Source of the DNA: Branchiostoma lanceolatum
Taxonomy: Eukaryota; Chordata; Leptocardii; Amphioxiformes; Branchiostomatidae
NCBI RefSeq assembly: GCF_035083965.1
Contig: NC_089739.1
Location: forward strand, 9,412,001 to 9,476,000
Length of the DNA stretch: 64,000 nt
Direction: 5' to 3'
Shown: one piece after another, positions 1 through 64,000 of the stretch
Numbering within the stretch: the first letter of the stretch is position 1
Layout: each line of letters begins with the position of its first letter
Notes under the pieces: model-generated
Database searches by the model: none
Seen by the model: the letters and a program-made list of their open reading frames with translations, nothing else
Told to the model about the DNA's origin: nothing
Program-made: the position numbers and the translations under genes

Positions 1-816
1 GACATCTGTTTCTCTGCATTCTCAGCAATTGGGGAATTCATTGGTAAAGCTTTACAAATGTCATGAAAGAATATTGATATCCATTAGTTTATCTTACGAG
101 GGCAGTTCAATAAAGATTTTTCTCTGACTTATTTCAGTTTACTAGTATTGTAGAATGCTTAAACTTGTTTAAGTGGAAAAAACTGTCTGACAAGATGTAT
201 GATAGGGACTACTGGAAGCTGAACTTTGTGAATGGTACAACCCTTTAATAGAAAAAGAAATATAATGCTGATTCTGTAGAATGCTACAATTGTACAATAA
301 TGTATACCTCTACATGTACCCTGCTTGTTATTATTCCTGAACACCAAATAGTTTCTCCTTTAAAGGTACCGGTGGTAATGTAGATTTAGGTGTGATGACA
401 AAGTCAGTGGAATGCACTTGTACTTACTAATATGTTAGAAATTGGATTCTCACCTTCACAACAAATGTGTTGTTTTAATGGCCGAAATTTCAGCAAACTT
501 TTTAGGCTAGCTTTGTAGGGTAGATGAAATGCTTATCCTTTTCTCATGGTGACTTAACGACAAGAATGCATTCCCGAACATGGCAAGAAGTAGTATATTC
601 CATGCCAGTCATGGTCGGGAATGCCTTCTTGTCACAAGAGTTATTTAGCCCTTGGTCTTAGGAACAGAGACATAAGGTTGCTAAAATGTTGACAGAGAAA
701 ATCGCATAAGAATCCAGTATACATATTATTAGTCATTGCTCTGCTTTCCATAAGTATCTGTATACTTTAAGGATATATCTTGATGATAATTCGTTGTGAT
801 GATTTGTTGGACACAG
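1..816. other. Non-coding flank upstream of the first channel exon
   Basis: No convincing coding exon is visible on either strand. Because the channel model beginning near 817 lacks its ligand-binding domain, this stretch is probably intron of that gene, with earlier exons to the left of the window. It contains the hairpin repeat at 559-633. Confidence 0.5.
559..633. repeat. Imperfect inverted repeat (hairpin, MITE-like)
   Basis: The left arm (about 559-584, GACAAGAATGCATTCCCGAA) and the right arm (604-633) are near-perfect reverse complements, separated by a loop of about 20 bases. This is typical of a small fold-back element. No clear target-site duplication was found. Confidence 0.6.
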
Positions 817-1134
817 AATGCGGAGAGGGCAGTACCTGTGACGTCTGGTCTACCGCAGAGCCTGAGGGTGAGTGGAATCGGAAGGACAAGATCTCCGCAA
901 GAGACAACAAGGAGGCGTGCTTCACTCTCCAGCTGGACAGGATGCCCCTGTTCCACCTCGCCACGACTGTCGGGCCCTGCGCCATCCTGGTGGTGCTGAT
1001 GATCATCACCTTCATCATGCCCATAGACAGGGGAGACCGGATCTCCTTCGGAGTGACCATCCAACTCTCTGTGGTCATGTGCCTCGTGTTTGTCACAGAG
1101 GTACTTCCTGTCAAGGGAGCCCTGCCATTTTTCG
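817..1134 (+). CDS. Channel exon: end of ligand-binding domain, TM1, TM2
   Basis: Encodes the pre-TM1 strand (DRMPLFHL), TM1 (GPCAILVVLMIITFIM) and TM2 (ISFGVTIQLSVVMCLVFV). The donor is TTTTTCG|GTGAGT, leaving one base that completes an Ala codon in the next exon. The start is tentative: an acceptor at 811-816 is chosen, but an earlier one near 770 is possible. Confidence 0.75.
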
Positions 1135-2654
1135 GTGAGTAAAGGCAGATGTATTAAGTTGTGCTGTTCTTATTTCTATTTGCTGTTTTTAAACTACATG
1201 TATTTGAAAACAAAGTTAAGCTTTTGTATGCTGCTTACTGGAAAATGAGGCTCTTGCATCACAACCTAGACGATATTTTTGTAACTCCTCAACTACTTTT
1301 CGCAGGCCTAAAATGGACCCTGCTTAGTCTATGTTGCTGTTAAGATTCAAGCATCAGATTCTCATTTTCTAATAACCAATCCTAATAACATTTCCACAGA
1401 ACATTCCGCTAACTTATAATTTATTATGGAAATGTTACAGCCGCGCTGATCGTCGTGTGCATGGGCCTGATGGGAATTTTCCTCTTCTTCACCATCGGCA
1501 TCATCAAGATCCACGACAAGGAGGGGAGCCTGTCTCCAATGGCGAAGAATTTCTTTCTCCGCTACATGGCAAAGTATGTACTACTTGTAATATCTATATG
1601 CATAATTCCACCAGAGTAGATACGTCAAACAGATCTCCAACACAATATCCCTCAGTATAATGCACTCCTGTATATCTTAACTGTGATGTATATCTTAACT
1701 GTGCATACCTGTGGGGTGCTGCACGAGAGATCTCTCAAACCCACTTTTTTTTCAAAATGGCAGATTTATGTAACCTGGCAGATTAATGTTAACGGAGGTT
1801 AACAATATCTAGGGTTAGACTGAATTACAAAAGACAACAGATTGCAAATTATGTATAAACCCAGTGGACATGTTTGCTTTTTTCTTTGTTTTGTTTTGTC
1901 GGTTGCTAAGTTTTCTTTCCTACTTTTCACTTGGGCTGAGAACAAAGTGATCAACCTTTTAGGACAGCTTTGCAAATTTTATATTATGCAATACAGCATC
2001 ATTTCAAAACTTAATCTGCTACCAATCCAAGCGGCATGTTGCGAGCATGTAATCAAGAGAATATTGTTTTTTTGGCAAACTCTGGCTAATATTCTGTTGG
2101 AATCCTTTGTGTAACTTTTTTGTCACTTTTAGTGCATCTCATGTGAAAAGGTGACATGAATCTTCAATTATGCATATATCAGTCCACAATAGTTGATGTA
2201 AACGATGCAGACCTCAGTGAGAAACATCCGCATCATCTTCTTTCCTTCTCGTTGATGTGTGTTCAGGTTCCTTCTGCTCGGAGACCTCACAGAGAAGGAG
2301 GCAGTAAGCGAGGATGGAGAGGCTGGCCTGACCGGCAGGAAGCTGGCCTGGCCTGCGCGGGCCAACACCGTGGCCCCTGCCGACGACCTGGCGAAGGTCA
2401 ACGTGGGAACCTCGGCTGAGGTCTCCGGGAAAACCCGCCAGCCGTCCGTGCCGCCCACACCCCTGGAGGTCGCTGTGTCGTCCGGCATCAGTAACCTGAC
2501 CAGCAGTGTGGAGGAGCTGGCCAAGGCCATGAAGAACGAGCAGGAGGTGTCCGATTACACCCTGCTGGCCAAGGTCCTGGACAGGCTGTGCCTTGTCCTG
2601 TACGTCATCAGCATTGCCGTGTCCGTGCCCATGATCATATATCTGAGCAAGTAA
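817..2654 (+). CDS. Cys-loop ligand-gated cation channel, nicotinic-receptor-like (3' part)
   Basis: The last three exons of a pentameric ligand-gated channel subunit lie at 817-1134, 1441-1573 and 2267-2654. Splice phases join (1 then 2) and the frame is open to TAA at 2652-2654. The visible protein starts at the end of the ligand-binding domain (a GEW motif as in the nicotinic loop before TM1). It has TM1-TM2, TM3, a roughly 100-residue intracellular loop and TM4 ending IIYLSK. The TM2 entrance reads GDR with Asp at -1' and Leu at 9', and the exit has TEVLP as in acetylcholine receptors, so cation selectivity is inferred. Loop C shows a single Cys (KEACF), not the vicinal pair of alpha subunits, which suggests a non-alpha type. 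The first exon's acceptor (after GGACACAG) is the least certain boundary. The ligand is unknown. Confidence 0.82.
1441..1573 (+). CDS. Channel exon: TM3
   Basis: Acceptor GTTACAG|CCGCGC and donor GGCAAA|GTATGT. It encodes the hydrophobic TM3 (ALIVVCMGLMGIFLFFTIGI), then KIHDKEGS and FFLRYMA, which lead into the intracellular loop. The two leftover bases (AA) pair with G of the last exon to give Lys. Confidence 0.85.
2267..2654 (+). CDS. Channel exon: intracellular loop and TM4
   Basis: Acceptor GTGTTCAG|GTTCC. About 100 polar residues rich in Ala, Glu, Pro and Ser form the TM3-TM4 loop, followed by an amphipathic helix (VEELAKAMKNEQ) and TM4 (LCLVLYVISIAVSVPMIIYL), then TAA. The helix just before TM4 matches the MA helix of cationic Cys-loop receptors. 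Confidence 0.85.
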
Positions 2655-2682
2655 AGATAGCGTTGAGACTAGGGGATTGTGT

Positions 2683-2688
2683 AATAAA
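2683..2688 (+). terminator. Candidate polyadenylation signal AATAAA of the cation channel gene
   Basis: AATAAA lies 29 bases after the stop codon. The short distance makes a very short 3' UTR, so a later signal could be used instead. Confidence 0.35.
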
Positions 2689-2756
2689 CACACCCAAACA
2701 CCATCACAGAGTCAAACTTGAGTTATTATTTATTGATTTAACTTTGAAGAATGCAT

Positions 2757-2815
2757 GTACAGCCAGGGCTGTCCAACTAGCCTGCGGCTATTCAATACTA
2801 AGAGTTAGTACTTTA
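2757..2815. repeat. Dispersed repeat, copy 1 of 3
   Basis: Shares GTACAGCCAGGGCTG and ACTAGCCTG-GCTATT with copies at about 3066-3130 and 7019-7082. The family is not recognised; it is probably a fragment of a transposon or SINE. Confidence 0.55.
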
Positions 2816-3065
2816 ATGAGTGACCTTCTTGTAAATATCTTGTACCTGAAATCTAAGATGGAGAAGCTTGTCTATAGCAAAGAATACTGCCATATTTCAG
2901 CTGCAAACTCACTTCATAGAATAGACATGATTGATGAGATTGGATTGTAAACACAACAGACCAAACTGTAACAATTTTATTTACCAGGTACTGAGTGTAC
3001 TTTTATTCATCAGTTAAACTATGTCGGAAGGACATATACATGTATGTACAGTCAGATATGTACAT

Positions 3066-3130
3066 TGTACAGTCAGGGCTGCCTAACCTAAACCAGAGCC
3101 TATTACAAAGGACTAGCAATGCTGGCAGAG
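3066..3130. repeat. Dispersed repeat, copy 2 of 3
   Basis: GTACAGTCAGGGCTGCCTAA followed by AGCCTATTACAAAGG and GCTGGCAGAG. It matches the copies at 2757 and 7019. Confidence 0.55.
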
Positions 3131-3922
3131 AAAAAATGAAAATATCCATCTGTAACATTTAAACTACTGTTTCCTGATGCGTTTAACATTTTTTTGTGTG
3201 TAATCATTAGGTCATATGTATGTTGATTTGATCATATGGATGGCATCCGCGCGTGCATCAATTTTCGTCCCTTAAAAAAAGGATGTTATCGGCCATACTC
3301 TAAATCATACAAAGCAGCTGCAAAAGGAGAAAACATATGCACAAAAATATTTTGAAAAATACGTATACTAATATCGCAGAATGCCAAAGTCAATTCCAAA
3401 GTCAAAGAATAAGATGTGAAAGAACAAAAAAGAAGAATCTATATTTCGGTATACCATACTCTGTGTGTTTAGTGTTGTTCATCCTTCCTGACCACGTAGA
3501 TTTTATCATGAAAGAAACATTTTTTTGCCACACTTTTTTTTCGCACGCTCGCATCAGTTTTGGTCATGGATGTCATCCTACAATCAAATCAACATGGCCT
3601 TACCGGTATAACCGGAGAATGTGTGTGTAAATATCATTTTAGGATAACTGATTTACATGTATATATATATCATTTCATAATTGTTGAAGCAACAATATTG
3701 TAAGTTTATGGCAGCCTCTATCCCAAACACGATGAAGATAAAGAACAACGAGCACAATCATGTTACACTATACATGTATGGAGGGGTTTGTCTGATTTTA
3801 TTTGAGCATGCTTACCATTCTCATAGAAAAAACTGCATTGTTAAAAAGTATTGAGTTTGAATAAAACTTAATGCAAAAATTGGGCGTCTGTAATTACTGT
3901 ACCGCATAGCTTACTGCCGGCG

Positions 3923-4028
3923 TGCGTGTGTGTGTTGTGTGCTTGAGTGCGTTTGTGTGTCTGTATATGTGCTTGTGTGCGTGTACGTGCATATGTATGT
4001 CTGTATGTGCGTATTTTTGTTTGTGTGC

Positions 4029-4071
<43 letters not shown>
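3923..4071. repeat. TG-rich microsatellite
   Basis: Degenerate TG/CG run that becomes pure (TG)n at 4032-4071. It reads as false Cys-Val protein on + and His-Thr protein on -. Confidence 0.9.
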
Positions 4072-4113
4072 GGCATGTAAAAAGAGTGCTGCCGCATTAT
4101 ATAAGTCACATAA

Positions 4114-4452
4114 TTGTTGTAGCTTAGACAGAGATGCACATATTCACGTGCGAGTTACAATACAGAAAGGTATATGTATCATAAGGCATTGCGAGTTTTG
4201 CTCCATCACCCTCTGTGACTGCATTGATACATGCATTACCTGAAGGTCACAAACTGTCAACATTGTTCGTGAAGCCGGCCGCGACACATGTTGGCAGTTT
4301 GTGACCTTGAGGTTATGCATGTATCACTGTCAGCCATAGTGGGTGATGGAGTAAAACTCGCAATGCTTTATGATATCTCTGTTGCACTGCACTGTACCTG
4401 CTAGTAGATAACTCGCACATAATTATGCGCATCTCTGTCGAAGCTACAACAG
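4114..4452. mobile_element. Fold-back (long hairpin) MITE-like element
   Basis: The outer arms match (TGTTGTAGCTT-GACAGAGATGC at the left; its reverse complement ends near 4451). The arms pair along most of their length, including the GGTCACAAACTG and CATGCATAACCT segments, around a centre near 4270. No coding capacity. It is a non-autonomous element of unknown superfamily. Confidence 0.7.
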
Positions 4453-4691
4453 AAAGGTTCATTAAAAGATATTTTGAGAAGGATATTGTAATCATATATG
4501 CGTCGCATACTTGTACAGTTCTTGGTGAAACGAGTTACCATACAGTCACGTGTTTGGCGTGTTGTATGCATAACAATTTCTTTAATAGCTAAACATCTCA
4601 AGACCTCGCGAAACAATATTGATAAACTAACGGTACGCCTTCTTTAAGAGTCATAATGTTTTAGGACAGACTGTCGTCCAAAAAGCAACTG

Positions 4692-4972
4692 GACACACAC
4701 ACATTATCACACACTCACTCACACACACACATACACATGTACACACACACACACACATTACCTCACACACACAAAACCATATCATTACACACATGCAAGA
4801 AAGACATACATTATCACGCGCACACACACACACACACACACACACATTACCTCACACACACAAAAACATATCATTAAACACATGCAAGAAAGACATACAT
4901 TATCACGCGCACACACACACACAGACACACACACACGCATACACACATATATATTACCTCACACACACAAAC
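4692..4972. repeat. CA-rich microsatellite with higher-order repeat
   Basis: (CA)n blocks are separated by copies of CATGCAAGAAAGACATACAT and ATTACCTCACACACAC, giving a higher-order unit of about 100 bases. Confidence 0.85.
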
Positions 4973-5434
4973 ATATAAAATGTTGTATTTTGTATGAAAT
5001 AATATCAGAAGTATATCACTTTCTTCTTCATGTATGAATATAGGATAGTCTTTACTATATACATATGCCGAATTCTATGTATGTTCGCAAAAAAAGAGCA
5101 ATATATGATATGTCATTGAAAGCAAATGAATGTTATTGTTACCCCTTGACAGATAATGGACGTAAGATATAACGCCCCATTGTTGTATTTGGCTTGGAAT
5201 AGTGGGCATCATCAATTTTTCAAATTTCATTACTCAATATGGCCATTAGCATCCATATACACTTATTATGTTCCATACAGTTGTTGACTCAGAAGCGCGT
5301 TGCTAACCAGTGTATGTCAGTATAATTTCCCTTGGGACTCAATGCTCGCATCGCACTAAGACCACGGCTTTACGGTGCTTTTCTGTTTTCGTGTTTTCGG
5401 CCGCGACGTTTCAGTCGGTCGAACATACAAAAAC

Positions 5435-5513
5435 ATGGCCAAGCTAGGCCTAGGCTTGGCTGTTGCCGTTGCGTTTGCCATTTTTCTTGTCGACTCTTCC
5501 GAACCACCGTCTG
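5435..5513 (+). CDS. Exon 1: signal peptide
   Basis: ATG in good context (AAAACATGG). It encodes a short basic start and the hydrophobic core LGLGLAVAVAFAIFLV, then DSSEPPS with a likely cleavage site before it. Donor CTG|GTAGGA, phase 1. An upstream GTG-initiated extension is possible but not favoured. Confidence 0.85.
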
Positions 5514-5921
5514 GTAGGAAACGTTTACTATACTTTATAACCGAATCGCTGTTTGCTTATTTTTTGTTATCACTTGTTGCGCTAAAATGTTTTGGACGGT
5601 AGAAGGTATGATTTGATCTGCCATTAGAATTCAAGGATCTCCATTTTTAGAAGTTTGTGATAACATCAATATAAAGCATGCTTATATCTCTCTTTTGGGT
5701 TGATTTCAACTGGCTAAAACTATATTTAATGTATTGTTCTGTCGTTTCTAGTTGGTTATAAGAAAATTGTAGTCCTTTGTATTGTTGGTCATGAGGGTAC
5801 AGAGATAAACAGGTGTTCGTATTTTTTTCAGTCGGAAGTTTGAAACACACATAAACATTGGCCGTAGGTTAACGTTCGCTATTTAAATTTGATATTCCTA
5901 ATCTTTGTCAAAAACATAACA

Positions 5922-5980
<59 letters not shown>

Positions 5981-6083
5981 GCGAAATATATTGAATTTTT
6001 TTTCCAAGTCGGAAGTTTGAAACGCAAATAAGCATTGGCCGTAGTTTCGCTAATGTTCGAACACACACACACACTCACACACA

Positions 6084-6145
<62 letters not shown>

Positions 6146-9100
6146 GCACAATACATATGAAATTTTGGCTCTAACTTAATTCACTTAATACATACGGAAC
6201 ATGTTTATATATATTTTGATATATTGACTTTTCTTTTGCATCTCTCAGACCTGATATCTCCCAAGAACTGTGCTGATCTGTACCCTCTTGGGGTTCACGA
6301 AAGCGGCCCATACTACGTCGGCTACCCTGGACCGTTCCAAGTCTACTGCGACATGGACACCGATGGCGGCGGGTGGACGATCATCCAGCGGCGGCAGGAC
6401 GGGTCGGTACCCTTCGACAAACCCTGGGACGAGTACGTGCAAGGCTTCGGTAACGTAAGCGGAGAGTTCTGGCTGGGACTCGACCGTTTACACACTCTGA
6501 CCGCACCGCAAGACCACGAACTGTACGTCTCCTTAGAGGACTGGGAAGGTGAGAGCGTGTTCGCGAAGTACGGCGAGTTTTATGTGGGGGAAGCAGACAG
6601 CAAGTACACGGCTACAATCAGCGGGTACAGCGGCAACGCTACTGACAGTCTGACTCCTTCTTCTAAAGATAACATGAACAATGAAAAGTTCACTACATGG
6701 GACCAAGACAACGACAATAATGGCAATAACTGTGCGGCCGTATTTGGACAGGGTGGTTGGTGGTATCCAGAAAGCTGTGACTATGCCATGTTAAACGGAC
6801 AGTATCTGACCGGATGCAACTCTAATTGTGAGAGTGCCCAGGGCATCGTCTGGGGAACTTGGAAGGGGTATCTCTACTCCTTGAAGAAGACAGCCATGAT
6901 GATCAGACCTGCAAGTTTCCCACGTAAGTGTGTTGGGTATATCATTTGTGTCAATTGACCCATATCTGCTTGGAATATATTTTTTTATTGTCTTTATAAA
7001 TTGGTTTGGCTGTTCAGCACGCACAGCCAGGGCTACCCAACTAACCTGTAGCTATTTCAAAGGGCTAGCCCTGCTGACAAAGACAACTTCAATATCAAAA
7101 TGTACAGCATAGTAATCAATAACAATATTCTAAGTACCGTTACATGGTCTCTAGATCACATGAAAATTAAACAATACCATATTGAAATTTACTAGCTTCT
7201 ACAATTCCAATTCAAACGTTCTGTTCTCTCTATGGTAAGCAAACGGTATAACTGTATACAAACGGTATATGCAAAAAGAGTATATTTCAAACATAAGGAG
7301 CCTTAAAATACTTAAAGCAATTATTGCATAAAGCTCATGATTGGATGTTACAAATTACCAATCAGTTGACGAATGACTCTTACTAGTTTCTACAGAGATT
7401 AACAAGACCGCAGCATATCTAGGACAAAAGATGCACACAAAAAAACAGAAGTTTTGCTTCAGTACCAAGGTCACACACCAGGGGCCCACAATCGTTATTG
7501 ACCTTCATCTTCCCAACACCTTGCCACAAGCCAAATGTTATCTCAATACATCCAGAGGTTCTTAATTATTTGAGTTATCTTGACGAATGAATATCTGGAA
7601 ACACAACAAAGACAGACCAAAAACAATGCCTCCATTTTTCATGTAGGTAACAAATTACAAATTGTTATTCTTCTCTCTACAGAGTGCCCACACGAAGACT
7701 ACGTTCGTTTCAAAGGGGTTTGCTACAAGAACTTTGCTGGCCCGAAGACGTACGATGAGGCCCGACAGACGTGTGTCTCAGACGAGGGAGTGTTGGCCAT
7801 GCCGAAGGACAGTGAGACCAACACGTTTATCGCCGGGCTGGGAAACGGAGAAAACCGCTGGATCGGGCTGACTGACGCCGACAGAGAAGGCCAGTGGGTG
7901 TTTGAGGACGGACATACCCTGGAGTCAACCGGCTATTCCAACTGGGATCCCGGTCAACCAAATAATAGAAATGAGCAAGACTGTGCCGCCTTGATGAGTG
8001 GGTCCACGTGGGGTGATGCGAGTTGCAACGTTGATCGGAAATTCATCTGTCAGATAGATCAAGGTATGCATTATGATAATCAATAAACTTATCAGCATTT
8101 GTAGTAGGATTATTTCAAACATTACTCTTGACATTTTACTATGCAATTATATAGTAAGTCTTTCTCCATTGCTTTCAGCTTTCATAATTACCTACCGAAA
8201 GTTACTTTATAGCTAGCCTAGATAGGTGGTGGAGTTGAGCTATCATCTTCCTTACGCTTCCTCTATTGATTAGTATTGTTCTTCTTCTTCTTATAGGTAT
8301 AGGTTTCTTATTATTCCCTTCATTCAACATGTAGGTTTGTAGTTACGAATTGTTGAAGCAATCAACAATGTTGATATATGTGTAACCTTACCCTCACCTT
8401 CCTGATATACATATGTTAGGGTGGAGATTTTGTATAGAATCGGTGATTCTATAGGTAGAGATCCCAAACGGAGAAACTGTCAACAGAGACTCCTTTTGGG
8501 ATCTCTACCGGTAGAATCACTGATTTTGTCATGTCACATACAGTCTCCAGCCTGGCGTCGATTCTGCCTCCACAGAAATTTATTCTTTATTCCAAAAAAT
8601 TGCAACAAGACAATACATAGTGGAACGCCAGGCAGACAAGCTGATGTTGCGGACCACTCCACAGAACTTAAGTGACGTCCTAGCTACAGTATCTTTACTT
8701 GATTGTTCGTCATATCTGGCGTCACATGTAGGATGGATACATTAGAAACATCACAAATATGACCTAAAAAGTATCAACGTTATTTCATGCTCGAGCCCAC
8801 ATTGTAGATGAGGGATGACGCTTTTTGAAACTGTTTACAAATCAGAAATCGACATTCTCTCTACAGAGTGTCCAAAGCCAGGCTACGTTCGCTTCAACGG
8901 AATTTGCTACAAGGACTTTGCTGATGATGAGGATAAGAAGACGTACGATGAAGCCCGACAGACCTGTGCCGCAGACGGGGGGATGTTGGCCATGCCGAAG
9001 GACGGTGAGACCAACACGTTTATCGCCGAACTGGGAAACGGAAGCGATCAGCGCTGGATCGGGCTGACTGACGCCGACAGAGAAGGCCAGTGGGTGTTTG

Positions 9101-12100
9101 AGGACAGACAAACCCTGCAGTCAACCGGCTATTCCAACTGGAAAGACAATGAGCCGACTGATGACGACGATAAACACTGTGCCGTCCTCCGTCCGAATGA
9201 CTCCACGTGGGAGGACAAGGGATGCAGCGATAGTAAACGATTCATCTGTCAGCTGTTTCAAGGTATGGGTGTATTCGCCAACGTTATGGTTAAGTAAGCC
9301 ACATTGCTACTAACATCAATCCTCGCGATCATGAGCGAGCAATGTCGTTTTCTTTCGTTAGTCAAGCTCTTACATTATGTAAGTTGACGCTAACCGCATG
9401 TGGGCTGTGCTGTGTACTGGAATGTTGCAGGTCTATGTAGACTGTGTTTCTGGTGGATTGTTCATTGCTTGATATTTCATGTATCTGACTTATTCCCTCA
9501 ATAGAAAATAGTTTTGACGTCCATGTGTAAAATGCTTTTGCTATGACAGACCTCACATATCCATTTCATGTGTCACTCACTTTATAGACTGATGCAGGTG
9601 TATAACATGTAGATACTGTACATGCAGCAATGTTAACTCTTTATTGCGAACTTAAAACCACCGCGAAAAGTCATTCCATTGTGTGACTGTAGCGCTACTA
9701 TTGTTTCAAGCGCGAACTCAAAACCACCGCGAGCACTCCATTTTCTCCCTACCGCGAAATAAAATCCCCGCGAACATTTCTGCATTTACAGTAGTCGTGA
9801 CTAGCCCGTCTTTACATCATAAATGGGCGTGGCTAGTTGACAGCCTTGACAGAGCTAATAGATATAGCAGCAAAAATAAACAAAAACAACACAGGAATAA
9901 CAACTGGTGTGTAAATGCTTGTATAATTTAAATGCATGGTATTATCTATTATCTATGATTTGATTGCTTTCGTTTATTTGTCCACATTTGTGTATACATT
10001 TATATGATTCTTTAATTATATTCCTTTCTTGTCCGATGGCGGCGTTAATATAAGTTGTATTAACTTGAGTGCGTCGCCATCTTGTCTGTATTTGTTATTT
10101 ATGTTGTTAAAAATTAAAAAATAAATGCATGGTAATTGTACTTATTTTTTCAGGAACCTGTCAACACGGAGGAACAGTAACAACAGATGGGTCGGACACT
10201 GGGCGGTACTACTGTCTGTGCACGGCTGGATGGAGAGGAACGTACTGCGAACAAGGTTAGTCAGCAGTTTAGATTTACGACAGTGGAATGTCCTATAATG
10301 TGATTTAAGTATGATTCAAAGGACTATTCAAATATTGTGTTCTTCTCGAATTACCATAGATGTAGAATCCACTGTTAGGTACCGGCCTGCTAACCCTTCT
10401 ACAGCATCGTCTATGTTACGTCTTTCAATTTATTTTGATTTATAGGAAACCAAAGGCGATTCTAAAAACTGTTTTTTTTTTCACAAAATGGTTTTTATTA
10501 AAGAGTGTGATGTAAGGCTCTTAATGTGTATTTTGAACAATCAAAAAGTACATGACAGCCAAAAAAAAAAATTATTGAATACGACACGTTAGTCTAGTTC
10601 CAAATGCCAAAGTCATAGACTGAGCCGAGCTGTACATGTTGTCTGTATATTCTCTTAACGTATTATATTAACGCTGTTCTGTTGACGCTGATTCTGCTAT
10701 AGTCGACATCGATACACAAAACTCCTTAATTATAAATAACGAGTGACTTTTTTCAAGACATCTCACTAAAGACTAAGTGCAGCACACTGTCCTTGTCTCT
10801 CAGCTTGTCAAGATCCACTTGGGATGGAGTCTGGGGCCATACCTGATGAACGCATCACTGCATCGTCAGATGTGTCGGATGAATGGCCTGGCAAGTACAT
10901 GTCTCATCACGCTAGGTTGAACGGGGACAAGGCATGGGGAGCTAAAACCAACGAGGTCGGACAATGGTTGCAGGTAGGTATTATATATGTATCATATTAT
11001 AGGTATAATATATATATATATACACACAGTATAGTCAGGTGGACAGAACTATGCTCGAATTTATTATGTTCCCTAACATTTGTAGACAACTAACTGGTAT
11101 ACCTGATACTATATATGTATATGTTATACATTCCTGACGCAGCGTACTGTTAACGTTACATCCTGTTCTAGAGCATTAGCTTGCACACTATTGGATAGAT
11201 TGTCACCTGTCATTCATATATTAATTAGATTAGTTCTTTAAGAATTATAAAATATTAGAAATAGTTCATTTGTCATGTTGCCATGTATACATTGTACCTG
11301 TTACAATTGTCGCGCAATAAAGTTCTTATTCGTCTTCTTCTGCTACATATAGAGATAGACAGATAGATATGAGATAGATGGATAGATGGATATATATACT
11401 TTCTTTTTTCATCTGCATTATTTATGTGACAAAACTATTTTCTAGGTGGATTTAGCAGAAGTCAAGCGCATCACGGGCACCATTATTCAGGGTTCACCAG
11501 ACGGGGACGACACTGAGTGGGTGAAATCCTTCAAACTACAGCATGGCGTAGAGGCGGATAGCTTGGTGACCTACAGGCTCAATGATGGCGAAGAAACGGT
11601 ACCTCAGACACAAAATTTCCTTCTTCCTATTCTAGACAAGATTTTGAGAATTGAGCAGAATATCCGGAAGAAAAGGGAAAATTTCAGCTAAGTATGTAGT
11701 CCCTATCGAATTTAAAAGAAAGGCTGTGGAAAATTTTTAATTAGTGATTTGTTTGTAGTAGGCAATCCTCTCCTTTTCAAAGTGCCCATTGGCAAGTACA
11801 ACGCAATGTTTCAGACATAATGATAAGCATACCTCTCCTTTGGCTGCATTCATTCGATTTAATTCCAATGCACTTGTTGACATTGTCAGCTTTAATTGTT
11901 AGGGATCAACTTTAAGATTTGTATTATACAAGATACTAGATGTCTTTTATTGGTTTGTCGCAGTTGTGAAAACACTGCATTAAAAACCAATGTACACACA
12001 AGTTTCAATCCGGTCAACATACAGATAATCGATTAATCTCATACGTATTTAAAAAACGATTATCTCAGAAAGAATACATGTGTCGCTCTCTTTCAGACTA

Positions 12101-15100
12101 TTGTGGTAGGGCATTGGCGATCGGAAGTAATTGCTGTGAAACATAATTTGATGTAAAGAATCTGTGTGAAAATTTAACTTAAATCCTTCCCACACTGTAT
12201 AATTGCGGTGCCCATTCCCGTTTCTATAGACCTTGGGCCACACAGTGTAGGGGGGGGGGGGAATAGTCCACTGGTAGTGGTGTATGTTCAACTACCGTGA
12301 TTATACTGTTTCTCATAAGATCAGGGCTGCATAGTACACCTAACATGTAACAAATAGATCATTTATTAAATCTTCGGTATGATCCTACCGCGACCCATGG
12401 CCCAGCGAACGCAAAGCTAGCACCCATTTAATTGACGTATCCGTTCGGTTTTCAGATATTTGAAGGCAACACGGATAGAAACACCCCCGTAACCAACCTG
12501 CTAGACCACCCAGTCGATGCTCGCTACGTGCGTTTCTACCCCCAAACCTGGAATGTTTGGATCAGCATGAGGGCAGAGGTTCTGGGCTGCGACACAGAAA
12601 GTAAGTTTGAAATTCTAATAGATATTTGAAGTCTTTGTAGAGTTTGTGCTACAGTTTATATGGAATTTCCCCCTGGTTATGCTTTCTGTGCAATGAGAGG
12701 TAAGGATTCTGTTTCTTCTTTTTCATTTTTCCTGTTTCTTTTTTCTTTCTTTGGGGTTATATCTATATCTTCATGGGAGCAAACGCCTGTCCAAAAACAT
12801 TATCTTATCATCTTAAGGCCGAACTATGTGTAATTTCAATTGAGGGTAGTTGGCACCAATACCCCTGGGACGCCTGCCATTCATTTGTGCCCAGGGCCAG
12901 CTTTAACGACTAAATGGTTGCAAATAGAATATATTCAGTGCACATCATTTTCAGGTATAAACACCTTTTGAATGCCAAAAAAATTCATGTCTTTATATTA
13001 AACTATTGATTTGATCTGCTATATATATATTGATCCGCTTAAATTCCAAAATGTCATATCTGAAACTATGCATGGACTATTGGCCCGGAAAAATTATATA
13101 CATTCTGCACTCCATGATGTCATGTGTATCCTTTTTTTTAATCTATTTTTTCTGAAAAGTCAATTCATTTTTTGTGCTTTAGATTTATAAAAGGCCAACC
13201 AGAAAATACCGCCTGTGTTCTGGTGAGGAATGTATTTTACAAAAAAATAATGTGTGGTGTTGTGTTACCTGCGTGACTGATGACATGTCCTGTGTCCTGG
13301 TTATGAATAAATTATTGCTCCCAAATTGCCCTGGCTTGTTTGTCTATTGTGAAGGGATCAGAAGCTAGAACCTAGTCATGTTGTGTTCGCCAAGAAAATT
13401 ACACTCTTTGTTGTGAAATTCAGGACATGCACAATACTGACATAAATATAAACATACACACATACACACATATTTTTATATATCCATAGTTTGGCTTAAT
13501 GTTTCTATCCTGCTGACTCAAAGCTATAACGCCATATTCATCAAATTTTCCACTTCGGTTTAACCGAATGCGGAGCTTTTGAAAAAAATGTCCTCTGTTT
13601 AACTGATAATATTAGCTGCTCACCCATACAGCTAATGCCAAAACAGGCTGTACATAATTGTTCTAGTAGCTTATATTTGATATACTGTAAATGCAGAAAT
13701 GTTCGCGGTGATTTTACGTTGGCGGTCTTCGCGGTGAACTCTTCAGCGCGAACTTAAAACCACCGCGAAACTTTTTGCCAATCAATGACTGTAGCGCTAC
13801 TATTGTTTCAAACGCAAACTCCATTTTCTCCCTACCACGAAATAAAAACCACGCGAACTTAAATACATTATATTACTAGTATGTGCTGCTTGTAAATATT
13901 TGTAATTTCGACATATTTTCCTCACTACAGCATCCTGCACAGATACCAAGTCATTCTACAACGAACGGTGGTGGTACAATTACACATTGGACTCGGAGAA
14001 CCTCTTCCCACCGCCCGTGAACCAACCTGTGGTGTTTGAGGCTCGAGCTAAGGATGCTGTCCACATCAGCCTGTCCGCAGAGAACAGATACATTGGCTTG
14101 GGTCATCAATACGAGATTCGCATCGGGATCGCCACAAATACCAAATCGAGCATCAGTCCACCAGGTTGGAATCCAGTGCATACACCAGGTATTTAGAAAC
14201 TGCAGTTTCTAATAGTTCATTATACTTCTTTTTACGATAATATCAAGGATATTTCACTGGACATTATGATTCTTCCATCTTGGCTGATGATTTAGCTTGA
14301 TGAGCGCCAAATGCCCACGTTTTTGTGAAGACAAGTGACGTGGGGTGAAAGGTTGTTGAGCATTCTAGCTCCAAGATCATGAGGCTGGCCATGGGGTTCG
14401 ATTCCCGGGCGTCAACCGCCCAAGAGCATAGATCAGTGCTGCCGTCGTTCTTTGGCATAAGTTTTTAGGCTGGAAACTGTTAGAAATTGGGTACAATCTG
14501 GATGGAAATACAATCCAAAAACAGCACACAATAAGCCAATGCAAGCATGCTTGGACTGGGTTATCTTCATTGAGACTAATAATACCTTGGAACATGGACA
14601 AATTAAAGATACAGCACATGCCGTGCCGTTACATTCCGCTTAGAGAACCCTCGTGTACAATTGCCCTAAAAACAAATCTTTGTATCACCATGCAGGTATC
14701 CTGTCACCAAACAACTTTCGAAGGTTCTGGATTTGCTGGACGAAAAGGGATAAGCTGTACATAGCAGTGGGTCGAGACGGAGAGGGAAAGCCGTTTGTGA
14801 GCACAATTGACCGCAACCCCAAGGACATCAACTATGTGGGATATGGCACAAGCGATCCGAATGGGCAGTTTAGGTTTAAATGTGAACAAGGTAAGACATC
14901 CTTGTGAAACTTTCAGTCCATGATATCGCTAACTATTGCATTTGAAGGCACTGTAAGCCACAATGTTGATTCAACATCAAATAAATAGCAATGGACATCA
15001 CATAAAGCGTTTCCATTGAAACACATTGTCTATGGCACATTCTGTGCAATATTTCTGTGAAAGAAAATATAGAATATTTCATTCTTTGCATATGCATTTT

Positions 15101-18100
15101 ATTGTTCCATGATGTAAGTACTTCATAAATTAATGCTGATTGTTGTAAACGGATAATAAATGAATGATGATTGTTGTAAACGGATAATAAATGAATGGTG
15201 ATTGTTGTAAATGGATGATAAATAAATGATAATTGTTGTAAACGGATGATAAATGAATGATGATTGTTGTAAACGGATGATAAATGAATGGTGATTGTTG
15301 TGAACGGATGATAAATGAATGATGGTTGTTGTAAACGGATGATAAATGAATGATGATTGTTGTAAACGGATGATAAATAAATGATAATTGTTGTGAACGG
15401 ATGATAAATGAATGATGATTGTTGTAAACGGATGATAAATGAATGATAATTGTTGTGAACGGATGATAAATGAATGATGATTGTTGTAAACGGATGATAA
15501 ATGAATGATAATTGTTGTAAACGGATGATAAATAAATGATTATTGTTGTAAACGGATGATAAATGAATGATGATTGTTGTAAACGGATAATAAATGAATG
15601 ATGATTGTTGTAAACGGATGATAAATGAATGATGATTGTTGTAAATTGTTTACAATGTCTGAATGTTAAGCTATATGTTATGATAACCCATAAGATATCA
15701 CTTAATCGTTGTTGTTTTTCCAAAGACTTTACAGTGTGCCCCGAGCCTCCAATTGTTAACCACACTGCCGAGTCCGGACCAGACTGCAAATGTCCGTACT
15801 GGCCCGGTAAGAGCTGTACGTACCAGTGCATCCCGGGATACCATGCGGCAGATGGTGACGTCATCAGGACGTGTAGCACAGATGGGCAGTGGACTGGAAC
15901 ACGGCAATGTCACGGTGAATATCGTATTTGTTATCTTATATCATATCATTACTAATCAAACTGATAAATCAGGTAGGGTAGGGCACCATCTCAACTTCAT
16001 TGACTTCCATAGTTTTTTCTTGTGTTACATACATTCTCTCTCGGCTCGGATTTTGCATGCATAACAAAGCATGTAGAGTAAAATTTTAATTCAGTCAATA
16101 CAACTGGATATAGTATGAAATCATCAGACATAAAGAACAGCATTTCCATCCATTGTGTTGCTGGTTGACGTCATCTTTTTAAAAAAAATTTTAATTGCAG
16201 CCCAAACGACAACAGCTGTACTTTCATCCGCTGCTCTGACTACAAGGCCAACAACGACAACTAGTTCTACTGCAACTTCTACTTCTTTAACCCATACTAC
16301 TGGAACTACTACCGCTGCAGCTACTACTAGTACTGATTCTACTACAGCTGATTCCACTACTGCTGCTAATACTGCTGCTGCAACTACTACCACTGCAACT
16401 ACTGCTGTTGCAACTACTACCACTGCAACTACTACTGCAACAACTACTGATGCTGCAACTACTACCACTGCAACTACTACTGCAACAACTACTGATGCTG
16501 CAACTACTACCACTGCGACTACTACTGCTACAACTACTACCACTGCAACTACTACCACTGCTGCTACTACTGCAACTACTACTGCAACTACTACTACTGC
16601 TGCCACTACTAGTAGTACTGATTCTATTACTACTGCTGCAATTACTACTACTTCTGCTACTGCTAATTCTTCTTCGGCAGATTCTGCTACTACTGTAATT
16701 ACTACTGATGCTACTACTATATCTACAACTACTACTGCCAGTACTACTACTGCTGCCGCAACTGCTATTGTTACTACCTCACCAAAGTCTAGTTCCATCG
16801 AGCCGACCAATATAGATCCTCCTGTGTCAACAACGTCGTCAGAAAGCACACCACAGATACCTGGCACATCCAAGCCGACAACTACGGTGTCATCCCCGTC
16901 AACCGTTGCATCATCGAGTCTACAACCCATTACAACAGCAGTACCACAGTCTGGTGCGTCCAACGCGACAACCACCAGCAACTCGTCACCAGGACTGATG
17001 TCATCAACGCCGGGTAAAATCACGTCAGGGGCAGCATGGGTACCAACCGCTATCAGTCAAACCACAGGAATATCAAATGATACCGTTCTTGCAAAAGTGG
17101 AGAAAGAAAGGAAGACCGTTCTGAAGAACATCTTTGAAGACATGTCAGCGTTCAAGTCTGCGCTGGCCAGCCAGGATAACGCGACGCAGGAAGAATGGAA
17201 CGGATGGAAAACCGGAGAGCGCATGCCTGAAGGGTACGACAGCAACGTCAGCCCACAAACAGGTGTGTTGAAGCGTTTTAGCTATATATAGGAACGTCAG
17301 AGACAACTGCTTTTACAGAGCGTCTTAAACTCACATGTGCCTTCTATTGAATCGTAGCTCAATACGTTTTTTTTGTGTTTTATTGGGAAGTTTTCAAGTG
17401 TTCTTCTGGTAATTTCCTATTCACGCTAAGTACGGGTTATTTGAGATGATCAGAAGATCGCTAGATGTCCGAAAATTCTTGAGCTATGAATCACTGGCAG
17501 GTCCGGCTCCGTGTTGGTGTCCCTGGCCCTATGACGTCACGTAAAAACGTCACAGTGTTACACTGAATACATTATGTAGAATCATTGAATAATTGGCTCG
17601 TTGATTGATTGATTGATTTAACACCTTTATGATAATGAAACCGTTTCTTTTGGTCGGCGTCTTAGCTTAGAAGAGTTATCCCCCTGACTACAAACCTTAC
17701 TAGGCCAAAATTCTTTGCACCTATCAATGTCAGCACATCCCCCCAGTCCTGCAACTGTACGTTGCCATGGGCTTAATTGGCAGTTGCTATGCCATGATTG
17801 ACAGCTTCGTTGTAGTATTGTAAGAATTGGCACGTAGCTGACATTAAATATTCATACGTGGCCAAAATACCTATACAGTTAAGTACAACATGTCAAAGGT
17901 TTGTATTGTATGATGATAGCTTACAGGCAACTTCTAAAATATTTCTTTATTTTTCATCGTGCAACAGAGGGGAAGCTTGAAGTGACATCAACAGTGACAA
18001 TCCTTCATGTCGGACCTCTGTCTGAAGAGAACGCGGTCAGTGGCTTATGGGAATCAACATTACACTTTTTTTTGGCCTTATGCAAAAAATACAAATTTGG

Positions 18101-21100
18101 GGAAGATTTTCACTTGTTTTCTTTGTTTGAACATGTCATGTAATACTTCAGTGAATAGTTTCATCAGGTTGGTAAGTCACTGAATAAAAAGATTATCTTA
18201 ACACAACCAAGAGATTTATTCAACCGACGTTGCCTTGAAGAATGTGACAGATAATCACCGAAACATCGGTTGAATAAATCTCTTGGTTGTGTGAAAAAGA
18301 GTCTTCTAGTCATATGATACTGATAGATTGCAATTATTCACAAACAAACTTAAAAGGGAATGACCATAACAGCCTACGAATATTAAATGCAATTCATATC
18401 ATCATCTATGATTGAAATGATAAAATTAACTAAGCCATTAACCAAGACAAATGATTAGCATACTAGTAAGGTTATTGTCTTCAGAGCATGGTTATAAAAT
18501 ACTTGGCTACCCTTATACAGACAACAGACCGGCAAAATAGAAGGTGGTACATTATATACATGTGAGAACGTAATAGGATACATTGAAATACAGTAGATAA
18601 ATACATAGAATAAAAGCTAAATTAAGGTTTCATTTTCCCACCGCAATGTTGAGAACACCCCCCTCCCCGCACGAAAATGAGGCTTCTAATAGAAGTTCTA
18701 TGTTGTCTGGCAGCATGGCTTTATGCTTTAGAAGCAGTACTTTGAACTTGAGCCTTGAGGAAAGTTTTTCCTCACTAGAAAATGATGGAATTATTAACCT
18801 TTAAAGGTGACTGTTATTGTTTGTTTTATTAGGATCTCCATTTGCGGTTTTCCAAACACTATTCTTCCTGGAGTCCGAACATTAAAAACAAATACAGAAA
18901 CAAAACTTATACAATAGATAAGGTAAGTAAGGTAAATCAAGCAAAAATAAGTGTACTAAGACTAAAAATAAGCGGGAGAGGCCAGAGGTCAAGCTGAAAT
19001 AATCACCATTATCTGCATATTATCATTAAACAATTCGGTTTATGGTTGCTCACAGAACCTGTCGGTGACGGTGGAGTACACCATGGCGTGGGCTGACCCC
19101 CGTCTCCACGGCCTGTCCTCTGACTGGACACCAGTGCCGGCATCTCGGATGTGGGCCCCTCCGCTGGCGTTCGGAACGGCCGTGCGGAGGGCCGCAGACG
19201 TCACCAAGAAGAGAAAGCGCGGGAGAGGAGGAAGCGATCATGGCATCAGCATGTGGCTTCACCCGTCTGGAATCTTAGTCCACAAGCTGACGTGAGCTTC
19301 CCCCTCGTATCTTTCGACTGACATGTGGTGATATTGTATAAGTTTCTGCCCTATTGTTAAGTTGTGACATAACTCACTTCAAATTTGCCTTTTGAAAATT
19401 TTAACACATCACCAAAGGCAAATGTTACCACTGTGAAAACTATATACCTTAGATTAGAAACCAATGTAGAGAGAAGTCAATGTCTTTTATGTCTTGGCAT
19501 TTTACAATGTTCCTTTGCATGATAACTTTTATGTTACGTTATGCTTTGTTATGTTATGCTTTGTTATGTTATGTTATGTTATGTTATATCAGAAATGTAG
19601 GTATATACTGATACATTTGTATTTGTATGTCTAATGGATGTTATCTTTATACAATATGTTGTATTCTTTTACATTGTTTTTTTACATTGTTTTTTGAAGT
19701 ACCATTCTATAGTTTTAGATGTATTAGGCACCACACTAACATGTAGATTCCCCATCTACAGGAGGACTCTGTACCTGACCTGTGTGCCGAGTATGGCGAG
19801 GTACCCATTGGATCAGCAGGAATGCAGCTTTAAACTGCATGGATGTAAGGAATCTTCCCTTTTGTCTCATTTTCTGAAAAATAAATCATTTCTGAGTATT
19901 CCAGATGCACTACATTGTTGGGAAGCAAATATCACATTAAAGACTGAGCGCAATGCCAATGGACATCATCATGGTATGATATTTGAACTCTACACAAAAG
20001 ATTTAGTAGTCATTTGTAATTCAACCAGAGGCGTTGTGGTACAGTGATTGGACATTAGATCATATCTAAATGTTGTTGTTCAGTCATACTTTTAGAACTA
20101 TCATATCAATACATTTGTTTTCTAATCCACCTGCAAATAACCTCCAGCCATGAAGTTGCAAATGTTTTTATCATTATCATTTTGCCATTGTCATCACTAA
20201 ACATCACGCAATTAGGTAACCGGCATTCATTTGTCTTGACCCATCGAGCTTGTGAAATGATATCCTGACTTTACATACATGTACCTTTGACTTACTGTAT
20301 GAATTGATTGTATCATGGGTTATTTCTTGTACTGTCTATACCATGTATAATTTAAAATGTGGTATTGATGTTTATCTATTGGTGTTTTCTGCAGACAGCG
20401 GATTGTATTTCCCTCTCCTCCCGGGAAAGAACGCCAGCTCTCCCGGGCCCGTGACGACAGACATGACCGCCATCGTGTCGCAGTTCGAACTGACAGGGCT
20501 GAGGGTTCATTCTTCAATCCAGCAAATGGACAAAACTGAGCCAGGTAATGGGCAACAGTCAATGCTTTGTGTTAGGCCACACAGAATTCATTTTAGGATA
20601 AATTTTGGTGAGTTTCCTGAAATGAAAATAATTCTCCTTTGATAAGATCACTGAAAATCAATGAATGACATGATATTTGATCTAACATTCGCCATAAGTT
20701 CTTCTTGAAATTATCGCAAAATTAAAAAAAGCTGCAATTGTCCTAAAAGTTATCAAAAGAAGACATCTGCACATTCATCATAAACGCTCTTTGTCATTAT
20801 GAGCTAGGTAAGTTTTTTGTCTTCACATCCTTGCATCATGCCCGTAGTCTGTTAAAGATGCCATCCAAAAAAAAAAAAGCTACCTGATATTGCCAAAAAA
20901 ATACAAATACGTTTCTAAATACGTGATACTATGGCTTATACAATTCTACAACACAACTGTTGTTGTATCTTTGAACGACCTCACGTACTTACTTGCAGCA
21001 ATTTATGTTTTCTCTCAGCCTGCCATCTGCTCACAGGCAAGTGTTCCTACAACGCCGACCACTGTAGAGACATGCGGGGATGCAGTCAGGGCAACGAGTG

Positions 21101-23077
21101 TGCTGTGTGCAAAGCCTACTTCGGCAGATGCCAGTACAACACCAACGAGTGCAACAAGTCCAACACATCAGGTAAACTGCCTTTTTAGTAGTGTCCTGAA
21201 CCAAATCTTATTTTCAGAAGTAAAACTCAGTCATTGTTATGAGACAGTAATAGTTCAGTAAATAATCCTAGTTTCAGGGAGTGATAACAGTCATGATTAA
21301 GTTGCTTGCTAGATGTTCAAGAACGAAGAAAATAAACTGGTGTGGCCTAAAGGAGAGTAACGAATGATGTTTTCGTGCCTCAGGTCTGAGTGAGATCTCC
21401 ACCCTGGACGTCCGTCTGCAGTTTTCCCGCCGTCTGCAGAGTCACGTGCTCCAGACCTTCCTGCCCACTACGTCAGTGGTGTGTACGTCATGGCTCGGCA
21501 CCTGGTTGCACCCCCAGGAGGTCAACGCGAGGGTCGGATTGGGGATCAGCACGCTCCTGTCTCTGATCATCAAGAGCAGCAATGATGAAAACCCCCAGGT
21601 TAGCCTCGTCAAGACTCATCAACTATGAAATGTTTTCTACTTTGGTTGGGTAGTTATTTGAATCTGGTAAATTATTCAGTCTATTTTCAACTTATCCAGC
21701 AACTCAAAAGTTTGGTAGAGACTATTCTTAAAAAGTAAGAAGTTCGTGCCCGATGGCTAATTGCAGGTACATTGTAGACATACGGAGAAAAACATACATA
21801 TGACAGTGAACTATGACTGGCACTGCTATAATACATCTGACGTTTTCTTTCAAACAAATGATGTCATTGGCTTGTAAATGCACAGCTGGATGGAAAATGG
21901 GGAAATTCTTTCAGCCTATTGGGCAAATTTTCAGCACCCCAAAGAGCCTGGTACGACTATCATACTAATCATAATACACCTGCTGTTTACTTCCAGACAC
22001 ATCTAGTGCGAGCCTACGACGTGTGGATGATCGGATGCCTTATTATGGTGATGCTCACCTTGTTGGAGACCGTCCTGGTCAACTACATCTGCTCAGGAGG
22101 AAAGGTTGTTTCTTTCTTCTTATGCAGGGTTTGAAAAGTGTTTTCCGTTATTCAGGTTACCCAGGTTGCACTATGCAACAAGCTAGGTTGCTCATTCACA
22201 CTTCAGTGTACCCCAATTCCAAAGGCTCTAATTTCTGAAGAGCTATACGAGTATTTGGCCTAGAACCCAGAGGTCTTGGGTTCCAATCCCCTGACATGCC
22301 ACCGATGTTGTGCCCTTGAGAAAGGCACTTTACATGACTTTTCTCACTCCATCCAGCTGTAAAAATGGGCACCTGACTTAGGTTTGTGAAGTAAAAAGCG
22401 GTGAAAGGAGTGGGTTGGGCTCCGCCTTCCAATATCATGCCCTAGACACAGTGGATCAAAAACTCACTGCCCCTACGGCCTACAGAGCTACATTTGTACT
22501 GTTATGGGGGTGATAACATAACACGTATAGGTAAAGATGCACAACTAAAGAGGTTACAGAATGAAAGTACTTTAAGTATCCCTCTATTTGTTTCTCATGT
22601 AAGATTTGCTTATCGAAATTTCTTACAAATGTTTTAGTCAACAGACAATACAAAGAAAAACACAGTACAAATTTTCATCACTCTTTGGTCTTCCTCAGAT
22701 GTTTTTGTCCACTTCTGACATGACTTTCTAGAATAATAGAAGATGACTGAAAAATCAGTAAACAAAATCAGCATGGTTCTGTTTTTCCTTGTATTTTTTA
22801 AAATTGAATAGAGCATAGAATTGCAGATGAGCCTACGTCCTAAATTTTCTTTCTCTTTTTTTTTTACCACACGTACATGCAGCTGGCACTGTGTGCAAGA
22901 TTGTGGTCGCACTGGGTGGAACCGATGCCACGGCAGTCCACAGCATGGGTAGACGAGGAAGAGGACAAGCAACACTCAGCAGAGAAAGCGGCGAGCAGAG
23001 TGGATTTCTTCGCTAGGATCGTTTTTCCTGCGATTTTTGTGGCATTTGTGATTGGCTACTTTGCTTATTACGCCTGA
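5435..23077 (+). CDS. Modular lectin/discoidin/mucin ectodomain fused to a Cys-loop anion channel (1670 aa)
   Basis: Twenty exons sum to 5013 bases, exactly divisible by three and open throughout. Order with residues: signal peptide 1-26; fibrinogen-related 27-251; C-type lectin 252-378 and 379-510; EGF-like 511-544; discoidin 545-700; farnesoic-acid-O-methyltransferase-like 701-851; Sushi 852-914; Thr-rich mucin stalk 915-1268; Cys-loop channel 1269-1670. Module borders are phase 1; the channel exons use phases 0, 1 and 2. Every junction matches. The channel half has beta-1, the 15-residue Cys-loop, loop C, TM1-TM3 and TM4, and resembles glycine/GABA receptors. Inferred role: a surface chloride channel with an added recognition stalk. 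No other start or signal peptide is evident before the channel exons, but a separate channel transcript starting near 17900 is not excluded. I know of no described receptor with this domain order. Confidence 0.82.
5924..6143. repeat. Two CA microsatellites with duplicated flank
   Basis: (CA)n at about 5924-5979 and 6061-6143, in intron 1. The preceding flank (GTCGGAAGTTTGAAAC, then CATTGGCCGTAG) occurs twice (about 5831 and 6008), so the microsatellite plus flank was duplicated. Confidence 0.85.
6249..6923 (+). CDS. Exon 2: fibrinogen-related domain (FReD)
   Basis: One exon of 225 residues. It begins with the family's Cys (PKNCADLY), then GPFQVYCDMDTDGGGWTIIQ, GEFWLGL, a calcium-loop pattern DQDNDNNGNNCA, GGWWYPESC and the C-terminal AMMIRP. 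These are hallmarks of ficolin/tenascin-type fibrinogen C domains, which bind acetylated sugars or surface ligands. Phase 1 on both sides. Confidence 0.93.
7019..7082. repeat. Dispersed repeat, copy 3 of 3 (intron 2)
   Basis: GCACAGCCAGGGCTACCCAA then GTAGCTATTTCAAAGG and GCTAGCCCTGCTGAC. It matches the two copies upstream at about 2757 and 3066. Confidence 0.55.
7683..8063 (+). CDS. Exon 3: C-type lectin-like domain 1
   Basis: 127 residues, phase 1-1. Seen: CPHEDYVRFKGVCYKNF (long-form CTLD start), ARQTC, WIGLTD, a GQPNN motif at the calcium/sugar site position, CAAL, WGDASC and FICQ. QPN rather than EPN or QPD, and WGD in place of WND, make its sugar preference uncertain. It is very similar to the next exon. 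Confidence 0.93.
8438..8525. repeat. Inverted repeat (hairpin) in intron 3
   Basis: The left arm GATTCTATAGGTAGAGATCC (about 8444-8464) pairs with the right arm GGATCTCTACCGGTAGAATC (about 8499-8518), with further pairing outside. Likely the remnant of a MITE. Confidence 0.65.
8867..9262 (+). CDS. Exon 4: C-type lectin-like domain 2
   Basis: 132 residues, phase 1-1, and a close duplicate of exon 3. Shared: YVRF.G.CYK, TYDEARQTC, LAMPKD, TNTFIA, RWIGLTDADREGQWVFED and STGYSNW. The calcium site reads NEPTDD and the later motif WEDKGC. A short insertion (DDEDKK) follows the third Cys-containing strand. The acidic loop could still bind calcium. Confidence 0.93.
9614..9794. mobile_element. MITE copy 1 (intron 4)
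   Basis: Terminal inverted repeats TACTGTA.ATGCAG.AATGTT at both ends, and a GCGAAC/CCACCGCG-rich body with core GACTGTAGCGCTACTATTGT. The core is shared with 13683-13870 in the same orientation. No coding capacity. Confidence 0.7.
10154..10255 (+). CDS. Exon 5: reduced EGF-like domain
   Basis: 34 residues: a GTCQHGGT start, YYCLCTAGWRG and TYC. Only four cysteines fall in EGF spacing; the Cys expected after GGT is Val. Together with the short length this makes it a degenerate EGF. Phase 1-1. Confidence 0.75.
10804..12600 (+). CDS. Exons 6-8: F5/8-type discoidin domain
   Basis: Exons 10804-10973, 11446-11598 and 12456-12600 (internal phases 0 and 0; outer phase 1). Seen: ACQDPLGMESGAIPD, ITASS, ARLN, AWGAKTNEVGQWLQVDL, ITGTIIQG, VKSFKLQ, and the closing ARYVRFYPQTW and EVLGC. 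This is the complete jellyroll signature of about 150 residues, bracketed by Cys. Family members bind phospholipid or glycans. Confidence 0.93.
11340..11396. repeat. GATA-rich microsatellite (intron 6)
   Basis: Repeated AGATA/GATGGATA units just before the acceptor of exon 7. Confidence 0.6.
13683..13870. mobile_element. MITE copy 2 (intron 8)
   Basis: Starts TACTGTAAATGCAGAAATGTT and carries the same GACTGTAGCGCTACTATTGT core and TCCATTTTCTCCCTACC segment as 9614-9794. The right terminus is decayed. Confidence 0.7.
13931..14890 (+). CDS. Exons 9-10: farnesoic-acid-O-methyltransferase-like domain
   Basis: Exons 13931-14188 and 14696-14890, phase 1 at all borders, 151 residues. Seen: VVFEARAKDAVHISLS, YEIRIGIATNTKSSI, FRRFWICW, LYIAVGRDGEGKPF and INYVGYGTSDPNGQF. 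This pattern is that of the Pfam Methyltransf_FA family, which is usually a beta-sandwich recognition module in mosaic invertebrate proteins rather than a proven enzyme. Cys residues bracket it. Confidence 0.88.
14262..14460. repeat. Possible tRNA-derived SINE fragment (intron 9)
   Basis: Contains GGTTCGATTCC, a perfect RNA polymerase III B-box-like motif, preceded by GAGGCTGGCCATGG. No intact A box or 3' tail was confirmed. Confidence 0.35.
15137..15650. repeat. 31-bp minisatellite (intron 10)
   Basis: About 16 tandem copies of a 31-base unit built on GATTGTTGTAAACGGATGAT plus AAATGAATGAT. Most copies differ at one or two positions (A/G). It creates a long false reading frame on the minus strand. 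Confidence 0.95.
15726..15914 (+). CDS. Exon 11: Sushi/CCP domain
   Basis: About 60 residues: CPEPPIVNH, GKSCTYQCIPGYHAADGD, RTCSTDGQWTGT and RQC, the complement control protein pattern. Two extra cysteines (CKC) may form an added disulphide. Phase 1-1. The acceptor could also be nine bases later (TTTACAG|TG) in the same phase. Confidence 0.88.
16201..17262 (+). CDS. Exon 12: Thr-rich mucin stalk
   Basis: 354 residues in one exon, phase 1-1. The first roughly 200 are runs of Thr with Ala, Ser and Asp, encoded by an ACT/GCA trinucleotide-like array. Then come Ser/Thr/Pro-rich sequence and a charged non-repetitive end (VEKERKTVLKNIFEDM and later). Heavy O-glycosylation and an extended stalk are expected. 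Repeat number is likely polymorphic. Confidence 0.85.
17968..20544 (+). CDS. Exons 13-16: Cys-loop ligand-binding domain
   Basis: Exons 17968-18035, 19056-19291, 19762-19844 and 20395-20544, in phases 1-0, 0-2, 2-1 and 1-1. Beta-1/2: LEVTSTVTILHVGPLSEENA joined to NLSVTVEYTMAWADPRL. Then VPASRMWAPPL, a basic insert KKRKRGRGG, and WLHPSGILVHKLT. The Cys-loop C-13-C contains YPLDQQ, followed by HGY. A spliced Tyr codon recreates the GY seen after this strand in the family. Glycine/GABA-receptor-like fold. Confidence 0.9.
18202..18291. repeat. Perfect 26-bp inverted repeat (intron 13)
   Basis: Arms of CACAACCAAGAGATTTATTC plus AACCGA pair exactly, with CACCGAAACATCGG at the right inner edge. 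Related fragments lie near 27320-27410, 24865-24925 and 28600-28635, so this is a dispersed family. Confidence 0.75.
19530..19590. repeat. TTATG-type pentanucleotide repeat
   Basis: Tandem GTTATGCTTT and GTTAT units in intron 14. Confidence 0.75.
21019..21171 (+). CDS. Exon 17: eight-cysteine insert in loop C
   Basis: 51 residues, phase 1-1, residues about 1448-1498. Eight cysteines, with an internal echo GKCSYNADHC and GRCQYNTNEC. It sits between the strand ending HSSIQQMDKTEP and the strand STLDVRLQFSRR, which is where loop C caps the agonist site in this family. Loop C normally has about ten residues, so this is a whole mini-domain added by one exon. Confidence 0.85.
21384..21598 (+). CDS. 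Exon 18: TM1 and TM2 of anion-type channel
   Basis: 71 residues. TM1 LQTFLPTTSVVCTSWLGTW starts at the conserved Pro. The TM2 entrance EVNARVGLG has Ala at -1' and Arg at 0', as in anion channels, and Leu at 9'. The Pro at -2' of the usual PAR motif is Asn here. Phase 1 in, phase 0 out. Confidence 0.9.
21997..22104 (+). CDS. Exon 19: TM3
   Basis: 36 residues, phase 0-0. HLVRAYDVWMIGCLIMVMLT matches the TM2-TM3 loop and TM3 of glycine/GABA receptors (the KAxDxWM pattern), ending NYICSGGK. Confidence 0.9.
22225..22520. mobile_element. tRNA-derived SINE-like element (intron 19)
   Basis: GGGTTCCAATCCC resembles a B box. It is followed by TTGAGAAAGGCACTTTACA, TCACTCCATCCAGCTGTAAA and GGGTTGGGCTCCGCCTTCC. 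The same order recurs in reverse at 36902-37570, and part of it at 31545-31805. Confidence 0.6.
22883..23077 (+). CDS. Exon 20: short M3-M4 loop and TM4
   Basis: A charged segment (WVDEEEDKQ) then RVDFFARIVFPAIFVAFVIG, the family's closing TM4 with the RxDxxxRxxFP pattern, and TGA. Phase 0 in. The intracellular loop is only about 45 residues. Confidence 0.92.
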   Translation: MALCARLWSHWVEPMPRQSTAWVDEEEDKQHSAEKAASRVDFFARIVFPAIFVAFVIGYFAYYA

Positions 23078-25421
23078 AGGGATATTGTTACCTATTCCGT
23101 TAATACAGGTTATGCATGTTACAATTGCAACATGACCTTGACATTTTAATCTTGAATCAAAGTCAACTTAAAGTAAACTTATCATCTGAATCTTAGGACA
23201 TATGTGTCAAAACACACGTCTTTTGGCTTTTTAGAGTTACTGTAATTACAGTTCTAGCTATATTTGAAAAAAAAAGTTATATACTTTAGTGTTTCATCCT
23301 TACACAATACGTGTATTTTCAGATATTTATAAACCTCCAAAAGTATGCATACCTGTTTAGATTTCTGCTATAGAATAGTAAGTTTTTAAACATGTTTGGA
23401 AGAATTATATTATACATTTGAATGCTTGCGTGACACTGTGTAACCTTAAACATAGAGCATAATGCCTCTTAGCTTACAACTTTCAGATGTGTAAGCATAT
23501 ATATACATTTATATTTCAATTTATTGCTTATATCGGTTCAGTCTCCTTGACGTACAGGAACAACTTAACGCGAAGTACAACTTGAAAGTTGACGTTAGTT
23601 GTCAATGTTTATATATGAACGAGATGTGCACAATGAAATTTACTTTAAATATACTTAAGCTGCCTTAGGATGTGATAAAGGCAACTATTGTAAATAGGGT
23701 AAGCTGCAATACATGTTCGTAGGATGTAAAGAAATGATCTTCTGTGTATTGTTGGTGAACTCCGAGTAGATTTTGGACAATATTTGTAATCATTTATATC
23801 TACTTTCAACTTGTGTTTACCTGTATTTGTAGATATATTTGTACACTGTACACTTTGATATGCATTTAGCTTTTAGTTTAGCAGACATATTCAGATCAAT
23901 ATTTAGGTATTTACAATACAACTGTCATACATGTAAATACATACTACAACTGATAATGAATGCAGCCGAGAAATACTTGTTGTGTATTCTTTTATGTACT
24001 CAAAGCGTAGCTCTGCATATACACAAATAGTTTACTGTCCATTCTTTGGACAACATTAATGCAACAACATATCAAAATCAACAGAAATACAAAACAGTAC
24101 ATTATAATTACTTTCATCAAATATGCCACAGGCATAGAATGACAATAAAGTTTATCTGGATTAATTCATAACCAATCAGCTGATTAGCAAAATTTACAAC
24201 ATTGTCACAAAATCATATACAAATGCTGTCTTGCACAAGATGGTGTACATACATATAAGACAAGTTTAAGTATCCCAATTCTTTAAAAGTCTGAAAGTCT
24301 GGCTCTTTATAAAACCTGTCCTGCTATAAAATATTTTCTTCTTAGAATCATCTAACTCTAAAAGATTTACTGCCGAACATACCATCTTTTTGTTAAAACA
24401 TTATCACTGACAAGATCTAACAGTGTTTCTAAAGCAGCTTAAAAGTCAAACAAAATTCAATCCTAATGATTTCAGACCTCCTTGTGTCAACATTGACCAT
24501 CACTTAACAAATAAACCCTTTGCAGCATTTTCATGTACATGTTCACACATGTACCTACAAAGAAGTTTAAAATTTGTATTCTTAACTTCCTTGGAATGTA
24601 TGAGACGGGGGACGTCAAGAACGTCAAAACATCAGCCTACTGGTCAAATATGGTCCAAGGACAAAACACCTTGAATACATTCTTACAGTATTTACAGGAC
24701 ACAGTAAGATAACGTTGCCTATTTCATAGGTAGGAAGATATAATTAATCTTCAGCTGCCTCATTTTTAACAACAGCTGATATGTTGTATATATTACAAGG
24801 ATATTGCTTTTTCTTTAAAACCTGCTTTGGTACTGGAACAGTGGTTTGAACTTCGTAAAATAATTTCATCAGATTGGTACTGTAGAAGATAGGATATTGG
24901 AGTTTTCTTTTTACACAACCAGTATGTGGTTTGAACTTTTCAAACACAAATCCACGCTGATCTTGATCTTGACCATTTAAGTCTTACATCATTAAAGTTA
25001 AATGAACTGTCCAGTTCCAAGATAGTGTATCTATAAGTAGCAATTCTGTGCCCACATGCGATATATACAGTGCAACAAGAACATGATGTTGAGAAGAAGA
25101 AAAAAACAGTTATACACGTACAAGGTGAACTTTGGCAACAAAATATCAGAAGGCATTCAAATTCTTTGGGGACTTATTTTTCTTACATTTTGCTACATTG
25201 GCCCCTGTTCAACCGTTGTTTGATTATCAATATTTGACACAAAATTGGGAAGGGTGAAAAGACTTACTAGCTGTCATCCTGTGCAAACACAAAATAATAG
25301 CTTATCATCATAAAAACATAATAACAGGGAATTGATGCATGTAGAGATGCTGGAAATGCAAAACAGCACAAAACATAGCACAAGACATCCCTATATATGC
25401 CGACATCCTTGTAGAGGTTTG
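23078..25421. other. Convergent intergenic region / 3' UTRs
   Basis: No coding exon found on either strand. The two flanking genes converge here, so the stretch is mainly their 3' UTRs. AATAAA near 24143 on the plus strand is a possible polyadenylation signal for the channel gene. Confidence 0.5.
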
Positions 25422-26126
25422 TTAGTCTTTTAGTCTCCGTGCAACATCATCCAGACCTTCTTGTTTCAAAGCTTGAGTAAGAGCAGCCAATGTTGCACTC
25501 TCACCCTTCTGCTGTTTCCACTTCCGAAGCATCTGGTATACCTATTATTAATAAAGATAAGATGGGTCAGTTGTTTTAAGTTGAATGTGGAGAAATAATC
25601 TATAATACATTATCAAACGGTTTCTATTCCAAATTCACCACAAATTTAGAATTTCTGCAAAAAAAAGGCACAAAACGTTTTCTTTCTTATAACAGTCTTG
25701 AGGCAGAAAATATCATTCTATAGTTCCATGTAAAACCAATGAATATCCCATCAATATATAGGAGTAGGTTTTTGCATCTTTGAAATGCTTTCGATGAGAC
25801 AAAACCTCAAAGATTTTTTTTTCTGCATGGAGTATATAATCATTTATTTTATGAAAACACAGTTTGAAATTCCACATTACATGTAATTAAAATTAATTCC
25901 AATCTTGAAATTAACTTTGACCAATGACACAATATATAATGTCCCCCCTTTGACATAAAATAGTGCATGTTTACCTTTTCATCTAAAGCCTTGTCTCTGT
26001 GATCATGGTCAACACAATCAATCTGTCCATCTGTTAAGCCAAGTAAATCTGCAACTTTCTTCCACTTTGAACCGACATGTTCTTGGATTTCTTGAAAATC
26101 CTCTTCAGTGACAGCTCTTGTGGTGT
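25422..26126 (-). CDS. Exons 29-30: C-terminal Death domain
   Basis: Exons 25975-26126 and 25422-25541, in phases 1-0 and 0 to stop, 90 residues. Seen: VTEEDFQEIQEHVGSKWKKV, ADLLGLTDGQIDCVDHDHRD, then YQMLRKWKQQKGESATLAAL and GLDDVARRL, ending LKD and TAA. All six helices of a classical Death domain, including W-x4-G-x2-AT-x3-L, are recognisable. Confidence 0.92.
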
Positions 26127-29100
26127 CTGCCCAAGAAGATGTTCAAGTCAGCAAGTGCTACTTTAGCTCACATTTTCTCTGTCACTCATTAGTGTGTATA
26201 CAAATAAACATGCATTTACATACAGTACACAGTCAATAATCAAAAGCGAAGAGTTAAGATACAGAAATCAATGATTTGCCACCTTTATGAGGTAGCTGAA
26301 TATCACAAGAAGGAAATCTATAGCAAGGGGGTATACCAGGGCATAGAAGACACATGTACATTAACAATGTTGTTTTTGGCGACGCCTCAGGGGCGAGCCA
26401 AATTTTTACTATATTGTGTGCAGATTGCAAGAATTCTAGGAATTGTACAGGAATGTGAAAGTCCATGGGACGATAACTCAAGAATACCTAAATGTATTGT
26501 CTTCATATTTTGTAGGTGGGTAGGTCTGTGGGAGACTTGGTAACGATTGGATTTTGGGGCCCCTAGCGACTTTCTATGGTACTGCAGGAGAACTTTCATT
26601 TTTCAAATCTCGTCTTCTGAACATGCTATAGTCATGATTTTTAAGTGGTAGATATCTCTTTGTTAGGATAATATGTCCTGTAGATTTGGACCCCCTAGCG
26701 GCTTTTTTTGGAACTGCAGGAGCTGATTTTGACTCAAACTTTGAAAGAGAATAACGCAAGAAGGGGATGACGGATCATCATAATTTTTTGTGTGTAGATA
26801 GCTTAAGTGATGATTTACATAATCATATGCCAATTATGCAAATCACTATATGATTTGCATAATTAATGAGGACAGTTAATAGATCAGCTGAATTCTATCA
26901 TAGGACTCTCAAACACATGACATATGTAACTCAGAAAGAGATGAAGATCAATAGATATCAATTATGCAAATTGATACTTAATTTGCATAATTAATGACAA
27001 AATACTATAAATCCATAGTGGTAAATGATGGGGATTTCATTTTTGCACCATTTGGAAGTTTTAAGTAAATGTGGCCACTATTAGGCACAGATCTTGCATA
27101 GAGGGCCTCATTTACATAATTTATGAGGAAATGGTACGATATCTTTTTTGTGAAAACAAGATTTTCATACATTGGACAACTTGTGTTATTTTGGCAGAGA
27201 AGGTGATCGACTGATATGATTTATGCGAGGTCCTTATTTGCATGTGGGCTAAAAACGAAAACGTTAACAGAGACCACCGTCGCCATGGCAACATCTTTTT
27301 ATGTTGCCAATCTTGTTATGAATAGTTTCATCAGGTTGGCCTTAAGTCACTGAGTAAAAAGACCCTTTGTACACAACCAAGTGTTTTATGCAACCTACAT
27401 TTAAGACAAGTGAAGACAGACTGTGTATACAAGATACCTTTCATGACTTGCAACAATGTACACATAGAGGGAGACAGGGACAAATGGTTAATGATTGCAG
27501 GCAGAGGCTGAGAGCATCAATGTGGGATGGTACAAAAAATGTATACACAAGAGCACAGAATAAGAAAGCTGAGATGGAAGAATACTCACTTGAAGCTGGC
27601 ATTGAAGCACTCCCAGCATCCATGTTGTTGTTTGTGCTGTCTGGTCCAGACTGTGGTAAAATGTTCATCACGTTGTAGTCTCCCCTCTGCATGTTTCCCA
27701 CCTCTCCAGCAATGTTAACTTTGCCCATGCTGCTCCCACTGTTTTGAGGTTTTCTATGGCCTGAAAAGAGCATGGTCACTATGAGAAACATCAGATAACT
27801 GGCATTTAACAAACCATTCTTAACTTTCATGAAAACTGATTCATCTGATTCAACTGTTTCAATAGCCTTGTGAGCAAAGTACCTGATTTGTATGTAGTAG
27901 AATGTGGGTTTGATTCCGCAACAGAATCATACGAAAGACTTCTATCTGTGATTAGCACTCAGCACTTAAAAGAAAGTGTATAAGAGTTGAACGCACAAAG
28001 AGTTGACTAGCTTCCTGCAGTAGTGCTTTCACAGCTGTGTGGCCAAAGAGCTATGCAATCACATACATTGTGGAAACAGATGGGTACTGATCTATACACC
28101 ATGATTATGGTGTACAAAAGTACTTTAACTAAAAATCTTACCATCCTTTCCTTGCCGTGTTCCCTTGCTGTGGTCTTTTTTGCTAGGTCTGGCCCCTCCA
28201 ACGTTCATCTCATTGTAATGCCCATCCTGAAGATTTTTGACGCCACCTCCAATGTAGATTTCAGGGCCTTTGGGTGGAGAGTTACTGGTACCTAAATAAA
28301 GAAGTTGCCAAAATCTTAAATATTATGTAGTTCAGAGTAGTACTTTCATTGTTACTTGGAAAAGTTACATAAAATATGAATGAAGACCTTTATTGCACAT
28401 TTCTGCCACACTTGGCTAAGTACAGGTCACAACAAAACGAAAGAACTAGTACAGTTCACGGATACAAAAAGAATATGACTATCTTTAGATATACACCAGT
28501 CTGTTTATTTACATATAATTACCAGAGTATGACGCCCCTACGACCACTGAGGTCATGGGTCATGAGTGAGTGAGTGAGTGATATGTCATAATTGCCCTGA
28601 AGATGATTGACCGACAGTCATTGAAACGTCGGCACTTGTTAAATATAAGCCCCACCTTCAGTTGAAGTGGGCTGGTCTGACCCAGGACCAGTTGAGCTGT
28701 CACTCCGCTCGGCCACCAACTTCTGAATTTTGGCATCCAGCACTGCTTCTGTTGCATCCTCACCATGCCGGGCTCGCCAACACCTCAGCACCTTTGCACA
28801 CAAAGTACAAGCTAATCAGAAGATCTGCTTCAGACTTCCTATTTACTCTTTAACTGACTAGCTGCAAAAGGTTAGAAGATACATGCACATGTAGATATGT
28901 TATATTTCTTTAATGCTATACAACAAAAATTTGGTGGCTCATAATTGCTGACTATAGCATGTGCATGTAAAGTAATAATAATAACTTTATTGCACAACAA
29001 TTGTACAAGGGACAAAGTATGGCATTAACTGGTACATAGATACATATGTAACATTCTATTAGGCTAACCAATCCATATAATACAATATTATGTGGTAGTC

Positions 29101-31513
29101 TATGTAAAGTGTACATGCTACTGACAGCCTATGAGGCAAGTATGTTTTAGAACAAATGATAGTTACATGTATGCAAAATGCACTATTGACAAAAACAGAA
29201 TGATACAGAATTTTCAATATGTGTATTATGAAGTTTTCATGTGCCTGTTCCAATTTCTTTTCAACTTTATGCACAAAAAGGATTAGTATCAATTTAACAG
29301 AAACTAAAAACAAAAATTCAACTGTGTAATTGACAGAAACAGAATGATACAGAAAATTTTGTTACAGATTGAGAAGCAAAATAAGGAACAGCTCACAGGA
29401 AATTCTCTAATTTCATGTCTTTGGCATATACCTCTGCTAGCATGGCACTGAGACCTCCGAATTCGACATGGATATTAGACACCACATCTGATGGAATGTC
29501 GAGCTTTGAGGCCAGTTGTTCCACCAGCTTGGTCCCATCCTCTCCCTCCTTCAATGGACACCTTCCCTTGATGTATTTCACCTTCTGTTGTATCTGATGA
29601 TCAGAAATACCTGCAGACAATATGACGCAAAAATCAAACTTATGATTTGAGATTAAGTTCCAGACCTATAATGCACAAATGCAAATTGCACAATTGACAA
29701 CATCATGATGTCAAAATAATACTAGGTCTTAGCTATAGATGAAATCAAAGCTGTGCACCACATGTATATCATAAACCGTATTTTTGTTGTTAGTCAGCCT
29801 CCTTTGCTGTATGTTTTATAAATGTATTTACATGTACGTTTTGGTTGTTGTCATCGATCACTGGGTCTTGTCAAAATCTATGGCGCAGTGGCTTAAAAGC
29901 AGCAGATGCATGCACTACATAAATTTACATTGTACACAAAAAAGTAAATTGAAACACTTTTCCCCAATTGGTTCAAGATCAAAATAGGTGACTGGCTGTC
30001 AAGTGTCATAGCAAAATTCAGTGTCTGTCATTTGTGTGCACAGCAAGGTTATTATCATCATTGACAACTAAATGTGGCCAAACACCAACTTGAGTTAAAA
30101 TTTGACACAAATAGTTTCAATACGACCTAAAATGCACAAATAAAATAATAATATTCATTTACATGTACAAGTACCCCATTCTCCAATTATAAATGACTAC
30201 TGTAATAGACACATGTATCTACCTCCTGGCTTTGCCAAAGACTTGAAGAGTCTCCTTTCGAAGCCCTTTGTATCTGGGATCAGCATCTGAAAGTTGCTGA
30301 GGATCAAGGGAGTTTGCCCATCAGCCAACTTAACAGGCACAAGTTGCTGGGAGCCAACCTTCACATGCTTATTGAGCATCTCACACAAGAAAGTGGACAT
30401 CCTAAAGGAGGTTTGCCCTTTCCTGTTTTCTTTGATGTTCTTGAGCACATTTTGTGTCAAAAACACCACAGCATGGCGACTCTCTTTCAGCGACTGTTCA
30501 AAAACTTCCATTTGGTCACGCTGGCTGTGATCATATGGATCGCAAAGGGACACTTCCCAAGATTCCAACAACTTTCTGATGTTTCTGACTTGGTCTATGT
30601 CAGGATCATTCTCTTCGTACAAGAGAAGAGCATCATAAGGAAATGATGTCTCTTGGCTCTCTGCAGTTTTGTTTTCTTCCTCACCTATAGGACAAAGATG
30701 AATGACAGATTCAAAAGTACATTTTTCTATTTCATGAATGAATACAATCCAAAGACACCATGAAAATGTATTACTTGGTCTAGAAGATGGTTACTTTAAT
30801 TCATGTTAATTACCTGATTTATCTACGGAGGCTATCTATACTTTTAAGTTGACAAGAAAGTTTAGACCACTTTCAAATTGGGAAAATTGGTGAGCCAGAC
30901 AAGGATGAGAAAGACTTGTGATGTCTTACAAAGTACATGATATTCAAAACAAAAACTATGCACTGATGCTGCATCATTTACATGTAGTATTGTGGTTGAA
31001 ATAAATACAGAAGCCCAGCAGCAAAAGAAACAAAAGCACCCTCAACAGTAATACGTTCAAAAGCAAAATTGAATGTGACAATAGACTATTATAGAGAGCG
31101 GATATAGCATAAAATCTACCTTACCTATCTGTGATAGATTGTTGAATGCAGTATTCTCAACACCGTCATCGGCTGGGGGCCCAGAAACTGAGAGGAAATT
31201 TAAGCATACAGCAAAATATGTTTATCTTAATCCCATTCTATGATCGAAACATCAAGGGAGGGTGCATTGTCCACTTAAATATAAATAGGAGTTCAGAATT
31301 CTGAAGGGAACATAATCTTATCCCTCAATTTTCATATCTTTCAACTCTTTATTATTTTGTTTAAATCAACATCGCAGAAGTACATATACTAGTAGTTCAT
31401 ACAAAAACATGCACTTCTGAATTACTTTGATCTTATACAACATATCTATACACATACACACAATATGACACAACAACAACTATGACGCAGTCTCAATTCA
31501 ATATATTCCATTC

Positions 31514-31546
<33 letters not shown>

Positions 31547-34500
31547 AACTCCTCAGCAAGTGCAAGTATATTTTGTAGCAAGAGTTTTTACAGCTGGATG
31601 CCCTTCCTAACGCCAACCCAAACCCCACTGCTGGGCTTGGCACATGGGAAATATGTGTTAAGTGCCTTTCCCAAGAGAACAACGTCTGGATGCGCGCGTG
31701 TCCAGACATGTCTGGGTACTCCACTGGGGATTGAACCTGGGTCTCATTGGTTCATAGCTGGATGCTGATCTGCCACTATGCCACATAGATGCCGCCAGTT
31801 CTTCGTTGCAACCGACCAGCAGGACGTGTCCATACTCCAGGACGGGGCGGATAAGTGACAAATACACCTGAACCAGATCGGCTACACACATGCCTTGCTT
31901 AGACACAGTAATCTCAAATAATGTAGCCTGCTCAAGGCTTTTAAAACAGTAGACTTCACGTGATCCTGGAAGTCTGCAATTGTCTGTTGTACAGACGGAT
32001 AGTGTAGTGGAGAAATGAGTTATATAATCTGTTGGTCCTAACGTAACATGACCATTTAATGTCCAATTTATTCAAACCGTTATTTATCTTAAAACCGCGC
32101 GGACAGAGCCAAATGTTAAACCCATGGGCAGAAATATAAGCTCTTCTAAAAAGAAAATGCATGGTCTGTAAGTTTTTCTCCGCCTGTTTAACGCCGTGCG
32201 AGCATGTACATGTATTTATACTTGAATGGGTAATTGTGCCAGGCTTACCCATTATCGTCCGCCTCAGAAAATACATAATTGGCGAATGATTAAATGCCAC
32301 TTTCAAATTACTTATTTGAAAGAGAGAGAGAGAGAGAGCAACACCATATTACCTGTAAGTTTATAATGTCTTCACAACTGGCATCACTTTACCTTGCACT
32401 GCAATCTCTGCTTCGGAATCTTCTTTGGATGCATCAATTTCGACATCACTGGGTACTGAAAAAAAACAGAGAGAAAAAAGTTAGCATGAAAGTTCATCTG
32501 TATCTGGCAGAAATCAGTATAAAAAAGGTTCTAAGCCGTAACATCCAACACAAGGATTTGAACTTGCTATGTTGAATGTATCAGTTTAAAAACTTGTTCC
32601 ATAGAAAAGAGGTGAAATTGGGTACCATAGTTACTAAATATATTACATTTTGGCCAGCTTGGAGAAGGTGAGAAATTTCTTTGACAGTGAACAGTGACAA
32701 TTCCTGTGACAAATCTTTTGAAATTGTAGTGTACCCAAATGTTTGAGCATGGCACTGGTGCCCACAAAAGTGTATGGCATTAGCTTCTGTCTTGAACAGC
32801 ATTGGTGCAACATGATAAACTCCCAGCCACTAACATGTGCAGATAAAGTTACATGCTGTATTCTGCATAGGGATTACATTCACGGATTACAAAGAATCTG
32901 ATAAAAAATGCATCAAATATTTGGCTCACAGTCACTTGCAGCTGGCCTGTGATTCTTTGCATCAGCAAAGGCTTGCTTAAGTTCAGGGCGTGTTGCATCA
33001 TCCCCTTTCTCCTTTACCCACAGCTTTACAACCTGTTGAAAGAAAAGTAATTACCTGAGTGTGCATTTAAAAAAACATTACGTATGACAAACCTTTACAT
33101 CTGATGCACTTAGTCTAACTTTTAAAGATATCAGGTAGAGTTCTTTGTATGCAAGACTCAATGATATACTTAAAATAGATTCAGCATACAGTCATGTAAA
33201 TTCAGGTCCTGTTATTCCAGCTTTTGTAACTACAAGTACAACGGTTACTACAAGTCAGGGTTTAAGGCAGTGATTACATTCTTCAATCAAGGCTGCAAAG
33301 GCTTAAAAATCCACATTATGCAACATACATGTATACAAAACATAGAGGTGTACTAAAATACACAATTAAGTTAAAAAGGTTGATTTTGTTTACACTTGTT
33401 TCATTATGTTCCTTTAAGTTCAAATGCTTCTTAGTAAGTTCCTTACATGATGTTTTGCATTCCGTCACAGTAACCTGAATTCCAACCCTTCCAAGACAAA
33501 ATGATACCAGTTTTCTTCCAAAATTTGGCAAAAACAAAAGGAAAAGTCATACACCTAAACTTGCTAAAAATTGTGACACAGGTCAAAATGCAAAACCAGT
33601 TAAACATTTTGTCCTCAAAATTGTTGAGTTTGTGATTGAATGTTCAAATCTAAAATTATGGCTTTAACCAGTATGATGCTTTCCAGGACTTTAAAATCTA
33701 GTTTACAATAATCATTGCAACAGTTTAATGTGATATCTAATCACCACTACATGTACAATCATGATCATCTATAATTTTTTCTTTCATACCTCTTCGAGCG
33801 CCTTCCTGCTTGAGTGTCCTTCCTTGAAGAAGTTTTCAAATGTATGGACGTTCAGCCTCTCAGCTACAACAGTTACAAAGGTCCTGGCTATTACCTCATC
33901 CTTATCAAGGTCACAATCCTTAACCATTTTCATCAAGTTGTTGTATGATGAGGTTTCAGGGGGTTCTGCATCATTGAGTAAAAAAAGAGAAATGAAGAAT
34001 ATCAGTTGCGAAAAGAAAAGTGACACACTAAAGGCAGAAACCTCTTTATAGGAAGAATACCTTATCCTTCAACTCACACCAATACATTTGTAAAACAGAC
34101 AAAAATTATTTATAATTTGCTATCATAATGATAATCTTGATATTATTCTTGAAAGCCCCTTATTCAGTTAACATTTTTCCAAACTTCATTGTCACAGTAC
34201 TTCTAAGTACTTTTTTCTTTCACCACAGTAACTTTAGCTGTTAACTGTTACAGTAATGGAGAGACACATTATTCAGAACTTCTATGCATCAACAAGGGCA
34301 AAAGAAAAATGTGTAAAATCAATTGATAAATCATACCTTCCTCATCATTTTTGACTAACCCAACAAAGTGGTTGGGTTCGGCCGATTCCTCACTAAAATG
34401 CACCAGCATGATCTCCAGCATTGGTCCATTCTCAAGACCTGAGTGGAGCAAAACTTCATCATAGCCTTCCCGTTTGACCTCACAGTGCAGAAGAATGTCA

Positions 34501-37500
34501 TGCTCGACAAACCCTGCCAAAAACCGGATTTGCAGATTCCCTGTAAAAGAAATTGACAAAATTTGACAAGATCATCCAGTGGAAAATAATGCATGCACAG
34601 CAAATATTGGAATGGATAGTATTAGTCTATTACACACCCAATCCAATCAACCTCAGACTTGGATCAGCATAATTATGACTAATGACAAATAATTTCAGAC
34701 AATGCAGTTCATCTGCAGAATTTAAGCAAATCGATTAGTAAGTACTTATTTCACATGGAAAGGTGCCAGCTTTTTCGAAACTTAAGGCTGTTTTTAGATT
34801 GAAAATTGTGGCATTTTGGAAATAAAAGAAGAGATCTATACAGCGAACGATTACCAGGTCTCATGTCCAAAGGTCTGCAGTGCGTATCTCTTCATTTCCA
34901 CACTGACACAGTTTTCTATGTGAAAACAACCTTAAGAAAAAAAAGACAACTGATCCCACATGCAATTGGTAGGGTTGCTTTGCCAAATGTTGAGGTTTAG
35001 GTAAACTATGAAATAATTTGTTTGGTCATGACCTTTTCAAATCTGAGTTTTCAAGAGGTTGATACATGATTTTTGTTGGCCAATAAAACATTTGCAGTCA
35101 CCAAGACACTTTTCACCAAGAGAGAGACAAAGATCATATATGATGAACAGATCAGGACAGTGTAAGAAGTTATCTTCATCAAGGTCTACCATCCAAACAG
35201 ATGTTGTGGCTAACAAGTATACATTGTAAAGGAATGTCATTCATTGTAATGAAGGCCGAAAAATTGCATGAAAAAGAATTGCTGTGTAATGGATAATGAT
35301 AGTAATACTATATTACCTGAGTATTCTTTGATTTTTGCAGTCAATCTTGCCTCCTTCATGATAGCATGCTTCAGTATCTCTTTAGGGTCTTGCTGTTTTT
35401 CCTTTAGGAGGCTAGTGTCCTTACAATACTCATGGACAAATGCTTCCACATTTTCCTTACTCTCTGCCATTCCTTCTGCAACATACTGTCCCGAATACAC
35501 AACACTTTTAGACTATAATATATGTGAGACCTACACTCTGATAGAAAAAAAAACACAGGTATTTTACATTTTACAGGTATTTTGTTTTTGTTTGCTTTAA
35601 CAATAACTTGTGCAAAGAGGGGTTTTTGGGAAGACAATGGACTGAGTAAGAAGTGCTTTAAATTAGACATGAAGACAGACCCAAATTGAGGGATCTAAAA
35701 AAAAATCCTTCTGTCAGCATTGGCAAGATTGGGCGAAACGTAACATTGCAAATGTATGGGGTTAAACACAAAAGACATGAATCATGAATAGGTACAAAAT
35801 TGCCAAAACGAATAGAAATTGTTTTAAGAATGGCACAACTTGCTTTTTCTAACAGCAAGACTTAGTACACGTACATGTATAAATGTAGGACAGTTTGTTG
35901 TTATGACTACCACTTATTAAGTTGTTAGCAGTAAATTAGTTAAGAATATCACGACAATTATATGTACCTCCTCCAGAATATTTTTTGCATTCAGACCAGC
36001 GTAGACAGAAGCTCCCAATCGGAGAAGTGTAGCATGGTCCTCTGTGCCAGTCAACAGCAAGCTGACCGCATTGAACAGACAGTCACCATTTCCTGTGGTC
36101 TGGATTGCTGAGTAGTTTGGTGGAATGTTGTTGTACCTACTGTTTAGTCAAAAGTAAAACAAACATTTGCGAATACCAAGTTAACTATGGTAAATATTGT
36201 ACATATTTGAATCCACTTTGGGTTGAACAGCAGGTTTTTGGAGTTAACAAGGTTGCTAGAATAACTAATGTATACTATATGTAGGAACGTAATAAAGATT
36301 ACTGATCAGAATAAAGTGGTGTATCTAACTACATGTAGTAATTTCGAATCATTTATTATCAGTCAATGAGGCCATTTCTTATATGCAGTGCCAACAGCAA
36401 CCTTTATTTAGCTTAAAAACAAACAAATCTGCTGTCAATTTGAAAATTAATTGTTAATACAAACACAAAAAAGTGAAAGATCTGTGTTGTACTACTGTCA
36501 ACCATCATTCCTGTTGCCAGTGAAAAACTGACCTGACTGTTTTGACTTTTCCAGTGTTAAGGTCTTGCGCAGTCAGTTTGTTCAGACCAGGAAGGTTGAT
36601 CCTTTGTTTGATGAAGTCACAGCACTGCCTGAACAGTGCCCAATCATCTACATCCTTCAGCACTTTTAGCAGCTTGGTGGTGGAATTGGCACTGCCCTCT
36701 GACTGAAATCATAACAACAGTCAAAAATATGTCACAAGTCTCGTCGCATATTCTTCATCTTAAATCAGATATCAACCAATTTAGTAGTGGTACACATGTA
36801 GTATCCAGCATTTTGATTAAACTGCTGCAGAGATCCCTGGATTGGGATTGGCAGCAGTGGGCTATCAATTTAAAAAAGTGGAAAGTAAAACAAGGTAAAA
36901 GGTAGTCCCATAGCCATTTTAAGGGGCATTGGGTTGTTATCGACTGTGTCTAGAGCATGGTATTGGAAGGTGGAGCCCAACCCTCTCCTTCCACCTCCTT
37001 TTACCTCCCCAACTGTGTCAGCAAGGCCCAAAATACTTTTTTTGTTAATTACTTGCAAAATTGCAAGTTGTCCAAAATTTTACTTGCAATTTGAAAAGCT
37101 TGCAATATCATAGTTTGTATGTAACTGCTTTTGCTGTACATACACACTCAGCCTGACATGCATGTTGTAGCAACTTCAGAATCTATTAGCATTATTAGAA
37201 GACTAAACTGTTGAACATCTAAATACAGAGGCAGTAAAAATCTTCAAGCCAATACTAGAAGACACACACTTTTATGGATAACATTACTAAAATGAACCAG
37301 TCATTTTTTGCCTGTCTTGCCAAATATTTGGGCCGGATCTTCCGTCGGCATTGTACATGTAAGATCCACCAATATTTCTAACTTGAATTATCTTTACATG
37401 CAAATCTTGAAAATCACTTGCAAATTGCAATCTGCTCATCAATTGTACTCCGAGCCCTGACTCAGGTACCCAATTTTTATACCTGGGTGGAGTGAGGAAA

Positions 37501-40500
37501 GTCTTGTGAAGTGCCTTTCCAAAGGGCATAATGTCTTAAGCCAGGAATGTCAGGAATAGAACCTGGCCATTCAACATACAAAGTACATTAATTTTATTGT
37601 GTACCTAAAAATCTAGACATTATGAACTTAGGATCAAAGGCAATTAGGTTTTATTTCACCTGAATATGAAAAATTTCTTCAAGTTTTTCTTCCAGGAGAT
37701 TCTTCTGGGGTTCATCATTGTTGTCTGGTGGTGCTGAAGTTGGTAGTACTACAAAAATATATCTTTTTAAAGCATTTAAACACATCACAAAATCATCAGC
37801 ATTCACATTTTTTTACAAAGGGCTACTATAATTGTTCTCGATATCAATATATTCACATACCAGAGTTTGAAAGCGCAATAATCTCATATCAATACAAAAT
37901 CGAAAAATGAATTGCTTTTAACATTTTAAGTCAATTATTCAGGATGAATTTCCCTAATTCGTCTATACCTGCCCAGGGTTGAAAGGCAAGGAACATTCAA
38001 TGAGTAAAAGTAATACATGTACAATCATGTTACATACATGTACGATGTAAGGTAGGTTTTATAATAGTTTGAATTCATGAAACAACATGCTAGATACAGA
38101 TACAGATTGAACTTAAAAATAAATCAACAAACATGCAATCCTGTGTTAATCAATGCCTTACCAATGTCTTGTCGATTATCCTGACCTTGACCTCCAGACG
38201 ACAGTTCTGGCGTCTTTGGACCTGAAGCAATTCAGGTATGTTAAAATGTACAAAAGCAGAAATTCTGTCAAACAGTATGCATTTTCCATATCATGCAGTC
38301 TGCATACAGGCATAATATGTATTTAATATAAAAGCTCTGTTCCCTATTAAAGTCAGAAACATCACAATCAAGATTAGCTCAACTGTGAAAGTCGGGACAA
38401 ACCTACAATAGGATTAAGCTTCGGACTTACATTTTGCTGCTTGGGAACATTCCCTATCTGATAAAAAGTCTAAGGTCTAATTTCCCATGGGCACAAAATC
38501 GGATTGAACCCATAAACCCTTGATTCTGGGCAAAATATATGCAAAACAAACACTATGATATTGGCTACTGGGTATTGTACTTACGGTGCTCAAAAGTGTG
38601 GAAATAGTAGGGATCCACTCCAATATCTGCCAGGTTTCCTCTTGTTACAGCTTTTTCTACTGTGCCTTTGATGGTTTCCATCTCTTTCTGTACACCTCTG
38701 AAGAGAACAGTGACTTTCACGCTTCCCTCCCTGTGAAAAAGCAAAGAAAATGATAGTTCAACCTACTGTGCAAACCTGCTAGGTGCTTTATTTGGAGGAG
38801 ATTTGCAATGTTCAATATGGGCCAAGTTCTCAATGCCGCACGCCTAAAAGTTCACTAACTTTTCTAGGCGTGCTATATGGAGAACCTGGCTCGTGTTGAA
38901 CATTACAAATTATCCCCCTTCTCCAATAAACATTGGCCGCACCTAGAAGGTCTGAGCAAGCTAGTGGGAAGAGGAAGCTAATGATATATTACACTTATTG
39001 ATCGCTGCAACAGTAGTTGCAACTATGTCCATTTAATTTGAGAAATGATATTCATTCACTAGACAGTAAACATTATAAATAACTGACATCAATATAAGAC
39101 ACTGAAAAATATATAATCGGAAGCTCACTCAATCCATCAGCTTGAATCATTTGAAATAAGAGCTGCTTTAACATTATGTAGGTGTGGATTTAATATTACG
39201 GTAGGGAGAAAATGGTGGTTTTTAGTTTGCATATGAAACTTCTGTGTGGAAGACAGAACAAGCAATTTTGCCATAGCTTTAATTTTTTGGTGAAAAGTTA
39301 AAAGTAAAGTCGGATAAGAAAGCCCACTTGACCTACCGAATATCCGTGACTTCCATTGTCAGATCACGGTGTCTTGGTTGTAACAGCTTGTTTAACTGTG
39401 GTAATTTATTAATAAGTGAATAACACATTTATCTTTGAAATAAACACACTTAACAGAAAAGCTCTATGTCAACAAATATTTCCATTCTACAGAGATCGGT
39501 GGTGAAAATGTTATTCTACAGAGACAGACTGAGGTACTCCCACATTAGACTCACAAATGTATTGCAATTGTACACTAGATAGCATAAAGTGTACTGATTC
39601 AAACACTGTCTTACTGAATTAGAAAATTCTCCCTGTTGCTCACAAACTGTGTAACGTTGGGTAACATAAATTCGGGATTTTTCCGATAATGGTTGACTGA
39701 AATCAATCTAGCAGAACAATAAACCATCCTTTTTTTCTATTATTCTGTCAGTATCATGTACTATCTTTGCACTAATCATATATATGGTAGATTTTGTCTC
39801 TAGTCGTGCTGACACCATAATATTTCAACTTGAAACTACCGTCCGCCGCACGCACAATGACGGTGCTGTTGGACAGGGGGGCACATTAATTCGGGAGAGA
39901 AGATTCGTCTTGAATATCTTACCGCTAATCACATTTTATACAGCAGCTATTCGTTCCATCCTTGGCTTGAGGAGAGTGCTATGGATATAGACGTGTCCAA
40001 GTAAAAAAAATACACGAAAAACGGCCGCACCGCACACATCAGGCCTTTGCTAACATCCCGTTTGTTGAGTCGGTAGAACGTCACTCAAAGTCGATCCCCA
40101 CCGTCATGGCAACGTGTACATTATTCATGGCAAGTTAGCTGGATGCCGTAGCAATGGTTATACTACTATGTCCATGTGTTCCTTGTTGTGTTAGGAGCAA
40201 ACTTTGAGGAAAATATCGTCTTCAGTCCACTATCACACGCAACATTAAGACAAAAAAGTGTTCCTCACAAACCTTTTGTCGTCTGCTTGACGACATGATT
40301 CTGGGTAACAATATGGCGGCGGGAAAATACACGTGCCGTAGGTTGTAGCAACAAAGAGGAGTTTTGATGATTGATCACACTTAGAATCCAGTTGCAGGAC
40401 AGCAAAAGAGATTGTAATAAGTTGTCTTGTAAATAATTGTGTTTAGCAGGCAGGAGATGTGACATTTGTCTTATAAACCAGCGAACAACCGTGCAGTGTG

Positions 40501-43500
40501 AGTCTCCCACGAAGCCCCCAGACTCTGTCAATAAGGGACGGAGAGTTTTTGACGTCGCCAACTTCTAATGCATGGTTATCGAAGCTTTTCAGACAGTGTT
40601 CTGAATGCGTTAGTCTGTCAAGTTTGCATTTCTAGCGGTATTACTGATGTTGCATCTAGCACATATCCCTAAATACCCCGTTTTCGAAAAATCCTGAATT
40701 TAAGTACCCCACGAATTTATGTTACCCAACGTTACATCACTACATGCTTGAGGGTATGCATGTATGTATGTGTAGAGGTGGTGGAAAAAAGCTGACCCGT
40801 AAAGACAGTCAACACCATATGTTTACATGTGTGTGTTAGCTTGTGTGTATGCATCACAGTGTTTCTGTTTGTGATAATGTGTCTGATCTGTGTGCATTGT
40901 TTATGTGTGTGTGTGTACTAGTATTTATGTGGATGGGTGTGTATAAGTGTGTGCCTCTGTACTTGTGTGCATGAGAGCATACAGTGTATACACACCAGTC
41001 AATTAATGCTTCAAAACTCATGCTAAGTTGAGACTAAATACATTGGAACTTTAATTGTCAACAAAAGGAAGACAAGCATATCAATCACTTACCTTTTCCT
41101 TAATCATGTTGACAAGATCTCTGTTACTTGGGTCATTGGGGTCCCGTGAGGTGAAAAGAACATTTCCTATCCTTAGGGTGGCATAAAACTGACCAATGTC
41201 TGAAATATACAGAAACTACAGTTCATTTTTATCATTTTCAAGTAATGTCTAAAAGAGTTTAACTATCCGTAAAATGTAGGAAAGGCAAACAAAAGGCAGT
41301 GTTTGGGCAAAGATGCTCTGTCTTCAGTGTTTGAATAGCTTTGTGATTTAAAATGCAGACTGATGCTTTTGGGGGACCTCAAAAGCTTGTTTTGAAGCAT
41401 TTCTTGCTGTTTTTAGAGACATAATAAATGACACACCTGAACCGTAAACCTTAGCATTCGGTGATGGTGATGCATTTTTTTCTTTGTTGGTCCTTGTGGC
41501 AGGTTGTCTGATTGGTACCTCTGCCCTGCCACCTCCACCACTTCCCTCTGATGTTTTGATTAAATTACCACCGTCACTAATATTGTACTCATCTCCATGG
41601 TGATGATGCACATGGTGATCTCCATGGTATTCATTCTTAGTATACGATCCATAGAAATAATTAACTGTTCCTTTGTTGTTATGTATATCAGCAGAGGCAG
41701 CATCACTTCTTTCAGGGTTTGTCTTCAAGTTGTCCTTTTGATTTGAATTTCCTACAAATAAAAAAGAAATTAAAAATAGATATAAAACAAGCATGTAGAA
41801 TATGAATCAAAAGGTTCTGGGCCTCATACAAACACATTGTGCCTCCTTGTGCAGATGTATGATTGTATATCTAATATTCATTTCCTAAAATTCCAATAGA
41901 AAGTCCAGATATTTTCAAAGTTTTTAACCTTATCTTGCTGCCTACACCCACAAGCAAGCAGCTAGCCTAGCAGGTGGGAGGTTAATTTGGCCCTATTTGC
42001 CTTCAAAACTATACTGCCTGCTTTGACATCCTTGTACTCGTTAGCTAGAGGTTGTCATTTATCTACAGAATCTGATACATTACTTACTATGTACACACTC
42101 TGCAAATAAACATGAGACCTTATGCTGTACAAGTATTTGTTAGTTAACAATATGAAATTATTTCAAGTACATGTACATGTATGCTATGTTTCAAAACATC
42201 CATGAAGTCAATTTTTTATCTCTCTTGCAACACATTTGGGGTCACCAAAGGAATCATAATTCATCAAGTTTGTTGGATGTTATCATCATGGTATTATACT
42301 GATTAATGATTATTGCTGTACATGATGTACACTGTAACGTTAACACTCTAAACAAAAATGTAAATCTAATGATGACAATGAACTACCATCACACCATGTG
42401 GTTCAGCATCAACGTCACATCCCAGACCATCCACCTTGACTTTTCCTGCAATCTCATCTTCATCAGTCTCAGAGTCTGTAGATAATGAATTTACACCATA
42501 TGCATGGGTATAGAATTATAAGTCCATATTACATATCACTCACATTATATGTATATCAGATATTTCAACATTTCAGCATATCCCCTTGCTCTACAGACAT
42601 ATGCTCTAAAGTGAATATTGTCATAAGAGGTAAACACTTGATAAAATTGAATTGAAAATGTATCAGAAACAGACTGAAAATCTGATATTTCATAGCAGAA
42701 TCTCTTTGAAATTTCTGATTTAAGGCTTACAATTGGATATTATCAACATTCATTGAGTAACAAGCTAACATATACCTGTACCAGGACTTGCTGTAGCAGA
42801 CAACAAAGGAGTTTTGCTGGTTGGACTAGAGACATCTGCAGTGGAGAAAAACATGTACATCACAGTTACACGTACTTTCAGACTGAAGACTTTTTGTGAC
42901 TGACACATATATGACAAACTAAGCATCTATGCAGCATCAATTATCCATTTCATGCATAATTATGGTGAAGATGGAAAACAATAAAGACTGGTTCCAAATG
43001 GCATTTCAGCATTGACTATTTTCCTTGATGGCTTATTCTTGTCCAACTCAAACCTAATATCTGAACATTCCAAATTTGTATGACAATGAGACAAAACTTT
43101 TCGGACATTCCAAAATTAGTCAGATAACTTTGTGGATATGTAAGTTGTGATAGACATCTAATTCCAACAATGAAGTAATAATATTGCCAAACTCCTACCT
43201 GGGGTGTTCCCAACAGTGTCTGGAGCAGGTGGAGATTGAAGAGGTATTTCTTCTTCCTCTTTCTTTCTTTCTGCTGCTAAAACAAACAAAACAGAAAACA
43301 AACTTTACTGATTTTGTTTAAAAATACACATAAAAACACACAGTACAATGCATTCAAAATCATGCATGTATAAGCAACATATGTTATAAAATAGATACTA
43401 CTGGCCACAGAGAACTTTTCAGTCTGAAATCTGTATACTAAAAACATATACTTAGACTTGCGCCTTGCAAAAATGTATAGTTTGTGAATGAAACGTTTTC

Positions 43501-46500
43501 AAATTTTGTGAAATTTTGCACTGTTCTATTAGCCTCCATTGCAGTCCTTTTCCCCGCGGCGTTTTTTTTTTAAATTTTTTTTTTGGGGGGGGCGCCGCGT
43601 ATCTGCTTGGGATCCCGTATCCGCCGTGCCCCTGTGTCCGCTATAGACCCTGTGTCTGCTGCCCAGCGGTACTGTTCTATAGGGGTAGAGAGTAATTACC
43701 ATCCCGTTCCACATCCCTCTGGGCTCGATTGTCACTTTGAGACCATGGCCAGGTGTTGAATCTTTTGGTTAAACAACCAATGACTCCAATGGTAATATAT
43801 ATGGCTACAAGAATGCCAATAACCATGACTGCTATTGCTCCAGGGTGTATTCCAGATCCTGAAAAAAAATGGAAGAATTTAAAGCCATCCAACAGTGCAA
43901 AAAATCTTTGGTCTGAGAAATACCCAGGACATGGCCAGAGATTTGATTTGTTGGATGATGATCTGGAACCCAGACCTCAACTTTTTAGTTAGTAGCACAA
44001 AAATAGAAACAAATGTAATGGTATCATATTAATATATTTCATATCATACAGATTACAATTATAAATTATGTGTCCATTTTAACAGTTTTATCAATAACTA
44101 CATTGGTTCATGGTTGGTACAAGGTAGTTTTATAAAGTGATCCCATGTCTAAAGTAAAATCATACAATATGTACTAAAATTGTAGGTGAACTAAATTGTA
44201 TGTTTAAATACATTGTATATGTCATGAATTAATACTAGCAATGCAGCTATCAATATTTTCTGTTATAGTTTTGATTGTTCTTACCGGTACTTTTCTGTGC
44301 TTCCATAGTTGCAGCCACCTCAATATGTGAGTAACTTTCCCCGAAGCGATTGGAGGACACCACCCTGAAGTTGTACCTGACACCCGGACTCAGACCCTCC
44401 ACCGTAGTCTGCAGGTTTGTGAGGCTCGAGTTATGCTGGAGTCTGTCTGTCTGATGCCATCCGCCATTCAAGATAAGTCCTGATTAGAAAAAATGGGTAT
44501 TCAACATTTTTTGTAATTGTACAAATTAGCATTGTGCCCAAATACGCTAGGTACAAGTTCTTAGAACGTGAGATCATATTATGGACTAACAAGGCAACGG
44601 AAGACTTCACCAGCTTGAGCTTACACATGATGATTTACAACCATTTCAGTCAAAATAAATAGCACTGACACTGTATTGCACATATGCATTCTACACATAC
44701 ATACATAAACACTCACACACAAACACACACACACACAGACACACACACACACACAGACACACTTGTACGTGTACACACCCACACCAAAAGCCTACTCACA
44801 TTTCATCAACATTCTGGCTTATAGTTATAGTTATACATGCAATTATACTGTGACCCACATGTAAGGTCTCAATGAAATGTGTGCACCAGATTAAAACCTT
44901 ACCTGTCTCTCTGTATTCCACAGAGTAGTTGACAGGTGCAGAGTCTAATGGTTCCACCTGCAGCCAGGTGACGTTAGCAAAGTCCTCTCCAACACCAGTG
45001 ATGTTAAATGAAGACACAGCAAGTGGAGGAGCTGCAAGTGAGGAAATAAGATAAAGGTGAACCATGGATATTTCCCTGTCTAATATCATCACAACTGGAG
45101 AAAGTACAATTTTTGCAGCCACCTAAGTTAAGTGCCATGATACATGTAGAATACAAAGAATCCTCTTTATGATGTAAGATCCTTTAGAAAATTGCATGTA
45201 GTTAGATGTACATATATGTGCATGCTGTTATACATTTTATTTTAAGCACCTGCATTCCTGCAATGCTGGTATGTTGATTGATTTTAACAGGGCTTGAAAT
45301 ACTGGGTGCATGCCTGGTTGTGCACATAATTTTGGACTGTGGGTGCACTAGGGCAACTTCATATTTGTGTGAAGACTTGTAGACTTGCCATACTCTCTCG
45401 AGTGGCTGTCAACACATATTTGTGTGAAGGAGAATACATTAACATACTTAGTACTATTGCACACAAGTGTACAGCATACTATTGACAAAAGAGATCATTA
45501 TCGACTTAAACGCAAACATTTAATTCTAACAATAGTCATGTCAAATGCTGCTGTACATGTAGTAAAACAATTAGAACAAATTACTGCAAAAATAAGCATT
45601 AGAGCAATATATATGAGTAGCAAAACTTCACTGTAGAGATATGACAACTAAAGCGCAATCCCATCAGAGAAGGGATCTTCCAAGGGCCAGTGAAGTCATG
45701 TATATGTAAATTACCTTCGCTATTGTCTCAGCCACTTGATTATGTATCAATCACAGAGCAACCTAGACTTCTATCCATCAGTGAAAGAAGACAGGAGAAG
45801 AAAACATAGAAAGAAGAAAAATATGGCATCTATAAAAGATCTACGCAAATCTCGTCCTAGTCTCGTGAGACTAGGTCACTCTGTGAACAAGATATACACT
45901 GGACGTCGAAAATTTGGAGGTACGTGTTTGTTACCTTTAATATATGTCACTGATTGAAGAATATTCTAGTAACTATCAATAAGTGTAACGTTGCATTAAG
46001 AGCAAAACTATTCTTTTAGGTACAGCTTTATAATTTATATTTCAGTACTTGAAATACCCGGTTGCGCCTTTGCATCGCGCAATCACTGTTTGCTTGGTGC
46101 AACATAGTATTTGTAAACTCATTGTCAAAACTCGCTTGGGTAGTAAAACAATTTGAACCGAGGATGCTCACACACACACACACTATCACTCTCCTAAAAT
46201 ATGGTAAATTTTTAATTGAAACACAGATATCAACACCTTTTCATTCTTAATCATCTAAAACCCTTCATACTAATAGATTGTGAAATTATTTGAGCTGACA
46301 CCTGATAAGGAAAAATACACATTCAAGTATTCAGGATTTCTGGTACTCAACTGGATATACCTTATTCTGTAACTACTATATAATAAGTTCTTTTATTTTT
46401 GCGATAGGAGTGGAAAAGAGGTTTTCGCAACATTTTAAGTTCATTTAGTTATTACAATGAATGTTTAGCAAAACTTGCTCTTGAGGGGATAACGTTTATA

Positions 46501-49500
46501 TATGAAATCATATTGTGACCTAAGGTCTCAATGAAATGTGTGCCCCTGATTAAAAAACCTTATTACCTGTCTCTCTATATTCCACATAGTATGTAACAGG
46601 TGCAGAATCTAACGGTTCCACCTGCTGAAAGGTGATGTTAACCCTCAAACCACCGTATGGGGTCAAAACTGACCCCAAGCGCATATCAACATGTGCCATT
46701 TTGACATTTCGTGTCGAAAACAAAATTCCTTCTATGAGTTTGTTTGTATATATGTCTTATAACTTCTCACAAGTTTTTACCGAGATTGGCTCATTGTTGA
46801 TTAAGTTATCGTAGAAAGTTTACGCATGGTCCAGTGGGGTCAAAATTGACCCCAGCAAAATCTGCACTCATATTCCCTATTGTTTGATACTTGTCATCTA
46901 GTAACATTTATGATAAGGGTTATTATGATCATAGTTACAAAATATAATTTTGTAGAAACGCGAAAAAAATATTTTTCTTCAATGAACGTAAAAATTAATC
47001 ACGTTGCGACGTATTATGACGTCATTTATGTGATTTTATTGACGAAAACCTACAAATTGGGTATTTCCGTATTATTCAAAGGTACACGATAAAACTTATA
47101 TAGAAATTATGTATGATAAATCATACTATATCCAAAGACGTTATTTGTAGATGGCAACGGGAACGACGTCAAAATGACGTCATAAAAATTATATTCATAT
47201 CAAGTTACACTAGGGAAATCCGCCATCTTGGTTCCGCCATCTTGAATTATTTTGAATGCATTTTTTCATCATATAACCTAATAACACAATAAAAATGGAC
47301 CAAAATGTTTATATTAAGATTGTTTCTGTTTGAATAAACATGGTAATGATGAAATTTGAGGTTGAAATAGCCGGTTATAGCTAATCTATTTACATCGTCC
47401 GCCATCTTAGATTTTGACCGATGACGTAATCAAATATGCATAAATTAAGAATATCAAGTCATTAAAATGATAGTGAATTAAATTGGTTGGTATTGATGTA
47501 ACAAAATAAGTGCAGTTTAAAAAGACAGCCCTAGAATTACATTGTAAAATCCAAAAATAGCAACTTTTTCCAAATATGGCTCTAAGAAACCGGTTGCCAT
47601 AGCAACATGAAAACATTGATTAGATATTTCATTAAATTAGAATTGTTGCCAACAAAATTTTAGCAAAGGTGACCAAGTTTGGTTGTTCTAGCGTAAGCCA
47701 TTCAGATGCTATATGACATCAAGTGTTGGCGCAGGCCTCAAAAGAGCCCGCTTTTCTGAATAGCGTAAGTTGCAAAAGACGATGTTCCCTATTTTTGCAT
47801 AAATTATGATAATGAGCAAAAATTTTTCATACCTAATCATGTCAAACTATCCCTTATAGATTACTTAAACTATACATATATACAAACCACAAAAATAGTC
47901 ACCAATAAAGCTATATTTGTAGAAAACATTGTGGGGTCAGTTTTGACCCCATACGGTAAGATTAGTCGTAAAAAAGCTACGGTGGTTTGAGGGTTAACAA
48001 AGTCCTCTCCAACATCATTGATGTTGAATGAAGACACAGCAGGTGGAGGAGCTGCAAGGAAATAAGATAAAGGTGAATCATGGATATTTCCCTGTCTAAT
48101 ATCATCACAACTGGAGAAAGCACATTTTTTGCAGCACCTAAGTTAAGTAAGTACATGAACATTACATGCCAAGATACATCATCTTTATGATTATGTAACA
48201 TTCTTTAAAAAAAATGCTTGTCCTAGTAGTTAGATGCACATATATGTGCATGCTGTTATACATTTTGTGTTAAGCAACTGCATTCCTGCAATGCTGGTAT
48301 GTTGATTAATTTTAACAGGGCTTGAAATACTGGGTGCATGGTTGCGCACTTTTGTGCACCCAAAATTGAAGCTGACTGTGCACATAATTTTGGACTGTGG
48401 GTGCACCAGGGCACCTACATATTTGTGTGAAGTAAAATACATTAACATACGTATACTATTGTCCACAAATGCACAGCATACTATTGACAGAAGAGATCAT
48501 TAACGACTTTAGCGCAAACATTTCATTCAAACAATGGTCAAGTCAAAATGCTGCTGTACATGTAGTAAACCAATTAGAACAAATTGCTGCAAAATACATT
48601 AGAGCAATATATATGAGTAGCAAAACTTCACTGTAGAGATATGTATGACAACTAAAGCACAGTCCCAACAGAGAAGGGATCTGCAAAGGGCCTGTGAAGT
48701 CATGTATATGTAAATTACCTTCACTATTGACTCAGCCACTTGATTATGTATCAATCACAGAGCAGCAGTGACTTTTATCCATCAGTGAAAGAAGAAGAAA
48801 ACACAGAAAGAAGAAAAAGATGACAGTATAGTTTCTTTCCATTATCAATTTACATTTGTATAGATCATCATACTAGTATGATCAAAACATATTTTCGACA
48901 TCATAATTTCATGATGGAGACGCTCCACAAAAATAAAGCCACTGCCAACATTTAAAGATTCACAGTCATATGCATGTATGTTCTCAGTACTAAATGAAGT
49001 ATAACTAGACAGCATTAATAGTATAAACACTGGACATTAAAGGAAATGTCATTTCCTCACCTTTGATATTTGGGCAAAATCTTTGTGACTTGTTTTGAGA
49101 CTGTTGGAACTCGTAGCAGACACCTGGCCCTGTATCATCCGTTTGAAAGTCTTTTATTTGAATGGTGATAGTATTAGTATTTGGATCATATGTCCATTCC
49201 ACCCGATCCTCCAATGCTGGGTCTTCAATCTTTGGTTCTCCTGGAGGGGTCCCTGAAATAACAGAGTTGTGTAAATTTTCTATCTTGGTTTATCAGGGTT
49301 CTATCCAGTATTTGATATTAGCATATTAGTAATGGCAAGGTAGTGAAGTGACCAAGCGGTGTAGTCTTGGCCCTTAAGCTTGGACTGTGATGCCATTATG
49401 AAAATGTAAGGTAAAAACGTTTTTTAATGGTACTCATGGGAGAAGATAATTCTTTTTTAGACCACATTCAAGATTATTCTAGGAGGATATTTTGTCATTT

Positions 49501-50253
49501 TGGAGAGTCATATCAACATCTTTCACATTTGACTCGACATTACTACACAAGTAAATACTAGGAAAGTAGCGTGGTGGTCCTCAATGTACATACTTGAAGC
49601 CTGGAGGTCGCAAATGATAGTGTGGTGTCCCCATATGCTAAAATGTTAAAGAAAAAGTGAAAACCACAAAAAAGCATAGATAGACATATATGTAATACTG
49701 ACCCAAAGAGACAACAAAAGAAGTAATAACAGCTTACCGGAGGTCCATGCACTCCAATGCAGCAATTCAATCGTCGCTGTCACTGACCCTGGCTCTGACC
49801 CTGGCTCCAATTTAATCAGAAGCATCTCTTTCGTGTCCAATGGACGAAACGTAATAGTCATTACACCCCCAACTGGAACTGTAATTAATGTAAAGAAAAC
49901 AAGAAAAGAACTTGTTTAGTACACTAAAGCATCTGCCTTGTGTTTAAAAGTTAATTGACAAATATATGATATCTGTTTTAAGGGATCAAGCCTACATCAA
50001 CTTGATCAAGGTCACTTTCACACTAGTGGGTATTATGCCCCCCCCCCCCAAACACACACTACCAAACACACACATACACGCACTCACATGCATACACACG
50101 GATACAGTGACATGCTAACACACATATGTATGCACACTGACACACACACATTGTAACATTACATATACATACACACACACACACACATACATGTACACAC
50201 ACACACACACACATACAGTGTAAGTTACACACACACACACACACGCACACATG

Positions 50254-50285
<32 letters not shown>

Positions 50286-50742
50286 ATCTCCGAGTAGATC
50301 ATGGACATATACTGATGATAAAGTTGGCCAAACCAAGGAGGTTAACCTCCTTGGCCAAACAGTATCCTTGGCCCTAGCCGCGGCAACTGTTGGAGGGCAT
50401 CTCTAGCTTGAACAGTTAGTTTCTGCAGGTATAATCTTGCAGCCTTAGTACACTAACCCTATAGGGTTAACGTAACGTTATAAAACTGCAAGCAAGAGAA
50501 GCCCTCAGACTCAGAGCTAGAAACAGTCGCCGCGGCTACCTTGGCCCGATACTGTTTGGCCAAAATAATGGATACTACAGTACGATCCCTTGCCACCGTA
50601 TTATCTGCTTGGAGATCGAGATTAAAGAAGCACACTGCAAATCTGTAAAATTTTACGCACCGTCCAACGTCTGGTCCTGGCCCATTGACAGACAGCAGTA
50701 CACCAGAATAGAAAAGCCCGCCAAAAAAGCATGTTTTGCCAT
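25422..50742 (-). CDS. Giant type I receptor: Ig/FN3 ectodomain, OTU-death-TIR-death-RHIM-Death tail (1478 aa)
   Basis: Thirty minus-strand exons total 4437 bases (divisible by three) with no in-frame stop. Residues: signal peptide 1-21; Ig-like 28-138; FN3 139-246; TM about 252-277; linkers and His-rich segment 278-477; SEA/ferredoxin-like 478-581; linker to 687; OTU 688-878; death fold 879-971; TIR about 1014-1167; death fold 1168-1281; two RHIM-like motifs 1282-1388; Death domain 1389-1478. All junction phases agree. Inferred role: an innate-immune or cell-death receptor whose single tail has TIR, amyloid-type RHIM, Death and ubiquitin-editing modules. It lies head-to-head with the Ig-Death receptor at 52941. 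Main doubt: two adjacent genes could look like one because most introns are phase 1. A second doubt is the exon 9 donor (GTGTGA), which is weak. Confidence 0.75.
26380..27420. repeat. AT-rich repeated region in intron 28
   Basis: Two similar blocks with GCCCCTAGCG/CCCCCTAGCGGC and GGTACTGCAGGAG/GGAACTGCAGGAG, then repeats of ATTTGCATAATTAATGA. It ends with a fragment of the CAGGTTGG...CACAACCAAG family also seen at 18150. No exon found within. Confidence 0.5.
27590..27760 (-). CDS. Exon 28: RHIM-like amyloid signalling motif 2
   Basis: 57 residues, phase 1-1: KVNIAGEVGNMQRGDYNVMN followed by I, the same pattern as exon 27 (I-x-G-x-V-x-N-(L/M)-Q-x-G-x-Y-N-x-M-N). The rest is polar. Two consecutive exons with one motif imply exon duplication. 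The donor CAA|GTGAGT leaves A, which completes Asn in the Death exon. Confidence 0.7.
28142..28291 (-). CDS. Exon 27: RHIM-like amyloid signalling motif 1
   Basis: 50 residues, phase 1-1: EIYIGGGVKNLQDGHYNEMN followed by VGG, then a basic tail (KKDHSKGTRQGKD). Q-x-G-x-Y-N-x-M-x-V-G-G matches the core of RIP homotypic interaction motifs ((I/V)-Q-(I/V)-G-x-x-N-x-M), except that the residue between Q and G is Asp rather than hydrophobic. The flanking I-x-I-G-G-x-V resembles the wider RHIM/PP amyloid family. Confidence 0.7.
28585..28640. repeat. GAAACGTCGG-type repeat tail
   Basis: CTGAAGATGATTGACCGACA followed by GTCATTGAAACGTCGG, a small stem. It resembles the CACCGAAACATCGG segment at 18257 and is likely the 3' end of a dispersed retroelement. 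Not a canonical hammerhead core. Confidence 0.4.
28656..29610 (-). CDS. Exons 25-26: second death-fold domain
   Basis: Exons 29397-29610 and 28656-28783, in phases 1-2 and 2-1, 114 residues. Seen: KLVEQLASKLDIPSDVV, FGGLSAMLAEVYAKDM, then LCWRARHGEDATEAVLDAKI, with the same W-x4-G-x2-AT signature as the first fold. The acceptor TGCTGAG|GTGTTGG is the only one that keeps frame. It costs one residue before the Trp relative to the other copies, so this junction deserves caution. The end is Ser/Thr/Pro-rich. Confidence 0.7.
30223..30684 (-). CDS. Exon 24: TIR domain
   Basis: 154 residues, phase 1-1. YDALLLYEENDPDIDQVRNI is the box-1 strand, then WEVSLCDPYDHSQRDQ (the BB-loop region; the typical RDxxPG is altered), SLKESRHAVVFLTQNVL (strand D) and FLCEMLNK, which places a Glu in the alpha-C position. 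Then LVPVKLADGQTPL and FERRLFKSL. The fold is clear. Whether it signals through adaptors or cleaves NAD cannot be told from sequence alone. Confidence 0.85.
31125..32455 (-). CDS. Exons 22-23: short acidic linkers
   Basis: Exons 32393-32455 and 31125-31187, each 63 bases, phase 1-1: PSDVEIDASKEDSEAEIAVQ and SGPPADDGVENTAFNNLSQ. They are disordered acidic spacers between death fold and TIR, and being symmetric they could be skipped in frame. Confidence 0.7.
31517..31805. repeat. (TC)n microsatellite followed by SINE-like copy
   Basis: (TC)n at 31517-31544 abuts a minus-strand SINE-like copy. Its reverse complement contains CAGGTTCAATCCCCAGT (B-box-like), TTGGGAAAGGCACTTAACAC and GGAAGGGCATCCAGCTGTAA, as in the element at 22225. 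Confidence 0.55.
32930..33965 (-). CDS. Exons 20-21: first death-fold domain
   Basis: Exons 33790-33965 and 32930-33032, in phases 1-0 and 0-1, 93 residues. A helical bundle: NNLMKMVKDC, VIARTFVTVVAERLNVHTFE, SSRKALEEVVKLWVKEKGDD and ATRPELKQAF. The W-x4-G-x2-AT-x3-L ending is the Death-domain helix 5-6 signature shared with two later modules of this protein. Donor GACT|GTGAGC. Confidence 0.75.
34337..36139 (-). CDS. Exons 17-19: OTU-family cysteine protease (deubiquitinase-like)
   Basis: Exons 35968-36139, 35317-35512 and 34337-34540, in phases 2-0, 0-1 and 1-1, 191 residues. GNGDCLFNAVSLLL carries the catalytic Asp/Cys (Cys about residue 708); HATLLRLGAS and the helical middle follow the OTU pattern. 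MLEIMLVHF, then AEPNHFVGLV, gives the catalytic His (about 868). All core residues are present, so activity on ubiquitin chains is plausible. OTU inside a receptor tail is unusual. Confidence 0.88.
36533..38221 (-). CDS. Exons 14-16: linker and helical segment before OTU
   Basis: Exons 38162-38221, 37660-37748 and 36533-36702, in phases 1-1, 1-0 and 0-2. A polar linker (PKTPELSSGGQGQDNRQ, TSAPPDNNDEPQK) is followed by amphipathic helices (NLLEEKLEEIFHI, LLKVLKDVDDWALFRQCCDF) and LPGLNKLTAQDL. No family recognised for the helical part; it may belong to the protease domain. Confidence 0.7.
36902..37570. mobile_element. SINE-like element (reverse) split by an insertion
   Basis: 37440-37570 is the reverse complement of the 5' half of the element at 22225, and 36902-37025 of its 3' half. 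About 430 unrelated bases (37026-37440, rich in TTGCAA) separate them. This is a nested insertion in an intron. Confidence 0.55.
38585..41199 (-). CDS. Exons 11-13: SEA/ferredoxin-like alpha-beta domain
   Basis: Exons 41093-41199, 39337-39395 and 38585-38730, in phases 1-0, 0-2 and 2-1, 104 residues. Seen: FYATLRIGNVLFTS, NMIKEKLNKLL, EVTDIREGSVKVTVLFRG, then a helix and GNLADIGVDP. The order beta-helix-beta-GSVxV-beta-helix fits SEA, which is normally extracellular. Similar GSVxV alpha-beta modules occur next to death/NACHT domains in cytosolic invertebrate proteins (TRADD-N-like). The GSVKV site differs from the GSVVV autoproteolysis motif. Identity uncertain. Confidence 0.6.
39650..40736. 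mobile_element. Terminal-inverted-repeat element in an intron (about 1.09 kb)
   Basis: Ends TGTAACGTTGGGTAACATAA at the left, with the exact reverse complement at the right (about 40710-40736). Both continue with AATTC and a GGATTTTTC.GA segment. It is non-autonomous; the frames inside it show no transposase features. No clear target-site duplication is visible. Confidence 0.75.
41437..41751 (-). CDS. Exon 10: His/Gly-rich segment with possible RHIM-like motif
   Basis: 105 residues, phase 1-1. The centre reads GTVNYFYGSYTKNEY, then HHVHHHHGDEYNISDGG, then an acidic/Gly run and a basic tail. G-x-x-Y-N-I near a Gly pair loosely resembles the RHIM-like exons 27 and 28 of this gene, but lacks the Q-x-G core, so it may be unrelated low-complexity sequence. 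Confidence 0.65.
42395..43276 (-). CDS. Exons 7-9: juxtamembrane linkers
   Basis: Exons 43199-43276, 42776-42835 and 42395-42475, all phase 1-1 and short. The sequence is polar and disordered: AAERKKEEEE, SPPAPDTVGNTP, SSPTSKTPLLSATASPGT and DSETDEDEIAGKVK. Such small symmetric exons could be skipped without changing frame. The donor of the last one (CATG|GTGTGA) is weak but is the only one that keeps the frame. Confidence 0.65.
43700..43858 (-). CDS. Exon 6: transmembrane segment
   Basis: 53 residues, phase 1-1: GSGIHP, then AIAVMVIGILVAIYITIGVI, then CLTKRFNTWPWSQSDNRAQR. One hydrophobic helix followed by Lys/Arg fixes the C-terminal part as cytoplasmic. Confidence 0.9.
44285..45031 (-). 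CDS. Exons 4-5: fibronectin type III domain
   Basis: Exons 44903-45031 and 44285-44479, phase 1-1. Seen: APPLAVSSFNITGVGEDFAN, VTWLQVEP, YSVEYRETG, VEGLSPGVRYNFRVVSSNRF and SYSHIEV, the complete FN3 signature with B-strand Trp and the LxPxxxYxxxV motif. It ends just before the membrane. Confidence 0.9.
44700..44780. repeat. CA microsatellite
   Basis: Imperfect (CA)n with ACACAGACAC variants in the intron between exons 4 and 5 of the receptor gene. Confidence 0.8.
46567..48051 (-). pseudogene. Duplicated FN3 half-exon broken by a transposon
   Basis: A copy of exon 4 with intact acceptor (CTTGCAG|CTCC at 48051) and donor (CAG|GTAATA at 46567). Before the insertion it would have encoded APPPAVSSFNINDVGEDF and, after it, QVEPLDSAPVTYYVEYRETG in frame. 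A piggyBac-like element of 1352 bases at its TTAA site adds an in-frame stop, so normal splicing must skip it. Confidence 0.85.
46642..47993. mobile_element. Non-autonomous piggyBac-like element
   Basis: Flanked by TTAA at 46638-46641 and 47994-47997. Perfect 16-base terminal repeats CCCTCAAACCACCGTA. A 19-base subterminal repeat TGGGGTCAAAACTGACCCC is placed asymmetrically: directly after the left terminus and 26 bases inside the right one. A third internal copy lies at 46835-46854. CCC/GGG ends with TTAA targets and asymmetric subterminal repeats are piggyBac traits. No transposase frame is present. Confidence 0.9.
49061..49878 (-). CDS. Exons 2-3: V-like immunoglobulin domain
   Basis: Exons 49738-49878 and 49061-49252, phase 1 at all borders, 111 residues. 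The first half (VGGVMTITFRPLDTKEMLL, HWSAWTSG) matches the first Ig exon of the opposite gene in length and layout. The second half has TITIQIKDFQTDDTGPGVCY, the D-x-G-x-Y-x-C-like F strand. The usual B-strand Cys is absent. Confidence 0.7.
50041..50280. repeat. Poly-C and CA/CATA microsatellite (intron 1)
   Basis: A C10 run at 50040-50049, then (CA)n broken by CATACA and ending in TATATATA. Confidence 0.85.
50333..50354. repeat. 22-bp perfect palindrome
   Basis: CCAAGGAGGTT followed by its exact complement AACCTCCTTGG. TTGGCCAAA flanks both sides, extending the symmetry. It lies in intron 1 of the minus-strand receptor gene. Confidence 0.8.
50661..50742 (-). CDS. Exon 1: signal peptide
   Basis: The minus-strand ATG at 50742 encodes MAKHAFLAGFSILVYCCLSM then GQDQTLD: Lys/His start, hydrophobic core and small residue before the cleavage site. 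Donor GGACG|GTGCGT, phase 1, as in the neighbouring receptor's first exon. Confidence 0.8.
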
Positions 50743-52940
50743 GTTTTCTTGGGAGGGTGGCAGGGTGGGAGGGGGGCGACGGTGCCGATGCCGATACCGG
50801 TGTCTCAACCATAAAATAGCGCTTGTGACTTTTCCGAATTTAGTCGAATATATTCACGAGTAACACAGATATATATGATGCATGGCAACAGAGTTCTTTA
50901 GTGAAATCAGAAAAAAGAAAGAGACAAAAAAGCGGCTCAACTTGACGGACCGATTCTGCATGTACCGTGCATAGGGGCCTTGACTAGTGGGCCGTCCTCA
51001 GATATATGAGATTTTAGTGCCTATAAATGTTGATAAGTGGGCCGTCCTTTGATAGATATTTTAAGTGCCTAAAATATGGGCGAAAATGTTTCAACTTAAA
51101 AATCATCAGAAAACAACAACAATGATAGACCTTTGAATAGATACGCCTGAATTAATTTAATATTTCTTTCATAACTTGCAAATGGTGCCCCGAGGGGGTG
51201 CAACGAAGCGAGTCGGGTGACCGATGACGTCATGATCAGATAGCCTTTACCAGGCTCCGCGGATCGCTGGGAAAATAGTAGAAATGGGTCAAATAGAGTG
51301 AATTGTATGAAGGGAGTCGGCTACGGAGAGAGGGTGTGACCTCACGCTAGTCTAGACTTGGTCATTATCACTCATGCGTTTAATACAAAGAACTAGATTA
51401 AGGTGCTTTTCAAGCCATCTCCAAGATGCTAAAAATCACCAGCTTTGACGCAAGCTAAGAGTTCAACCGCCAGGTGTGTGAGTTTTGACTCAGAATTTAG
51501 AGTAGGGCGTACAGAGGCTGACTGAATTTAGCGTCATATGTAGCTCCGGAATTTTAAGAGCGTCGATCGTTCTCGAGACGCCCCCATGCAGGTTCCTCTC
51601 AAGGAGGTGTCCGCAAAAGTAGGTATTCAACATAACATCAATACTTGACGCAGAAATAGATAGTTGAATCTTGTGTAAAGTATTGATGCCGGTCGGGAAG
51701 CCTCATGATTTAACCTAATAATTCGTAAATACTAATCAGCTCTGTGAATTCAACGTAATTCGTAATCGGCGGCGAAAATGTTGCGTAATTCGTAATCACT
51801 ACTCCCCCATGCAGGCCCTCATCCAGGCTATTACATCCAGGCTACATCAAAGAAAGCTAGAAATCTTAGCAACTTTGATAATGTACACTTTCTGTGAAAG
51901 CGAAAGGGGCACACCTACAGCGACACCGCAACAGTGACGTCAGTATCGAACTAAAAACACTTTGACCAAAGCTTAGGTGTGATCCGACCAATCAGCACAT
52001 ATCATTACCGAATATGGGGTTCCCTTTGTACGCACCGTGAGAGAGTGTTCCCGCCATGTTAGGGAGCTGAAGTCATGATGACCTGAATCAAGGTGCAAGA
52101 GTACGGTAGCAACAGGTACTGCAAACTCTATTCCTTGTAGTTCACTCAACGGTGTATGTCCACATGTAACGCCGCATTATGTACCTCTGGTCACTTAAAG
52201 CTGAATTCTGTCCAAGCACTTGTCACAGTCACTTCTTTTTTGGCGATTTTCACTTCCGCCTTTTTTTGATGGTTGTTGTATTGGAGTATACATCGGCAAA
52301 CATTTTACACCCTTTAACAGTTACTGCAGGGAATTTTAATTCACTGTACATGTAGTAGTATACTAGTAAAGGGTATAAAATGTTTACTCGCCCCTGGTTC
52401 ACATCAAAGTGACGTAGGGGCCTGGTTTGGTATTCTGACCAAGGTTAGATATTTGTTTCGATTATCAGTTTTAGCATTGGACAAAACAAAGTTCCAGGAC
52501 AACAAATGATCAACAATGATGCCGAATTGAGTTATGTCAGCTCTCCCGGAGAAGCTTGAATTCCAGTACTATAAACGTTCACAATCGATTGACTCACCTT
52601 CCAGCAATGTGCATGAAGTCATAGTTTTAGTACAAAAAATACCTTTCACTTTCAGAATTGAACTGTTACATGTATGCAGAAATTAAGCTACTGCCCTAGC
52701 GATTTGTGTTTGAACTACACTACATGTACTTCTTTCAAACCGTTTTTGGTGACGCCTCATAGACGGAAACTTCTTTTTATCATAGGCATATACCTCCTGT
52801 CAAGACCGCCACAAACGTTAGTCATAGCCTGGTCATAATGAGGACATGAAGACTGTTGACAGGATGCTGTGTGACTGATGACCATTCCATAGGATCCCCA
52901 CTGCGCTATTTGAAAATAAGCCCCTACTATAGATAGAGAC
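50743..52940. promoter_or_regulatory. Divergent intergenic region between two receptor genes
   Basis: 2.2 kb separate the start codons of two oppositely transcribed receptor genes; no coding exon is visible inside. Two perfect cAMP-response-element palindromes TGACGTCA lie at 51225-51232 and 51935-51942. 5' UTRs, possibly with introns, must lie here. A shared bidirectional promoter is an inference from layout. Confidence 0.4.
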
Positions 52941-53019
52941 ATGACTGCCGTGAGAATGGTAGTGCTGTTTGGAATCCTCCTTTTCCTTAGCTGCTGTGCG
53001 CATGGCGAGGATGTCCAGG
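52941..53019 (+). CDS. Exon 1: signal peptide
   Basis: MTAVRMVVLFGILLFLSCCA, then HGEDVQ. A classical secretion signal with probable cleavage after CCA or AHG. Donor CCAGG|GTAGGT, phase 1. The second Met (residue 6) could also start translation. Confidence 0.88.
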
Positions 53020-56000
53020 GTAGGTGGAAATCATATGTCGCGCTCACATATTATCCCTCATGTTTTCCTGCTCTTTGGTAGCCTTTGGTACTATTATCTT
53101 CGGTTATGAACATGAGATTTGCACTATGAAATTCAATAGAGGTTTGAGTACAGGTTAACGATTTATGTTTTTTGTTTGTTTTTTTCTCCTTTAACAATAA
53201 TGAATTTAACCAGATGTCGTTCTACATTTTACACTTAATCTTGTTATGGAGGCAAATTCAGAGGTCAACATGTTGACCGTGATGAGTCACACTCATTTGC
53301 ATGACCACACTTCTATACATGTCCTTGAATTCACCTTTGCTGACTTCTCATAGGATTTGAAGGAGGGACTGTGCTGCTAAACATTACCAGCTCTCGTGAG
53401 TTTGACCAACCTCCTTGGTTTGACGAAACCAAGTCACTGAACCTCATGATCGTGGAATCTGATGGTACAGCAGAGACGATACTGGACTGGCCAACAGGTC
53501 GGTCTCTCTCTGACATGTACAGATATGTGAATTTGAACGTTAAACTTCTAATAAAACGGAACGCTCTGCATCAACGTTATATTCAATATTTGAATGTTTA
53601 GAAAATGTTGCATTCAAACTAAAAAAAACCTAAGCAAAACTTAACGTTCAATTGACAACCTTTGGCAAGATTCAATTCATACATAATTTAGCTCTGCGAC
53701 AGCAAGTGATTATGCAGTAGCATGAGGTGTCTTTCTCATCTTAGTACGTAACGTACATCCAAAAACAGTAAAAGAATTAAGATTTCTTCTCGTTGCCCAC
53801 GCATATTTAACGTCAAAAGTTAGGTACATGGGGCCGTCCACTGATAACTTCAAGACATACACTATTTTGGTTCAGGGTTCGTTGTGGCTATGGCCGACGT
53901 GCACTCTGAGCAGTTTAAGGCTCGGATGTCTCTGATATCTTATGGCCTGCCGGGGCAGCACCGGGGACCATCAGCAGTTAAAATCACAGACTTGAGACCA
54001 GGTGACGCGCTGACGGACGGGCGCTACTTCCAGTTTCGTCAGCCAGGCGATGCCAGAGGACCACCGATGGAGTTACGTGTCTTTGGTGAGAAGAAACCGT
54101 TCGTTTTCAATTTCGTTCAGTTAGTTAGATACTTGGTATGTCTTGGATCCCTCCCTTCCTTCCTTCCTTCCTTCCTTCCTTCCTTCCTTCCTTCCTTCCT
54201 TCCTTCCTTCCTTCCTTCCTTCCTTCCTTCCTTCCTTCCTTCCTTCCTTCCTTCCTTCCTTCCTTCCTTCCTTCCTTCCTTCCTTCCTTCATTTCTTCCT
54301 TCCTTCCTTCATTTCTTCTTTTTCTTCCTCTCTTCAAATTTCTTGCTATCTTATTGCAATCTTATCTTCATACCTTCCTCCTCTTTCGTTCTTTCTTGCT
54401 TTTTCCTTCCTTCCTTGCTTCTTTCTTCCTTTCTTCTTTTTCCTCTCTCTCACTCCTTTTGTCTCTCCCGTTGAATATGTTTTGCATTTCAGAGCCTTGT
54501 GAAATATTTTAGTTTGACTGCATGGTGAAGCCAGGGCTCACACATATTGTGCATTATCTCAGCAATCACCGTCAGTGCCTCCCCGAATCCGGCCGCTATC
54601 GGACAGACGGTAGCGTTGACCTGTTCTGTGGAAGGCGGCAGCCCCGACAGGTTCATCTGGACCCATGAGGAAACAGGACAAACCACTTCTGAGACACGTG
54701 ATCCACAAGGAAAATCTTACACCGCTGAGTTCACCGTCAAACCGGATAGTGAAGGCAGCTATATCTGCACAGTGAGTGGGTCCATAGGTCAGGGGCGGAA
54801 GAGCATTGACCTCCATGTCGGCGGTAAGTTTACATCATGGAATATAAAATGTTTTGAACGTGTTATAAGTTTGCCGCCTTGTTCACGGATTGGATAGATC
54901 ATCCAAGACGGCCGGCAATTGGTTGTTAACTGACCTTGCAATAATTATACAAAAGAAATTATCCATATTACTGTAGTGTGGACTACATTTATTTCCCTCG
55001 AAATAAAGAAATATGTCTTTACCTTTACACAGTAGTGTAGTTGTGTAATGGCAAAGGCAGACTTCTTGATTTCGAGGGAAATACTCAGTAAATGTTATGC
55101 AATATCCTTCGGCACAATGTGACTTAATGTGTCATCTATTTATCAGCTGCCATGATAACCACCGCAACCACGTCCCATACTTTGGCTTCATCCGTCTTAG
55201 TGCCAACTGCGGAGAAGTTTTCAACAACAAAAACGTCAATGCATTATTGGACTCTAGGGACGAAGCCAGTTCAACAATCAGCCAAGGAGAGCGACAAAGT
55301 CAGCACAGAGGCCATCATCGCTTGTGTGTTCGGGGGGCTTATTTTGATGATTATTGTAGCTGTAGTTGTAGTTGTGGCTTTGTTTCTGAGGAGGAAGAGG
55401 AGGGAGCGGGAAATCGAAGAAGGCATGTGTCACATTTTGTTGTTCAGCTCTTATAATCATCTGGTTTGTTTTATATTTGCCAAGCCTCCCCTATTTTTGA
55501 CATAACACACTTATCATCCCTTAAGTCATAAAATGTCTGCATAAATGTCTCCCTAAACTAACGTTTATGTCTCGCTTACAGAAAATGCAGGAAATGGAGA
55601 TGCAGGCCGACAGAACGAAGAAGTAAGTGGTCCTGGCAATCATAACATCATGATTCTGACACTATCATCATAGGCCTTATTCACATCTAATCCAGTTTCT
55701 TTGTTTTATTTATTTTATTTGGATCTTTGTTTATTCATAACAACTTCAAATTGGCCTCGTTGAGGTCATGACGAAAGAGGTAAGGGTCAGACAAAATATT
55801 GCAAAGATACATATTACATCATTAAAGTCCATAATGTTTATACATGGAATTATATCATTACATATACGATTGCACATACAAATAAATGGTACAAACGCAC
55901 AGTGAAAACTGGTACATGGTTGGTTTCCTGTGTTTCAGTTGCTCATATCTGTCACTTTAATAAGAGTCATGTTATAGACACTTTAAGAGTCATGTTATAG

Positions 56001-58861
56001 ACACTTCAAGAGTCATGTTATAAACAAAGTCTCATAACATTTTGTACTAATTTAGCACTTCATTTCAGCTAAAAACTGTCTTTAGCCTGTTTCTAATAGT
56101 TTATTACTCTCTTTTTCCTTCAGCTCAAAAATATTGTTCACAGTAAACGATTGCTTTTGATGATAAGAATATCATTTATAGAATTAATTTTGTGTGGTAT
56201 AGTTGGAACATATACATGTATCATTAATACATTTTGATTGGAACATTTATTTTCTTGCAGCTTTAAGTTATGTAGTATGCTGTGTGCTTCAGTATACAGG
56301 ACATACAGTGTAAAGCAGGCAAGTTGTTAACATAATGTGTGTACACTTGTTTCCACAGATGCTTTTGCCTCAACTCAACGATGATAACGCAGGTGGGTGC
56401 ACGTGTAAGAAATAAGAACTTGATACATTAAATGTGTCTTTGATGACTATGTCAAATCCTTTATAAGATGAACTCTTTTTCTCAATTTAGGCTTGATCTA
56501 TTGACGTAGTACTTCGATTACACAGAATATCGAATAGAATATAACAAATCTAATCTTTGGTTATACTCATCATCAATTGTAGTCTTATATGACTTCAAAA
56601 CCACAAAGCACCTGAGAAATATGGAACTTACCACTGAAAACTTTCAAAATCTGTGAAAGGTTTGAGGCCCTGATAATTAACTTGAAACTTTAAAAGATGT
56701 CTGTGTGGGAAGGAAGTGATAGTTCAATTGGTAATAAAATTATGAAAAATGTATAGTAAACGAATTCCAATCAAAGTAAAGTAAAGTTTTACGTTGATTA
56801 AAGGCTTAGAATTATCTGTTTATTCTTTAGCTTCCAAAAATAAAACGTGTTAAAAACTTTTTTTCAGGGACAAGGACACAGATGGACTTCCCTGCCCAAA
56901 CCACCTCCCTACGCAGCTCCTACGAGGAAGACCAGAACACCATCAACTCCAGGAAACCTCTGCTGGCCAAAGAAAGACCAAAGCTCCACATAAGTACCGC
57001 CCCCACCAACGCAGACCTCGACAATCACACAGGAGCAAGGAGTGCATCAACGCAGACACCCGTAGACAGTCCTACAGACCAAATTCACCATCTCAACGAG
57101 GGAACATCCTTTAACGATGAGGCAACTGCTACCCTGTCTACGGGTGAAAACACAGATCCGAAAGCTGCATCTTCTCCAAGATCCGTCGACAGAGGCACAA
57201 GGCAAGGCTCTCCTGCAAGCAATAGACAGAGGTTCATGGATGCTAGCAGATCCGTGAGCTTGGATGAGTCAACTGCAACAGAGCCTCACAGCCTCCGCTC
57301 TGGCCACCTAAACTCCAGAAACTGCCCCCAGCTCGAAGACATGATAAGCTACGATGCTAGATCTGATCCAACGCAAAACGACATCCCAGCAAATACAACA
57401 AGGCATCCTTCCAATGAGCAGAACAAAGAAGTACATCCTCCAAAGAAGGCAACATCTTGCAGGGAAAGCACCCAGCTAAAAGGTGGATTTCGTGCAAGTA
57501 TGGAGACGATGATGGAAGATACCATAGAGGAAGACGGCGGGGGAGGACAGGTTTCCAACCGAGAGGGACAGAGATTTGATGAATCAGATCTGAGGGCCAT
57601 GAGTCTGAATGGCAATGAGGTATGTAAATCAAACCTTTGACATGAAAATTTACAAACCCGATTCTCTGGATAAATAGAAATGAATCTTGTTATTTGCCTT
57701 TGCCCCCAAAACGCCCCCGTATTTCAAGAAAAAGCTGTTGGGGGCCCAAACCTAAACTCAAGGAAAGATACAAAAACAGGAAGTTATGCTGCAGTATTAA
57801 GAAAAGTCACCAGGGGGGCAAGAATTGACATCTACTCGCATACAGAATACCATCACAATCCATTCAGAGGTTCTCGAGTTATTGCTGGCCCAAAATAAAG
57901 AAATTTATCATGATTGTGCTCTTTTCTGTCAGAACTGTTTTTTGAGTCAAGGTTATTCAATTACAAACGTTGTCAATATCTGGCTCGCTGACAGGTGGCA
58001 ACCACAATCGACCAGATGATCAGGAAAGTCCTTGCAGATGTGGGGAACTTGGACATCCCGTACCGCAAGTTCTCAGAGCTGTGTCTGCAGCTGTACAACA
58101 CACAGAACAACTGGAAAGTCCTGGCAGACAGACTTGGTGAGACCATCAATGATCATCATTTACTCCAATTAGAGCTGTGCACTGGTACACTGCCCCAATG
58201 CAGTGATTCTAGTATAGGTACAGGTGCTAAATACATATACCTGTACCTGTTTGCTAAGGTACACAAATTGTATATCTCTAGTTCCATTGCATTTTTCAGA
58301 AACCCCAATGAATTCATTCATGTCTAGGGCATAGAATTACAACAAATCAAGGATATGTACTATTTCTAAGTAAGTTATATTGTGCCTTCCCAATAAAAGA
58401 AAGGGATTTTTCAATCTTATAACCACTTTGAGCCTCTACGGGAAAAAAAAAAGATTAATATTAATATTAAAACATCCTGTTTATTTAGCTTCGCCTTTAC
58501 ATTCCACCTAGCGTTTTTTTATTAAAATACACCTTTAATGCATGCTAATCTTATAGATACTGTAAAGAGAAAATATGGGGAAAACGTTGCTAATTTTGAA
58601 AGTTTTTGGAGTGGTATTAAAGTCAATATCATTTCTCTTAAGTGGTATTTTCTGTCCACAGGACTGACTAGTGGTGACATACTGCTGATTGACAACTGCA
58701 GTACCCAACACAACCTCCCCGCAGCGGAGATCGTGCTGCGTCACTGGCAGCGAACATCGCGTCACGACAGCACCACGTGGCCACCCTGCAGCCTACAGAA
58801 CCTCAGGACCATCCTGCAGGACATGGGGAGGGAGGACTTATTGAGCTTGCTGCAAAAATAG
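52941..58861 (+). CDS. Ig-Ig-transmembrane-Death receptor (712 aa)
   Basis: Ten exons total 2139 bases (divisible by three), open to TAG at 58859-58861. Residues: signal peptide 1-26; V-like Ig 27-144; C2-type Ig 145-231; Ser/Thr stalk; TM 286-311; basic stop-transfer; long polar tail to about 599; Death domain 600-712. Phases are 1 throughout the ectodomain and agree at every junction, including one GC-AG intron after the TM exon. Likely a cell-surface receptor signalling through Death-domain adaptors. It is divergent from the giant receptor at 25422-50742, with which it shares the signal/first-Ig exon plan. Confidence 0.85.
53354..54085 (+). CDS. Exons 2-3: V-like immunoglobulin domain
   Basis: Exons 53354-53497 and 53876-54085, phase 1-1, 118 residues. 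First half: GFEGGTVLLNITSSREFDQP, then ILDWPTG. Second half: FKARMSLISYG, then VKITDLRPGDALTDGRYFQF, the D-x-G-x-Y F strand with Phe in place of Cys. The canonical disulphide is absent, as in the paralogous exon of the opposite gene. Confidence 0.78.
54150..54325. repeat. (CCTT)n microsatellite
   Basis: About 40 copies of CTTC/TTCC, starting to degrade after 54290 and continuing as pyrimidine-rich sequence to about 54460. In intron 3; the source of false Pro-Ser-Phe-Leu frames. Confidence 0.97.
54563..54823 (+). CDS. Exon 4: C2-type immunoglobulin domain
   Basis: 87 residues, phase 1-1: ITVSASPNPAAIGQTVALTC (B-strand Cys), FIWTHEE (C-strand Trp), AEFTVKPDSEGSYICTVSG (D-x-E-G-x-Y-x-C F strand) and SIDLHV. 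A complete Ig fold with both cysteines. Confidence 0.92.
55147..55422 (+). CDS. Exon 5: Ser/Thr stalk and transmembrane helix
   Basis: 92 residues. A Thr/Ser-rich stalk, then AIIACVFGGLILMIIVAVVV and VVALFL, then RRKRRERE. Only a GC donor (GAAG|GCATGT) keeps phase 1 with the next exon. Confidence 0.85.
55582..56392 (+). CDS. Exons 6-7: small cytoplasmic exons
   Basis: Exons 55582-55622 (41 bases, phase 1-0, ENAGNGDAGRQNEE) and 56359-56392 (34 bases, phase 0-1, MLLPQLNDDNA). Both have good AG/GT sites (TTACAG, GTAAGT; CCACAG, GTGGGT). They are tiny, but needed to keep the frame. Confidence 0.7.
56868..57619 (+). CDS. Exon 8: long disordered cytoplasmic segment
   Basis: 251 residues, phase 1-0, rich in Ser, Thr, Asn, Gln and Asp (for example STQTPVDSPTDQ and SPRSVDRGTRQGSP), with many possible phosphorylation sites and an acidic end (TIEEDGGGG). 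No folded domain or RHIM-like motif recognised. Confidence 0.85.
57995..58861 (+). CDS. Exons 9-10: Death domain
   Basis: Exons 57995-58136 and 58662-58861, in phases 0-1 and 1 to stop, 113 residues. Seen: FSELCLQLYNTQNNWKVLAD, RLGLTSGDI, EIVLRHWQRTS, SLQNLRTILQDMGREDLL, ending QK and TAG. Helices 2-6 of a Death domain are clear. A longer loop (HDSTTWPPC) replaces the usual G-x2-AT segment. Confidence 0.88.
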
Positions 58862-60533
58862 TCAATAGAAGGTTGAGGTACAACATCATTACTATGCAAA
58901 GACTGGGACACAGCAATGGTGGAATGGACCAAATATTTAATTTGCAGAGTCTGACATAAGATGCTTTGAACTATAAAGAAATAACTATAACTGAAAGGAA
59001 ACTGTAAATTCCTGACAATCTCTAACTTCTTTTTGGATATTTAAGAAATATTACATTTTTGAATTGATAACTTGGTAGTAGCAATCTTGCTTTTGTGTCC
59101 ATGGGCTTGATTGGATTTTTAAAATCCCAACTTCGTGTTATATTGAACTGTATAGAATATATATGTCAATCTTTAGTAGCACGTTTATTGATATATTACG
59201 AGAACAATGAATTATAGAAGATCTGCTTTGGGTTGTATAAAACGAATGGTCTAGAACTAAAAATCTCAATAGTTTGGTAGGAAAAGGCTTGAATGTCTAG
59301 ATTGATATATTTCAGGTTTGAAAGTTTTACCATATGTGCAGATTTCTATTGTGTATATCTTTGGGACATAACCAAATTAACTAGGATACATTTAAAAACT
59401 TAGTGTGCTTAAAGGTACACATGGAATAGGAAGATTATTTGCACAAACACTGCCATTTCTATTTTTTTGTAATAATTTTGTTAGTGATCTTGGCACTAAA
59501 TCCAATTGAGGAATATTGTATATAAATTTCATTATATGTATCATTATACGTGTATTTCTTCACTCTGTGTGAGGAAAATGTTTATCAATACCAGTTATAT
59601 ACTTTTTTCTATGCAAGCTCCACATGTGTGTTGTTGACAACAGAAGTAAATAGGAAGAGTGTTATTAAGTATTCCTAGAAAAGTATGAGGCTATTTTTTC
59701 ATCGGTTTTGAAATTTTCTTTTTATCACTCAACACAGCTGATAACTGTAAATATTGTTTAGGTTGACACAGCTGTGTACCAAAAATCTGAATTCTATTTT
59801 TGAATGCATCTTTATATATATATGAAATCTTAATCCTATGCAGATAATGTACCATCTGTATATATACATAATGTATTATACCCTCCTTCATGTCATTCTA
59901 TTGAAAAGTTATATGCATCCAGAAATCACTTTTTGTGCATAAAAAATAAAACTGCACTCGGTGTACTTTGGAAGTTTTGTTATTTCTGTGCACTCATTAA
60001 CGTCTATACAGCTAATGATATCCCTCTACTGTTTCTGTCTTTATCAGTATGTTGTAAGATTGGAACCACTGAAAGATACTTTTTCTGTTAAGTGTTCAGA
60101 TGGATCAGTAAACCTATGGGAATTCATATCCCCAAACACTCATGATCATCACAAATAATTTCAATACATTGCAGCATTATGTAGGCAAAACTAGATTAAT
60201 TTTGGCAAATGAGGGAGCAATCACAATGTCGCTTATTAATTAGTTAAATCTTGAAGAGTCAAACCTGTCAATTTGTACATAAAATAAAACGCATTTTTAA
60301 AAATGCCCGAGAGCGCAAGAGCTAAGATGGTCATAGGTCAATAACCGTAAGAGCAAAGTCCCATATGACGATGACATGTATGTACATATCCCCATACAAA
60401 GTAACAAATTGATTATTTACCAGGCTCCCAAATGCCACATAAAGCAAACAGCGTGTAGCCACCGTACGGGTGCTGACCCTGAGGTTAAAGGTCCGTACAA
60501 CCTCAGTCATCTTCTGATTGAAGTTCTACCATC
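58862..60533. other. Intergenic region with long 3' UTR
   Basis: No coding exon seen. AT-rich sequence after the Death receptor, with AATAAA at 59945-59950 as the likely polyadenylation signal, then the flank of the next gene. Confidence 0.5.
59945..59950 (+). terminator. Candidate polyadenylation signal of the Ig-Death receptor
   Basis: AATAAA in an A-rich context, about 1.08 kb after the stop codon, in otherwise featureless AT-rich sequence. Confidence 0.4.
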
Positions 60534-60723
60534 ATGGAGTACGACAAGGATGGCTTCAAGGTCGAAAGGATCAAGAAAAGGAGGAACGACTTCTTCTGGG
60601 TCGGAGTTCTATCTTTCATTTTCTTGGTCGTCGGTTTGGCAGCGATTGTCCCGCTGTTCCTGCTACCGGCGGCACCCGTTGTTCTACCTGACGCCATGCC
60701 GACAGAGGTACCAATCGCAAAAG
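60534..60723 (+). CDS. FAM151: FAM151 exon 1: cytoplasmic tail and membrane anchor
   Basis: 63 residues with a Lys/Arg-rich start, then FFWVGVLSFIFLVVGLAAIV, PLFLLPAAPVVLP and a short stem. Donor AAAG|GTGAGG, phase 1. Confidence 0.85.
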
Positions 60724-63358
60724 GTGAGGTCGTAAAGATGTACATCTATTAACATCAATCCGTCGAGTTACATAAATCAGCCACTTTGGTTGAAGAAAAA
60801 CACTGGGGTTGAAGGATCTCTTGTGCAGCACACCCAGGTATTCACGGGCAAGATATAGTGGAGTGTCTTTCCAAGTTTACCCTAGCACGCCTCCACATGT
60901 AGACTATTTGCACCATGTATGTAACTGATTCATAAACGGGGACACAGTGTTTTGAATCTAAACGGTTTAAGTACGAGTCAATCTAAAGGTTTAAGTTCAA
61001 TACCATAAGATGGGATCCCCATCAGTAAGCAGATTTCAATTCTACAACGTTTTATGGTGCCTGAACAATTCAGTTCTTTTCTGTCATTTAAACCTTTATT
61101 TAGCCATTGGGCAAACATTAACCATTCAGCGATTAGCATCTACTAACAGCGGAATGTGTTTGCCGTGGGTTGCTTACTTAACATGGTAATCAGTAACCAC
61201 TTATACCAGTGCTTTATGTAAGGGTAACAGACGTAGGAGATTAATTACATGTGTATGCAGACGTCAGTGTCTGACATGTGACCTTAACACTAACAGGGCG
61301 TTTCAACTAATAGTACAAGTGACAAGTAAGCATTCAGGTACCACAATGGCGGACATACATGGTGTTGAACGTAAGGTCATTCCTTCGTTACTTTGTAAAC
61401 ATTCAATGGCCAGGTTTCATTGAGATATTTCAAATTTAGGTCATAGAAAAACGAACTTTGTCCGCTGATTTGATTTTAAATCAGATACGTAGCGAATCGA
61501 CCATTGTCTTAACAGATAGACAGATAGTCTTAACAGATTGATAGATAGTCTTAACAGACCATGCAAATGTCACCTAATTGTGAAGCAATACATTAGTTAT
61601 ATGTGACCCTCTTTGATTTTCCGTTGGGCAGGGAATTCAGTGGGCTTACGCATAGACTTACTGTAATCTTTATTTTCCAAATATTTGATTGTCTTGTCAA
61701 ATTTTAATTTTTCATGATGTACAAATGGCGGTGAGAATATACGTAGTATATAACTTGAGTCCGATGCCACTTGTCTTGTTCTTTTTGTATGTTTGATGTT
61801 TGTGAATAAAAAAGCAATACATCTATTTTCTATTCTTTTTTGTTTTTCTTTTTTTGCAGTTACTTATACCCCGGATGTAAGTCCTGTGGTCTACTACGGT
61901 ATCGAGAACCATGACGCCATGGAAGTCACGTGGTCTCATGCGGTAAACAGCAAGGAGTTATTAGTTGAAGCAGTGGCCGGTATGTTGCTATGCAAATACG
62001 GAATATCCCTTAAATAAAGCAATGTAAAATGTAGAATGCATACATTTCAGTTAATTGGATTGGTAGTTTTTAGTGATCACTGTTCAATATCTACACCTAT
62101 AGACCAGACGCAAACAGTTCGAAACTTAACTTCGGTCCACCATATCTCCACTGTTGCTTAATGAATCATGCATTATGATATATATTACTGGGAAGCTTGT
62201 TTAGGGCTGACCGCAAAGGTATGGATGCCCATAGGAAAGCATGTTAAGATACACTGAAACAAGGCTTAATAAAAGTACAAACCAAACTTTAATCTTAAAA
62301 ATTCTTCTACACTGGAAAGTCACAAGGGTTTAGTTGATAACCATGCAAAGAAAACAGAGGGTTGTACAGGTCAAACTCCGATGAAAGCTGCTAGTTTGAA
62401 GGAAACCCTACTTTTGACCCCAGATTTCTGATATATATCCCTCCGCAAGACCCAACAACTCACATCTATCCTTACGCCAACTAAAATGGCAAACTAAACA
62501 AATTTTAACCAAAATGGGAAAAACTAAGACCTTCTAACCAAAAAAGTCTCCAGATTGGGCAAAAAAATTCAAGGAAAAGAAAGGTTTTCAAGATCTTAAG
62601 TAGGGACTATAAGGGTAGTCAAATGTTTTGTAATCTACTGCGCAACGCAACTTAGGGTCAACCCTTTACAATAGTACCCCATATGTTGTTATCGTGTAAT
62701 ATGTGATTCGTGAATCGAATAGCAGGGCTGTTCACGCATGTGAGTGAGCCGTGAGAAAAGAGCGCCGGAAGTTCCCTCGATGATTTCTCGGTTGTTGTTT
62801 TTATTATTCGCGTTGTAATTTATATCACACGAAAGTCTGTCTACTGTCCTTCAAATGATACTCAATCTGTAATTATTACCATTTTGTGCGATGAACACCT
62901 TTACTGAATTCGTGGGTGGGTCAAAACTGCCCAAAAAATACGATTCAGTGGACCGATAAAATCTGGTCTATGTGGACATAGATCTAGAGTCACTTTAGAC
63001 AGGATTCTTAATGCTTGTGTCAATGGGAAAAATTATGTAAGGGACCACCAAAACATTTGCCAGGTGGCCTTTATGTTGAGATGATCACTTGTGCAGGTCT
63101 CGCTATAATGTTATTATCATTATATAGTCTTCCAAAAAGCACGTTTTTGTACTTCTCAGGCGACTCACTGATGCTTGAGGTTGACGTAATCCTCCGCGGA
63201 CACGGCACGCCTGCGCAGTCCGACGTTCCGGTCGCCGCTCACCCACCCCTAGTGGATAGTGACGTCACAGTAGCAGAATGGCTGGAAGCTGTGCTGAAGA
63301 CCGACAAAGGAATTAAGCTGGACTTTAAGTCACTGGATGCGGTAGCCCCTACCTTAAG
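60534..63358 (+). CDS. FAM151: FAM151/menorin-family protein, 5' part (runs off the window)
   Basis: Three exons (60534-60723, 61860-61979, 63160-63358) join in phase 1, and the last leaves phase 2, so more exons lie to the right. The N-terminus has a charged start (MEYDKDGFKVERIKKRRND) and one hydrophobic helix, a type II signal anchor. The catalytic-type domain then starts: VTWSHAVNSKELL, MLEVDVILRG, AHPP, and TVAEWLEAVLKTDKGIKLDF. These are hallmark blocks of the DUF2181 (FAM151/menorin) family, a GDPD-like barrel of poorly known chemistry. The membrane anchor favours FAM151A over FAM151B. Confidence 0.88.
61860..61979 (+). CDS. FAM151: FAM151 exon 2: start of DUF2181 domain
   Basis: 40 residues, phase 1-1, with EVTWSHAVNSKELLVEAVA, the family's first conserved block (W-x-HAVNS). 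Confidence 0.9.
63160..63358 (+). CDS. FAM151: FAM151 exon 3: continuation of DUF2181 domain
   Basis: 66 residues, phase 1 in, 2 out: SLMLEVDVILRGHGTP, VAAHPPLVDSDVTVAEWLEA and KGIKLDFKSLDAV. The acidic metal-type block, often EADV in relatives, is EVDV here. Confidence 0.9.
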
Positions 63359-64000
63359 GTAAGATTAGATAAACGTAGTAAGGTTAAGAAGGTCATACGA
63401 CACAAAGCTATAGATAAAGCGGTTGCTTGGTTCGGCGAAAGATGATATGATAAGGTCAGAATGACGATGATGATGTTGATGATGATGATGATGATGTTGT
63501 TGTTGATGATGATGATGATGATGATGATGTGGTTCCTCCTGCGTTATGACCCATCCGAGTTGACGCCCCTAACTGAAGATATGTACTTGTTTTTAACTGA
63601 GTACAATGATGAAAATTGGTGTGAAGTGCCTCAAGTTCCCAAGAGCACGGCATTTTCATGCTAGGTATTCGAACCCAGAACCTTTAGATTCTCAGTCAGC
63701 TACCCTAAAGCCTCCGTCACAAATAAGAAATTCGGCTCGGCCGACGTGTTGGCGAGCTTTGAATGTGCATTTTCGGGCGAAGTGCGGCCGACGTCCTGTC
63801 GATTACGCGGGCTTCGGGGAAATTTTTAGAAATAAAAGTTGATCCAAATATTGGCCTTTTACCAGGTTAGTCGATACTAACTTCGTCCATGTCCATGAGA
63901 TGGTACCATCTCATGGGGGATTTTTAGTTTTTAGAGTTCGACGGACGTCGACCGAGATTTTCATTGGAAAATACGGTCGACGCTCGGGCGATTTTGAAAT
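63359..64000. other. Intron of the FAM151 gene with repeats
   Basis: No exon recognised to the end of the window. It contains a GATGAT microsatellite, and at about 63610-63700 a SINE-like fragment (GTATTCGAACCCAGAACC, reverse B-box-like). Confidence 0.5.
63457..63530. repeat. (GAT)n microsatellite
   Basis: Trinucleotide GAT/GTT run giving false poly-Met and poly-Ser frames. Confidence 0.9.

Follow-up and report, generated by a model that had tools for sequence, protein, structure and literature searches.

Introduction

In vertebrates, modules for cell death, ubiquitin trimming and inflammation sit on separate proteins. A stretch of 64,000 nucleotides from the lancelet Branchiostoma lanceolatum (positions 9,412,001 to 9,476,000 of contig NC_089739.1; hereafter the window, with positions counted from its first letter) raises the question of whether such modules are joined in a single receptor chain, as a sequence-only reading of its minus strand had proposed. 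Lancelet genomes are known for domain shuffling. Amphioxus has been reported to possess 28 TIR domain combinations, 20 of which are amphioxus-specific, together with "direct connection" receptors that are joined straight to death effectors (e.g. TNFR-caspase) and are in some cases confirmed by cDNA (PMC2575513), and the gain of domain pairs in lancelets has been put at >10 per million years, the shuffled exons being mainly of the 1-1 type (PMC4284660). In the present work, we have rebuilt the gene model in the window and have scanned its predicted product against Pfam, both as a whole protein and as 8 pieces. The Pfam E-values given below are stronger than they look, because all 24736 families are already counted in them and because OTU, TIR, and Death had already been proposed before the scan, with the caveat that this naming came from the same sequence.

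Structure of the 30-exon gene model

The gene model runs on the minus strand from an ATG at 50742 to a TAA at 25422 through 30 exons, all of which are bordered by AG acceptors and GT donors, and the joined exons form 4347 nt (1448 aa) in consistent phase and without an internal stop. The earlier claim of 30 minus-strand exons in consistent phase is therefore borne out by the rebuilt model (50742..25422, AG/GT borders); the length of 4437 bases that accompanied it was not reproduced. The minus-strand gene itself is real. Independent proof of the model is provided by the match of its C-terminal Death domain, which spans an intron (Pfam E 3.7e-19).

For an assessment of the individual exons, codon usage was trained on 1139 codons from the other genes of the window (viz. 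the divergent neighbour and the stretches encoding fibrinogen and lectin domains), and the coding score of each exon was judged against open stretches of equal length from the introns of the 30-exon gene itself. The score lies at or within the top 5% of these stretches for 20 of the 29 testable exons, exon 24 being left out of the count because the draw yielded no open intron stretch of matching length. The exons outside the top 5% are 1, 6, 8, 10, 11, 12, 15, 29, and 30, and the lowest score (0.326) is that of linker exon 10. When the splice sites were ranked against unused dinucleotides by leave-one-out scoring, 28 of 29 donors came within the top 10% of the GTs and 25 of 29 acceptors within the top 15% of the AGs, figures that are partly circular since the matrices derive from the model's own sites; the weak sites are the acceptors of introns 16, 17, 19, and 25 and the donor of intron 21.

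Exon 9 is the single uncertain exon of the model. Its 57-nt form creates a TGA at the junction and its 89-nt form breaks the frame, and both were rejected, so that the exon is either 48 nt long (42475..42428, with a weak donor) or skipped, the frame remaining intact either way. A further candidate exon of 76 nt (34930-34855) was discarded, because its inclusion would put exons 18 and 19 out of frame with each other. All along the gene, the modules begin at phase-1 introns, and exons 2-10 are all of phase 1-1; phase-1 module borders are a feature that the gene has in common with the exon shuffling reported for lancelets (PMC4284660).

The receptor part and the duplicated exon

The signal peptide, the single transmembrane helix and one FN3 domain are solid elements of the N-terminal part. 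Exon 1 (50661..50742) contains the ATG and encodes a hydrophobic signal peptide (aa 1-27; Kyte-Doolittle mean 1.45 over aa 2-20), exons 4-5 (45031-44903 and 44479-44285) encode the FN3 domain (aa 139-246; Pfam fn3 E 6.3e-9), and the transmembrane helix (aa 255-273) is found in exon 6 (43700..43858), where the Kyte-Doolittle mean of 2.88 over 19 residues is the highest of the protein. Five N-glycosylation sequons are present in aa 28-254 vs 7 in aa 274-1448. The FN3 match and the hydropathy profile thus agree with the FN3-containing type I receptor that had been claimed, and it is the immunoglobulin part of that claim that needs to be reduced. Exons 2-3 (49878-49738 and 49252-49061; aa 28-138) encode a degenerate V-set-like part, whose V-set match covers only 33 residues (E 0.029 for the piece and 0.14 in the whole-protein scan). 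The ectodomain has Cys residues at 120 and 134 only, and an intact immunoglobulin domain with its canonical Cys pair was accordingly not found here.

A feature that the earlier reading had missed is a second copy of exon 4, the first FN3 half-exon, at 48051. The duplicated block is 82.5% identical over 885 positions, and the copy (46565..48051, minus strand) is split by a 1360-bp element (47997-46638). This element has inverted ends and is flanked by TTAA at either end; its longest open stretch is 80 codons, and we take it to be a TTAA element of piggyBac appearance. A duplicated exon that holds a transposable element may be read as a sign that the whole gene is decaying, its tail modules degenerate and its protein non-functional, and such decay would also accommodate OTU, TIR, and first Death domain matches under the curated Pfam thresholds and RHIM-like repeats that lack the tetrad (see below). 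Against this stand the persistence of an intact copy of exon 4, the run of 1448 codons without a stop, and the coding-like codon use of 20 of the 29 testable exons, and we regard decay as quite improbable.

Death domains of the tail

The C-terminal Death domain is the most securely identified module of the tail. It is encoded, together with the TAA stop, by exons 29-30 (26126-25975 and 25541-25422) and is clearly of the RIPK1 type by its alignments: a search of PDB sequences returned RIPK1 at E 2.7e-16 and 61.7 bits, 32 bits ahead of the next protein, followed by THO complex subunit 1 (29.5 bits), FADD (28.5 bits), and TRADD (27.4 bits). Among viral contigs, 15 stretches fit the pattern of this domain and none was confirmed as a relative.

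Two additional Death domains had been claimed for the tail, making three death-fold modules in all. Death domain 2 (exons 25-26; 29610-29432 and 28791-28656) reaches 22.0 bits vs the Pfam cut-off of 22.6 (E 1.9e-4), and Death domain 1 (exons 20-21; 33965-33790 and 33032-32930) is a weak match that does not reach the cut-off (13.1 bits, E 0.11). The local alignments of domains 1 and 2, 1 and 3, and 2 and 3 were equalled by only 3, 1, and 1 of 1000 shuffles, respectively, and each domain is split by a phase-0 intron located ahead of a conserved Trp, by 4 residues in domains 1 and 2 and by 7 in domain 3. Because of these shuffle-tested alignments and the shared intron placement, there is good evidence for domain 2, which is probably a genuine Death domain, and moderate evidence for domain 1, which we infer to be one. 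Of the three modules claimed, one is therefore clear, one likely, and one weak.

The OTU-like domain

Exons 14-19 (38221-38162, 37748-37660, 36702-36533, 36136-35968, 35485-35317, and 34540-34337) encode a linker (exon 14) followed by an OTU-like domain. The Pfam OTU match of the piece has an E of 0.016 and 16.1 bits vs a cut-off of 23.3, and in the whole protein the E is 0.17. The best PDB match of this part, which is not significant by itself (E 0.5), is to OTUD7B around the Cys box, the sequence TTGNGDC being aligned to TTGDGNC of OTUD7B. Cys696 in this box and His847 in the sequence PNHF are 151 residues apart. In A20, Cys103 and His256 are reported to be 153 residues apart, and the third catalytic residue is given as either Asp70 or Thr97 (PMC10284599); in the present protein, too, a Thr is found 6 residues before the Cys. 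The domain thus shares with the A20/OTUD7 deubiquitinases a TTG-x-G-x-C box like that of OTUD7B and nearly the same Cys-His spacing, and it differs from them in that the OTUD7B match falls short of significance and zinc fingers were not found in the Pfam scan. An OTU identity is a weak but coherent assignment for this part, and an A20/OTUD7-like layout is plausible. The previous description of an OTU protease with all catalytic residues is correct as regards the Cys and the His; it goes too far as a whole because no third catalytic residue could be assigned. Six stretches from viral contigs fit the pattern of the OTU part and none of these was confirmed.

The TIR-like domain and the RHIM-like repeats

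An acidic linker encoded by the phase 1-1 exons 22-23 (32455-32393 and 31187-31125) leads to a TIR-like domain (aa 993-1146) that is contained entirely in exon 24 (30223..30684). Its match to TIR_2 (E 0.02 for the piece) covers positions 8-102 of the 122 of the profile (78%) and does not appear in the whole-protein listing. No PDB sequence match was obtained with this piece, and its single-sequence fold was unusable (mean pLDDT 46). The TIR that had been placed in the tail thus corresponds to a weak match of one piece, and a TIR identity may be assigned to it on weak but coherent grounds.

Exons 27-28 (28291-28142 and 27760-27590) encode two tandem repeats (LQDGHYNEM and MQRGDYNVM), which are recognized by their mutual likeness (0 of 1000 shuffles as good) and which both keep the spacing Q..G..N..M. 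Two RHIM patterns were tested, viz. the tetrad (V/I)-Q-(V/I/L/C)-G and the motif [IV]Q[ILV]GxxNx[MLI], and neither is present anywhere in the 1448-aa protein; a looser pattern, Q.G..N.[MLI], is seen twice vs 0.04 expected. No Pfam family was found in this piece, and a PDB sequence search with the repeats gave nothing usable. What remains of the two RHIM-like motifs proposed earlier is a pair of tandem repeats in the position of a RHIM, lacking both the core tetrad and the published motif. That they lie just before the RIPK1-type Death domain is an argument for taking them as derived RHIMs; in lancelets and in the zebra mussel, RIPK1 homologues are themselves reported to keep the tetrad (PMC12119088). 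A third RHIM-like repeat in exon 10 was considered and rejected, since 507 and 950 of 1000 shuffles did equally well.

A SEA- or TRADD-N-like domain behind the membrane

Exons 11-13 (41199-41093, 39395-39337, and 38730-38585) encode a domain (aa 467-570) that was absent from the earlier description. Pfam matches this piece to SEA (E 0.023) slightly ahead of TRADD-like_N (E 0.075), and a PDB sequence search with it gave nothing usable. Read by eye, its product follows the order beta-alpha-beta-beta-alpha-beta with GS (aa 524-525) in the middle turn, where SEA domains also carry a GS-type motif. TRADD-N is described as an RRM-like domain with a tiny-residue-Ser (u-S) motif in the turn between strands 2 and 3, which often adjoins domains of the Death superfamily and has expanded in Branchiostoma (PMC8195603). 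The domain found here appears to have a similar u-S-like turn and shares its chain with Death domains, and it differs from the TRADD-N proteins in a match that is below threshold (E 0.075) and in the company of proposed OTU and RHIM-like modules, the terms "OTU" and "RHIM" being absent from the main text of that report (PMC8195603). The scores do not decide between the two families. TRADD-N is the better guess because the domain lies on the cytosolic side of the transmembrane helix in a chain that also contains Death domains, whereas a SEA domain is expected to be extracellular.

One gene or two

Between the helix and this domain lie four linker exons, and it is here that the unity of the gene has to be decided. 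Exons 7-9 (43276-43199, 42835-42776, and, with the uncertainty noted above, 42475-42428) encode an acidic and proline-rich linker and are all of phase 1-1, and exon 10 (41437..41751; 315 nt open, phase 1-1) encodes a His/Gly-rich linker that joins the receptor to the tail. Since exons 2-10 are all of phase 1-1, skipping of exon 9 or 10 would leave the reading frame from the receptor to the tail intact.

The same interval could instead contain the border of two adjacent genes on the same strand, viz. a small Ig/FN3 membrane protein that ends after one of exons 6-8 and, starting in the vicinity of exon 8 or 10, a cytosolic adaptor of the order OTU-Death-TIR-Death-repeat-Death. From an in-frame ATG at 41794 the frame stays open into exon 10, ATGs at 42926-42854 open into exon 8, and a read-through of exon 6 would stop after ~7 more residues; moreover, the coding score of exon 10 is the weakest of all, and a SEA-type domain, if real, would sit on an unusual side of the membrane in a single chain. 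However, exon 10 has the second-best acceptor of all 29, and the extension from ATG 41794 runs through the polypyrimidine tract of that acceptor. Candidate first exons are no commoner before exons 7-11 (1, 1, 4, 4, and 1, respectively) than before the other exons tested (0-6), successive exons from 6 to 11 are at most 676 bases apart, and the neighbouring gene model is itself of the Ig-TM-Death type. Neither AATAAA nor ATTAAA occurs between 45241 and 41055, an interval for which the intron rate of 1.29 per kb (26 in 20162 nt) predicts ~5, an argument that is weakened because the accepted stop is likewise followed by none until 23525.

On balance, we consider a division into two genes to be rather unlikely. 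The exons probably belong to one gene, and the receptor and the tail are likely to be carried on one transcript. Phase continuity, phase-1 borders, and an interval free of AATAAA and ATTAAA are most simply read as one type I receptor that contains OTU, TIR, and Death modules, as claimed before; its OTU and TIR modules are weak matches, and the ATG at 41794 would permit a second gene. For the most part the architecture is the one that had been claimed, with several of its labels less firm.

Relationship to known systems and a proposed mechanism

The C-terminal portion of the protein resembles RIPK1 in having a Death domain of the same type with repeats in the RHIM position directly ahead of it. 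It differs in that no kinase domain was found in the Pfam scan, in the location of the tail behind a receptor, an OTU, and a TIR module, and in repeats without (V/I)-Q-(V/I/L/C)-G. RIPK1 homologues have been defined by an N-terminal kinase, a C-terminal RHIM tetrad, and a Death domain (PMC12119088), and with neither a kinase in the Pfam scan nor a tetrad the protein falls outside this definition; ordinary RIPK1 homologues are reported to be also present in lancelets (PMC12119088). The gene also resembles TRIF/TICAM1, in that its TIR-like domain has repeats at the RHIM position farther along the chain. Like the domain-shuffled TIR and Death genes of amphioxus, it recombines these domains with others, with more modules per chain, and the term "OTU domain" does not appear in the available text of the report on those genes (PMC2575513).

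Among the matches listed in our literature searches, none describes by title or abstract a receptor that combines OTU, Death, TIR, and RHIM-like modules, and no literature joining an OTU domain, a death domain, and amphioxus was found. The single-chain receptor had been said to appear undescribed, with which the listed matches are compatible but which they do not prove; even if undescribed, it would not represent a new kind of protein, because new TIR and Death combinations are common in lancelets (PMC2575513, PMC4284660). Its kind is the known one of the domain-shuffled invertebrate immune receptor, and what would set it apart is that an A20/OTUD7-like OTU and a kinase-less, RIPK1-type tail stand together behind a receptor.

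With moderate confidence, we favour the reading that one gene, assembled from shuffled exons flanked by phase-1 introns, encodes a type I receptor with a kinase-less RIPK1-like tail carrying an A20/OTUD7-like OTU, and that this protein acts as a pre-assembled death-receptor complex. Through its small ectodomain (a V-like part and one FN3), the receptor would bind a ligand or partner and would thereby become clustered. The kinase-less tail would constitute the pre-assembled complex, in the order TRADD-N/SEA-like domain, A20/OTUD7-type OTU, Death, TIR, Death, the pair of repeats at the RHIM position, and RIPK1-type Death. Clustering could nucleate oligomers of the Death domains, and perhaps of the TIR and the repeats, which might recruit FADD-, TRADD-, or RIPK1-like partners and lead to NF-kB activation or cell death, and the OTU might restrain the complex from within by trimming the ubiquitin attached to it. 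In favour of such a tail, RIPK1 C-termini without a kinase (from lizard, lamprey, and zebra mussel) have been reported to switch on NF-kB when placed in human cells, in a RHIM-dependent manner (PMC12119088). The tetrad on which that activity depended is absent from the repeats of the present protein, which counts against our reading. Also to be set against it are the OTU (E 0.016), TIR (0.02), Death 1 (0.11), and V-set (0.029) matches, which are all under the Pfam cut-offs.

A more specific proposal, which we offer only tentatively, is that of a self-contained and self-limiting membrane receptor, in which one chain unites a RIPK1-like output without a kinase (a Death domain and two divergent repeats of the amyloid type) with an A20/OTUD7-like deubiquitinase and with TIR and TRADD-N-like modules. 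In vertebrates A20 acts on RIPK1, and the enzyme would here be fused with a relative of its vertebrate substrate. If a single transcript is produced, the gene would be a natural fusion of an A20-type OTU with a RIPK1-type tail and would provide independent evolutionary evidence that places ubiquitin editing and RIPK1-type assemblies in one circuit. It would also offer a compact system in which assemblies driven by Death domains, by the TIR, and by the repeats could be separated by deletion of modules; the RHIM-like repeats offer a test of signalling without the RHIM tetrad.

The neighbourhood in the window

A divergent gene model of 10 exons (52941-58861, plus strand) starts 2.2 kb from the 30-exon gene in a head-to-head orientation. 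It encodes a signal peptide, an N-terminal part, an Ig domain (E 3.1e-9), a transmembrane helix, a Ser/Thr-rich linker, and a Death domain (E 5.5e-6), and its intron 5 has a GC donor. Its Death domain is similar to Death domain 3 of the 30-exon gene (0 of 1000 shuffles as good), and its likeness to domains 1 and 2 is unclear (50 and 139 of 1000, respectively). Homology between the N-terminal parts of the two ectodomains was not detectable (912 of 1000 shuffles as good). The presence of two TM-Death receptors head to head suggests a small receptor locus. An intron of the neighbour contains a long four-base GGAA/TTCC repeat (about 54150-54330), and self-comparison of the window revealed a tandem array at 15125-15646 with a unit of ~62 bp. 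On the plus strand at 6161-9297, a fibrinogen C-terminal domain (E 4.9e-71) lies near two C-type lectin domains (E 1.2e-22 and 4.5e-22), the two lectin stretches being 78% alike in DNA, and a Menorin domain (E 6e-20) is found on the same strand at 63012-63362.
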